Below, one piece after another: positions 1-64,000 of a stretch of 64,000 bases of DNA. Within the stretch, counting starts at the first letter, position 1, and each line of letters begins with the position of its first letter. A model generated the notes under the pieces. The model did not search any database. It was not told the origin of the DNA and was given only the letters and a program-made list of their open reading frames with translations. The position numbers were made by a program, and so were the translations under genes. Source of the DNA: Diphasiastrum complanatum (taxonomy: Eukaryota > Streptophyta > Lycopodiopsida > Lycopodiales > Lycopodiaceae); assembly GCA_029204225.1 (NCBI GenBank), contig CM055109.1, forward strand, positions 31,533,870 to 31,597,869, in the 5' to 3' direction.

Positions 1-329
1 TGGGCCAATGGTGTCTTATGTCGATTCTATAGTGAAAATCTACTCAAAAGAAGATATATTTGATTTAAGTCACCATAAACATGCGAATTTTGTAATTTGT
101 TGTGATTGCTCTTCCAAGTTCCTTAAAAAGTGTCAATCATGTTTGTGAGTCTTGTGCTTTGTCAAAGTCACATAGACTACCTTATACTCGAGTTTGGTTG
201 TCTAAGTTCAAAACATTTACTATAGAAAAAGGTGATAACTATACGTCGTACACTTGAACTCAATTAGCTAGTTATTTCACTACTAACTAACTCACCTCGA
301 TCAAGTGGTCACCTTGTGTGCGTGTGCGT
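1..329. other. No gene recognised at the left edge
   Basis: This is AT-rich sequence with no convincing reading frame. It probably belongs to the cyclase intron that precedes the exon at 4609, because that exon starts in the middle of the protein. Confidence 0.4.
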
Positions 330-2900
330 CTCAGCATGCGTCCATTGGTGTTCACGAGCACTGCTCAATGGAGAGTTTGTTTCTCCTCTTCGTGTGATGG
401 CTGGCCCGCCCATACGCTCTAGTTTCGCTCACACGCGAAGCCGAAAAATCCTATGAGAGGACTCTCTTTGCCAATCGTTGAAGGTCAAGAGTACTGTGGC
501 CATTAAAGCTCCACCATGTCACAGGCACCAACTGATCATTTCTCAGCTGACACTGCTCTCGATCAAAAGGATACAGGCCCCGCTCAAACTTTACCATATC
601 TCACTCTATGTTCCTTAGAGTCGGCGGGTCTATTGGCAAAATAAATAGAACATGTGTCAGGCCACAGAAAGACTAATGCCTATGCTAATATAAACAAGTA
701 GACTGGCAACAATATTTGCAATGCCTGCGTCGGGCCATACATGCTCAGTGTACTCCGCCCATCCTCGGTGGAGCTCCATGTCGCCAGGACGTCTGGCAGA
801 GCGCCACAAGGGGTGCAACATGTGGGCTACCACATGGATGGGTCTGTGGAAGAAGTCCCACCTCGTCTATTAAACACTGAGGAGCTCGTCCTTCCTGCGC
901 AAGTGACATTGCAAATGGTTAGTCATCTTTGAAAGCATGAAAGCAAAGTGAAACTAAAACGAAAAGAAAGTGAGCAATACCTAAGCGCCTCACCGATGCG
1001 GTCCATGAACTCGTATATGAGATCGAGAGTGCACTCCTCTCGGTCTACTAGGCGCAGCACATAGAAGATAGGTCGAAGAACCTCTACAAGCTCACCTGAC
1101 AGTGTCCAGAAGTCCTCTACAAACACTATGGCCTAGAACTGCACTGCCTCTGTCATGTGATTCCTGAACTCATCAAATCCCTCACTGGTTGCCATCCTCC
1201 ACAAATGATCTCGTAAGATGCATAGTCGCTCGAGAACCAGGAAAAGGTAGGCAAAGCGAGTGGGTGCTGGCTTCTTTAGGTCCAGTCTTGAGAAGGTACG
1301 GAACAATGCCAACACGCGCTTCTTCCTGGTGACAAAGTTCACCACGTGCATGGCCTGAGAGGTGAGCTGCAAGAAAAACATCAAACAAAATTTGTTAAAA
1401 GCTTAAAGAGGCTAGGTGCCTAGAACAATTGACAAGTGGAAAAGGCTTTACAAAGTATCGAACATTGTACCTCACGAACCCATAGAAGTGTGACCATATC
1501 GTGAATGAGAAGATCGATGCAATGTGCAGCACACGGGGTCCACACAATATCGGGGTGCTCCCTCATCGCCATCTCTCCCATCTGTTTGCGGTTCGTGGCA
1601 TTGTCTGTGACAACTTGAACCACGTGATTATCCCCAATCTCCTGCACTACATCTCTGGCTGCCTCACTGATGAACTTAGCCGTGATGGCTCCACCAGCTC
1701 GAGTAGCATCCACGCCTCGTAGGAAGACTGTGCCAAGCGGGCAAGATACGAGGATATTGATGATAGATTGCCGACGACATCCATCGCTCAATATCGAGCA
1801 TCCATAACTGCAAAAAGATAACATTTCTTAGACATATGCAAACACTGTGGTACTTTGCAAAGTGAAACAAATGCAGGGGTAAAGAGTAGCAAAGAATTCT
1901 TACATCTGCCATGTTGTGCGAATGGAAATCAGCTCCCGTGTGATAGTCTCCTCCTCCTGTCGTAGCATAGTCGTGCGCAATGCCTCTCTCCTCGGAGGCC
2001 TCCATGAGGAATCAGCTGCTGCGATCTGAAGGCAAGTGTCCCTAAAGATCCAAGTGTCAGCAACAACAAAAGGGATGTCACACTCATAAAAGATTTGGCC
2101 AATCTGTCAGGTACACAGGGCATGCTACTGTCTCGGCCACCCACCTTGGTCCAAGGTTTGTTGCCTAGCCCTAACCCCTCTCTGCTGCACAAAGGGCTTT
2201 GTCGGTCTAGCACGCCTGCTAGAAGCAACAGATGGGTGCACTGAGGGTGTGTTTGACTATGGAGCATCACCTGCTGGATCTCTGCGCCCCCCTGTGGCAA
2301 GATCTGGCTCTGTAGATGGTGCATCTGCAGCTAATGACGATGGATGAGAGGGACTTGCTGCTGAAGGAACAATAGGATGAAAGGCTGCATGTGCCAGTGA
2401 ACACTTGCCTTGAAAATAGGAAGCTCTAAAGCATTTCTATAAGCATAGTATAGATGTCACTAGAGTTGCAAACTTATTCATTAATAATGCTCCACAATGA
2501 ATCCTAAAAAAACCATTTTCCATAGAAGTTTGCTCATATTTATCGAGTATGATTTTCATATATGAGCTTCCATTTTGAAAATACTACCAACACATAGGAC
2601 ATTCATAATAGTTTCTTGTGACTAGAACTATGTACCAAAAAACAGAAGTCATATTTCGGGTTGTTGTAGTCCATGAGATGGTCTCAATGGCTCAAGAGAC
2701 GTACCGTCGGCAGGCCCGTATGTGTCCATCAATCTCTCCACCTCTGCATCTGATATGCGAGGGCAAATGGATATGCCCATCCCCCGCCCATCTGTCCGCA
2801 AATGGATATGCCCATCCCCCACCCATCTGTAGTAAGTGGCCCTGACCTTGGTAAGAGAACCAGTAAAGACCCCACCACAATGCAGTCATCTCCATCTGCG
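330..2900 (-). pseudogene. hAT-superfamily transposase (DUF659 / hAT C-terminal dimerisation type), decayed
   Basis: Read on the minus strand, the fragments follow hAT transposase order. A possible BED-finger remnant lies at about 2690-2890. Next comes the pre-catalytic segment with FYECDIPFVVADT (about 2095 to 2057). The DUF659 core follows, with YGCSILSDG and CPLGTVFLRGVDA (1807 to 1700) and DNATNRKQMGEM..WTPCAAHCIDLLIHDM (1625 to 1500). Then come TRFAYLFLVLERL (about 1250), LRLVDREE..YEFMDRIGEA (about 1040) and HRPIHVVAHMLHP (about 840). The C-terminal dimerisation region has VTWWSFNGHSTLDLQRLAKRV and HTKRRNKLS (520 to 340). A 96-bp GT-AG intron at 1808-1903 joins two blocks in frame. Several in-frame stops (for example after LAKRVLS) show it is dead. 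I did not find its terminal inverted repeats or 8-bp target duplication. The family call is strong; the BED part and the outer ends are inferred. Confidence 0.82.
2763..2832. repeat. 35-bp direct repeat, two copies
   Basis: The unit beginning GCAAATGGATATGCCCATCC occurs at 2763 and again at 2798 with one difference in the unit. It lies in the region that may be the BED-finger part of the hAT remnant. Confidence 0.8.
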
Positions 2901-3163
2901 GGCACCAGATCCCTGGTGCATAGCCACTTACCCCTCTGTCAACTCAACCTCTGACCAAATGCCTCTACCAAGGGCCGGCATCGTGTGAAACTGTCAATGT
3001 GCCAGACCTGCAAAAGAGGAAGCAAACAATCACATGTCAGTATATTCTGTTGGTAGCAACAACATTCAGATTTCACATATGCATTCACAACATTCAATTG
3101 CTTACAACAACCCTTAACCCAACATAAAAAAAAAACTACCATTTTGTTGCATCAACAACAGGT

Positions 3164-3840
3164 TCAAGTTGCAAATAGTGTCTTGGACCTTGAACTCATC
3201 AAAACAAGCATCCTAAGAACCGCATACTCATCTAGATGACTATCAGCAAAATAAGCTAGTAAGTATACAATAGGACCATCATGAAATGTATAACCATATG
3301 CCATACGGAGATCTACTGGAGGAGTAGGCAAAGCATATGAAAGAGCAACCGTGGACCCATGAATATTATCAAAATAAGGAGCATAGGTGACAACATCTAT
3401 AGCATGGCGCTCAGGAATTTGAGTAGCATCAAAGTACTCAACAACAATATCAAAGCATGCAATAGCATCGGCTATAGTAGCAAAGCATACTATATCAGTA
3501 TCAAGGACCATATCAGCCGCAACCTGTATATGTGAATCAGCATTACTATGGGATACAATGACGAGCTCAGGTAGATCAATAACTATCTCAAGTAAATCAG
3601 GCAACTTGCTCACACTGTGTGATATAGAATCATCCTCATGTGTATCGCTAGCAATGTGTGAATCAACCTCATGTGAATCGCTAGCAATGTGTGACTCTAT
3701 CTCTATTTAGCCCGCACAAGAAATTGGAACCTCGCATACCGAAGAATGCTCACGAGGGGAATCAGAAGGAGTAGAACTCTCAAGACCTATGATACCATTC
3801 GTAAGAGCAAGAGGAAAAACAAATGCAGAATCATCATCAG
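3164..3840 (-). pseudogene. Unrecognised reading frame with a short internal amino-acid repeat
   Basis: On the minus strand, 3613 to 3164 is open for 149 codons. The frame also reads upstream to about 3840, interrupted by one stop near 3708. The upstream part has two near-copies of an 11-residue unit (SHIASDSHEVD and SHIASDTHEDD), produced by a 33-bp tandem duplication at about 3640-3705. The rest is acidic and hydrophobic, rich in D, I, V and A. I recognise no domain. The LTR-like repeat with a TATA box immediately upstream (3842-4165) suggests it was transcribed from that repeat, so it may be internal sequence of an unclassified element rather than a host gene. Confidence 0.35.
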
Positions 3841-3841
3841 A

Positions 3842-4165
3842 AATATAAGAAGGCGAAGTACAGGTAGAAAGTCATGCCTCTCAAAGATAGGCGGATGAGA
3901 ATGGACATGGTCAATGCTGCCCTATATATACCCCACCAATGAACCCTAAAGTAGGAATTCCAAAATAGAGGGAGGCAGAAGATTTGGAGGGAAAATAGTG
4001 TGCCCCCCCACTCCAAATCAATATGACCAAGTCCTAAAACTGTGACCAAATACGGCCCAAGGCCAGTACATGAATAAAAAGGGCCCATATGCATAATAAA
4101 GAATAAAAGAATGGACGCGGCAAATGTAATGAGCCGAGTCCATAACTCTACCAAATTAGGGCTAT
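3842..4165 (-). repeat. LTR-like repeat R, copy 1
   Basis: On the minus strand this resembles 56740-57200 on the plus strand. Both carry the same order of landmarks: GTTATGGACTCGGCTCATTAC, a GGGCCC-rich stretch repeating 'CTTGGGCC', 'CACTATTTTCCCTC', then a TATA-like box (TATATATAGGG here). The promoter-like order suggests an LTR. TG/CA ends and a target duplication are not visible. Confidence 0.5.
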
Positions 4166-4608
4166 TGAGTCTCAAGATGGTCAATGCCTCACCAGTTAGT
4201 CACTTGCCTAGTTGTTTTCAGCTCATTCACTACTAATGAGCATATGAACCATGGGTCTAGCTGAGTAAGTATCAATGTGAATTATTATGATTGAGGTGTC
4301 AAACAAAGGCTCCAAATATTGTTTATTGGTCGTACTCATATGTCCATGACTGGACATGTGTATGATTATTTAGACGTGATCTTTGTCTTTGTCCATTCCT
4401 TATTCCTACAAAATAAGAGCCGAATTGACTTGTTAAGTTTTTGTTAATTCTTAGTGTCATTTGTATAATAACATGCTTTTTGTGTTCTTCATATGTTATA
4501 ATTCAAATGGTTAAATTGTGTGGATTTTCTTTAGTGTATGCAAATTGAATTTTACACCTCACAATTTCTCATCTTACGGAAAAGTTGACAAGCTATATTT
4601 TGTGGCAG
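4166..4608. other. Intron sequence before the first visible cyclase exon
   Basis: No gene is seen. The stretch is AT-rich and ends in the acceptor GGCAG at 4604-4608. I looked here and further left for the cyclase segments that should precede MWCHCR and found none. Confidence 0.6.
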
Positions 4609-4775
4609 GACGTATGTGGTGTCATTGTCGAATGGTCTACCTGCCCATGAGTTACATATATGGTCGGCGTTATTCGAGTCCACTTACAAAACTAACAAGT
4701 GAAATTAGAAATGAGATCTTTGTGGTACCCTATAAAGAAGTTAACTGGGATTCAGCTCGAAATGATTGTGCAAGG
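4609..4775 (+). CDS. CAS1-like: Cyclase exon a (MWCHCR exon)
   Basis: The acceptor is GGCAG|GA and the donor AAGG|GTAAAT. The first two bases complete a split Gly codon, followed by 55 codons. It holds [18 protein letters not shown] and [17 protein letters not shown]. The His in MWCHCR is typical of cycloartenol synthases, where amyrin and lupeol synthases usually have Tyr. It corresponds to about residues 252-307 of Arabidopsis CAS1. Confidence 0.93.
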
Positions 4776-7008
4776 GTAAATGATATTCATTTTGAATTTT
4801 CCAACTTTTTGCATTGTTCTTGCAACGTACATCATTTTATGTTGTCTCAAGTAACTCTAAAAAACACTAGAACTGCAAAGAATGACAATGTTGTTTAGTA
4901 AAATTCTCTACATTATCCCATTTGCAAATGCGAAGTGTTAAGTACTCGATGAAATCGAACTAGGAATAAACTTAGTAGTTAAGAGAAATAGTTAAGCTTT
5001 TGGCATGTGAGTTTGTGTTTTAGATCCTTTGTCAATATGCTCGGGGTAAGCATATGGAATTTCATATCAAAGAAAGGAGAAAGGAAAAAAAAAACATTAT
5101 TGTTTGTGTAGTACCCTAAGGCACATAAGACTCAAGTACATTGCAAGTGTGTAGAACATAAGGAGTGTAAAACATCCCCTTAACATGAACCAAATTCAAT
5201 CTTCCAGCTAAAACTATAGCAAACAACATAGAATTATTAACTACTAGCAAAAATTATATACTACTGTGATGAATAAAATAATAGTTAATGCGTTTGGGTT
5301 ATGAAAGACTCATAGAGAGTAGCATAAGTGAATCAAACTAGATCGCCAAAGAAAGTCATCATGGTTGATTTAGCCATTGAAACTATGGTAGAAGTGACCC
5401 TTGTATGCCTGGAAGAACCAAAGCTTGTGATTGTGGAACAAATCTAGGTAGATGTAAAGCCCTCTCTTTTCTATGGCAATGCCCATAAGCAACAAGTGTG
5501 TCATTCTCTTGGAGTCTTGTATGCATGGTTTGGAGAAAAAAGAATCGATAATGGGAAGAGGAATTGGTAGTTGTGTTTTGGCATGTATCATCCCTAAGGT
5601 GAAACATCTCCCGTAGCATAAGGGCTATGCATCTCTGATCCTTGTAACACTTCAATGAGCGAAGTGTAATTTCTGAGTCTTGATAAAGGAAATAATAATG
5701 ACCTTTGATCTTATAGTATAAAGGACAACAAAAAATGAAGTCATCCTTGGACTCCACCTCCCCCATGGAACACATGCACAAATGCTCCAAGTGGAACCGA
5801 GGAGGTGTGGAGCATGTGTGACAAGATGGTGATGAGAACATTTATCATCAAGCTAGGGAGGGTATAAGGGTAAGATGAAATGGATTCAGCTGATTTGTAT
5901 GTGCGGGACTTAGACGTTGCAGTATGGAGTGAAGGGTTAAGGAAGGAGGCTTGTGACTCCAATGAACTCTCATGTGGAAAATGGTGAAATAACGAAGTCA
6001 AAGATTCTTGATAGACCAGGGTACACAAGTGGTCAAAAGTATATTTAGGTGCACGATGAAATGTGGGATGGGAAGATGACTTTGATGGCAAGATGTCTAT
6101 AATACTTGGGCCCATGATGCATGAGGTTAAGTTTAGTCAAGTTAATAAAAATTTAGACAAAGGCCCTAGTCAAGTGACACCTACATGGACAAGTTTCATG
6201 CAAGTCTACATGATTGTGAGAATGGAAAGTATAGTTGCCAAATTTAGGTCAACAAGTTAGGACACTATAACTGGCTAGCTCATCATGGGTTTCACCTAGA
6301 TGCAACAAATACTCACCATATGTAGTAATAGGTCCCAAACTATCCTCAAATACCCTAGTTAATCCCAACTCATCTCCATCAAGGGCATGTATGAAGCTAA
6401 TTAGTAACATCATGGAAATCCAACTATTGTGAGGCTTTCCTAGTATTGAAATTGCTAGTGAAATATATTCCCTTGCTTTACAAACTTGACAATATTTGTG
6501 GAAAGGTCAAAACAGGGTGAACCAATACCCTTGACAAAGGAGGATGACTCTGGAGGAAAGTAACATGCAACAACAAATAGGTCTCTGTCCAAGCCGATAC
6601 CATGTCCAACAATTTGGATCCAAATGTATCGTGCATGTTAGTCATGTCTGACGAACTCAATGATAGGATCCCTTGTATAAACAAACCCCACTCGAACCTT
6701 TCCCACTCACAGATATGGTCTCAGGCCTATATACAGACTCCCATTGATAATCTGGAAAGATAGGTAATCCTCTCTCTTGACTCTCATGAGTCTCCATGAA
6801 AAACAACAAATCTCTCCTAGTAATGACATTAACTAAGTCTCCAACTGTGAACAATGAATAGATGCCAGTACAATTCCATATCCCAATTTGTATGCAACGT
6901 GAATGGGCCCCTGGGATGCTCCCAACCCTGGGGGTCCCAACTCCTTGTTTCCATGAGCTCTTCGTTGTCCTCCAAGCTGAATCCGAACTTTCAACATGAT
7001 GAGCCAAT

Positions 7009-7085
<77 letters not shown>

Positions 7086-10000
7086 TTTATTAACGTCTTT
7101 TGGGCACCCGTGGGTGCATAAGACCAAAAAGAAAATATGTACAAGCAACAGTGGGAGCATCATCCATAGGAGGACGTGGCCATAAAATTCTATAAACTAG
7201 CTACGAATGAAAGTAGAACAAAGCAAAAGTGAAATAAGCCCACAACCCGGGCCAGGTATAACAGAAGAACTATAGAAAAAGTACCAATACCCACAACCCG
7301 GGCTAGGTGGAGAATAAGTACATATCAACGAAAGTAAGTGTGAAGTGTTCGTTGAGTGGAGCGGCCCCAATGGAGGCGAGTGCCGACTACATCTGGGCTT
7401 TTTCCGCGGTGGCACAGCGATAGGAATCTCATCATCGAAGTCATCAGCATGTGCTCGAGTCCGAAAGAAGCCAGTGAGAAGCAATTGCTAGGAGTCTAAC
7501 CCCAGGTGATTTGGTACAGGCAGATGAGACTGACGGAGAGTAAGCATCTTACGAACAAGAAGTCCCAAGCAACGAGCATCAGGATAGGAGACAAAACTGC
7601 GAAGTATGCGATCCATCGCAAAAGAGACAATAATACCTCCCTCGTATCTCATAATACAACGGACATCTAAGGAGGAAATGAGCTTCATCTTCCACCTCCT
7701 GCAACGAGCACAAGCGACATAGACGACGCTCCCGGGGGATATCCTATGCACGGACGTGGCCGACTGCACGTCGGGACCCAACTGGGGGCCATGTCCTGTT
7801 GACAGGGTTTCTAGATTGTGTTAGGCCCGCCATGGCTATGGATCGTGCTGGGGCACACTACTCACACTGTCTTGCCCTGTTGGTCGTGTACGCTGGACAC
7901 GACCCTGACTGTGGTATCTGACGTATCTGTGTTCTCTAGGGTTCGGCACTAGTCACGAGCTCGTAACACTCCCTCCCCCTTAAGACCCGTCTTGGTCCTC
8001 TAAGACAAAGTCTGGAAAAATCTTGCGAAGGACGCTGCCTCTTTCCCAAGTGGTATTCTCAACCGGCTGATCATTCCACTTGACCGGGTATTCTCGGTAT
8101 AGAGTATGACGAGTCTGCGTCTCTGTACTATCAAGAATCTCCTCTGGCTCATGTGGAGGTTGCTGAGAATCCAATGGGAGAACTAGAACACTGTCCCCTA
8201 CCAGATTTTCTGATCTAGCTAAGGCTTTTCGTAACTGACTTACATGAAAGACTGGAAAAACCTTACTACTGTGTGGGAGTTCTAGTTTATAGGTGACCTC
8301 GCCTAGTCTCCTACTGATGGTAAAGGGACCACAATACCTTGGAGACAACTAAGCACACACTCCTGATTTGAGGGTTTTAGAGTCAACTGGGACTCTCAAG
8401 TAGAATTTCTCACCAGCGGAGAACTGCACATCCCGTCTGTGTGGATCTGCATAATGCCTAGCTCGATCCTGGGACTGCCTAATGCTACGCTTAGCATGTT
8501 CTATTATTTGGTTTAGGTCCTCTAAAAAGTTTCTGGCTGCTTCAACTTTTTCTTGTTTAAACCCTACAGCTGTGGGTGAGCGTGGCTGAAAACCGTACAT
8601 CAACATAAATGGGCTGTATCCTGTAGCTGAATGTTTGGTACTGATGTAAGCAAACTCTAATATCGAGAGATACTCCTCCCAATTTGTCTGCTTCTTGCTG
8701 ACGTATGCTCGAAGCATATCCTCCAGCACCTGATTTACTCTCTCTGTTTGACCGTCCATCTGTGGATGGTCGGTGGTACTCATATTAAGTTTAGTATGGA
8801 GATGATGGAATACTGCCCTCCAAAAATTTCCATTAAACTTACTGTGTCCCGGTTGTTGACTATGCCGGAAGGTAGACCGTACAATTTAAATAACCCATTA
8901 ACAAACAACCCTGCTAACTCTGGAGCTCTAACGGTTGTTTTGGCCACAATAAAATGAGCCATTTTGGCCAGACAGTCAACTGTGACCCATATAGCGTCAT
9001 TACCCTTTTGTGTTAGGCAGTGTTACGAGCTCGTAACCAGTGCCGAACCCTAGAGAACACAGATAGGTCAGATACCACAGTCAGGGTCGTGTCCAGCGTA
9101 CACGACCAACAGGGCAAGACAGTGTGAGTAGTGTGCCCCAGCACGGTCCATAGCCATGGCAGGCTTAACACAGCCTAGGGACCCTGTTAGCAGGATAGGG
9201 CCCCCAGTTGGGTTCCGACGTGCAGTCAGCCACGTCAGTGCCACGTGGTCGACACTTGGCAGTAGCATGCTACCAGTCCTCACACTGGGCTAGGAGGGGC
9301 TTACTCAATATCAGGGAGTAGGCAAGGTGGGGTGGATCAGTTAGTGTTTGCCCTACTGTGGTGTTAGGATCTCTTACATTGGTATCAGAGCCATCTCCTT
9401 CTGTGGGAGCTTAGTACCAGCAGTAGAGAAATCTATCAGAAGGTAAGAAAGAATTCTCAAACTTTCAGAAAAGAGGAGAGGAGAGAAATCGCTGTAGTGA
9501 CAGACATCCATCGCTGCTTTTGCAGAGGAATTACTCATTTTTTGAGTAGAACCTGAGCCAGATTGCAAGTACAGATCAGTCGCTGTAAAGACTAGATATC
9601 TATCTCTGATTTGTGAGTGCAAACTTTAGAAATCAGAGCGGGTTTGAGGTAGAAATCTGGAAGTAGATCCAGAGCTGGATAGAGAGCAATCTCTGGGCAG
9701 ATTCATCACTGTTTTGCAGTGGATTCCTGAGCAGATGAGGGCGGATTTGAAGGATCAGATCTTTACTCAAAGCAGCGAGCAGTCTCCTTCAAACTCCAGA
9801 ATTTTAGACCGGTTTGTGGTCTTAAACTTGAGATTTCTAGAGCAGCAGACAGCGAGGGTTTCCCCCTTATCATAGATCAGAATTTTTCACAAGTTTTTGG
9901 GGCCCAAATTCCACTTTTTTGGAGTCATAACTCTGTGGAGCAGACAACGAGGGGCCTCCAAGATAGAAATCGGATTTTTGTCCACTGTGTAGGGTTTTCA

Positions 10001-13000
10001 AATCTGATTTTTGCAAGCAGATTGGTTGCTACTCAAACAGCGAGGGTGAAGAGCTAGCAAATTGGAAATTGTTTAAGAAGACGGATTGGACAGCTGCGGA
10101 AGAACTGAGGGGGTTTCTTGCTTTTCTCTCTGGAAGTACAATCCTACGAAAGAGCTAAGTATTCTACTTTCGTTTTTCCAGTTTAGTCAATCTCTTTTCT
10201 TATTTTTAGTCAGAAGTTAAGGTACCTCTCTTTCAGTTCCGAAGACGACCACTCCTCAGGGACCTGATCAACCCCAGGAGAGAGGCTTTGACGAACTTGA
10301 AACAGAAGCCTTGGCTTACAGAAAAGGGAAGGAACCCATGGAAGTGGAAGAACAGGAACAGTTCGCCGAAGAACTCGACGAACTGGTTACCAAGGAGCAG
10401 TTTCTCCAATTGGTAACAGAAGTGGATGAACTGAAGTTGGCATTAGCCAATTTCAAGTCCAGTGTGGACGACTCGTTCGCTGAAAGGAAGCCTTCCCTCC
10501 ACTTCTCAGTTATCCCCTTCTCCACTTCCATCAGTTTCGGGTGAGACTTTACGGTCTCACCCCAGTGTTTTTAAAGACTTAAAGCCTCCTACTTTTAATG
10601 GGGAAGAGAAGGATAGAAATGCAGATATTCTACAAACCTTCCTCAGCAAATGGAAGAACATTCATGCTCTTAAACAGACCCCTGACCATTTGCAAGCAAT
10701 TGAGGCCAGTCTTTCCTTGGGGCCTATGGCCTATAAGTGGTGGTTAAATCTCCAGGAGACTGGGCAGACTCCCCGGTCATGGAAAGCTTTTGAAGAAGCT
10801 TTCCTAAGAGAATTTCTACCAGAGAATGAACTTGATAAAGCCTGGGAAGCCTGGGAAAGAACAGTAATGGACAAGTCCCTCATCCAATATATCTCGCAGT
10901 ATCGAAAAGCAATTTTAAAGATTAAAAATATGGATGACTATCAGAAAATCAGGGGATTTGTCTGTGGCCTCAAAGATGAATATAAAGTAGAGGTCCAGAG
11001 AAACTCGCCTACTACCCTTGAACAAGCTCTCAGATATGCTCAGATCTATGATGATTCAGTGGGTAGGAAGAAGGCGAGACAACAGCCACTTTCTGAGCAG
11101 CCTTCTCAGAAAGACTTTCAATTTAAAAAGAAATTTTTAAAAAGAAAGAAAGAAGACAAATTTAAAAGTGAAGCTCCTCAGAAACGCCCTTCACTCATAC
11201 AGCCCTTAAAACCAGATGATTTTGAGAAAGCCAAACAAGAACGTTTGTGCTTTGTGTGTATGGGCAAGGGACACACAGTCAGACAGTGTCCCAAGGGGCC
11301 TTTCACTAAAAAAGATAAGAAAGATAAAAAACAAGTTCATCTTGTTCAGACTGTATGTTTCTCCAGTGACTCGGCAGCTTTCGAGATCAAAGTGTATCAT
11401 GAAGATCATGAACACTGTTGCCAGCTGACCTCTGCAATGCTAGCGAGACCCTTCAGCTTTGGGCCGCATGACCTAGTACGTATGCATGGGAAAGTTGGTA
11501 ACCAGTCAGTAAGAGTCATGGTTGATGATGGGGCAACCCATAATTTCATCAACCACACCCTGGTTAAAAAGCTTGAACTACCAGAAGTACCTAGTCAGCA
11601 TAGGTACATAGTTTCATTAGCTAAGGGTGAAGATAAAAAAATATGGGAAACTATGGTAAGTAAGTTAAATCTTGGTATTCAGGGGTACCAAGATGAAATA
11701 AACTTTCAGATAATGCACTTGGATCGAACAGACATTGTTCTCGGGAGAGATTGGCTCTACAGTTTAGGACCTTCCCTCCATAGAAACTATCAGGAGAACA
11801 CCCTCAGCTTTCAGCATAAAGGCCGAGAGATCCAGTTGCATGGGGAGCATGATGTTCCCAACAGCCCTTTGGTCTGCAGTTCAGAGCTCTGTCAGCTAAT
11901 CGGAGACGAAGACCATCAGGTATTCTTATGTGACTTTCAGTTTATTCCTGAAGTTTCTATTTCCAGTTCTATTCAGCAGAAAATCAGTAAATTAGAAACT
12001 TTATTGTCTAAATTTAAAGATGTTTTTCCTGAAGATTTGCCACATGGTTTACCACCTAGCAGAGAGGTAGATCATGTAATAAACCTAGTACCCGATATAG
12101 CACCTGTTTCTAAACCTCCGTATCGGGTCAGCCGAACAGAGGATGAAGAAATAACTAGGCAGTAAACAGACTATCTTGGGAAAGGCCAAATTCAGACCAG
12201 TAGTTCACCATGGGCCTCACCAGTCCTATTGGTGAAAAAGAAAGAGGGGTCTATGCGTCTTTGCGTAGATTACAGAGCCCTCAATAAAGTCACAATCAAG
12301 AATAAATACCCTATGCCTCGGGCAGACGAGTTGTTTGATCAACTCGAGGGGGCTAAGTTTTTCAGCAAAATAGACCTCAGATCGGGATATCATCAAGTCC
12401 GTATAAAATCGGAAGATGTCTCGAAAACAGCTTTTAGGACTCGTCACGGTCATTATGAGTTTAAGGTGATGCCATTTGGGCTCACAAATGCTCCAGCTAC
12501 CTTTATGACCTTGATGAACAGTGTCCTCAGACCATACTTGGGTAAGTTTGTAGTCGTATTTTTAGATGACATCCTCGTCTACAGCAAAACGAGGAAGGAG
12601 CATCTAAAACACCTCAGAAAGGTGTTTCGACTGCTCAGAAAGCATAAGCTTTATGCTAAACAATCCAAGTGTGAATTCTTCGTTGAAGAAGTAGCATATT
12701 TGAGTCACAATATCTCTTCAGATGGGATTAAGATGGACCCAAATAAGGTTAAAGCCATACTCAGTTGGCTGAGACCTCAAAATATTTTGGAACTTCAGAT
12801 CTTTCTTGGTTTGGCGGGATATTACAGACGATTTGTCAAGGAATATGCTCAAATAGCAGTTCCTATGACAAATCTTCTTAAGGGGAAGGGAAAGGAGTTC
12901 ATTTGGGAGTCCGCACAACAGGAGAGCTTTGATGCTCTCAAAACAGCCTTAGCTACAGCACCAGTTTTAAAAGTCGTCGACCCCAATCAGCCATTTGTGG

Positions 13001-16000
13001 TCGAAACAGATGCTAGCGACTTTGCAGTAGGTGCTGTGCTAACTCAGGGTGGACGACCAGTTGCGTTCGAGAGTAAAAAACTCGAGCCAGCACAGACTAG
13101 GTATCGTGCCTATGAAAAGGAACTCTTTTCTATAGTCCATGCCCTTAAGACTTGGAGGCATTATTTGTGCGGTGCCAACTTTGAGGCCCTGACAGACCAT
13201 GAGAGTCTCAGATACCTTTGCAATCAACCTGAGCTTAGAGGTCGGAAAGCTCGTTGGGCAGAGTTGATGCAAGAGTTTGACATGTCTATCAGATATAGAC
13301 GTGGAAAATTCAATACAGTAGCAGATGCCCTTAGCAGAATGCCTATGATAAACGAGCTGAGTTTTACTCAGATTCGTAATGAGTTACTCGAGTCCTTGAG
13401 AGGGAAATGCCAGCATGATGCATTCTTCTCTATTATCTGGAACTCAGTCCAGAACAGACAGTTACAGACTCCAGAACCAGTTCCCGGGGCTGGTGCCAGT
13501 TCATCCAAGAATACGGCAGCTTCCGTTGAGGATGATGATGAGTCCGAGTATACGTCGTCAGATGACGTTGAGGATTCTGAGCCTGTATTACCCAAGCAAA
13601 CCCCAGTGGTTGAGGGTCAGTTGACTCAAGGATTCAAATGGAAACAGTATTCCATTCAAGATGAGTACTTGCTCTATAGAGATAGAGTATGTGTCCCCAA
13701 TTCAGAGGATTATAGGCAGCAGGTCCTATATGAATGTCATGACAATCCTAGCGCGGGACACCTAGGCATACAGAAGACCTATGAGCTTCTTCGTAGGCAA
13801 TTTTTCAGGCCCAGTATGAAAAAGGACGTCCACCAGTATGTAGCTAGTTGCCAGAAATGTCAAGTAAATAAAGCAGAGCGTTTAAAGGCAGGAGGGTTGT
13901 TGCATCCCTTAGAAATACCAGCTGGTAAATGGGAGAGTATCTCCATGGATTTTATAGTAGGCCTGCCTAAAACCCAAAAGGGTAATGACGCTAAATGGGT
14001 CACAGTTGACCGTCTGACCAAAATGGCTCATTTTATTCCGACCAAAACAACCGTTAGAGCTCCAGAGTTAGCGAGGTTGTTTGTAGACGGGCTATTTAAA
14101 TTGTACGGTCTACCTTTCGGCATAGTCAGCGACCGGGACAGTAAGTTTACTGGAAATTTTTGGAGGGCAGTATTCCATCATCTCCATACTAAACTTAATA
14201 TGAGTACCAACGACCATCCACAGACGGACGATCAAACAGAAAGGGTAAATCAAGTGCTGGAGGATATGCTTCGTGCATACGTCAGCAAGAAGCAGACTAA
14301 TTGGGAGGAGTATCTCTCGATATTAGAGTTTGCTTACAACAGTACCAAACATTCAGCTACGGGATACAGCCCATTTATGCTGATGTACGGTTTTCAGCCA
14401 CGCTCACCCACTGCTGTAGGGTTTAAACAAGAAAAAGTTGAAGCAGCCAGAAACTTTTTAGAAGACCTAAACCAGATGATAGAACATGCTAAGCGTAGCA
14501 TTAGACAATCCCAGGATCGAGCCAGGCATTATGCAGATCCACACAGACGGGATGTGCAGTTCTCCACTGGTGAGAAAGTCTACTTGAGAGTCCCAGTTGA
14601 CTCTAAAACCCTCAAATCAGGAGTGTGTGCTAAGTTGTCTCCAAGGTATTGTGGTCCCTTTACCATCAGTAGGAGACTAGGCGATGTCACCTATGAACTA
14701 GAACTCCCACACAACAGTAAGGTTTTTCCAGTCTTTCATGTAAGTCAGTTACGAAAAGCCTTAACCAGATCAGACAATCTGGTAGGGGACAGTGTTCTAG
14801 TTCTCCCATTGGATCCTCAACAACCTCCACATGAACCAGAGGAGATTCTTGATAGTAGAGAGACGCAGACTCGTCATACTCTATACCGAGAATATCTGGT
14901 TAAGTGGAATGATCAGCCTGTTGAGAATGCCACTTGGGAAAGAGGCAGTGTCCTTCGCAAGATTTTTCCAGACCTTGTCTTAGAGGACCAAGACGGTTCT
15001 TAATGGGGAGGGAGTGTTACGAGCTCGTAACCAGTGCCGAACCCTAGAGAGCACAGATAGGTCAGATACCACAGTCAGGGTCGTGTCCAGCGTACACGAC
15101 CAACAGGGCAAGACAGTGTGAGTCGTGTGCCCCAGCACGGTCCATAGCCATGGCGGGCTTAACACAGCCTAGGGACCCTGTCAGCAGGATAGGGCCCCTA
15201 GTTGGGTCTCGACGTGCAGTCGGCCACGTCAGTGCCACGTGGTCGACACTTGGCAGTAGCATGCTACCAGTCCTCACACTGGGCTAGGAGGGGCTTACTC
15301 AATATCAGGGAGTAGGCAAGGTGGGGTGGATCAATTAGTGTTTGCCTTACTGTGGTGTTAGGATCTCTTACAGGCAGGCCTACTATAAAATCTATGGAGA
15401 TACTCTCCCATTTACCAGCTGGTAATTCTAAGGGCTGCAACAACCCTCCTGCCTTTAAACGCTCTGCTTTGTTTACTTGACATTTTTGGCAACTGGTTAC
15501 ATATTGTTGGACGTCCTTTTTCATACTGGGCCAGAAAAATTGCCTACGAAGAAGCTCATAGGTCTTTTGTATGCCTGGGCGCTCCGCACTAGGATTGTCA
15601 TGACACTCATATAGGACCTGCTGCCTATAATCCTCTGAATTGGGGACACATACTCTATTTCATAGAGCAAGTACTCATCTTGAATGGAAAATTTGTTTCC
15701 ATTTGAATCCTTGAGTCAAGTGACCCTCAACCACTGGGGTTCTCTTGGGTAATACAGGCTCAAAATCCTCAATGTCGTCTGACGTATACTTGGACTCATC
15801 ATCATCCTCAACGGAAGCTGCCATATTCTTGGATGAACTGGCACCAGCCCCGGGAACTGGTTCTGGAGTCTGTAACTGTCTGCTCTGGACTGAGTTCCAA
15901 ATAGTAGAGAAGAATGCATCATGCTGGCATTTCCCTCTCAAGGACTCGAGTAACTCATTACAAATCTAAGTAAAACTCCATAGGCATTCTGCTAAGGGCA

Positions 16001-19000
16001 TCTGCTACTGTATTGAATTTCCCCCGTCTATATCTGATAGACATATCAAACTCCTGCATCAACTCTGCCCAACGAGCTTTACGACCTCTAAGCTCAGGTT
16101 GATTGCAAAGGTATCTGAGACTTTCATGGTCTATCAGGACCTCAAAGTTGGCACCATACAAATAATGCCTCCAAGTCTTAAGGGCATGGACTATAGAAAA
16201 GAGTTCCTTTTCATAGGCACTATACCTAGTCTGAACTGGCTCGCTCTCAAACACAACTGGTCGTCCACCCTGAGTTAGCACAACACCAACTGCAAAGTCG
16301 CTAGCATCTGTTTCGACCACAAATGACTGATTGGGGGTCGACGACCTTTAAAACTGGTGTTGTAGCTAAGGCTTTTTTGAGAGCATCAAAGCTCTCCTGC
16401 TGTGCGGACTCCCAAACAAACTCCTTTCCCTTCCCCTTAAGAAGATTTGTCATGGGAATCGCTAATGGTCATATTCCTTGACAAATCGTCTGTAATATCC
16501 TGCCAAACCAAGAAAGATCTGACGTTCCAAAATATTTTGAGGTCTCAGCCAACTGAGTATGGATTTAACCTTATTTGGGTCCATCTTAATCCCATCTGCC
16601 GAGATAATGTGACCCAAATAAGCTACTTCTTCAACGAAGAATTCACACTTGGATTCTTTAGCATAAAGCGTATGCTTTCTAAGCAGTCGAAGCACCTTTC
16701 TGAGGTGTTTTAGATGCTCCTTCCTCGTTTTACTGTAGACGAGGATGTCATCTAGAAATACGACTACAAACTTACCCAAGTATAGTCTGAGGACACAAAG
16801 GTCATAAAGGTAGCTGGAGCATTTGTACCCCTGAATACCAAGTTTATTTCATCTTGGTACCCCTAAATACCAAGGTTCAAGTCACTTACCATAGTTTCCC
16901 AGATTTTCTTATCTTCACCCTTAGCCAGTGAAACTATGTACCTATGCTGACTAGGTACTTCTGGAAGTTTAAGTTTTTTAACCAGGGTGTAGTTGATGAA
17001 ATTATGGGTTGCCCCATCCTCAACCATAACTTCAACTGACTGGTTACCAACTTTCCCATGCATACGTACTAGGTAATGCAGCCCAAAGCTGAAGGGTCTC
17101 GCTAGCATTGCAGAGGTCAGCTGGCAACAATGTTCATGGTCTTCATGATACACTTTGATCTCGGAAGCTGCCGAGTCACTGGGCAAACTTACAGTCTAAA
17201 CAAGATGAACTTGTTTTTTATCCTTTTTATCTTTCTTAGTGAAAGGCCCCTTGGGACACTGTCTGACTGTGTGTCCCTTGCCCATGCACACAAAGCACAA
17301 ACGTTCTTGTTTGGCTTTCTCAAAATCTTCTGGTTTTAAGGGTTGTATGAGCGATGGGGCTTCACCTTTAATTTTATCTTCTTTCTTTCTTTTTAAATTT
17401 TAGATTGAAAGTCTTTCTGAGGAGGTTGCTCAGAAAGAGGCTGCTGTCTCGCCCTCTTCCTACCCACTGAATCATCATAGATTTGAGCATATCTGAGAGC
17501 TTGCTCAAGGGTAGTAGGCGATTTTTCTGGACCTCTACTTTATATTCATCTTTGAGGCCACAGACAAATCCCCTGATAATCATCCATATTTTTAATTTTT
17601 TAAATTGCTTCTCGATACTGCGAGATATATTGGATTAGGGACTTGTCCATTACTGTTTTCTCCCAGGCTTCCCAGGCTCTATCAAGCTCATTTTCTGGTA
17701 GGAATTCTCTTAGGAAAGCTTCTTCAAAGGCCTTCCATGACCGGGGAGTCTGCCCAGTCTCCTGGAGATTTAACCACCACTTATAGGCCATGGGCCCTAA
17801 GGAAAGACTGGCCTCTATAGCTTGCAAATGGTCTGGGGTCTATTTAAGAGCATGAATGTTCTTCCATTTGCTAAGGAAGGTTTGTAGAATGTCTGCATTT
17901 CTATCCTTCTTTTCCGCAATAAAAGTAGGAGGCTTTAAGTCTTTAAAAACACTGGGGTGAGACCGCATAGGCTCACCCAAGACTGATGGAAGTGGAGAAG
18001 GGGATAACTGAGAAGTGGAGGGAAGGCTTCCTTTTGCGGAACTCAGAATTAAACTTTTGAGTTCAGCGAACGAGTCGTCCACACTGGACTTGAAGTTGGC
18101 TAATGCCAACATCAGTTCATCCACCTCTGTTACCAAGTGGAGAAACTGCTCCTTGGTAACCAATTCGTCGAGTTCTTCAGCGAATTGCTCCTATTCTTCA
18201 ACTTCCAATTGGTTCTTTCCCTTTACTAAACCTCAGGGATTCCGTTTCTAATTCGTCAATGCCTCTTGTTAGGGGTTGATCAGATTCCGGAGAAGTGGTC
18301 ATTTTCAGAGATAGAAAAAGATTGCCTAACGTTTCCTTTCAAAAAAAAGTCAAAATACTAATTTATAACTGTACAAAGAGGGAAAGAAGACTTAGCTGTT
18401 TCTGAGGACTGTACTAATCCTCTAAATTGGGGACACATACTCTATTTCTATAGAGCAAGTACTCATCCTGATCGGAATAATGTTTCCATTTGAATCCTTG
18501 AGTCAATTGACCCTCAACCACTGGGGTTTGCTTGGGTAATACAGGCCCACAATCCTCAATGTCATCTGACGTATACTCGGACTCATCATCATCCTCAACG
18601 GAAGCTGCCGTATTCTTGGATGAACTAGCACCAGCCCCGGGAACTGGTTCTGGAGTCTGTAACTATCTGCTCTGGACTGAGTTCCAGATAGTAGAAAAGA
18701 ATGCATCATGCTGGCACTTCCCTCTCAAGGACTCGAGTAACCACTACGAATCTGAGGATATGCTAGCCCTTAGCAGAATGCCTATGATAAACGAGCTGAG
18801 TTTTACTCAGATTCGTAATGAGTTACTCAGCTCGTTTATCATAGGCATTCTGCTAAGGGCATTTGCTACTGTATTGAATTTCCCCCGTCTATATCTGATA
18901 GACATATCAAACTCTTGCATCAATGTTAGCAGATTCCAGAGAATCCTCAGATGCCGAGCCAAGCCGAAGACATAGAATACCTCTCACCCATGACCGAGGA

Positions 19001-22000
19001 GGTCTCAGAAGGAGGAGAGCAGAAGAAGCTAAGAGCCGAGCATGAGAGCCGAGAATTTACTAGCTAGGATGACAATGAAATATCTATGTGAGGCTACATG
19101 GTGTATCCTAGAGAAGGAACGACCATGTAGGAGCTAGTCATATTTCCTAAACTTTGTAAATAATTGTAGACCCCCCTTAAATTAGTTAGAGTGAGCCACC
19201 TTTTGATGGTGACCTTTAGTGGAAGGGCAAATTCCACATGTAATTTCTAATTTGGTGGAATTGCCACTTGGGCTCCACATGGGCAGCTTTCTTGCTTATT
19301 TAAGGGCTCCCCTCTCTTGTGAGGGAGCTTTGAATGTATTGTCAAGTTCTCTTGAGCAAATAAAGAGGATCCTCCACAAGTTCTTGATAATTGCTAAGCT
19401 CCTTGTTCATGGCAATGTTCTTGAGTGAAGTTTTTATGAGCATGCTTGATTTCCTTGTATTGTGGATTAACTAGGATCTTGTTTTCTTGTTTCTTACTTA
19501 GTTGTGAATTAGGATTCATTTCTTGTTTGTGGAATAAGGTAGGAATCAGCATGCAAGTAAACTAAATAGGCTGGTTTGTGGTGTAGATCTTGCATACTTT
19601 CTTACATTCCAGTTCTTGATTGTTCTTGAGCAATCTAAGCATCAAGAAATGAGTGTTTCTTGATTCTTGGGTTGTTGCTGTGCTGTTAGGAATCTAGTTT
19701 CTTGTTTCTTGTTTCTTGTTTGAGTAGTTAATCTTGTTCTTGATTGTTTTTTGATTTAGTAGATAGTGGTAGGAATACTCCCTGCTCCAAAACGTTGATC
19801 TTCTTGAGCTAAGACTGGTTACATGGATGGTTAATGCATGTAGCTGAGTGTCGGATCCGTGACTCCCATTGACAGGCTGGGAAATACACGCTGCAACCTG
19901 AGTAACACTTCTGTCTAGTAATCGTTCTAATAAAGAAGAAGATCCGTAAGAATTGTAACTACAGAAGAAAGAACGAAGAAGTAAAGAAACCCAAAGAACC
20001 GTGTTCACAGATAGAGTGGAACCTGTGAACAATTAACTCTGCCCAACGAGCTTTCCAACCTCTAAGCTCAGGTTGATTGCAAAGGTATCTGAGACTTTCA
20101 TGGTCTGTCAGGACCTCAAAGTTGGCACCATACAAATAATGCCTCCAAGTCTTAAGGGCATGGACTATAGAAAAGAGTTCCTTTTCATAGGCACTGTACC
20201 TAGTCTAAGCTAGCTCGAGTTTTTTAGTCTCGAACGCAACTGGTCGTCCACCCTGAGTTAGCACAGCACCTACTGCAAAGTCGCTAGCATCTGTTTCGAC
20301 CACAAATGGCCAATTGGGGTCGACGACTTTTGAAACTGGTGCTGTAGCTCAGGCTATTTTTAGAGCATCAAAGCTCTCCTGTTGTGCGGACTCCCAAATG
20401 AACTCCTTTCCCTTCCCCTTAAGAAAATTTGTCATGGGAACTGCTATCTGAGCATATTCCTTGACAAATCATCTGTAATATCCCACCAAACCAAGAAAGA
20501 TCTGAAGTTCCAAAATATTCTGAGGTCTCAGCCAACTGAGTATGTCTCTGATACCAGTGTAATAGATCCTAACACCACAGTAGGGCAAACACTAACTGAT
20601 CCACCCAACCTTGCCTACTCCCTGATATAGAGTAAGCCCCTCCTAGCCCAGTGTGAGGACTGGTAGCATGCAACTGCCAAGTGTCGGCCACCTGTCACTG
20701 ACTAGCACCACGATTGCTTGTCTTAAGTTTTTTTTGTTCAACTAACTCAAGCATTTCACCCATTTCAGACATTAGCTGTACTAGGCACTTTGAGGAATTC
20801 CCACCGTAACAAGACTAGTAGGCCTAAAACGATATTGGGCCACCAAAAGTTACATAGGATCATCTCATAGGTCCAATCCACACCCGGATGACTAGCACCA
20901 GTACTATCATAATATATATGCAAAATTTCCCTACACAGCCCTTTACTAACTGCAATGGGGAGTTTGCCATTTACTTTAACTATACCATCTGCCATGGTAT
21001 ACTCAGGCAAGTGTGAGCAAAGATATCAGAGCTTTCCTACTGAGACTCTACTTGGCCAAGATTTACCTCAACCTCCTTACAATAAACAATGAGGATCCTC
21101 TAGCTAAATCTATCTAATCTCAGCAATTAGGTCATTTTCTATGACCACAAAAGACATCTGATACAATATATGTTAGCAATTGTGCTAACACAGAGAAAAG
21201 AAAGAAATAAAACTCCGTGGCATGTGTTTTGTAAGACCACGTATGAGTATCTGTCAATAAACTTCAGCCATGGCATGTGTTTTGTAAGTCCATGAGTAGA
21301 AGCTTAAATAATAATAAAAAAGCTTAAACTTAGATTTAGAACTTAGACTTAGGGAACTTAAGATTAGAAATATTTTATCTTAAGTTTTCCTAAGTTAAGA
21401 AATTTGAAGTTCTAAATCCTAAGTTAGAAGTTCTAGAAAGGTTAGAAACAAATTAGTCCCATAAGTTAGTAGACACTTATGGAAGACCCTCCTTGCCATA
21501 AAAGGAGAGGTATTTGCATTGTAAACAAGACTCTGAGATTATGCTAAATTGCTCTCTATTGAGATTATCATTCTATTTCTTTGTGTTCCCATTGGAAGGT
21601 GCATAGCTTGAGGTAAGGTGCTCGGGCCTCCTCTTGCCTCCTTTCATTGGCTTATTGTGGCATGTTTTTATTGGGTTATTTAGTTAGCCGCAACTTATCT
21701 TTCAAACCCTTTGGGTGTTAATTTAGGTCTGAGTTTAGCAACCTTGCTAGTTGGGTTTGCCTTAGCAAGGATTTTTATTGTTGTTTCTAATTAGCTTTAT
21801 TTCCGTTTTGAGCACTAGTTGGGTAAGCCTTAGTGCTCTCATCCTTGTTGATTATTTTCGTATTTCCGTTGAAGCTTGTTGTAGAAACTTAAAAAGTGGA
21901 CGAATCTCTACATCCCTATACTACACCCTTAAGTAGATCTAGCCACCGCACAAACTAGAAATACTTCCAACAATATACGAGATAATGCATCAGGCACACA

Positions 22001-25000
22001 ATTTTTGATACCTTTCTTGTACAGAATTTCGATGTGTAATTCCTGCATCAATCCAGCCCACTTGGCTAATTGCAAAAATACATAATAATGTCATGGTCGA
22101 TGTATACAAACCTGGACCACACAAATAATGCCTCCATACTTTCAAAGCATGGACAATGGCATACAACTCTTCTGAACAAGGTTGAGCTTCTCGCTCACAA
22201 AGGCCACTGGCCTACCCTCTTGCATCAGAATTGTCCCAACGATGACATGACTTGCATCTGTTACTATGACAAATGGTTTCTGAGGGTCTATTATCTTTAA
22301 TGTGACAAAGTCAGCCACAACTTGTTTTAAAGCGTCGAAACTTCACTACTGAACTTCCGTCCACTTATTATTCTATAGCATATCGGTCAAAGGTGCAACC
22401 ATGTGTGAACAACCCTTCACACCTTGCAATAAAACCCAAAAGTCCAAGAGAGCCTCTCAATAGCGTCAAGTCTGTAGGTACAAGCCACCGAAGGAGAATA
22501 ACGACTCTCCCTGGTCTCGATTTTATGCCTTCATTATGCTACTTTCAGTCATCACAATACTATTGCATATGCTCTAGATTGCTATGATGCCTTATGTGGT
22601 GCTTCAATTATGTGCAGCTAGATCTCGTTCATTCTATATGTCATCCGAAGACTAGATATTTCTTATGGGATGCATTTGATCTACTTTTGGTAGAATGCAT
22701 TGATGGAATGTTGTACCGATGATGCTAGACATTTTGGTCCTTGCAAATTGCTTGGGGCATGTGTACATTTTTTGCTCCATTACGACCTACCGGGTTGCTA
22801 CAACTTGCATGGCGACTCAAATAGTTTGGCATGATCACATTCCTTTAGTGGAGCGATGATATGCTTGTACCTATACTTTGGCAACTTCTTTTAGCTCCTT
22901 TGAATCGTTTTGCATTGAGAGATTTTCTTTCATGTTCATGCTGTGTATTGGGGTAAACTGGTACAAGTTTGGTTTCTTTGGGCTATACCTTATGAGTCCT
23001 GTGGAGTAGCTACTGTCACACATTCATGGTCTCTCTAGATAGCTTACCAAATTTATGATGGTATTACAACTCTTCTCTAGAACTCTTGTTCTATTAGAGT
23101 GACACAATGGAAGTGTGGTGCTATCTATACATTCTTATGGTATGCATGGTCTATTATATTGGTTTGGCATGAGATACATATCATGTATCATTGCTATTGT
23201 TGTCTTTGATCATTCGATTGATATGGATTACACTTGTGATATGTGGCACCAAATTCCTTTTCTCAGCCTATAGTATCAAGTTGTTTATGGTCCTTGTTCC
23301 TTAATTTAAGCATTGTCCAAATGGCTTTTCGGATACTTTAGTTATAGTAGTAGTTTTGGATGTTTCCACAACTTGGGGTTAGTCCTTCAACTTCCTTTGT
23401 GTTCATACATTCTTGGTTGAGTTGTTGATGTTGCTTATCCTTTCTGCTACTATTGAGAGCACAATTATTCTATATCACCACGGGTACTACAATGTTTCAT
23501 GCCAACCTTTTCCTGATGCTATCATTTCTCATTTCCGACAATAATTGCTATTGGTTCTCTATGTAGTTCCTGGTCTATATGTCTTACATGGGTTGCATTT
23601 GATAATGTTCTTTAGGATGGTGATCGACACTTTTGGTCCATGCGGATCACTTGGGATATTCTCTAGATTGGGCTCTCTACTAGAAGTATTAGTTGGAAAT
23701 TTGTGGATGATTGCTAAATTATGAGAAGTTGAAAATACCAATGTTGTTAGTCACTAAAGAAATAATGTACTATATGTAGATTTGTCTATTAGGGAGATAA
23801 AAAAAGGCTACATTGTAAAGGATATGAAGGCTACGTATCTTCTTATACCTTTTATAGATCTCTTATGCACTGAAGTTTTTTTTTTTTTAAATTTGAAATT
23901 TTTTTGTTAAGTAATGTTGTACGTGTAATATGATTATGCTTTATGGGATCTTTTTGTTTAGTAAGGTTGTATATGTAATTTGATTATTTGTCTGCAAAAG
24001 CTTAAATATTTTCTTCGAGCTTTATGAATCAACTTTGTTGAGCTTACTTGATAGAAAAGAAGTCTTGAGGGTAAAGTTTTGGGTGCAGGAAGATTTGTAT
24101 TATCCACATCCTTTCTTGCAAGACATGTTTTCGGCAACACTTCACAAATGTGTGGAGCCAATACTAATGTGTTGGCCTAGTTCCCTCCTTCGACAAAGAG
24201 CTCTTGCAATGGCCATCGAGCACATACACTATGAGGATGAAAATACAAGATATATTTGCATTGGTCCCGTGAACAAGGTTACCACTTTCCTTGCACATAC
24301 TTGCTCATGTTGTTCGCAAGATCAAAGAAAATGCTAATTTTTTTCAATCATGACTTCTTCTACAACATACTATAAATAAAAATTCAATAAGCGATTCTAA
24401 TTTAAGGATAACAATTGAAGACCACTCGCCAACCATTTGAACATGCACTTGGTGACAATGAAAGGTTAGAAGTTGAACAAGATCCATCCCTAATCCAAGA
24501 TGAGGAAGTTGAAGAACAAAATCCACCTAGAACTTAAGAGAAGCTACCGAGATAGTACTTAGGAAACTATTGAGGGTGGATAAATGATTAACAAAGTGGG
24601 TTTAGTCAAAATGGTGCTAAACGAACTCTACCCTTTTATGTAATTTCTATAAAATTTGCTGGAGAGATGAAGTATGAAAATATCTAACCCCGTGATAAAT
24701 CAATAGTATGTGTTTTCTTCCAAGGATTCACTCAATCACATTTAGGAATTTTTTTTAGGGATAAGCTTTTGTCTCATACTAACAGGTCCAATGTGATCCA
24801 TGTGTTAAAACTTTATTCATAACCGGTACTATGCAATTGTTCCCAAGGATTTCCAAAAAAATCCTAATTGCAAAATACAATTTCAAAACACACTTACTAT
24901 CCCTGATGCCCCCTCTACTTCCCCCCCCTTGGAATTTTCTGTCCCCTGAAAATTTCATTCCGCTAAGGCATAAGGAAGGTTCATAGACATATAGTAAATG

Positions 25001-28000
25001 TTATGTTTTCTTCAAAGGGAATACCAAAATCTCATAAAAAGATAATTGTCGTAGGAAAAGTTTGAAAAAATTCATCTCAATGATCAAATTATCCTATAAC
25101 TGAATTGAATCCACTGATACACCAAAATCATCCATATAATGCGCAATAGCACTAATTTGAATTTTGCGTATACACAACCATAGGATTTATATTCAAGAAA
25201 TGAATTCAGCTTTTCAAACGTACAGTCCCCTTATACCTTTTCCAACTAAAAAAATTGGACAATTTTCCTTTTCATTAACTATCAAGCTCTCCCTAATCTT
25301 CCTTCCAACACTCGTCAAAACATGTCTGGATTGCCACAAATTTTGAACCTTTTGACTTCCTGCAAACACGTAGCATCAATCACAAACATAGTGGAGCTGG
25401 CTGCGTCGTCTCCTCCTAGCCTTTGCTGCATAGATCACGATGATGAATGCCTCTCTCTAGGCTCTTGTATCCATGACCCTCAAGCACCCCTTAACCCTGA
25501 CCCTTCCTATCGTCGACACATGGGCAATTCTGTCCATAGTTGATGCTCACCACTTGGTAGTACCCTGACACATGGGCAAGCACGTAGGTCGACCTGTGTC
25601 ACTAATACACTGGATCAAGTGTCCCAGTGAGCACAATACATGTGTCATGTTTGACCGGTCAACCTTGACATGTGTCACTCATTCATTGGACTAAGTGTCC
25701 CAGTGACCATATGACAAGTGTCAGTTGACCAACCAGTCCTCTCCTACAAAAATAGATGGTCAGTCTAGCCACTCCTAATTAATGACCCAATACCCTCCTG
25801 TACCAAAGCTCAACATGCAACTCAGAGGCACAATATCTCAAATAACCATTTTATTTGCATTTCTTTTACAAGTGTCACCACAGGCCAGTGAATTAGCCAT
25901 TTCATTTTCCTATAAAAGTACATCTGTAATTAAAAACAATAAACAACTGGGACATGGAGTAAAAGCTGTAACATTAACCAGCTTGGCATTGCTCCATCAA
26001 TATTTTTAAATTGTCACCCATACTTAGAATATGAAATTACATGAATGGAAAATCCCTTAAATTGGATTTCAACAACTCTTATATTGTATCTAACAAAACG
26101 ACTGAAACAATAGGAGGGTGCACTTTCCTAGAGGTAAAAAGTTGAAAATGCATGTTAGGTTTCGCATTCCCTCAGAAGGACATCATAGTCAATCTATAAA
26201 AGTCTGTTAGAGGCCCGTGAAGCATTTATACAGGTCCTGAGGCTCAGTATGGGTTAAGAACGAGCGAAAACAAATTTTCTAGAGGGTGCACTACCAAAGA
26301 TCTTCAGCGTATCAGAGCACAAGCCTATACCTACCAAATTCAGATGTCTATGGCTTGATCAGAAGGCCAAAAGGCCTACCAAAAGGACTGGATAAGCACC
26401 ATAGATGATTCCTTTACAGTTTTAGAGAATCCCCAAAAAGGCATTAAAATCATCAATTTTCAGACCATTTCCGGCCTTGCACGACCTCTATAGTTCGTTA
26501 ATTGTACTGATACTGATAGGACAGCTTCAAATTATGCTGAGAACATGCATGCAAAGTTTCTAAGGATTCCAACAACTGTATGTATCAAAAAGTAGAGAAG
26601 ACCTTAAAAAAACATGGGTTTTTGACTGTTTTCCAGGTTTTCCACTATGCTCTGACACATAAAACTCTCAAGCAACCACAAAACAGCCTATATCAGCCTT
26701 TAAGTGTTCTGATTTTGCTACACAATAGCTCTTGCTACCCGTTTCTAGCTAGAATTACTCAAAAACAAGCTATTTCTGACTCAAACATAGCCTAGAACCA
26801 GAATTCTTGCATAATCCCAGCATGCAATCATTGATTCAGCAAATAGTGACTCCCTAACAGAAGGTACACTTGCTGAAAATTCAGAACTATCACCTTATGT
26901 GAATGTAATTCTTTTTAGACAACTTGTTGAAAATCTAATCTACTTGACTACTACACCCTCGACATGGCTTATGTGGTAAGTCAAGTCATTAGGGAATCTA
27001 AGGAGGTTCAAACTTCATTGGAAAGTAGAAAAAGGAATCTCAAGGTATATCGAATGAACATACAACTATGGAATTGAGTACAATGATGAAAAAGAGCTAT
27101 CACTTGAAGGATATGCTAATGTGGATTGGAAGACAGTAGAAGATCCACCACGAGATGCATTCCAACAAGGGTTCGGGTGCAATTTTATAAAGCAGCAATA
27201 AGCAGCTTGCTATTAGCAGTATTCTCTAGGGACCCCCGTGTGTTCCAAAGAGAATGCGAAGGAGACTTGTAGAGATCCCTCTTGTAATCAGTGATTATAA
27301 CACTTGGCCCTTACTTTGTGCCACTATCACTACCATGCATGATGACACATGACACCTCACTTTACAAGTGCAACATCCTAATCTACATGCTATATATGCA
27401 ATCAACCACTTGTCTTTTAGCTAAGAAGCTTAATTTTTTGGTTTTTGACATAGATACTTCTTAACATATGTATGATGATTTTCTTTGGTCTCTCACAGGC
27501 TGCTGGACTGACTTTTTAAGATGTATAATTGACAAGTCAAAATGACATGTGTCAGTATTGTATCGGACACTCAGTGCATACATGAGTGATAGTGCATACA
27601 CTCAGTGCATACACTTGCCTATGTGTCAGGGTCCTTCCATTTATGCAGAGTTATGTGTGTCACGTGCTAGCTTAGGATGTCATGGTTTAGTAAATGCTTA
27701 AGAGAGTTCATTTTGAGTCTTAGAAAAGCATTCAATTCATTCTTATGCTGCTTTGGTTGGGAGGAGAATCACACCGTGAATTTTACACTTCACAAAGAGC
27801 AATGAAGTGAAAATTTTCAGATCTATCTTGTGTATTATTAGTTGCAGAAGTTTCCATATAGCTTCTTGGAAGGTTCCATTAAGGTCCTATAGAATCTATA
27901 CATTGGGATCTTCGGTAGTTCCATTGATCAGCATCATCATGTTGTTTACTAGAATTATTAGAGCCTTTTCCTACTAGGAAATGTAAATATTAGTGTTGTG

Positions 28001-31000
28001 TTCCGTAATCAAGAGTTCCAGCCCAATCTGCATGATGTGTAGCCAGGCAACATCATTTGAACTTATTTTCTCAACCTCTTCTTGCTTGTCCCTTTCAATT
28101 CTAGAAACTCATCTTAACTATGCATATAGCTGTCTTCCTATGTTAAATAAAGATGAAACTCACCTTTTAGACAATAACTCCAATTTTAGGCCTTATGTCT
28201 ACCATGACAGACAAACATGAAGATTGTTTAGCTAGTTGATTATTCAATCCCAGGTCAACGTGTGCAAGTTGACATATAATACCATGCCCCTCCAGGTGAT
28301 CAACATGCTGTGCTGCTGGGTTGAGCATCCCAATTCTGAGGCCTTCAAACAGCACCTATCTAGGGTTTTGGACTATCTCTGGTTAGCGGAAGATGGGATG
28401 AAAATGCAGGTGCACGTGTACTCTGGAGATACTTCTTTCTGTCACTTCTTTCACATATATCTGCCAATATTTGGCATATATTACATGTAAAGGTTTTCTT
28501 GAGTGGTTCATCCTTTACTAGTCATGCATTTCAGCAATGGATGTGGTTGTATATGCAGGGGTATAATGGTACTCAATTGTGGGATACTGCTTTTGCTGTT
28601 CAAGCTTTGGTCTCTACTCAGTTACTTGATGAGTGTGGTTCGATGCTGAAAAAAGCCCACCATTACATTGAAAGAACACAGGTTTTTCCATTATTCCCTT
28701 TCTGTATCGCACTTTAAACAGGTAGTAGTAGTATATTCATGTAGATAAACTTGTAGAACATTCCTGAGATTTGTGCTGCTGCTAGTTGATCTTAGACACA
28801 TGGCTTGCATCAACTTTTGTAGTATATCTGGAAGAGAGAAGCAATTCATGTCTACAGTGATATGTGATGGCAATTGTATAGTCCAAATGTAGCTAGACGT
28901 TTTGTTTCAGGGGTGAAACAATAGTCCGGAAAGTTATGCTAGGAATCTCATTAAGTTTACCTTTATGCATGTTTTTGTGTGTGCAAAGGGTATGGATCAA
29001 AGATAGTGGGTGGGTGTGGGAAGAGGGGTAGCTGCTGGTTAGAAATCTGCCTTCTCGTCTTGCATTTGGCCATGTGGTAAAGTGTTCTGTTGGGTTTCTT
29101 GTTTTTTGAATATTCCTCTAGGAGGAAATCTCTTCATACATTCAGGTTTATTTTCAGTGAACTCCAATCTATGACTTAGAGATTATCTTTCTTTTATTAG
29201 CAGGCTAAGTGTGTCTCAATAATAGATGTGTACCACTTGATCTTTAACTTGCTATTGCCTTTGCCAAGATCACTGCATTTGTCAAGCACGCCATCACTAT
29301 CTGTGGAAGCAGGGGACATCTCACTATTAAGCTGACGAGTACTTTAAATTTATCTGAATTGTTGGTCATGACCTGCTGTCAGTTCCATACTCGTGATGAC
29401 CCCCCCCCCCCCTTCATGCTAACATGTTTTTGTCAACTCAGCTCAGGATAAGCTGAAGTAGTTGCAGTCTAAGCTGTTCACTATCCAATCTCTCTAAGAA
29501 CCCGGAAAGTCCGTGAACTATTGTGCGCTGGGGCTAGCCCACAAATACTGGTCCATCCATAATGAGTGATAAAGCATTGTGAGAGTTAGTTATGGAACGG
29601 AAATTAGCTTTTTTATTGATATTCTATTGTACTTGAGGCCTCACGACATACCTCATGTAGAGAGATAGTCTCTTGTCCTAACTCTGAAGGGATCCTCTAA
29701 GTAGTTACCCTGCACAGTGCACATTCCAAGTGTACTGTCAAAAAATAAGTTCTTTTTGACTCTGGTCGGGTCTGTTCCTCAAAAAGCTAGATAAGTCCTC
29801 TTTCCTTAGCAGGCTGTTATTACCAGAAAAGATATACCTTTTTCCATTCCCCGCCCTACGTTTTGTCGGGGGCTTTAGCCATAAGCTGGACTAGTAGAAC
29901 GAAGGGGCTCTTTAATATTAATTAAAGAGCCCACTGCTGCTGAATTTTATTCTTGTTCTCTGCTACCTTCTTTTAATCGGTTAACTGGATCTCCATTCAA
30001 ATTGGAGAAAAATTTCATCACTGAGATAACTCAAGTTATTAATATCTTCCTTCTGTGAATGCTTATGAAAGGTACAAGAAGATTGTGCTGGTGATTTGCG
30101 GAGATGGTATAGGCACATCTCAAAAGGTGCCTGGCCATTTTCTACTCGAGATCATGGTTGGCCAATATCTGACTGTTCCTCTGAGGGCTTAAAGGTGATT
30201 ATAGTGCATTAGTGTTATAGGACCTCCTTTGCTATCTTCTTCATTTTGCTGATATTAACATGATGATTTTCTTGATATCTCCAGGCTTCTCTAGAACTAT
30301 CCAGTCTTCCAGCTGATTTGGTGGGGGGTCCTATCCCAGCACAGCGCTTATATGATTGTGTCAATGTTATTCTCTCATATCAAGTAAGCTGTATTGCATG
30401 AGTAACTCTAGTTCGTTCATTCTGGGGAGATGGTGCATTCTATACTTGTTCAGACTTCATGTTTCAATAGTTCTCAACTGTTTTATAGCTGATTCTTTCA
30501 TACACTGGAACGCAATTGACATAATCGTAGCTTGGTGCTTTTTTCAATCCGTGTGTGCTCAATTATTCTATTGCTCCAATTTCTTAGATGGTAGTGATCA
30601 ATTTAATTATGTTGTGGACTTCTAGATGCTAGTTACATGTGGTTCAACTACTTCACCTATTATTGAAAGCGAAGGCTTAAATACATCTCACAAACCATCT
30701 GCATTATTGCCGCTTTACTGTCTTTTACATTTGAATATAGCCTCTGATGCTTTTCCTTGTAGGCAATATGTTGTTGACAAGCAAGGACTTTGGTTGTTAC
30801 AATTGAGCTAATTGGTTGGGCTGTATTGAACTATCACAACTTTTGCGAACTGAATGATTAATATCTATTTCTGGGTGGTGCTAGCCAAGAATATGATTAA
30901 AAGATAAATTCCTTTTGGTGCTTTTAACACTAGACCTATTTAGGCCCTATGTATTGTTCCCAATCATGTATGAATTGGCAAACTCTCCTTTTGCAAACTA

Positions 31001-32516
31001 ATGCGGAGTCAATGAACCAAGCTAGACTCATGATTACGAGATTGAAGGAGAAGATTGTGATACAACCTTGATGATAAAATTACTAGCTTTAGCCACAAGG
31101 CCTTGTTGTAAGCTTATGCAAGAAGATGAAGAAGAGGAAAAGAAGGCTTTATCATTAAGCCATTTACAAATTGGGGCATAGGATGAAATAAGTTCATCCA
31201 TGAAAGTGGTGTCATGTGGAAGCCTATTCATTTATCAAAGATAAAATTATTCTAGAACCCAAATAATGAATTATTAAGGAAAGTTCTAGGAATCCTCCAA
31301 TAATTAGTGGGATGTTGGTGAGACTTCCTTTCCTCCACCTGAAATTTGGAGTTAACTTCAAGCAGCTTCGCAAATGAGGATAAAAAAAAAAAGCACCTCT
31401 AGGAGTCTTCATTGACCAAGTGTATGCACTTATGCACTGGTGTACCTTAGCTACCTCCATGAAGTGCATATATCCATCGTAAAACTATATTCGCTAATGT
31501 TGCATAATCATAAAAATGCCTGATGGTACACACTGCTTGATGTTTTCAGTGTAGTTTAGTGATTGATTATGTTCCATGCTGTGAGAGGGTAAATGTTTCT
31601 GATAGGTAATGATAATTTGAACTAAAGTGGAAATTATAGATTCCCCTTTTTCATAAAATCCCTCAAAGATCAAGTTTGATTGCCTCTGAAGAAATTTCTG
31701 TTCTTTGTGATTTAAATTAGCAATTTAACAAATGAGGTTCCTCAAGAAGATGCGATATGCAATTACCAACTGATTATTGTGTTCAATAGAAGAAAACCTT
31801 ATCAGAAGCAAGAGAGATGGCACGTTAACTAGAGTGTTGAAGTGCTAACACTTACTCAGAGCATCTTGTACATTTCTCCTGAAAATGGAACTTTTTCAAA
31901 TTGATTATAGAAGAGTAACCTCTCCCCCAATCAACATTTGGCAGTTTGTTTCATACTAAATATGGGTCTTGTGAAAAGTACATCTATTTATGTGTAGGAA
32001 AAGATCACCTCCAAAGGTTGATCATCTAAAGTGAGAATATGTGTTGCATGAACAATATGTATTGTATTTTCGGTCTTCTTTACATTGACTTCCAAGCCCC
32101 TACCTACCTCTATCTCTGCAAAATGAGTGGACTGCATCAAGGTGCTGTTGCAGACCCTCCCTTGAGGCATTGTCCAAGACCACATCGTTAGCATATAGCA
32201 ATCAAATAGTGTAGCGGAGAGTTAACAACCTTGCTTCACTCCTATAGAGCTAGAAACAAGCTCGAATATTCTCAGAGAAAACATCCCACTTTCTCATATA
32301 GTGTTATGATAGTCATAAAGTCCAAGACTAGAAGAACTTGCAAAAGGCAATGTAGAACCAAGCATGGACGATCCTCCCATCCTATGGCTATTGTGCAACA
32401 ATGATCAACCCCACAGTAAAGAAGCTTATACGACGGAGAAACACCAAGAGAGAGATAGCAATCAATCTCCTAATCAAGGAATGACAAAATGAAGAGCCAA
32501 CATAAGGCTATCAAGC

Positions 32517-32554
<38 letters not shown>

Positions 32555-35500
32555 CAATTGGTGATGGCACCCTGATCTGGCACCTTGATCATCTCCAACT
32601 CCAGCCCACACCCACCACGTCTCTTTCCAGATTCAACCTTGGCTTGTAAAGGTACAAGGGGGATCCCTCCCGTCCCGGACCTAACTCAACAAATGCTACA
32701 ATGGTAACAGCGTTTCCTGGACAGGCAGTGCTGCCTCTGTCCAAGCATCCTTCTCCTAGCCCTGCTCCACCTCTCCCTGACTTAGCTCTTGTGGTTGTTC
32801 TTGCTCCTCCAGCTCCTATCACTATCATATCTGCTTCTTCAGTCCTCGTTGATCGTGATAAAGCCAAGACTGCCACTACCCATTTTTCTCCAGATGACAT
32901 ATACACACCCAGGAAAGGTTGCGAAGGAGGACTTTATCAACAACCACTGGATTTCCTTAAATCCATCATAAACTTCAATTGCATGGGATTGAAGTAAATT
33001 TGGGCCTTCAACTTCTTTAAAAATTTTCAGTTTGAAATAAGAGTTGGGTCCTGACTTTTGTGAAGCCTTTTCAAGGTGAAAAGATAGTTCAAAAACTAAA
33101 AGTGCCTTCATTTCCACCTCTTTTAGCCTATTTTGGCCAAACGAAAGGCTATAGCCTCCAAACGAAGGGCACTCTGACTGTACCTGCAAGTACGGTACGT
33201 CAAAACAGAGTGATTGTAGCGGAGAAAGTGTTCAGAGCGTGCCAAAAGTGATTTCACCATTCCATTGGGCATGTAGTCGGGAGTTGATGACGAGAAGCAT
33301 TTCGGAAGGCGATGTCAGTTTGGCTTTCAATTTGGCGGAAAAGCGGCGGGTGGCCTGGTAAGCCAAAAATTGCAGGTCATTATTTTTTAATTCTGACATC
33401 ACGGTTGTCTTCGGCATACACTTTTTAGCCTACAGGTGGAGTTTTAAGTAATTTGGAAATGGAAAACATCAATGAGGCGATTTTGGGCGATGCAAGCAAA
33501 CTTGATGGGGCTTCTAATTACAACATCTGGAAATTCAAAATGAAGAGCATTTTGATGGAGAAGGAGTTATGGGACATCGTTGCAGGTATTGAAGTCCGGC
33601 CTAATACCACTCCAGGAGACATGAGGGCCTTTGATAAAAAGGCACAGAGAGCATTGTCCTTGATCAACCTTTCAGTGAAAGACCATGTGATCACCCATAT
33701 AAGTGATGCCACGACAGTTAGGGGAGCTTGGGAAGCTCTTAGAATGCAATTTCAAACTTGCAATCCAGCTCGAGCCTTGTTCTTGAAGTCGAGGTTGAAC
33801 GCAATCAGGATGGAAGAAGGCGAATCAGTGGGATCTTTCTTCACCAAGATAAAGGAGCTAAGAGATCAACTTGTGGCAATTGGAGAACCAATTAGGGACG
33901 TTGAATTGGTACATACCACTATGAGCGGTGTTTCGGAAGGTCTACAAATGCTTGTGAGCGGCATCACTTCGAGGGAGAGATTGCCTACTTTTGAAGACTT
34001 TCACGGAATCATGTTGCAGGAAGAGCAGCGCCGCAAGGTGGTGAAGTCAAGGCAAACCCCACAGGATGATCAAGTTTTGCTTGCTAGAGTCAAGCAGAAA
34101 GGGTGGAAGAGGATTCCTAAGAAATCTAAGGATGATGATGACGAGGGAGAGTCGTCATCGAAGGTGAAAAGAAGAAGAAAGGCAAATGTTACTATTGCCA
34201 CAAACCGGGCCATTGGGCATGCGAGTGTTACAAGAAGAAAGCGGACATAAAGGCGGGAAAGGTGAAGCAACATGGCAACATTGCCGAAGATGATGGGGAA
34301 GATGACGAGACAAGTGTCTTCTCATCGGCATTGGCATACCAGGTTGATGATGGTGCCAGATGGTTCATAGATTCAGGCTCCACAAGGCATATGACCGGGA
34401 AACGCGATTGGTTTGAGAAATTCTCGCCAATCCATGATGGGGACAAGGTCACACAAGCCAATGGGGAGGAATGCCAAATACAGGGTGTTGGCAATGTACC
34501 TGTGCAGTTTCCTGATGGTAAAATCAAGAATATCCCTAATGTGCTTTATGTTCCTGGACTCAAAAAGAGTTTGCTTTCTGTTGGTGTGGCAAATCAACAT
34601 CTTAAGGTTGAATTTGTCAAGGATGGATGCCTTATGAAGGATATGAACCACAACCATAGGGTGGTAGCGAAAGGTTATAGAGATAGTAACTGTGGCCTTT
34701 ATAAATTGGATGCTGCAAAACCAGGAGAATATGGTTTGGCTATCTCAATAGCATCTCAATCTGAGTTGTGGCACAGAAGACTTGGTCACTTGAACTATGG
34801 GAGCTTAAGATTGATGGGGAAGCTGAAGATGGTAACAGGATTACCAGCATTACAGGATGATCATCACGCCATATGTGAAGGATGCATCATGGGAAAGCAT
34901 CACAGGGAGACATTCAAGAAAGGTGGAGCTGCAAGAGCTAAGAAACCGCTGGAACTTATTCACAGCGACCTGTGCGGCCCAATGAAGACCATGTCGATGG
35001 GGAAAGCCTATTATTTTATGACTTTCATAGATGATTACTCTAGGAGGACATGGATTTATTTCTTGAAGAAGAAATCTATCGCTTTTGCTCGCTTCAAGGA
35101 GTTTAAGGCTTTAGTAGAGAAGCAACTGGATGCACGCATCAAAGTGCTAAGATCAGATAGAGGGGCGAATACAAATCTGATGATTTTGAGGACTTTTGCA
35201 AGGAACACGACATCAAAAGACAATTCACACAATCACACACGTCGCATAGTAATGGTGTAGTTGAAAGGAAAAACAGGACTATTATGGACAGTGCACGCTC
35301 CATGTTGAAGCAAATGGGCTTAACCGATTCACTTTGGTCGGAAGCGTGCAGTGTGGCAACGTTCTTGGAAAACAGGAGCCCTATAGTTGCAGCTCCAAAT
35401 GTGACTCTCGAAGAAGCATTTACAGGAATAAAGCCAAATTTCGACAAGTTTCGTGTCATTGGATGTAGGGCCTATGTACATGTGCCAAAGGAGGAGCGAA

Positions 35501-38500
35501 AGAAACTTGATGCCAAAGCAATCAAGTGTATCTTTGTCGGTTATGATGAGAGGACGAAGGCGTATAGGTGTTTTGATCCTGTAATGAACAAGATTCACAT
35601 AAGCAAAGATGTGATCTTTGATGAGATGCATAGGTATGAAGATGAAGACCATGCAAGTGATGACAGCATCAAAAGACTTCCCACAATCTTGGAAGAAGAA
35701 GAAGAAGATGCTCCACAGGATGATGCACATGAAGACGAAGGTCGAGAGGGTGAGTATGAGAAGACACCACCTATCCAAGAGCCTAGGGGAAGGTACTTGC
35801 CAATAGGAGCAACAAAGGAAAAACTGGTTGGAAGTAAGAGACATTACTTGGACACTCCTTGGGACACATACTCTCCACGAAGTGTATCACCTGAGTCTAA
35901 GATACCAAAATGGTATGAAAAGATCATGAAGGACACAAATCTAAATCAACCAGGATCTAGCACACAAGAAGAAGTGAGAAGATCAACGCGGGAAAGGAAG
36001 TCTCCCGATCGCTATCATGTGAACGATGCCCTAATGAATGACATTTTGGAGTGTCGAGAGCCATCAACCTTTGATGAGGCAAAGGATCGCAAAGAGTGGC
36101 AAAGGGCAATAGAAGAGGAGATGGAGTCCATCCACAGGCATGATACATGGGGGTTAGTTGATATACCACTTGGAAAGAAACCCATTGACAACAAATGGGT
36201 GTTTAGAACAAAGTTTCATGCGGATGGCACGATAGCAAAGCATAAGGCATGCCTAGTAGTGAAGGGCTATGAGCAAAATAAAGGACTTGACTATGAAGAG
36301 ACATTTGCTCCAGTGGCTAAGTGGACTACGCTACGCCTTATCATCGCCTTAGCATCTCATTTTGGGTGGAAGATCCATCAAATGGATGTGAAGTCCGCAT
36401 TTTTGAATGGTGACTTAAAGGAAGAAGTTTACATGGTCCAACCACATGGCTTTATGGCAAAAGGACAGGAACATAAGGTGTGCAAGCTATGCAAAGCACT
36501 TTATGGCCTTAAGCAAGCGCCACGCGCATGGTATGGACGCATTGACAACTACTTTCTTTCTCATGAATTTGTAAGAACAAATTCAGATCCAAATCTTTAT
36601 GTTCTTATAAACGAAGATAGCATTGCCTTGATTGTACTCTATGTTGATGATATTATTATCATAGGCAATGATGAAAATCTCATTCATTCTATCAAAGCCA
36701 ACTTATGCAAGCAATTTGAGATGATAGATTTAGATCTTATGCTATTGCTTGGGTGTCGAAGTATGGCAAACTGGCAATGATATCAGGTTATGTCAAAACA
36801 AGTATGTACGCGAGATATTAGAGAGATTTCGCATGACAGAGTGCAAACCTTCCATCACCCCTTGCGAAGCTGGTAAGAAATTATCTCGTGTTGATGATAG
36901 TGCACATGTTGACGCTACTTTATTTCGTCAACTAGGGTTATGTTGACGCTGATTGGGCAGGAAATGTAGATGATAGAAAGTCAACAACAGGTTATGCCTT
37001 CAATTTTGGTAGCAGTTGTTTTTCATGGTCTAGCAAGAAGCAAGACACCATTTCTCTTTCTTCTACAGAAGCTCAATATAAAGCGTTAAGTTCTACCACT
37101 TAGGAAGCTATTTGGCTGCGTAAGTTGTTACGTGAGATTGGCATGAAGCAGGTACATCCTACTGTTATTTTCTGTGACAGCCAAAGTGGAATACAATTGG
37201 CTAAGAATCCTATCTTTCACGCGAGAACAAAACATATTGAGGTAAAATATCACTTTGTGTGTGAAAAGCTACAATCTGAAGTTATAAGTATTGCACACTG
37301 TTCTACGTTGTTGCAAGTTGCTGATATATTTACAAAAGCTTTAAGTAAAGAGAAGTTTGAAACTTTTAGAGCCAAACTTGGCTTAGAACTGGTTATGTAA
37401 AAAGCCTTTACTTATGATACTATCATGGAGTATGTTCCATGAATAGAGTAAACTTTAAAATAAAAAGAGACGTTAATCATTGAGGGAGAGAGTTAAAATA
37501 GCAATGATCGACTTATACAGTGCTTTCTAATTTCGACGGCACCACGTGTGCTCAGTTCTAGAATTATCAGGCCGTCTTTCTTTTACGAGCCCTTTGAGTG
37601 CTCTTAAGCAACCTTATTCTTGTACTTGCTTATTAGTGTGAATATACAGTTTGTGGGAGAGCAATTCTGTTGTCTTGTCTTATTGCACTTGATGTTGTGC
37701 TGTGGTGATTGATTCGGTCAGGTTTTTAAACTGTATTCTCAACTTGAATGGTAGCCCTATGTTAGACTAGTACAAAGAATCTTCAAGTGAAATTGGCTCA
37801 AGAAATTCAAATTACAAAAAGCAAGTGTAAGTGGGGATTGTGGTATGAACTTGCATTTGGTGTAAAATCTTACACATTCTCTTGATCTTATTTCTTGTTT
37901 TATTAGAACAGAAAGTTAACTTCATCGTTTTTAGTATTACAGCTTGTATGTTGTTTTTACTAATGTTCTTCCCTAGTGCTTGTGGTGTTATTCATGACAA
38001 AATATTGTTTTTTTAATGAACCAGAATCCAAATGGTGGGATAGCAACTTATGAGTTGGCACGATCCTATGCTTGGCTTGAGGTAGAACTTAATCCTTTTT
38101 GGAAAAGTGTATTGGTAGTGGTAGTTGCCATGTGAGTTGGCACGATCCTATGCTTGGCTTGAGGTAGAACTTAATCCTTTTTGGAAAAGTGTATTGGTAG
38201 TGGTAGTTGCCATGTGTGAGCACTAATTTTGTTTGGGGCTTTCTTGCTATACACATTTTGAGTTCGACATAAATTTTTAGATGTTTTGAAGCTTTGATGA
38301 ATAGAAAAACTGATGAAAACTAGTTAGGTCCACACTTGTTTCAACAACCGTATTTATGCAAGTTTAGTTTATCTCCCTAGAAGGATCTGTAGAAAATGCT
38401 TGTTTGCTTTAGGCTAATGGTCTCAACTATTTTGTTTAGTAAATTCTTAATCTTTATAACCTCAAACAATATAAGTCAATTCCCAAGGAAAATCACTTCT

Positions 38501-41500
38501 TTAAGAAAGTTGGTTGTAGCTACTTGGATCTATCTTTTCTCCACATTCTTTGTTCTTTGTATGAGGTATTCTTTGTTCAACGTATGAGAGGAATGTAAAA
38601 TTACCACCATGGTATGGACACACATTCCATCATTATTTTTGGCCATTGTGATTGGACAAGGACTTTTTTTGGTTTGTGAGTAGAATTGTACACGTCTTTG
38701 TGTAGACTAAACACAAATTGAAGAACAAATCAACTACAATTGAATGGTGTGAAGAAATTTACCAAAATCAATTTGAGATTAGGGTATCACCAAATTAGAA
38801 TTAAAAGTGAGACTATTGGAAAGACTAGCTTTAGGACCAAATATGGCCATTACAAGTTTCTAATCTTGTTGTTTGGATTGACGAGTGCCCCCGCAACTTT
38901 TCAACAAATGATGAATGATTTTTTTCATCCATATTTGGAAAAGTTTTGTTTCCTTGCATGATATTCTCGTCTATAGTAAGACTTTGAGAGAGCATGAAGA
39001 GCATCCTAGGGGATTATCTTGATGTTACTAAGATAGAAAAGCTCTACGCCCAAGTCTGAATGTTTTCAGACAATAGCGGTATATCTTGGTCACATTATTT
39101 GGATAATGGGTTGGAAATAAATTTTAACAAGTTTTGAAAGGTTCATGGTTGGCCTATTGTCTTACAAATCTTTTCTTGGTTTCACCCCATTCATCTTTTC
39201 TTAGTTTCACTAGGATTTTCATCTAGGTCAAACTATGTTGTAGATGCCTTAAGCTAGATTGGAGAGGTTAATCAAATAAGCTTTTGTAAGATCCAATCTA
39301 ATTTATCTCTAGCTTAAAGATTTGGGCAAGACTGATACTTATTTGGGTCCAGTTTGGCTAGATGTCCTAGCAGCTAATTCTAGATCTAGTGATATATTTG
39401 AAATGTAGGATTCCAATATTTCTCCTCAGACAAAATCCTTAGAGATTATTATATTAGAAATGGGTTACTTTATCAAAATGGAAAGGGATGTGTGCTAGAG
39501 AATGAAAGAATTAGGGCCCAGATCTTGCACGAATGTCATGACACCCAAGCACACAAAGAATACTTGATTTGATAATAAGAAACGTTTATTGGCCAAAACT
39601 AAAAAATCAAGTAGAGGCATAGGTTTGCAAATGTGGGCAATGCCAAGTAAATAAAACTAAAAGACTTAAGGTAGCTAGCTTGTTGCTTAGTGGGGAAGTA
39701 TTTCCATATAGATTTTGTGGTTAGAATCCCTCGGATGAGGAAGCAAGATGATTCTCTATGGGTAGTAGTTGACAGATTAACCAAAATGGAAAAGTTGTTT
39801 AGGTTGGTTTGCCCAATGATAGTGTTGATATGCTAAGTTCACTGGCAAATTTCGGCAAGCAGTCTTTGAGAAATTGGAGACCACTTTAAGTCTAGTTGCA
39901 TCAAATTGCCAAATTAGAAAAGGTACCTCCCAATGGTTGAGTTTGCGTATAATAGCACAAAGCACTCAATGACTAGTTATAGTTCATTCATGTTCATGCA
40001 TGGCTTTCAAGCATGTGTTGCTATTTTCGTTGGTCAGAAAGGTATCAAGTTAAAAGCAACGCGGTGGATTTTTTACAAGATATACCTATCGCTCGAGATA
40101 GCATGAAAATAGCCTAGGACTGTGCCCAATTTTATGCCAATCAAAAGTGGCAACCTTGAGTCTTTGCAAAAGGTAACTAGGTCCACCTTCAAATTTTAAA
40201 AGATGCAAAAGTGTTGAGGACCAAAAAGTGTCAATCAGAATGCCTAATAATTAGATCATCCACGTGGAGACAAAATCCACCTCTTTTTCCACATCAATCG
40301 TTTAAAGGAACGACTCAGAGGAAAAGATGGTTTGATTTAGGAAGATGAGCTAGCTCAATTAGACGATTTGCCAACTTTTGTACCTATGGAACCTCAGGCC
40401 ATTGTTGATGTATGTCAACATGGACTCAGAAATTGGGAGGTGATCTTTCATTTTATTTATGATCTATTTCATACATCTGTTGATTTGTCGAAAGTTTGTT
40501 GTCAAACATATCTGTTTTGTATCAATAATAGTCATCTCACCTAGAGAATAACTATTAAATTCATGAATCGTGACTGAAATCAATGTGATGCATGATCGAT
40601 TACAATTTTGTCTTTTTATGATCTTGTTTTCCTTTCCAGAGTGCTATGCTTTTTTTCAGAACCAATTGTGACTGATGCTTTTTGTGGCTGGGAAGCATAA
40701 GATTTTTTTGCCTTTTTTTGGTTTTTTTTGGGCTGTTTTGTGGGGTGGGAACTCAAAAGAAAAAAATTATTTAATCAATTATTAATTACATGGTTCACCA
40801 TGGTTCACTATAAAAATGTTTGAGAACCTTCCACGGTTCTCAGAATCTATGCTTGTTAGTATAGATTGGGAGGTAGGATTCTCGGCCATTCATACTTTCT
40901 ACCTAGGAGAAGGGGGATGGCAGTGTGCATGTGCATAGCCAGGATGGATGTAAATTGTAACGGCAAAGATGTCCAAGAAATATAGACTATCTCATCTTCC
41001 ATTCATTTTTGTTTTTCATTTCTTTCATGATTGTACTAGATATGATCTCATATTTGAATATCAAGATGAGTTTGGTTACTCGAAAGAATGGAGTGCATGT
41101 GCAGGTACCATGCTCTCCACACTAGCGCATCACATCCTCTCACACCTACTTTTGTTTGAAGAGCCCCCGCGTTTTCCCTCCCACGTAATGCCAAGTCTGA
41201 ATTTTTTCTTTGTATTTTTGATGCACCTCCAGAGGTGGAATTTGCTTGCACCTCCAGAATTCTGATCCATGATAAAAGCATCAGCGATTCTGTCCATAAA
41301 CTTGTCCAGAGTTCTCATCGTTCAGTAACAACATCAGCACATCATCAGCGTTCTGTCAAGAATCAATGAGAGATAAAAAAATTCAGACTTGTCATTACGC
41401 AGGGGAAGGCCCTGCCCCAAGGGCCTTCCGTGCTGGGAGGGCCCTTGCCCAATACCAGCTCACTGAAGTATTGGATCCCATTCCAGGACGCTGGCTGCAT

Positions 41501-44500
41501 CTATGTTCCATACTTAACAAACAGTATCATGTTTCATACATAAGAGTTGTTGAAAAAAAATTATATTTTCTTCAGTCTAAAATTTTTTTTGCGAATTTTT
41601 TGAAGACAAAATTTGTGCGTATGGTTACTGGTACGCTTACTGAACAATGTTTTGTATGTATCCATTCCATTTGCTACAGCCTATACTTTAAGAATTGTTC
41701 TGTGATATATTTGATAGTTATACTAGACCTTAAATGAATTAAAATGCAGACATTTTTAAGAGAACAAACATTTACTGGTCCTTGTTTTCTTTGTTGAGCT
41801 ATAAACTTATACAGCAACCCGATAATCAATGTACATAATTGTTTCGCAACAACGAACCTGAAGCAGATCACGGCCAGTCTTCAAGTGACTACTGGCCATT
41901 ACGAGCTTCTGCTCAGCCTCAACGGCTCTATGATGCCTCTACGACTGGTTACGAGCAACAGCAGTTAGCAGAATTCCCAATGAACCAGAATCGCAATTGC
42001 TTAGCAATAGCACATTGACGAAGTTGATCCAGGAGAAAAAATCCCAGCAACTACAGAAGTCATGTGATAGATAGCATGATTAACGTGATGAACGTATTCA
42101 ATGGCACCGACTAACCGACTGACTGATTGAAGCACATTTTGAGAAAGTAGCGTCAGCTGTATATAAGTAGTCAGATAAGCAGATTTATATATAGAATGTT
42201 AGTGGTAGTGCTGATGATCACTTCTAAGCTTACGAATGATTGATATGGCCCAACTTAAAAGGCAATCTTTTGAATGTGTTCGGCAGTTTTTGTTGAATTG
42301 ACTTGTCCTTTGGATCTTTTGTGCTAATATAACAACAATAAGATAAGTGGGGTGATAACATATAGTTCTACGTGAACTAGTTTGTCTCCACATGCTAGTA
42401 AGCTACGATCGAATTCATCAGTGGGCTATGAGCTTCTGCATGATTTTCTTCACTCTTTTTCTTTGTCAATTTGTGCTTGGTGCTTCCAATCCAATGAAAC
42501 CTTTGAAAATCAATCTACAAGCATGTCATCATTGGTATATAGTTTCTGTGATCTGCTTCTTGTATGTTGAAGAGAATTAGACTTTTAAAACTAAGACAAG
42601 TCAAAACCTTGCAAACACGTGACAACTCCCTTTTCTATTCCAAAAAAGTACCTGTTAACTCCGCTCCAATAGTTTGAAGATTTGCTGCATCCAAGCTCAC
42701 GCTAGATTGACACATCGAATTTCAAGTACTTCTTCAGTTCTTTATCACTATTCATTTGATATAACGCATACCAAACGTTTTGTGCTTTTAGCATAGATTT
42801 GCCTTAGGTGACCTTAATTTTACCTCTCGATATTCCAAAAATTAAAAAAATACAGCATTGAAAGTTTTCTTTGAAACTTATCAAAATAAGTTCGAGATTA
42901 TGGTGATGAGTTATAGAAATATATGAATTTTTATTTGAATTGAAAACCTTTGACTGAAAGTTCATTGTAACTATGTGCAGCTTTCTTGCTTTGATTATCA
43001 TGATCTATCTAGTTATCTGTTTTTAAAACTCGCGTGTCTATTCCGTATTCAGTGGAAGAAGATAATATATGGATTTGTTTCATTAAGTATGGAACGAGTA
43101 TCCTTTGTACGTACAGAACAGTACTTGGTGGAAGTCCCCCTTAGACAGTACATTCCTCGTATTCATTGCTCATGTTTTTTCAGAGAGAGTTGATCTGGCT
43201 CTGTTACATTTTAGTCTCATAATATGAGAAAAGGATGTCAAGCACACCTACATGCGCTGACAGGACAAGCTCTATAGTGGTGGGCAGCCGAAAAGGATAG
43301 GCTAGAAGAGTAAAGGTTCACTGTGGTAACTTTCATGATATAGCAATTTTTAGCTCAACCCAGGCAGATCCACTAGCTACCTCAAATGCCTGAGTTACAA
43401 CGGCTTGATGATTTTCCAAATAAGCAACAACTATGACAAAATCCCAGCCCAAAGTAGTATTAGCAGGTCATTAAAGGTAAATCAAGAAGAGTGCTGACAT
43501 GAAATTTCATGTTGCACCAAGCAACTGGACGTGGTCAAATAGGGCCCATTATTTCCTGAAGATAAAAAGAGCTTCTTGATCGTCTACTGTTCTCTTGTCA
43601 TACGAAACTACGGTGGAGCCCCCCATTAAAGTGGCCTAGCAGTATCATGTGCTGAATGGGAACTAGAGCATGGCTGTAGCCTTGTGCATGCTTTCTAATT
43701 TGTTAAATTTTATCCAAAGAATGTATGTTGATTCAAACTTTTTTTGTATGTTAGTTGATCAATATCTGCAAGTTCAGATTAAGTTGGCACTCACAAACAA
43801 ATCTAAAGAAAAAATTGCATACAAGTCCACTGCATAGAGCATTGGATAACATTAAAGCACTGTATATCTGTCATGTAATCGTTGAGTCAATAGCATCCAC
43901 TATTGGTCACATTTCCCTACCTATTTTATGCAATGATCTCGTGAAATCTATGAAACAAGGTACTATCTATCTTACAGCAGACGAAGCTTCTTTCAACACA
44001 AAACAAGAGAAAGCAACTCAAAGTAGGTGAGAGAAGCCTCCACTTCTCTCTCCGAACTTGTGAAGAGTACATCATCACCTATCCAACTCATAAATTGACT
44101 CTACGGCTGCCCACACCCCTCTTATCCATTAAAGTGAGAATGTGGCATACAAATGCTAGAGATGATAAGAATTTATGCACCCTTATTCTGGAGTGACAAC
44201 TTTAATTGAATGCTTAAGATAGGTGAAATGTCGTGGCATATCATATAAGTTGTCCTAGAATGCATATGACAACATCAAAATTGTTAACTTCTTACATTGC
44301 CAAACTGTTTTAGGATTATCAACATCTAGCACTTTCTCCCTTTATTTCATAAATCGAAACACTTTTGGTTTAAAGGAAGCTTCAATAAACAGGTAAATGC
44401 TTAGTTATGTTTTTGTTAAAAGAATCTCTAAAGCTTAATTAGATTGTTTTTGAGCATAAGTCTCTTGATTTCATGAAATAATTTTTTTTATGATGTCGTT

Positions 44501-47500
44501 AAAATTATGCAGCTCCTTAATCCAGCTGAAACTTTTGGAGACATCATCATCGACTATCCGTAAGATTATCTCCATCTATCATTCGTTATAAGATTGGGCA
44601 TCTATCTGTTGTACTCTAATGGGCTCTTTACTATTGACTTTCAGGGGCTCTTGACTAGTGAGAAGTAATGTTTCATCTATCTTGTACTTTCCACTCTCAA
44701 TTGAGGAATAAGATGATATTTAGAGAGGTTTCGTCCTTGTTTTAGGCTCAAATACTAATGCCTTGACACGTTTTTATAGTTGTGTGGAATGCACATCAGC
44801 TTGTGTACAAGCATTGGCTGCATTCAAAATAAAATACCCGGGACACCGTTCTAAGGAAATAATAGCAGCAATTAAACAGGGCTCTATGTACATCAAGAAT
44901 GTTCAAAGGCCCGATGGATCTTGGTAAGTTCCTCTTGATGCTACTGGTTTGGCATTACAGTCATTGTGCTTGGAATAAAAAATAAATTACAATAGGAGTA
45001 GCCAGTTTCTCTTGCATATATTTTGTGGGGTTAAGTAAAAATGGATTCTAGTTTTGGCGATAAAAACTTAAATATGTGAAATTGTTTGAGTAGCAAGACA
45101 ATATGATGTGCTTGAACACTTTGATATTGGAGGGTCATGCAAGCCCCATCACTTCATACAAAGAACATTCACACCAAGCGGAATTGAGCTCCAAGGAGCA
45201 GCCACATTGTTGCAGCATTAGCCTTGTAGAGGGGGAGAGAGAGAAGAAGTAGAAGAAGAAGAAGAAGAAGAGAAGCTTTAATATCCTCATCCTATCCTGC
45301 TAAAGAATGATTTAATATGGAGATATAACTGATGCAATAGATGGAATCTAGTGTCATCACCGTCGTGGTTGTATATGGGATCTCCGAGTATGTGCTTTCA
45401 TGGTATGTCGAGTTGCTCTAGCTACCGTGTGATGCTATGTGCATGATATGCACTACTTTTAGTCCCTATATAGTTCCTAAGTAATGATGCTTGCATCATC
45501 GCACAATAAATGGATTGTCTAATAAACTAGTGAGACCTTGCAAGAAGGCATGAGATGGAGATACCATGAAAGTTGATACCCTTGACTACGACGCTGATAT
45601 GAAGAGGTAAGTGCCATGCGTGAATATCGCTTGTCATTTGGAAACTTCAAAACCCTTTGTATATATACAATCAACTGCAAAATGGTGTCGACCTATAGTG
45701 GTGATACTGGAAGATGATGTGGTGGGGAATTGATGGTCTAGCACAGATCAACCGTGATAACATGGTAACCTGTAAGCAGGACATAAAGAGGTGAGTCATG
45801 TGCATCTAGCCTTGGCTGCATATAGGGTTGTGGGGGTAACAAGGGTATCAGAAAGTCGTCACTTACTCGAGGAATTCCAAATACATCTCCCGAACCAAAA
45901 CCTCTTCAAATGGACCAGGCAGGCGTGACCCTTCTCAAGTCTACTAGCTTGCTAAAAATGGGACCAATAGAGAATACCATCAAATAATTGTTAAGATGAT
46001 ACCACCTTCAAACGCTGGCCATCAAATATAAGCTCATGCCTTTATACGAAAGCCCTAGAAGTATTGAATACCACGATCTTCGTACAAAAGGAATGGAGGT
46101 TATCTAGATGTCTTTGTAACCCCTCTCTAGTTAGTGAAACTAGAACCACATCATTTGCATATAGTAAAATGGAGATCAGTATGTCACCTAGGCTACATCC
46201 CAAGCTGCTCCCCTAATCAATGACCCTCTTCAACTCATGAATATCCCTGCTTCACCCCAATAGTGCTACGGATATGCTCTGAGATACGTGTGTCATTCCT
46301 GAAACACCCTTAGAGTCTCTCATAGAGCACCATAATTGGTAGTAGCGTTGTATTCATGGAAAAGCTTGAGTATCTCACTTTCGAAATAAGCATGAACTGT
46401 GGAACTACGTCAAAGGCTTTCCTAAAGTTGGAGAGGCAACAATAAACTCTCCCACGCATGTGTTTGGTCTCCTCAATGATAGCCCTGAGAGTGAAGATAT
46501 GATCTGTCGTAGAGTAATGACCCTTGAAACCTATTGTTGGGTACTGCCATAGTGAGGGAGGAAGGAGAAGAGGGATGGTGCACAAGAGAAGAAAGAAAAG
46601 AAAGCTTTATATCTTTTCCATGCCAAAACGCATATAAGATGAAAAAATGCACGTCAAGTATGTGGTATCTATAAGATCGTATGAAACATCTCCAAAACAA
46701 TAAAAAAGTACTTATAGATCTAAATGCTAAGATCTAAGAGAAATATAATTCAATATATATCCATCTACAAACTAGTGACAGAATGGTAAGATGGTATAAA
46801 GTTTCGTCATGTCTTCTTGTTGTTGAAGGATGTAATAGAAGATGTTTCTAGTGGTACATTGGGGTGCGCTGTTGAAGTTGTTGGGGAGGTCATCTATGGG
46901 ATGTGTGTCTCCTCATGATAGGACATGTAGCTCTAACTACAATGACATTGATTGATACAACGTCTTTGGTCTCTATGTGCAAGAGTGTTGCCACCATCAT
47001 TGGACTTTGAATCTATATGTGGTCTTCTACTAGAGAAGAAGGATGTAATATGGAGTTGTGTATTTGAGTGACTATGTTGATCTGTGTTACAACTCCCTAG
47101 GATCATCGACTGCCTTGAAGGTTCCGCACACCCCATACCAGTGACGACGCACCGTAACCGCCCAATCGTAGGGTCACAACCGACCCACCCCCACGCCCTG
47201 GAGCAATCGACACAATCATGCCCGGTCAAGCCTCCTACGATAATTGGCATCCCATACCACCAGCCATTACACTCAGCTCTCCCTAGCACACATCTCCTGG
47301 CCTGGAGATACATCCTGGCTAATGCACGTGCTCTCCATCCACCAACTCTCAGGTAGACTGAGTGAATGGAAAGAGGGAAACCCCACCACTATATAGGCAT
47401 AGCACAGTGGGTCCCATCAAGCACGGTCCTGCCGGCGACACGTGACCACCTAGGGTGGTGACATGTGGCACCTAAACATGTCGATAACTCCAGTCCCGCG

Positions 47501-50500
47501 TCATGCCCCTTGCGAGGCCGTCACTGAAGGGCGTACCGTTATGGTACATAACATTCCCCCCCATAAAAACTTCCTTTTATGGGAAGTAACCAGGGAATCT
47601 AAGTCTTAAATCATCCTCCTTCTCCCAGGTGTCCTCATCATCTGACATACCTTTCCAACGAATCAGATTTTCAGAAATCAAACGATTTCTCAACTAATGT
47701 TGTCGAGTATCCATGATCCTTTCCGGTTCATGGGGTACAAAAGCAGTCAAATCTTCCAATAGAACTAGATCATCTGTAGAAATCAGGTCATCTTTCCCAC
47801 CAAGTCGTTCTTTAAACGACTTACATGGAATACAGGATGAACCTTAGTTCCAACAGGGAGTTCTAGTCTATAAGCAGCCTTACTAATTTTGTTAAGAACT
47901 TTGAAACGACCGCTAAAACGTGGAGATAACTTCGGACATTTCCCTGTTCGAAGTGTCTTAGAGTCCTTGGGGATTCTAAGATACACCCAATCACCGATCT
48001 CAAACTCTGGAGGAGCGCGACTTCGGTTGGCATAGAATTGGGCTCTGTCTTGAGCCGATCTAATGCTTTCCCTAGCCACCTGCAACATTTCCTACATATC
48101 ATGCAAGAAATCTGCTGCAGCTTGAACCTTGAGACCTTTGAGTCCAACGGAGAAAGGGGAACGAGGCTGAAAGCCGTACAAGAGCATAAAAGGACTAAAA
48201 CCAGTGGCAGAATGCTTCAAACTATTGTAGGCGAACTCAACCATTGGGAGATACTTTTCCCAATCTAATTGTCGCCTGGAAACATATGCACGAAGCATAT
48301 CTTCCATCGACTGGTTGACACGTTCGCTCTGCCCATCGGTTTCTGGGTTATCCGTAGACGATAGACTTAAAGTAGTTTCCAGTCTTTCAAAGACCGCTTG
48401 CCAGAATTTGCCAGATCACTAACAATATCGTTTGGCAAACCATACAACCTGAACAAATGAAGAGTTGAGCAAGTTCAAAAGCTTTGACAGTAGTTTTTGT
48501 TGGAATAAACTGTGCCATTTTGGTTAGCCTGTCAACTACTACCCAAATAGCATCGTGATCCTTCCCTGACTTGGGAAGTCCGACCACAAAATCCATGGAA
48601 ATACTTTCCTAGTTTTTATTGGGAATTCCCAATGGATGCAACAGACCAGCTGCTTTGAGTCTTTCCGCTTTATTTGCTTGGCATTATTCAGACTTTAGAA
48701 CGTATGCCTCGACATGAGCTTTCATTTTTGGCCAATAAAATTCTCTCTTAACAAGGTCAAGCGTCCTCTATACCAGGGTGTCCCGCGCTGGGGCTATCGT
48801 GGCACTCGTGCAGGATTTGGGCCCTAATGTCCGCGATATCTAGCACACAGACTTTTCCTCTACGGAAAAGCAAACCATTCCGAATGGAATAATCATCAAG
48901 TATCTTCTCTTCGCGAGATTTCTTGGAATCCTGCTTTCCAAGATTGTCTCTCATTAAAGAGCTTCCTGCCAAATATGATTGGTCCGACAAAGATCTCGCA
49001 GAGAAAGATACAACTCAGATTGGAACTCAGCAAAGCATAACTGATTAACTTCACCAATCCGGCTCAAAGCATCAGCGACACAATTCGACGTACCCCGACG
49101 GTACTTAATGTCGAATTCGAACTCTTGAATAAGTTCCGACCAACGGGCCTTACGACCCCTAAGGTCCGAGGCATCACAGATATACTTAAGGGATTCATGA
49201 TCTGTCATAACCACGAATTTAGATCCGTACAAATAATGTCTCCAGATCTTTAACGCATGGATGACAGCAAAAAGTTCCTTCTCATAAGTAGAATATCTAC
49301 TTTGAGCTGGGTCCAACTTCTTGCTCTTGAAAGCCACAGGTCTACCATCCTGGTAAAGGACTGCACCTACCGCATAGTCACTAGCATCTGTTTCCACTAA
49401 GAAAGATCCGCTAGGGTCCACTATATGTAAGATAGGGGCTGTAGACACCAACATCTTCAAAGCTTCAAAGCTTTGATTAAGTTCATCAGTCCATACAACA
49501 GGGGGACTGATCTTCGAACTCCTTCTGGCCTTCTTCTTATTACCCTTTTTTGTTTTCCGTTTGGCTTTCTTCACTCCCTTAAGAAGATTCGTTAAAGGCA
49601 ATGCAACTAAGGCATAGTCTTTAATGAATTTATGGAAAAATCCTGTGAAGCCCAAAAAATATTTTACTTCACTAATGGTTTTTAGGATAGGCCAATCACG
49701 AACTTTCTGGACCTTATCATAGTCGATCTCAAGACCTCGATCGAAAATGATATGTCCCAAATACTTGAGTCGAGTTTGAAAGAACTCACATTTAGACTCC
49801 TTAGCATAAAGCTTTGCCTGCCTTAGATTATCTAAGACTGTACGCAAATGCGCTTCGTGCTCCTCAAGAGTTTTACTGTAGATCAGTATGTCATCTAAAA
49901 ATACCATGAGAAACTTCCCCAGATATGGACGAAGAATATCGTTCATCATCTGTTGGAAGATTGTCGGGGCATTAGTTAGACCAAAGAGTAAAACTAAAAA
50001 TTCGTAATGGCCATACCTAGTACGAAAACTAGTTTTGGAAACATCCCCCTCGTGAATTCTAATTTGATGGTACCCTGACCTAAGGTCCAATTTGGTGACA
50101 TACTTAGCACCATTCAATCGGTCGATTAACTCGTCCATCCGAGGCAAGGGATAGCGGTTCTTAATTGTCATTTTATTAAGCTTTTTGTAATCAACACAGA
50201 GACGAATACCACCCCGCAGAGGATTTGGCTTTGGCTTCGGGCTTTGGTTGCTCTTTCCAGGTAACCGTGTGCGTATCGTCGAAAATCTGAGCGAAACGCA
50301 CAGCATCCTCTAGGGACTGTGGCTGATTACGACGTACCTCCAACTGATATTGCTTGGGCAAGCCCAAGGTGAAATGCAGCTTAAGGAGTACCCCGTCTAT
50401 GCGGTTAAAAAACCGCAAAGCAGCCTCTTCTCCACCCTCATGCAAAAAGGACAAGTGGGGCCCAAGAAAGGCCCCATTTGTCCTTTCTAGACCTTTCTAG

Positions 50501-53500
50501 CCATGTGGGGCCACCAAAAAGTGCCACATGGCTTATCGACCCCAAAGATATATGGAATTCAATTCTAGCCCTTTCTCCCCTCTCCAACTCCTACGTACCA
50601 CAGCTCTCTCCATTCCCTTGAAGATCTGTTGGTACAAAGAGGGAGGAAGGAGAAAGTACGGCCTAGCAAAGACAGGCCTCCAAGAATAATTACTCTCTTT
50701 TGGATTTTTTTTTTATATTTTTTTTTATTATTTCAAGTTACAGTTCAAAAATCTTTTATTATTTTAAACTTAGAAGCCAAGCTTTTCAACTACAAAAGCC
50801 TCATCCTAAGGGAGACGAGCAATCGTGGGAGACGTGCTGATAGGGCCGCGGGGAGGCGCGCCACTCCCCCCTGTCACATCAAAAGGTAATAAATACCCTC
50901 TCATCCCCTAGGCTTGGTGCAAGAACAGTTCCGCGGGTTAGCTGACTGAGTTACAGCCGTAAGGAAGGCACAAATTCGGGGGAGGTAAAACCCTCCCCCC
51001 CCCCCCCCCCCCCCTCTTTCCCCCCAAACTGCAAAGTTGAAACAACTATTGTAGGTACTAAATTGTACCTATAGATCTAGAAGTTTTTTTTTTCTCCCAC
51101 GGCGCCGGCCAGGCTACAGGCAGGCTTCCACAATTTTTCTGAAGCTACGATTTCTTTCCGCCTCCCCCCCCCCCCCCCCCTTGCGCAAACTGTCAGCGCA
51201 AAAAAAAGGCGTCCGTACTGTATTGATTTCAACCAGTAAGGTTAACAGACAGAGGGGGGGTTAGGAAAAGGTAAAAAAAAGGATCAAACTACCTCTCGTA
51301 CGGATTCCAATGTATTAAGCTGGACTCCCGAGACCGAAAGAAAGGCTTAACCAGATTAGCGGGCCTCCAAAGGTTCACTATAACCTTAGCAAAGTTCAAA
51401 TTATTTAAACTTGCAAAAAAAAAAGTTTAAAGGGAACTTTTTTGCAATCAAGTTCTTTCATTGCAAAAATTTATTAGGCCAAGGTTAATTAAGTGACTTT
51501 AACTAAACCTCAATTTTCCTACCCAGATTTGAATAGGCAGCTCTCCCTAGCACACATCTCCTGGCCTGGAGATACATCCTGGCTAATGCACGTGCTCTCC
51601 ATCCACCAACTCCCGGGTAGACTGAGTGAATGGAAAGAGGGAAACCCCACCACTATATAGGCATAGCACAGTGGGTCCCATAAAGCACGGTCCTGCCGGC
51701 GACACGTGACCACCTAGGGTGGTGACGCGTGGCACCTAACATGTCGATAACTCCAGTCCTGTGTCATGCCCCTTGCGAGGCCGTCACCGAAGGGCGTACC
51801 GTTATGGTACATAACAATCTGGTTGACATAAATTTTGTTGCAGTAAGAATATCTCTAGTACCAAGAGTGCAACAAGGCTTGGATTCCCATATGCAATAAG
51901 AGATCACAACGTAACAGGACAACAACATCTCCCTTTGATCTCATAGTAGACTGGGCATCCGAATATGAAGTGATCCTCGTACTCCACCTCATATAAGGAA
52001 CACAATTGGGAAATTCTCACCTCTCTCAACGTAAACTGGAAGCATCTAGTCTCAATCACAAGCTAGTATGATGAACTTGAAGTTCTCCCAATATGAACCT
52101 GAGACCATGAAATAGTTCTAAATCCAAATAGCGTGGTAGGACTGGGAACCTCACTGTATCCAACTCCAAAAAGTGAGTCCGATAATAGTAGATAAGTTTG
52201 ACCCCTAATTGGCCCTACCATGCTCGATAAAGATATTCTCTATATATGGACAGTATGATGTAGTCATGGGTACCTGATGGAAGATCTGTGATAGAAATGC
52301 CAAGTGTATCAAGTAAGTGGGGGCTTAGAAAAACCGTGACAACTAGTTATCCTAGCAATGAAGATGTCAAGATGAGGGAAGAGTTGCATATGTGTACCTC
52401 TACTCAGAGCTGGAAACTGATTGACTTGTAGGTCTATCTATGAAGTGTCTTAACCTCAATAACAGACACACAACATGAAAGATTGAAAGAAATTAGCTAT
52501 GGGAGCATTTAAAACCATGGAAACCTTAAGCAGCTCAAGAAAGCAAAAGTAGGAACTCAAAACGCTTGATTAGAGAGAGAGAGAGAGAAAGAAAGAAAGC
52601 TTTATTAATGTCTTTTCCATGCCAAAAGGCATACAAGACTAGTAAATGTACATGTCAAGTATGTGGTAACCATAGGAGTGTATGAAACGTCTCCAAAACA
52701 GTAACAAAAGTAGCAAATCTAGAGCTAAAGCTATAAACTGAAATAGATGTGATGCTATAAGAAACATGTGGGAGCATGTATACTGCTAACAGTCATGAGT
52801 GAGGTATCACGCTATCATCTAGTCCTTTCCTGCTGGTGCTGATGCTATAGAAGGATGTAATACGGCCTGCGGATGAAGGGCCACTGGTAGTCTCTGACGT
52901 CGTCTGGGAGGATGAAGAGGTCTCCTCGTGATAGGTCTAGTAGCTCGAGCTGCAACATGGGTATGTGTGGGACGCTGTCTCTGGTCTCTGTGGGCAAGTA
53001 GGTCATCATCATCATCATCGTCACCGTCATCAAAACGTCCTCTCCTCCTGGAGAAGAAAGAAGTGATCTGAGGCTGAGAAACTGACTCTGCTGGGCTGTC
53101 TGATATAAATCCTGTCGTAGTATAAACATCTCTCGTATCATGAGTGCCGCTCATCGGGAATCCTCATAAGCTATGAGCGATCGTAAGGTGACAGGTGTGT
53201 CTCGGAACAAACAGTGGTATCTCCCTCTGATCTCGTAATATACCGGGCACCTAAAGATAAAGTGCTCCTCTGACTCCACCTCCTCTAAAGAGCATAACTG
53301 GCAAATCCGCTCCTCTCTTGGGGTACCCTGGAATCTACCAGTCTCAATAGCCAACTGATGTGATGATACGCGGAGCTGACCCAATGTAAACTGAGGCAAT
53401 GTGATAGTCTCGAGTCCAAATAATGTGGTAAGACCGGGAACCCTGCCATGTCAAGCTCAATAAAATGAGTCCATTAGTAGCCGGGTTTAACCCCAAGCTG

Positions 53501-56500
53501 TCGCCCCCAAGTACGGTCGATATATGCCCGATAGAAGATGCACCTGATATACTGATGAGTACCTGAGGGGAGCTCTGTAATGGAGATACCAAATGACTCA
53601 AGGAGGAAATGGGATGCCTGAGAGAACCACGATAGTCGATAACCCTGGTCATGAAGAAAGTGTGAGGAAACAAGTGTTGTCTGTGTATATCTCATATCCT
53701 CATCGGGTAGAGCCTGGATTCTCTGAATGTATGTGATATGTTGGAATGCAGCATATATCTAAATGGGTGGAATGGCAAACTCTGCAAGAAGGATCTCATG
53801 TGGAACCGAGGGCTTTGCCCAAATCATACGAGCTAACATGGTGGTCTGCAATCGTGAAATGCTAGCCCAATGTGATGAAGGGAGGCATGTACACCGTCTC
53901 TACTGCATATAAGGCTGTGGGGGTGACAATAGTATCAAAGAGTTTACACTTACTGCGAGCATCTCGGATGAGCTTCTTGAAACAGAACCGCTCAAACTGA
54001 ACAAGAGAGGAATGCCCCTTCCCAAGTCGGGTGGTGGCAACCTGCCGCATGTTGAAGGTAGGACCAGAAAAGAGTATCCCCAAATAGGTATAAGAGGAAA
54101 CTACCTCTAAGGACTGTCCATCTAGGATGAGCTCCTGGCGCTGCATGAAGGCTCGAGAAGTGTTGAAGACCATAACCTTGGTCTTTGCAGTGTTCAACCC
54201 CAACCCCCATCTGGTACAAAATCCCTGTAAACAATCCAGCTGCCTCTGCAAACCCTCTCTGGTCGGGGATACTAGTACTACATCATCCGCATAAAGGAGA
54301 ATAGCAATCAGAATGGTGCCAAGTCTACAGCCACCCCCGCCACACTGTGAGATGACTCGCTCTAACTCATCAATATGCAATCCAAAGAGAACCGGTGAAC
54401 GAGAGCACCCCTGTTTCACCCCAATGGTGCTCCAAATGTGATCAGATAGGCCACTACTATGTCGGAAACATCCCAAGACCTTCTCATAAAGAGCCATCAC
54501 TGCTAGAACAATATCTGTGGAGAAACCAAGGTCACGAAGTCTCTGAATGAGCAAGGAGCGTGGTACAGAATCGAAGGCTTTCCTGAAATCCACAAAACAG
54601 CAGTAAACCCTCTCTTTCCTATACTTAGCTTCCTCAATCAAGGCTCAAAGTGTAAAAATATGGTCAGTGGTAGAATAATGAGATCGGAAACCTACCTGCC
54701 CCAATGCATGTAATCTCTGAGCTTCTGCCTCTGAACTCACTGCAGACTGGAGTATGGTACCATAGAGCTTCGTGAGAACATTTCCGATCATGATGGTGCG
54801 GTAGTTACCAGGAATCATAGGATCACCATTTTTATGAATATGGTGGATGATGTTGGTGCACCAGGATGAGGGGAAACCAGAGACAACGGCGGAATTGAGG
54901 AGAGTGGCTAGTGTGGGAGCAAGGAGGTCGGAAGCATGGATTAGGAGTTCAGATTCAAGGTCTTCGATATCTCTTGCTTTATGGGACTTCATTCTCTTGA
55001 TGGCCATAAGTACCATGTCAGATGTGAAGAAGGTGAACTCAGAGGGGCGTGGGGAGATAGAGATGGGTGCATCAGTGGGTAATGTTTGCCTTATTGTGGT
55101 GTTAGGATCTATTACACTGGTACCAAAGCCATCTCCATCTTTGGGAGCAAAAGCAGCAGTAGAGAAAGCTATCAGAAGATAGGAAATATTTCTCAGATTC
55201 TCAGAAAAGCATAGAGGGGGAGAATCGCTGTAGGAACAGCTTTCAAACCTTTGAATTTTGTAGAGAATTTACAGTAGTAGGAAGTACGATTCCTTGTACA
55301 GGTAAATCGCTGGAAAGGCAGCAATTTATCTCTAATTTCATAGATCTATTTTCAGATTTCAGAGCGGAATTAGAGTAGGAAGTAGCGAGCAGATCCATCG
55401 CTGTAGAATCAGCGACCTATCTCTGTTTTCGCAGTGAAATCTTTGCAGGTTTGAGCGAATTTCAAGTCAAAAATGGATGAGCAGGTCATCTCCCTAGGTC
55501 GAAGTGGACGAAGGTGCATTCTTGGTCAAAGACCAAAGCCCATTCAGCGCTGCTAGTACCTTTCGAAATTCGGATTTTTGAAAAAGCTTGGGCCTCAAAT
55601 CAGAAAATTCTGAGCAATACTACATCAGCCTGTCCAGCGAGCAGGGTGCCATCGAAAATCCAGAATTTGGAATTGTTTTTTGGCTTCAAATTTAATTTTT
55701 TTGGACCAACTTAGATGCAGTCAGATCAGGGAGGGTAGGCAGCTATCAACCTCAGAAAGTTTTGCACTTTTTTGGGTCCTTTGCCTGTTTTTTTTTTGAA
55801 CCCCACGTCTGCAATCAGATCAGTGAGCAACTCTACTCAAGAAACCGGAATTTTTGGTACCATTTTGGAGCCACAAACTGGGATTCTCCGGGACAGCAGG
55901 TCTGAAATTTTGGGTGGAAGAGCTGAGAGGGTTCCTCTTTGTATTTTCTTTGGAAGTACAGTCCTCAAAAACAGCTAAGTCTTCTTTCCCTCTTTGTACA
56001 GTTATAAATTAGTCTTTTTGACTTTTTTTGAAAGGAAACGTCAGGCAATCTTTTTCTAGCTCTGAAAAGGACCACTTCTCCGGGATCTGATTAACCCCTG
56101 ACAAGAGGCATTGATGAATTAGAAATGGAATCCCTAAGGTTCAGTAAGGGGAAAGAACCCATGGAAGTTGAAGAACAAGAACAATTCGCCGAAGAACTCG
56201 ACGAATTGGTTACCAAGGAGCAGTTTTTCCACTTGGTAATAGAAGTGGATGAACTGAACTGGCATTAGCCAATTTCAAGTCTAGTGTGGACGACTCGTTT
56301 GCTGAACTCAAAGGCTTGATTTTGAGTTCCACGAAAGGAAGCCTTCCCTCCACTTCTCAGTTGTCCCCTTCTCCACTTCCATCAGTTTCAGGTGAGCCTA
56401 TGCGGTCTCAGTGTTTTTAAAGACTTAAAACCTCCCACTTTTATTGGGGGAGAGAAGGATAGAAATGCAGACATTCTACAAACCTTCCTCAGCAAATGGA

Positions 56501-59500
56501 AGAACATGGGAGTGTTAGTGGTGGGTATGGTGTATAGTGTAGTAGCATAGGTAATCCAAGTATCTAGATCCTCTAGGAGAGCGGGTGGAGCATGAGGGAT
56601 GAACTTGTGCTAAAAAGCACTTGTGGAAGAGCTGAAAAGAAGGTCGGCAAGGTGTTTCCCTTAAATCCCATCGTAGGCTCCATCATTACAATGAAATGTA
56701 TGGTGGAAGTATTGACAAGTAGTATGAAGGAGGTGTGGTTCATTTAAGCGTGCATGTGTAACTCAATGGTAGTTATGGACTCGGCTCATTACATTCGCCA
56801 TGTCCATTTACATTTACTTTACTTTATGCATAGGCAGGCTTTGGGCCCTTTTTTTATTCATTATTTGACATTTAGACTATATGGTTGGCCTTGGGCCCTA
56901 TTATTGATATTTAGACCATATTATTGGCCTTGGGCCCTATCTTTCACTATATTGGTTATTTGGTCATATTACTGAGAGTGGGGGCCTTCTTGGAGGGCGC
57001 ACTATTTTCCCTCTCAGTTTGGCCCTAGCCACTGGAAGCTTCCTTTTAGAGCTTTCTCTTGGCTATAAGTAGGGATTCTGTGTCATTTGTTACTTGGCTT
57101 ATGATATGATCTTCTTCTTTAGTCTCTTTAAGCTTTCTCTCTCCTGCTTTCTAGGGTTAAGTCTTGCTTATGTGATGCTTTCATAGACTAAATCTAGATC
57201 AGCCGTGGCTACTTTCATAACTATGGTGTAAGGATAACTCAATGGTGTAAGGAACATCATCATCAAACCAAGGAGGCTTTGGGAAAAAACTGATGTGGGT
57301 GTGCATCAATGAGGCATAGTTAGGAAAGATGGTGAGGTAGCAATGTGGAGCGAGGTGGTGTGAAATTCGGCCTATAACTCCATTAGGCTATCATATGGAA
57401 AATGGTGAAGTAGTGAGGCGAGGACCTCCAGGTATTTTGTGATGTGGCCAATAGGATGAATATAGAAACCATGACTTGCATAGAATAACTGACCATGTGA
57501 ATAATAATGGCCGAGCCTTTGATACCATCTATACTGGTCCTTGTATGTCCATACCTATATCGAGTCAATGATGAAGGTAACTTGCTTAAAATAAGTAGTC
57601 AAAGTCGATGTTGTTGCACATAAGGAGTTACTCTTAAAGGATCCACTACTGTTTGAATTGAACGTGCTGTACACGGTAGAACGTGAGAGAAACGCAATTG
57701 TCTATCAGGTGATTTGCATGTCTGGATTTCCTTGGAATGTGTGTGATGTACATTTGCTTTCATTGTTCACAAATTTTCTTCATCTATGAGGTGATTTTTA
57801 TATTACAAAGCCCTGATTCAGTCATATTGATAAAAAGACTTGTCACCTTTTTTGGTGATATCTGTTTGTCTTCTAGGTATGGTTCATGGGGTGTATGCTT
57901 CACTTATGGGACTTGGTTTGGTATTATGGGTTTACTGGCGTCTGGAGAAACATACAGTACTTCTGCTTCTCTTCAAAATGCTTGCAGTTTCCTTCTATCA
58001 AAGCAGCTCCCTTCTGGTGGCTGGGGAGAAAGCTATCTATCTTCTCAAGATAAGGTTCAGCCTCTATATCTATGAATGGCATTGCATTTTTAGCAACTTC
58101 TGAGCTTGCAGTTGGGTTCTTGAATCAAATTTGGGTTACTAGGGAATTTTAACTAGATTCTGACCTTTCCAAGAAATGTTTGTACATTGTCATCAATGGG
58201 CAGTTCCCATTCCATTATAATTTTGCTTGCTACACAAAATTCCTGCTAGTGGGCCATGGCTGGTTGTGATTCATCTTCTTTCCGACATTTGTCTAACTGG
58301 CTAAGTGGCCATTGATATCAGAATTTTACACCTGTACGTACAATCGGAAGTATGACACGATTGGTTCTTTGTTGCTGGTCAGAAATGCCATGAAAGCTGT
58401 AGTTTAAGTTTCTCGAAGTGAATTTAATATGATGAAGAGTTTTAGCTAAAGTTTGAAGCTGGTTTTTGTTCAGACCTATACACACCTTGAAGGTGGTGAA
58501 GCACATTTGGTCAACACATCCTGGGCTATGCTTGCATTGATAGCTTCTGGACAGGTACCCTTGCATTTTTCATTCATCCTCCATTGTCTCATTGCTAGTA
58601 GCTCCTCTGAAGTCTGTAGAGACTGAAAAGGATGTTAATACATCTTAAAATAAAGCATGACAAAGTTTGCTTACAAAAGAATTGTGTAAGCTCTTAATTT
58701 CATGGTTTAATAAACTAAGAATATGCAGAGCTGAAGAATGCACTTGAAAATAACAGGAGGAAAAATTCATGCAACCTAGATGATTCAGAGTTAGACTTGC
58801 TTGTGACAACTGAAAAGCATCAAAACGTTTCAAACCATGAAGTCTAAGTTTTCTACAGTGATAGCTTCATGAAAATCTTATGGCTTGATAGATTGCAAGA
58901 GTTAGTCTAGCACCAAAACATCGTATAAAAAGATGTGATTTTCCCTTCACTACCATGGGACAGGTTGAGCGAGATCCAACACCACTACACAAAGCAGCTG
59001 TACTTTTGGTCAATGCTCAGTTCGAAAATGGTGATTATCCTCAGCAGGTATACTTTGTCTACACTTATTATGTCAAGATTGGCCTTTATCATCATGTGCA
59101 TGCAGGAAGCTTACTATGATGGTAAGTTTTCATACATGCGCCTTGTGATCTTCCACCCTACCCTATTCCCCTCTAGATGGTCAATGTAATCTTCACCTTT
59201 GCCTCTTAGAAAGCTTTGAAAAATAACTTAGCCTGGTCTGTGGTAGTATGCTCCAACAATTTTTTCCGGGTTCACATAATATGCGTCATAATATAAAATG
59301 GCCTTGTCATAACATAATGAGTCTGGAGAGGAAGACAAGGTGAAGAAGATGGTAGAGGACTATCTTTCCAAAGGGTTATATCATCCATGGTGTACACTGT
59401 ATACGCAGTTGTAAAACTATTCTAGTTATCTAGGTAATATTGAATAAAATATAACTTGGTTAGAAAAGGCATCTTTCATGTTGGATCTTGCGCTAGTCCC

Positions 59501-60659
59501 AAATGTGACTAGGGGTTGGTGGAAGCCAATGCCCTGAGATTATGGAGGCTGATTCTGCATGAGACAGGGGAGTCATTCTATGGTCTTTTGTTGTTCATTT
59601 TGGACCTAGAGGCTGGAAAGCTTTCTTGGAACATCATTTTGTACGGTATGGATAATAGCTGGGAGATTACTTGATTCTATGGTCTTTTGTTGTCCATTTT
59701 GGACCTAGAGGCTGGAAAGCTTTCTTGGAACATCATTTTGTACGGTGTGGATACCGTAATGCTACCCATAAAGTGCTGCATCCTAACTTTGGATAGCTGG
59801 GAGAATACTTGATTCCCTTGTGTGGTCCTCAAGGCTCAAGAAAACAAAAAATCGATGAGAAGGGTGGATTATCGTGTTTGTTCTAGCAAGATCCTGTTCT
59901 CATGTCCAGCTTTTTTCAAATCCAGCTGATTCTGTTGGGGGTCTTTCAATTTACTCCAGTTATGTAGTTGTAAAATAACACAAAAGGGATGGTTAAACCA
60001 TATTCAATAAGCTTGATTTTGCAATTGAATGTGACAAATTTTGCATGTAGCAACTTTCAAGTATGCATGCCATTGCTCTCTTAATTTTGACATGCCATTG
60101 CTCTGTTGATTTTGACATGCAAAAATGCTAGTCTTGCTAAAAGAAAGCCAAGTGCATGCTAGAAGATGCATGGATATTGCATTCTAGACTGCATGTATTT
60201 CTGACGGAATCAGTTAGCTTCCCAAATTGTTCCACATAGCATATCACTTTCTGCCAGTTTGAAGCACGGAATAGCTGTAAGGATATCATGCTTACAAATA
60301 GGGCATGACATTTTCAGACTGGAAATCAGTATTATTTATAATCTTCGTGTTTCTTGCTACTTGTCTAGTTTAGGTGTTTCCTTGTTAGATATACTGCATT
60401 AAGGTGCTGGCAGACTTTTCAATATTGAATGGGCTGTGAGAAATCATTTCAAAACTAGACATGATGAGAGTTCAGCTCTTATTTTAATACCCGGTGCATT
60501 TCAATGATCCTATGTAACAAATCTGACAATTGTCATGTAACTTTTCAGGAGATTATTGGAGTTTTTAACCGGAACTGCATGATCTCTTATTCAGCATATC
60601 GTAACATTTTTCCAATATGGGCACTGGGTGCATACCAGCATAAAGTCCTTGGACACTGA
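4609..60659 (+). CDS. CAS1-like: Oxidosqualene cyclase, probable cycloartenol synthase (13 C-terminal exons; 5' part outside window)
   Basis: The enzyme cyclises 2,3-oxidosqualene, in plants to cycloartenol, the sterol precursor; family members act at the ER. Exons: 4609-4775, 24089-24277, 28296-28409, 28559-28681, 30072-30194, 30285-30383, 38025-38081, 44513-44559, 44780-44923, 57877-58054, 58474-58554, 58964-59047, 60549-60659. They give 504 codons plus TGA, matching family residues 252-756 with no net indel. All introns are GT-AG and phases agree throughout. Visible motifs are [27 protein letters not shown] (protonating Asp; usual motif DCTAE), VECTSA and QW-type repeats. Y410, H477 and I481, which direct Arabidopsis CAS1 to cycloartenol, are all kept. 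Introns reach 19.3 kb and are packed with transposons. The N-terminal exons and promoter are outside the window. Lupeol or amyrin synthase is less likely because of the H and I residues. No break was seen, so I call it functional by inference. Confidence 0.93.
4776..5382 (+). other. Start of a 19.3-kb intron (4776-24088); no gene in this part
   Basis: Donor GTAAAT. The first 600 bases are AT-rich with no recognisable element. The remainder of the intron is described under the LINE and Ty3 entries up to 24088. Confidence 0.8.
5383..6115 (-). mobile_element. LINE fragment (3' end of ORF2)
   Basis: On the minus strand 5800 to 5580 encodes a segment ([33 protein letters not shown]...TLRSL) matching the C-terminal zinc-binding region of the better-preserved LINE at 52.6-55.1 kb ([23 protein letters not shown]). 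The part from about 5825 to 6010 resembles 57245-57430, so those two stretches share a repeat. Frameshifts and stops are frequent. No 3' tail is visible here. Confidence 0.65.
6116..6449. other. Intron sequence between LINE fragments
   Basis: No gene or clear element is recognised. It may be eroded LINE sequence. Confidence 0.4.
6450..7000 (-). mobile_element. LINE endonuclease-domain fragment
   Basis: On the minus strand 6895 to 6700 reads like an AP-endonuclease domain of a non-LTR retrotransposon: [47 protein letters not shown] and [10 protein letters not shown]. About 6660 to 6490 continues it in shifted frames (FGSKLLDM...[10 protein letters not shown]). It ends next to the AG microsatellite that is the tail of the neighbouring LINE copy. 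Frameshifts make it non-functional. Confidence 0.6.
7011..7080. repeat. (AG)35 microsatellite, LINE tail
   Basis: An uninterrupted 70-bp AG run. Read in the LINE sense (minus strand) it is a (CT)n tail directly after ATAAAGCTTT, as at three other LINE 3' ends in this window. The long SLSLSL reading frames over it are only translations of the repeat. Confidence 0.95.
7083..7750 (-). mobile_element. LINE 3' fragment with (TC)n tail
   Basis: Minus-strand 7740 to 7510 encodes the terminal zinc-binding part of the LINE reverse-transcriptase protein ([51 protein letters not shown]). About 400 bp of 3' untranslated sequence follows, ending ATTAATAAAGCTTT plus the TC tail. Its 5' end is cut at 7750/7751, where it abuts a truncated Ty3 LTR. 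Confidence 0.7.
7751..7968 (-). repeat. Truncated 3' LTR of Ty3 element G2
   Basis: On the minus strand it starts TGTTACGAGCTCGTGAC and follows the G1 LTR for about 218 of 358 bp, with scattered substitutions. It breaks off in the LTR middle at the LINE junction (7750/7751). The polypurine tract (AAGGGGGAGGGAG on the minus strand) lies just before it at 7969-7981. Confidence 0.85.
7969..9020 (-). pseudogene. G2 Ty3/gypsy pol, 3' half (integrase and chromodomain)
   Basis: Minus strand. The integrase core is in 9020-8349 ([38 protein letters not shown]). The integrase C-terminus ([17 protein letters not shown]) and a chromodomain-like end ([18 protein letters not shown]) are in 8348-7980. The second catalytic Asp region reads [12 protein letters not shown], where G1 has [12 protein letters not shown], and a stop separates the integrase core from its C-terminus near 8348. 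The element is interrupted at 9020 by G1 and resumes at 15373. Confidence 0.9.
9021..9378 (+). repeat. G1 5' LTR
   Basis: 358 bp, TGTTACGAGC...CTCTTACA. It begins with a short palindrome (TTACGAGCTCGTAA). Confidence 0.95.
9380..9391 (+). promoter_or_regulatory. G1 primer-binding site, initiator tRNA-Met
   Basis: TGGTATCAGAGC starts two bases after the LTR. It is the standard complement of the 3' end of plant initiator tRNA-Met used to prime reverse transcription. Confidence 0.92.
9392..10240 (+). other. G1 leader (5' untranslated region)
   Basis: About 850 bp without a coding frame. It contains repeated motifs such as 'ATCGCTG' and 'CAGCGAG' and is shared, diverged, with G7 (55107-56100). 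Confidence 0.75.
10241..12165 (+). pseudogene. G1 gag and protease
   Basis: Gag starts near 10241, where related copies G2 and G7 align (G2 has ATG then TTSPESDQP). Here the start reads AAGACGACC, so the ATG is lost; the next Met codons are 10311 and 10338. About 30 bp present in G7 are missing near 10482, which shifts the frame. The main frame then runs 10462-12165: capsid ([13 protein letters not shown]...[11 protein letters not shown]), a CCHC knuckle ([14 protein letters not shown], about 11250-11290), and the protease active site [12 protein letters not shown] (about 11518), with DDGA where most retropepsins have DSGA or DTGA. A TAA at 12163-12165 ends the frame just before RT. Downstream sequence continues in the same frame. 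Confidence 0.9.
12166..15003 (+). pseudogene. G1 pol: RT, RNase H, integrase, chromodomain
   Basis: An unbroken frame from the TAA at 12165, with the first Met at 12229 and TAA at 15001-15003. RT runs from [10 protein letters not shown] to [13 protein letters not shown] (catalytic DD at about 12565). RNase H has [15 protein letters not shown] and [10 protein letters not shown] linker rich in S, D and E lies at about 13490-13590. Integrase has the HHCC finger ([11 protein letters not shown]...CQKC) and a D,D,E core with [18 protein letters not shown] and DDQTERVNQ. The end ([21 protein letters not shown]) is a chromodomain, marking a chromovirus. It needs readthrough or reversal of the stop at 12163-12165 to be made as part of gag-pol. 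Confidence 0.93.
15004..15014 (+). promoter_or_regulatory. G1 polypurine tract
   Basis: The purine run TGGGGAGGGAG directly precedes the 3' LTR. This is the plus-strand priming site of LTR retrotransposons. Confidence 0.88.
15015..15372 (+). repeat. G1 3' LTR
   Basis: 358 bp, same ends as the 5' LTR, followed by the target duplication GGCAG. Confidence 0.95.
15373..18416 (-). pseudogene. G2 Ty3/gypsy, 5' half (gag to integrase), degraded
   Basis: Continuation of G2 after the G1 insertion. From the right on the minus strand: leader to about 18300; gag start ATGACCACTTCTCC near 18300; capsid (17827-17374); CCHC and protease ([14 protein letters not shown], about 17020); RT palm ([19 protein letters not shown], about 16760); RNase H (about 16320-15990, [13 protein letters not shown]); acidic linker; integrase zinc finger (15524-15430). 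The RT fingers are missing: protease sequence at about 16860 jumps to the RT palm at about 16830, a deletion of several hundred bases relative to G1. Many stops and frameshifts. The 5' LTR and PBS are gone; at 18416 it joins G3. Confidence 0.88.
18766..18860. repeat. Perfect 35-bp inverted repeat (foldback) in G3
   Basis: 18766-18800 and 18826-18860 are perfect reverse complements around a 25-bp spacer. Both arms derive from the same RNase H end ([12 protein letters not shown] region, G1 13325-13360), so a small piece of the element was copied or inverted in place. Confidence 0.95.
18924..20031 (+). mobile_element. Solo LTR or LTR-like insertion, 1108 bp
   Basis: Starts TGTTAGCAGATTCC and ends CTGTGAACA, flanked by ATCAA (18919-18923) and ATTAA (20032-20036), a 5-bp duplication with one mismatch. 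Removing it restores the continuous RNase H sequence seen in G1. A TATA-like box (TATTTAAGG, about 19304) and an AATAAA (about 19360) support an LTR in plus orientation. No coding sequence inside. The two ends are weakly inverted (about 12 of 15 bases), so a small TIR element is the alternative. Confidence 0.78.
20560..20702 (-). repeat. 5' LTR remnant of G3
   Basis: On the minus strand it matches the terminal 140 bp of the G1-family LTR (GTAGGGCAAACACTAACTGATC in the plus reading) and ends beside PBS-like sequence at about 20545. Confidence 0.8.
20706..22560 (-). pseudogene. Different Ty3/gypsy element G4, fragment
   Basis: Minus strand. The integrase HHCC region lies at 20950-20800 ([23 protein letters not shown]). 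RNase H and RT sequence lies at about 22540-22000 (plus-strand readings such as ACACAAATAATGCCTCCATA correspond to the conserved WRHYLxG region). The integrase sequence is clearly different from G1-G3. Frames are broken. An 802-bp solo LTR interrupts it at 21171-21972. No LTR of its own was recognised. Confidence 0.72.
21171..21972 (+). mobile_element. Solo LTR, 802 bp, TSD ATATA
   Basis: TGTTAGCAATTGTGC...CTTCCAACA, flanked by ATATA on both sides (21166-21170 and 21973-21977). It has a TATA-like CCATAAAAGG (about 21498) and no internal coding sequence. It is inserted in G4. The ends and promoter position suggest a copia-type LTR left by LTR-LTR recombination. Confidence 0.85.
22561..24088. 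other. End of the 19.3-kb intron; unassigned AT-rich DNA
   Basis: No gene recognised. Two stretches, about 22690-22755 and 23590-23655, are similar to each other (both contain 'TTTTGGTCC.TGC' and 'CTTGGG.'). This suggests an old duplication or two decayed copies of one coding segment. The intron ends GTGCAG at 24083-24088. Confidence 0.5.
24089..24277 (+). CDS. CAS1-like: Cyclase exon b (EDLYYPHP)
   Basis: 63 codons, phase 0 at both ends, acceptor GCAG|GAA and donor AAG|GTTACC. It begins [13 protein letters not shown] and ends [17 protein letters not shown], one of the best-conserved cyclase segments (about residues 308-370). Confidence 0.94.
24278..28295 (+). other. 4.0-kb intron
   Basis: Apart from the copia fragment at 26936-27165 no element is recognised. 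Two blocks of short direct repeats containing 'ATGTGTCA' and 'AAGTGTCCCAGTGA' (25560-25740), and 'CTCAGTGCATACA' (27570-27620), look like transposon remains without a class. Confidence 0.6.
26936..27165 (+). mobile_element. Ty1/copia RNase H fragment
   Basis: Across shifted plus-strand frames it reads [12 protein letters not shown] / [11 protein letters not shown], then [22 protein letters not shown], the segment between RT and RNase H of copia elements (compare YLTTTRPDICYAVGIVSQF and YGLIYRKHDGLPELCGYVDADC in C2). Too short and broken to classify further. Confidence 0.6.
28296..28409 (+). CDS. CAS1-like: Cyclase exon c (NMLCCWVE)
   Basis: 38 codons, phase 0/0, acceptor CCAG|GTG, donor [28 protein letters not shown] to LAEDGMKMQ (about residues 371-408). 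Confidence 0.94.
28559..28681 (+). CDS. CAS1-like: Cyclase exon d ([10 protein letters not shown])
   Basis: 41 codons, phase 0/0, acceptor GCAG|GGG, donor CAG|GTTTTT. The Tyr of [10 protein letters not shown] is the position called Tyr410 in Arabidopsis CAS1, one of three residues steering cycloartenol formation. About residues 409-449. Confidence 0.94.
28682..30071 (+). other. 1.4-kb intron with poly-C tract and hairpin
   Basis: No gene. It holds a run of 13 C (29400-29412) and a perfect 12-bp hairpin, GGGCTCTTTAAT / ATTAAAGAGCCC (29905-29916 and 29921-29932), with a 4-base loop. Confidence 0.7.
30072..30194 (+). CDS. CAS1-like: Cyclase exon e, catalytic Asp exon (DCSSE)
   Basis: 41 codons, phase 0/0, acceptor AAAG|GTA, donor AAG|GTGATT. 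It contains [15 protein letters not shown] and [15 protein letters not shown]. The Asp of DCSSE is the general acid that opens the epoxide. His and Ile at -6 and -2 from it are H477 and I481 of CAS1. The usual motif is DCTAE, so this copy differs at its third and fourth residues. About residues 450-490. Confidence 0.94.
30285..30383 (+). CDS. CAS1-like: Cyclase exon f
   Basis: 33 codons, phase 0/0, acceptor CCAG|GCT, donor [24 protein letters not shown] to [13 protein letters not shown] (about residues 491-523), less conserved in the first half as in other cyclases. Confidence 0.92.
30384..31984 (+). other. First part of a 7.6-kb intron (30384-38024); nothing recognised
   Basis: AT-rich, donor GTAAGC. 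Several short reading frames but no domain or element that I can support. Confidence 0.55.
31985..32300 (-). mobile_element. LINE reverse-transcriptase fragment
   Basis: Minus-strand reading [36 protein letters not shown] aligns with [17 protein letters not shown]...[18 protein letters not shown] of the LINE at 53.9-54.6 kb. Sequence up to about 32300 continues through the YADD region in broken frames. Confidence 0.65.
32301..33452. other. Intron sequence upstream of copia C1, with (CT)15
   Basis: A (CT)n microsatellite lies at 32522-32551. The 32590-32997 stretch is more GC-rich and open in several frames on both strands but has no recognisable domain. The last 400 bp may be the leader of C1; no LTR or tRNA-Met primer site was found there. 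Confidence 0.5.
33453..34250 (+). pseudogene. C1 gag
   Basis: Starts [17 protein letters not shown] with [18 protein letters not shown], typical copia gag (the UBN2 / retrotran_gag region), then an acidic/basic tail. The zinc knuckle [14 protein letters not shown] (about 34187-34228) lies in another frame, so the gag frame was lost in the AAGAAGAAGAAAGG stretch near 34170. Confidence 0.88.
34262..35260 (+). pseudogene. C1 pol part 1: protease and integrase N-terminus
   Basis: Protease active site [18 protein letters not shown] (about 34363-34415). The integrase zinc finger follows ([14 protein letters not shown]...[11 protein letters not shown]), and the core begins [15 protein letters not shown] and [18 protein letters not shown]. 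The frame breaks at about 35163 just after VLRSDRG, where one G is missing. Confidence 0.9.
35261..36780 (+). pseudogene. C1 pol part 2: integrase C-terminus and reverse transcriptase
   Basis: Begins with the integrase Glu region ([19 protein letters not shown], from about 35250), then the GKQ-type C-terminus ([20 protein letters not shown]) and an acidic linker. RT follows ([43 protein letters not shown], and the catalytic [10 protein letters not shown] at about 36640). The frame is lost at about 36745 in the segment that should read LGVEVW. Confidence 0.9.
36749..37400 (+). pseudogene. C1 pol part 3: RT end and RNase H
   Basis: [22 protein letters not shown] runs to FRQL, then a deletion removes the conserved VGSLIYLTTTRPD block, and sequence resumes at [22 protein letters not shown] stop lies near 37101 in STT*EAIW. 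RNase H ends with [13 protein letters not shown] and [14 protein letters not shown]. Confidence 0.88.
37401..38024 (+). other. C1 3' flank and end of the 7.6-kb intron
   Basis: The PPT-like run at 37482-37492 (GAGGGAGAGAG) should mark the start of a 3' LTR. No matching 5' copy was found before 33453, so the LTR length is unknown. The intron ends CCAG at 38024. Confidence 0.5.
38025..38081 (+). CDS. CAS1-like: Cyclase exon g (QW-type repeat, short)
   Basis: 19 codons, phase 0/0, acceptor CCAG|AAT, donor [28 protein letters not shown], the QW-type repeat segment (about residues 524-542). Its 3' half and donor are duplicated just downstream. Confidence 0.93.
38051..38214 (+). repeat. 82-bp perfect tandem duplication across an exon-intron boundary
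   Basis: 38051-38132 and 38133-38214 are identical by eye. Each unit has the last 31 bp of exon g, its GT donor and 51 bp of intron. The second donor is at 38164-38165. Using it would add codons ending in a TGA at the unit junction (38132-38134). Confidence 0.95.
38215..38716 (+). other. Intron sequence, no element recognised
   Basis: AT-rich, between the duplicated donor and the Ty3 fragment G5. Confidence 0.55.
38717..40440 (+). pseudogene. Decayed Ty3/gypsy fragment G5
   Basis: Plus strand. RT reading [47 protein letters not shown] (38770-38930) is followed by FLDD-region remnants with stops (about 38955). Integrase remnants are at 39490-40030 ([33 protein letters not shown]) and the integrase C-terminus at about 40080-40300. 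It is closest to G6 in wording (compare [17 protein letters not shown]). Highly eroded; no LTRs found. Confidence 0.75.
40441..44512 (+). other. Rest of the 6.4-kb intron; mostly unassigned
   Basis: No gene. A 9-bp GC hairpin (GGAAGGCCC/GGGCCTTCC) lies at 41404-41429. At about 41820-42000 one plus frame is open and rich in Q, S and Y ([20 protein letters not shown]...[10 protein letters not shown]), possibly a captured exon scrap. At 43230-43320 [18 protein letters not shown] resembles a retroelement gag. None is secure. The intron ends TGCAG at 44508-44512. Confidence 0.5.
44513..44559 (+). CDS. CAS1-like: Cyclase exon h (NPAETFGDI)
   Basis: 15 codons plus two bases of a split Pro codon, acceptor GCAG|CTC, donor [23 protein letters not shown] (about residues 543-557). 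Confidence 0.93.
44780..44923 (+). CDS. CAS1-like: Cyclase exon i (VECTSA)
   Basis: One base completes the split Pro; 47 codons follow, then two bases of a split Trp; acceptor ATAG|T, donor TG|GTAAGT. It has [16 protein letters not shown], containing the active-site Cys of VECTSA, and ends in the QW-type QRPDGSW. About residues 558-606. Confidence 0.94.
44924..45230 (+). other. Start of a 13.0-kb intron (44924-57876)
   Basis: No element recognised in the first 300 bases. The rest of this intron is LINE and Ty3 sequence. Confidence 0.6.
45231..46560 (-). mobile_element. LINE copy L4
   Basis: Minus strand. RT motifs in 46530-46330 ([40 protein letters not shown]). 46300-45800 aligns with 54460-53900 of copy L6. 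Its 3' end is a GA-rich stretch (45231-45276) followed by AAGCTTTAATATCC, the same order as other LINE tails here. 45280-45800 is too diverged or deleted to align with confidence. Confidence 0.72.
46570..47084 (-). mobile_element. LINE copy L5, 3' part
   Basis: Starts on the plus strand with GAGAAGAAAGAAAAGAAAGCTTTAT (the LINE tail and 3' end), then tracks 52600-53090 of L6. It stops at 47084 where G6 is inserted and continues at 51822. Confidence 0.8.
47085..47553 (-). repeat. G6 3' LTR, 469 bp
   Basis: On the minus strand TGTTATGTACC...GGAGTTGTAACA. It is preceded on that strand by the polypurine tract TATGGGGGGGAA (47554-47565). CACTATATAGGC in the plus reading at about 47388 gives the palindromic TATA-like box. 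It is at least 95% identical by eye to the partial 5' LTR. Confidence 0.9.
47566..50220 (-). pseudogene. G6 pol: RT, RNase H, integrase, chromodomain
   Basis: RT and RNase H run unbroken from about 50220 to 48954: [21 protein letters not shown], catalytic [12 protein letters not shown] (about 49890), [14 protein letters not shown] and [12 protein letters not shown] lysine-rich insert ([17 protein letters not shown], about 49570-49520) sits between RT and RNase H. Integrase follows in broken frames: HHCC region ([17 protein letters not shown]), [27 protein letters not shown] (about 48590) and [22 protein letters not shown] (about 48230). The C-terminus is [15 protein letters not shown] (about 47930) and a chromodomain remnant [20 protein letters not shown] (about 47670-47610). 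Confidence 0.9.
50221..50454 (-). pseudogene. G6 gag remnant fused to RT
   Basis: Minus-strand reading [46 protein letters not shown] and [13 protein letters not shown] is gag C-terminal capsid. After [10 protein letters not shown] it runs almost directly into the [12 protein letters not shown], so the zinc knuckle and protease have been removed by one deletion. Confidence 0.8.
50455..51537. other. Unassigned block with poly-C tracts inside G6
   Basis: Replaces the 5' end of G6. It has runs of 20 C (50995-51014) and 17 C (51164-51180), several A and T homopolymers, and a patch of high GC (50815-50875). There is an 86-codon plus-strand frame (50629-50889) with a hydrophobic stretch followed by [17 protein letters not shown] do not recognise it. 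The base texture is unlike the neighbouring transposons. An organelle-derived insert or a second element are both possible. Confidence 0.55.
51538..51816 (-). repeat. G6 5' LTR, partial
   Basis: 279 bp aligning with 47276-47553 with few differences (for example GTCCCATAAAGC for GTCCCATCAAGC). The remaining 190 bp of the LTR, towards the PBS, are missing. Confidence 0.9.
51822..52555 (-). mobile_element. LINE copy L5, 5' part
   Basis: Continues L5 beyond the G6 insertion. It tracks L6 53100-53800, for example the stretch around 52170-52300 against 53465-53590 (TGAGTCC..TAGTAG, ATGAGTACCTGA.GG). No intact frame. Confidence 0.75.
52561..55063 (-). mobile_element. LINE copy L6, 5'-truncated, with reverse transcriptase
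   Basis: The best-preserved LINE here. The 3' end on the minus strand is GGCATGGAAAAGACATTAATAAAGCTTTC followed by (TTTC)n and (TC)n (52561-52600). The 5' end is cut at about 55063 inside ORF2 at the junction with G7, so the endonuclease is missing. It is followed in the same orientation by L5 and L4. Confidence 0.88.
53862..55016 (-). pseudogene. L6 ORF2 reverse-transcriptase domain
   Basis: Minus-strand frame 55016-53862 with one TGA at 54645-54647. It has [89 protein letters not shown], and the catalytic [12 protein letters not shown] (about 54290). [15 protein letters not shown] then marks the thumb. The zinc-binding tail ([16 protein letters not shown]) lies at about 53300 in another frame, so the protein is broken after [10 protein letters not shown]. 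Non-LTR retrotransposon RT; the clade is not resolved. Confidence 0.9.
55064..56508 (+). pseudogene. Ty3/gypsy 5' end fragment G7 (G1 family)
   Basis: Plus strand. The last 43 bp of an LTR (GTGTTAGGATCTATTACA ends at 55106), a mutated PBS (TGGTACCAAAGCC), about 950 bp of leader, and gag N-terminus to about 56508 ([21 protein letters not shown], about 56165-56225). The gag start codon aligned with ATGACCACTTCTCC of G2 reads AGG here (about 56068). It retains the roughly 30 bp that G1 has lost. It breaks off in gag. Confidence 0.85.
56509..56739. other. Intron sequence, unassigned
   Basis: Nothing recognised between G7 and repeat R copy 2. Confidence 0.4.
56740..57200 (+). repeat. LTR-like repeat R, copy 2
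   Basis: Plus-strand relative of 4165-3842 with the same landmarks, including GTTATGGACTCGGCTCATTAC, three spaced copies of CTTGGGCCCTAT or similar, CACTATTTTCCCTCTC and a TATA-like GGCTATAAGTAGG. Divergence and indels are considerable. Confidence 0.55.
57201..57876 (+). other. End of the 13.0-kb intron
   Basis: 57245-57430 resembles 5825-6010 (shared wording ATATGGAAAATGGTGAA / ATGTGGAAAATGGTGAA), so it is another copy of that repeat. The last 300 bp, ending TTCTAG at 57876, are probably original intron. Confidence 0.5.
57877..58054 (+). CDS. CAS1-like: Cyclase exon j ([14 protein letters not shown])
   Basis: One base completes the split Trp, then 59 codons; acceptor CTAG|G, donor [28 protein letters not shown] lines the active site, followed by the QW-type repeat [17 protein letters not shown]. 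About residues 606-665. Confidence 0.94.
58474..58554 (+). CDS. CAS1-like: Cyclase exon k ([10 protein letters not shown])
   Basis: 27 codons, phase 0/0, acceptor TCAG|ACC, donor [29 protein letters not shown] to LIASGQ (about residues 666-692). Confidence 0.94.
58964..59047 (+). CDS. CAS1-like: Cyclase exon l (last QW-type repeat)
   Basis: 28 codons, phase 0/0, acceptor ACAG|GTT, donor [28 protein letters not shown] and FENGDYPQQ (about residues 693-720). Confidence 0.94.
59048..60548 (+). other. 1.5-kb intron with tandem duplications
   Basis: No gene. It holds a 99-bp direct repeat and a short 31-bp duplication near 60065-60125 (CATGCCATTGCTCT twice). Confidence 0.65.
59575..59754. repeat. 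99-bp tandem duplication
   Basis: The segment starting ATTCTATGGTCTTTTGTTG at 59575 recurs at 59674 and matches over about 80 bp with two differences. A partial third copy of the unit end (ATAGCTGGGAGAATACTTGATT) lies near 59792. Confidence 0.88.
60549..60659 (+). CDS. CAS1-like: Cyclase terminal exon m
   Basis: 36 codons and TGA, acceptor [26 protein letters not shown] then [17 protein letters not shown]. The family usually has ALGEYR followed by a few residues. The stop is at the expected place, giving about 756 residues overall. Confidence 0.94.
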
Positions 60660-62400
60660 CATGTACAGCATTATTCCACAGGATTGAAGATTATATCGTG
60701 CTCACATTCATGAACAAGTACATTTTGTATGGAAATCCATAGTGGATTGGAATTGATCAATAGCCTGTCTACTGTAAATCCTAAAATCTAGCAGCTTCTT
60801 TGCTGAAAGAGCATGTTTATGCAATATTGGTTGCCATGATCCTGTAATCAATGCTGATTGTAGCAAGAAAGTAGTGGATTCACTGATCAGAAAGAGTAGG
60901 CTAGTGAAAGGAAACGTTATAATCTGTTCCAAATGCAGTATTGCTTGCCATGATCCTGTAATCAATGCTGGCATGCTTATAGCAAGAAACAGATTGTTAT
61001 GTAATCACTCTTGGAACTCATGTTGTGTGTTCCGAGTGATCTTTCCTAGAAAATAGGGAAAACAAGCTTGACATAAACAATAAGCAAAATTGTAGAGGAA
61101 TCATCTAGCATCTGCTTAAAACAATTATTTTGTAACCTTACTTCGGTTCACCTTTCAAATACAAGATCTCTTGGGCTACTAGCAAAAACTTTGAATTTGT
61201 AACCTTACTTCGGTTCTTCAAATACAAAATCTCTTGGGCTACTAGCAACAACTTTGAATTTCACTACATGACTTTCAAGATGTGTTCTTATGACTATCAC
61301 AGAGTAAACAAATGAAAACAGTGTTGAAATTTATGGGAATGTATGTACGTTATTTTTGAGATTTTTAATGAGTGCCGTTGGTAGACTAAATCGAGGCATT
61401 TTTACATGTATATTGAAAAACGTTAAATTAAGTCTAGAGTTCTCTTGTGTAGTTAAGAAAGAGATAAGCATCACGCAAGAGCTCTCATAAGCTAAAAGAC
61501 AAAATGCAAAGTAACTTGAACTACTTATCAAAAAAGGATCACTCAATATATGAACATTTTTTGTATTTGCCAAACATTGATATGAAGTTCTTTATATTCT
61601 TGTCCAACAATGATGTTCACTCAAGGTTATTACTTTTCCCTTGTTCTAGTAGTGCGCACCTTACGTGTGATAAGTGAGAGGGTGCTTTTATTAGAGAGAG
61701 GATGGCGATAAAAAATTAAGACCAAAATGGCAAGAGACATTGGGCAAATATGTGTAGAAAGTCTCATATGCTTGAAAGTGAAAGGAGCAAATAATGTTAG
61801 GTTTATTAGGCCACGTCTAGTGTGCAAAAAGCTAAGGCTTGCTTATTAGTTCCATATGAAAATTTATGAAGTTTAGAATATGAATTTCCTAAAAATTTCA
61901 AAATTCGAACAAATGGAAGGTGCCGTTGTGGCCTTGTTTCATGTTATGCACAATGTTTGCAATAGGAAGTGCGTTACAGTTGAGATCTGAAAGTGTTGGC
62001 CTAGGACCAAGGATGATAAGTGTAGTTAAAATAGAAAAGAATCATATAACTTTTTCAATCCTAAGAAATTTGTTTCACTAGAAGTGAGATGAGCAGTTGC
62101 TACAGTCAATGATTGTTATTTTCAAAATCAATCAAGTGCTTGAAACAACTTATTAACCAAGAGAAGAACTAGCCTTATTTATTTGTGACAAGACCTCATA
62201 AGAGGATACAATTTTGGAACTCCAAATGTTGATAGTCTCAAGGACCTGGCTTGGGAGACTAAATATTAGCTTCTAAGTTATTAAGCGCAAGGATGGGCAA
62301 GAAATAGACCAACTTTTTAACATATGACAAGGCTTAAAAGTATATTTATCATTGCTGCTTAAGATTTCAAAGGTAGCGGAGCATGTAACATCCCCAACTG
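60660..62400 (+). other. 3' flank of the cyclase gene
   Basis: No further gene recognised. A segment (GCCATGATCCTGTAATCAATG) occurs at about 60832 and 60948. No AATAAA lies close to the stop, so the 3' end of the transcript cannot be placed. Confidence 0.5.
61134..61260. repeat. About 63-bp tandem duplication
   Basis: Two adjacent copies start GTAACCTTACTTCGGTTC at about 61133 and 61199 and end ACTTTGAATTT. The second lacks a few bases. Confidence 0.85.
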
Positions 62401-63060
62401 AAATTTTTTCTTTGCTAAATATAACCTCTCAAGTTAGAGTAAATTTCTACACATCCTGGTGTTGTGAGGTGACCTAGTGGCACTAACAAATTAATCTCCC
62501 TAATCTTTAGCTATAATGCCCGATACCACCATAATCATCATACTCTTATGGTTCCAAACCTGGTACGTGGACGATCTTAGGACTCAATCCATCCAAGTAG
62601 TATACACTAATCAATTAATAAATCTGGATGATGCCTATAGTGGCCCTACGCTCTTCAACTTTTAGAGCCTCAACTCATAAGCTATATCCACGGTATATTT
62701 AGCTAGTATCTCACATTCGATGTCTAGCTACTAGATTTCTACTTGTAGCTCTCTTGACTATGATTTTTGTGGCCATGCATATACTTAGACTTAGAATTTG
62801 CTTTGCACAGGAACACAGATCATGCTACACAGTAACACAGACAGAAAATCACTCTCCTCAGCAAGCTCACATAGCAACTGTATTTCTCAAAATGAAATTA
62901 CACTGTACATATAGTTGTTCACTCAGGCAACCCATGCATGACCCAGGTTGCCGTTGGCGGGACGCGTGTCCCATCGACTTGCCTCGTGACTAGGCCAACT
63001 GATCCTTATCCATTGACAGGACCCACTTACAATCACACAATGATTCTAACTTTAATTCTA
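62401..63060 (-). other. Probable 3' LTR region of copia C2
   Basis: Lies just downstream (minus strand) of the C2 PPT-like purine run (AAGGGAGAGAGT, 63064-63075). An LTR should begin here, but neither end nor a matching 5' copy is in the window, so the boundaries are unknown. Confidence 0.35.
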
Positions 63061-63116
63061 ACTCTCTCCCTTAAAGTAGAGTCACTTTTTATACAGTCAT
63101 ATACATAGCTTTAAAG

Positions 63117-64000
63117 TCAACAAACTTTAAATACAGAAAGTTTTGATCTAAACTTATCAAACTTTTCTCCAATAAGTGGCTTAGTGAAAATATCAGCTAG
63201 TTGTTCGTATGTGCTACAATGAACAACATGAATTTCACGACTTAGCAGCCTTTCACGTATGAAGTGATATTGAATCTCAATGTGCTTAGTTCTCGCATGG
63301 AACACTGGATTCTTTGCTAGCTGAATGTCACTCTGACTGTCGCTATGTAAAGTTGTGGGATTTTTCTGCTTCATGCCAATCTCTTCCAAGATTTGTCTCA
63401 ACCATATAGCTTCTTGTGCAGCACTACACATTGCCTTATACTCAGCTTCTGTGGTGGAAAGAGCAATTGTACTTTGTTTCTTACTAGACCAGGAAAAGCA
63501 ATCACCACAAAACTGGAATATATATCCGGTGGTGGATCTACAGTCCGCATCCACATAGCCACACAACTCAGGTAAACCATCATGCTTCCTGTAAATCAAG
63601 CCATACTCTGATGTGCCTTTCACATAACGCAAAATGCGTTTAGCTGCTTTCCAATGTGTTTCCGTAGGTGCTGTCATAAATTGACTTACAATGCCAACAG
63701 CATAGCATATATCTGGTCTAGTTGTGGTAAGGTAAATCAAGCTCCCTACTAACTGTCTATATAGCATAGCATCAAATGACTGTGATTCATCAAGCTTAGA
63801 AAGCTTTTTACCTGGTTCAATAGGAGTGTTTACTGGTTTGCAATCCTGCAACCTAAACCTGTGTAGTAACTCTTTGACATATTTCATCACTCGGAAGGTT
63901 AATGAATGGATCATCATCAGGTGGTATCCTCACTATGCCATTTTTCCTACTGAATGTGTCTATCTTCTCAACATCTTCGTCTTCATACATCTTGGATTCA
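63117..64000 (-). mobile_element. Ty1/copia element C2, 3' end (RT end and RNase H)
   Basis: Minus strand, cut by the window edge. KYVKELLHRFRLQDCKPVNTPIEPGKKLSKL, LYRQLVGSLIYLTTTRPDICYAVGIVSQF and GYVDADCRSTTGYIFQF are followed by RNase H ([44 protein letters not shown]) and the end LADIFTKPLIGEKF. The frame is intact from 63917 to the stop at 63117-63119. 63918-64000 reads on in another frame (KMYEDEDVEKIDTFSRKNG), so a frameshift or rearrangement lies near 63900. Same family type as C1, and it keeps the VGSLIYLTTTRPD block that C1 has lost. Confidence 0.9.

Follow-up and report, generated by a model that had tools for sequence, protein, structure and literature searches.

A clubmoss gene with retrotransposon-filled introns: a predicted cycloartenol synthase of Diphasiastrum complanatum

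We find that a 64,000-nucleotide stretch of Diphasiastrum complanatum DNA (the window) probably carries the 3' two thirds of a gene for cycloartenol synthase, one of two loci seen, which would be spliced normally across introns swollen by retrotransposons. On this account repeated and partly nested retrotransposon insertions would have enlarged the introns, the locus would produce a full-length transcript, the 5' exons would be situated farther upstream, past additional long introns, and the product would be cycloartenol, the plant sterol precursor. The gene is already annotated in this region as one model with the exon chain of the original prediction.

The frame is joined from thirteen exons on the plus strand between 4609 and 60659, all of them located where they had been predicted. 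Exon 1 of the window (4609..4775, 167 bp) translates as R-M-W-C-H-C-R and onward and is identical to the public protein P0001. It is followed by exon 2 (24089..24277, 189 bp), exon 3 (28296..28409, 114 bp), exon 4 (28559..28681, 123 bp), which encodes the equivalent of Tyr410, and exon 5 (30072..30194, 123 bp), which encodes the catalytic Asp motif DCSSE and the equivalents of His477 and Ile481. Exons 6 (30285..30383, 99 bp), 7 (38025..38081, 57 bp), 8 (44513..44559, 47 bp), 9 (44780..44923, 144 bp), 10 (57877..58054, 178 bp), 11 (58474..58554, 81 bp), 12 (58964..59047, 84 bp) and 13 (60549..60659, 111 bp including the stop) complete the chain. Their summed length of 1,517 bp corresponds to 504 codons and the stop. 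All 12 introns are bounded by GT-AG, the junction phases agree (phase 0 in ten introns, phase 2 in introns 8 and 9) and the joined exons contain no internal stop. From the first to the twelfth, the introns measure 19,313, 4,018, 149, 1,390, 90, 7,641, 6,431, 220, 12,953, 419, 409 and 1,501 bp. The product is the C-terminal 504 residues of an oxidosqualene cyclase and aligns without insertion or deletion to residues 253-756 of P0003, a relative of 756 amino acids. Thirteen in-phase exons of this total length, with GT-AG introns and no stops, a fit to family residues 252-756, and introns of 19.3, 13.0, 7.6 and 6.4 kb beside introns of 90-220 bp had all been predicted, and all were reproduced. 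The description of the frame as intact holds for the C-terminal two thirds only, as the window is without residues 1-251; from residue 252 to the end, signs of a pseudogene (stops, frameshifts, loss of splice sites, loss of introns) are absent.

When P0001 and three relatives served as tblastn queries, the matches on the exons reached about 31-145 bits, against about 20-25 bits elsewhere in the window. The sole meaningful match outside the exons (24-27 bits) is a duplicated end of exon 7. At 38051..38216 on the plus strand, a perfect tandem duplication (82-bp unit, 100% matches) repeats the 3' end of exon 7 together with its donor, so that a second GT donor stands at 38164. Splicing from this second donor would lengthen the transcript by 82 bases and put it out of frame, leading to a stop, and the P0001 protein is consistent with use of the first.

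Assemblies often fail in repeat-rich regions, and the present region is one, so the exon chain might be a chimera assembled from two loci. We regard this as very improbable, given that all junctions are in phase, that one intronic element is flanked by a perfect target-site duplication, and that an identical exon chain is present in the public model, which lies on a 49-Mb sequence, although that model may rest on the same assembly.

The enzyme family is clear from domain and structure searches. The product matches SQHop_cyclase_C (Pfam PF13243) at 4.6e-49 over profile positions 4-318 of 319, and marginally the related Pfam model TED_complement; the N-terminal domain PF13249 reaches 23.7 bits against a cut-off of 26.2, with residues 1-251 lying outside the window. 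Among solved cyclases it matches PDB chains 8j5z, a terpene cyclase/mutase (9.2e-185), and 1w6k, a lanosterol synthase (1.8e-145). In Arabidopsis numbering, Tyr410, His477, Ile481, Tyr532 and Asp483 are all retained in the window copy; Asp483 we take to be catalytic, and Tyr532 is presumably product-determining. According to one report, His477 and Ile481 are strictly required in all CAS1 enzymes, Tyr410 is marked as well, and CAS1 is essential to sterol synthesis (PMC4208727).

A protein search scored 7,993 candidates and returned 5,774 matches, the best 120 of which were listed. Among these 120, the matches beyond P0001 and a second Diphasiastrum protein, P0002, are 65-73% identical to the window product. 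In a tree of 48 rows drawn from the 120, with 27 of 45 inner branches at the support mark of the tool, the two clubmoss copies form a pair with 100/99 support, and this pair joins the Selaginella cycloartenol synthase P0039 at 96/89; P0039 sits on a long branch and its placement is flagged as unsure by the tree tool. Named mosses, ferns, conifer and flowering plants fall in separate groups. No lupeol, amyrin or onocerin cyclase was deliberately added to the tree, so that it places the gene among cycloartenol synthases only. By its diagnostic residues and its position in the tree, the window gene is a predicted cycloartenol synthase, and it resembles plant CAS1 in identity, in these residues and in grouping with Selaginella.

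It differs from CAS1 in covering residues 252 to the end only, in its acid motif, DCSSE in place of DCTAE, and in the loss of one Trp, at Arabidopsis position 322, which is Ser in the window copy and Trp in 118 of 118 others. The motif was considered as a sign of catalytic decay and rejected, because its Asp is retained and DCSSE also occurs in three relatives (P0003, P0004 and P0006); Selaginella P0039 and P0005 from Goniophlebium have DCTSE. Both clubmoss copies share Gly275Ser and Tyr559Cys (Arabidopsis numbering), Cys559 being present in 2 of the 118 others as well. That this common Tyr-to-Cys change might hit Tyr532 was likewise excluded, its position being 559 and Tyr532 being retained.

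The two shared changes, and the departures of both copies at many conserved columns, would also suit a different function, in which both copies are specialised clubmoss cyclases, making for example onocerane or serratane triterpenes and not sterols. A precedent exists in Lycopodium clavatum, where alpha-onocerin is reported to be made by two paralogous cyclases (PMC6929605). Nevertheless, Tyr410, His477 and Ile481 are retained, and the pair groups with the other lycophyte enzyme that is named as a cycloartenol synthase, in a comparison outside which the L. clavatum onocerin cyclases lie. We therefore hold a specialised function to be quite improbable and keep to a sterol cyclase.

The top match, P0001 (608 residues), is hypothetical protein O6H91_18G055400 of D. 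complanatum (Lycopodiaceae, clubmoss), and all 504 of 504 window residues are identical to it in the protein search. P0002 is O6H91_13G104400 of the same species, with 434 of 504 residues (86%) identical in the joint alignment; we read '18G' and '13G' in the locus tags as chromosomes. These are the only two Diphasiastrum-named entries among the best 120 matches. The sources given for both are ncbi, uniref and nr, and none is 'lgn', which we take to stand for assembled reads.

P0001 extends 104 in-family residues upstream of the first complete codon of the window. Its start corresponds to an internal Met near residue 150 of full-length relatives, so that about 149 N-terminal residues are absent. 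An exon for residues 1-251 was not found in the window by tblastn with P0001 and three full-length relatives, and when the first 150 residues of P0003 were used as a query, none of the best 120 of 291 matches was a Diphasiastrum-named entry. The P0002 model also is without its N terminus, and it contains 27 extra residues where exons 10 and 11 meet. In P0002 a Leu precedes the shared exon at the place where the acceptor CAG stands in the window frame, and the splice acceptor at this junction may have changed. The original prediction had warned that such genes are easily split into several models or masked as repeats. Here all 13 exons are correctly linked in the public model, whereas the missing N termini of P0001 and P0002 and the 27 extra residues of P0002 bear the warning out in part. 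A caution follows for users of these data, as both D. complanatum sterol-cyclase models found are without N termini. It is conceivable, if rather doubtful, that both copies are very large and transposon-filled, with 5' exons too far upstream for public annotation. If this were true, an essential clubmoss sterol gene would be spliced across a span well above 60 kb, and the duplicate donor of exon 7 would make splicing measurably leaky in one copy. Among the papers listed for this gene or for intron length in Diphasiastrum, a set outside which the genome paper lies, none describes the gene as judged by title and the start of the abstract.

Could the window copy instead be a decaying or silent duplicate, its intact frame a remnant not yet broken, with O6H91_13G104400 supplying the enzyme? 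Several observations point this way. In the 48-row tree the branch of the window copy is longer than that of the second copy (0.15 vs 0.062). At the 263 columns conserved in at least 95% of sequences, the window copy departs 15 times and the second copy 9 times; the 118 others have a median of 2, and the five most divergent among them have 8, 8, 10, 13 and 21. The invariant Trp is gone, the exon 7 donor is duplicated, the public model P0001 is without a proper start, and the sequence cluster of the second copy has 8 members against 3 for P0001. Yet the 504 codons are without stop or frameshift, and 12 of 12 splice-site pairs are GT-AG. In Tajima relative-rate tests, the Selaginella outgroup gives 27 vs 17 unique changes (chi2 2.3), and of seven outgroups in all, one takes chi2 above 3.84 (6.1) while six leave it at 0.4-2.7. 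The second copy's own model, moreover, is itself truncated at the N terminus and carries the 27-residue insertion.

The distribution of substitutions also speaks against silence. We polarised changes against the sister copy and against a consensus of the 118 relatives, with conserved columns set at 95% or more. The window copy had changed at 9 of 254 conserved columns and at 18 of 116 others (odds ratio 0.20, p 1.2e-4); for P0002 the counts were 3 of 248 conserved columns and 14 of 112 others. Substitutions avoided the important positions, so constraint acted on the window copy during at least some of the period after the two copies diverged, although a recent silencing would look alike. At the level of protein sequence, we read the gene as one under purifying selection, which may be somewhat relaxed. 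A silent duplicate seems to us unlikely, though it deserves serious consideration, and we favour a working cycloartenol synthase gene.

What fills its introns? Elements were detected by self-comparison, by Pfam searches of 40 of 171 open reading frames (at least 70 codons) and by tblastn with 20 window reading frames. As delimited in this analysis, recognised elements make up 28,483 of 54,534 intron bases (52%), probably an underestimate because their non-coding parts were mostly not sought, and they are present in five introns only (1, 2, 6, 7 and 9). The Ty3 sequences, spread over introns 1, 7 and 9, represent at least five elements, as had been predicted and as Pfam and tblastn reproduced; two have LTR pairs, and one of these a target-site duplication. 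The latter is a Ty3/chromodomain LTR element in intron 1 (9021..15372, plus strand), with LTRs 97.2% identical and the 5-bp duplication GGCAG. Its gag-protease frame (10447-12162, 572 codons) and pol frame (12166-15000, 945 codons) are divided by a single in-frame TAA at 12163-12165, which is either decay or a feature of the family. At least two older, rearranged Ty3 copies lie on the minus strand of intron 1 (7748..20702), one apparently split by the 9021..15372 element, and tblastn with window reading frames added a divergent Ty3 pol fragment there (21974..22535, minus strand). We had considered a circularly permuted Ty3 element with LTR halves at 7748-7974 and 20558-20702, and discarded it because the sequence beside 20702 is the mid-pol of another rearranged copy.

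Intron 7 contains a degenerate Ty3 pol (38722..40083, plus strand), recognised by self-comparison and Pfam/tblastn. Intron 9 contains a Ty3 element on the minus strand (47274..51819) with LTRs 96.8% identical, for which no target-site duplication was found within 60 bases, and a Ty3 5' fragment on the plus strand (55065..56517) comprising the leader and the start of gag. If rates between 1e-9 and 1.3e-8 per site per year are assumed, which are not derived from clubmosses, the age of the two LTR pairs would come to about 1 to 16 million years. The single copia element of the original prediction corresponds to a large coding region with a broken frame in intron 6 (33429..37385, plus strand; Pfam and tblastn), and to it must be added a weak copia fragment in intron 2. 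The term LINE-like is used here for one reading frame matching RVT_1, with an adjoining sub-threshold zf-RVT match, and for pieces similar to those frames. Such pieces number six where about seven had been predicted; they include two fragments in intron 1, one in intron 6 (31883..32201, minus strand) and one in intron 9 (45808..46534, minus strand), the last two found by tblastn with window reading frames, as well as the pieces at 51823..55065 in intron 9 (minus strand), which hold the reverse transcriptase and the weak zf-RVT match.

The original prediction held that insertion was tolerated in some introns only. We simulated insertions falling uniformly per intron base, in eight settings of 3,000 runs each, and find that in 82-100% of the simulated genes at least 5 of the 12 introns escape insertion, because enlarged introns offer a bigger target for further insertions. 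Uneven intron sizes are thus expected, and no special tolerance is needed. If anything, with 7 of 12 introns above 1 kb, growth is more evenly spread than models with small ancestral introns predict. Seven or more introns were hit in 0-4.5% of runs when ancestral introns measured at most 450 bp; with ancestors of 1 kb the share was 0.3-37%. Growth over more introns than in the simplest models indicates that probably some introns were already long ancestrally, or that the model is too simple.

Transposons inserted in introns while exons were retained, as two LTR pairs and one target-site duplication attest here, have been described in other plants. The fern Ceratopteris is reported to have very long genes through transposon insertion in introns, with 17,745 introns above 10 kb; its gene length is uncorrelated with expression, and similarity-based prediction failed for some of its MADS-box genes, presumably from large introns (PMC9477723). 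Introns grown by transposons are common to both cases, whereas ours is one gene of a clubmoss. Such growth is likewise reported for a conifer (PMC4108047) and for gymnosperms generally (PMC9364684), where, too, one or few long introns per gene contain LTR elements and LINEs (PMC4108047, PMC9364684); the clubmoss gene belongs to a different lineage and contains mainly Ty3 elements. Transposon-inflated introns being already published for ferns and conifers, the clubmoss gene is an ordinary case and leaves current views unchanged. It is a clean one-gene example of a lycophyte gene that grew by intron insertion with its coding frame staying open. The new details are the perfect 82-bp duplication of the exon 7 donor and the loss of the invariant Trp.

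The remainder of the window offers minor observations. Scanning for Rfam families and tRNAs yielded no matches in the window. A 99-bp tandem repeat (1.8 copies, 97% matches) lies at 59575-59753 within the last intron. Downstream of the gene, a minus-strand frame of 270 codons (63120-63929) gave no Pfam match and is 60-63% identical to the copia 3' coding region at 36800-37385. A minus-strand frame at 1423-1827, upstream of exon 1, matches DUF659 (4.4e-31), a domain that we take to belong to hAT-type transposon proteins.
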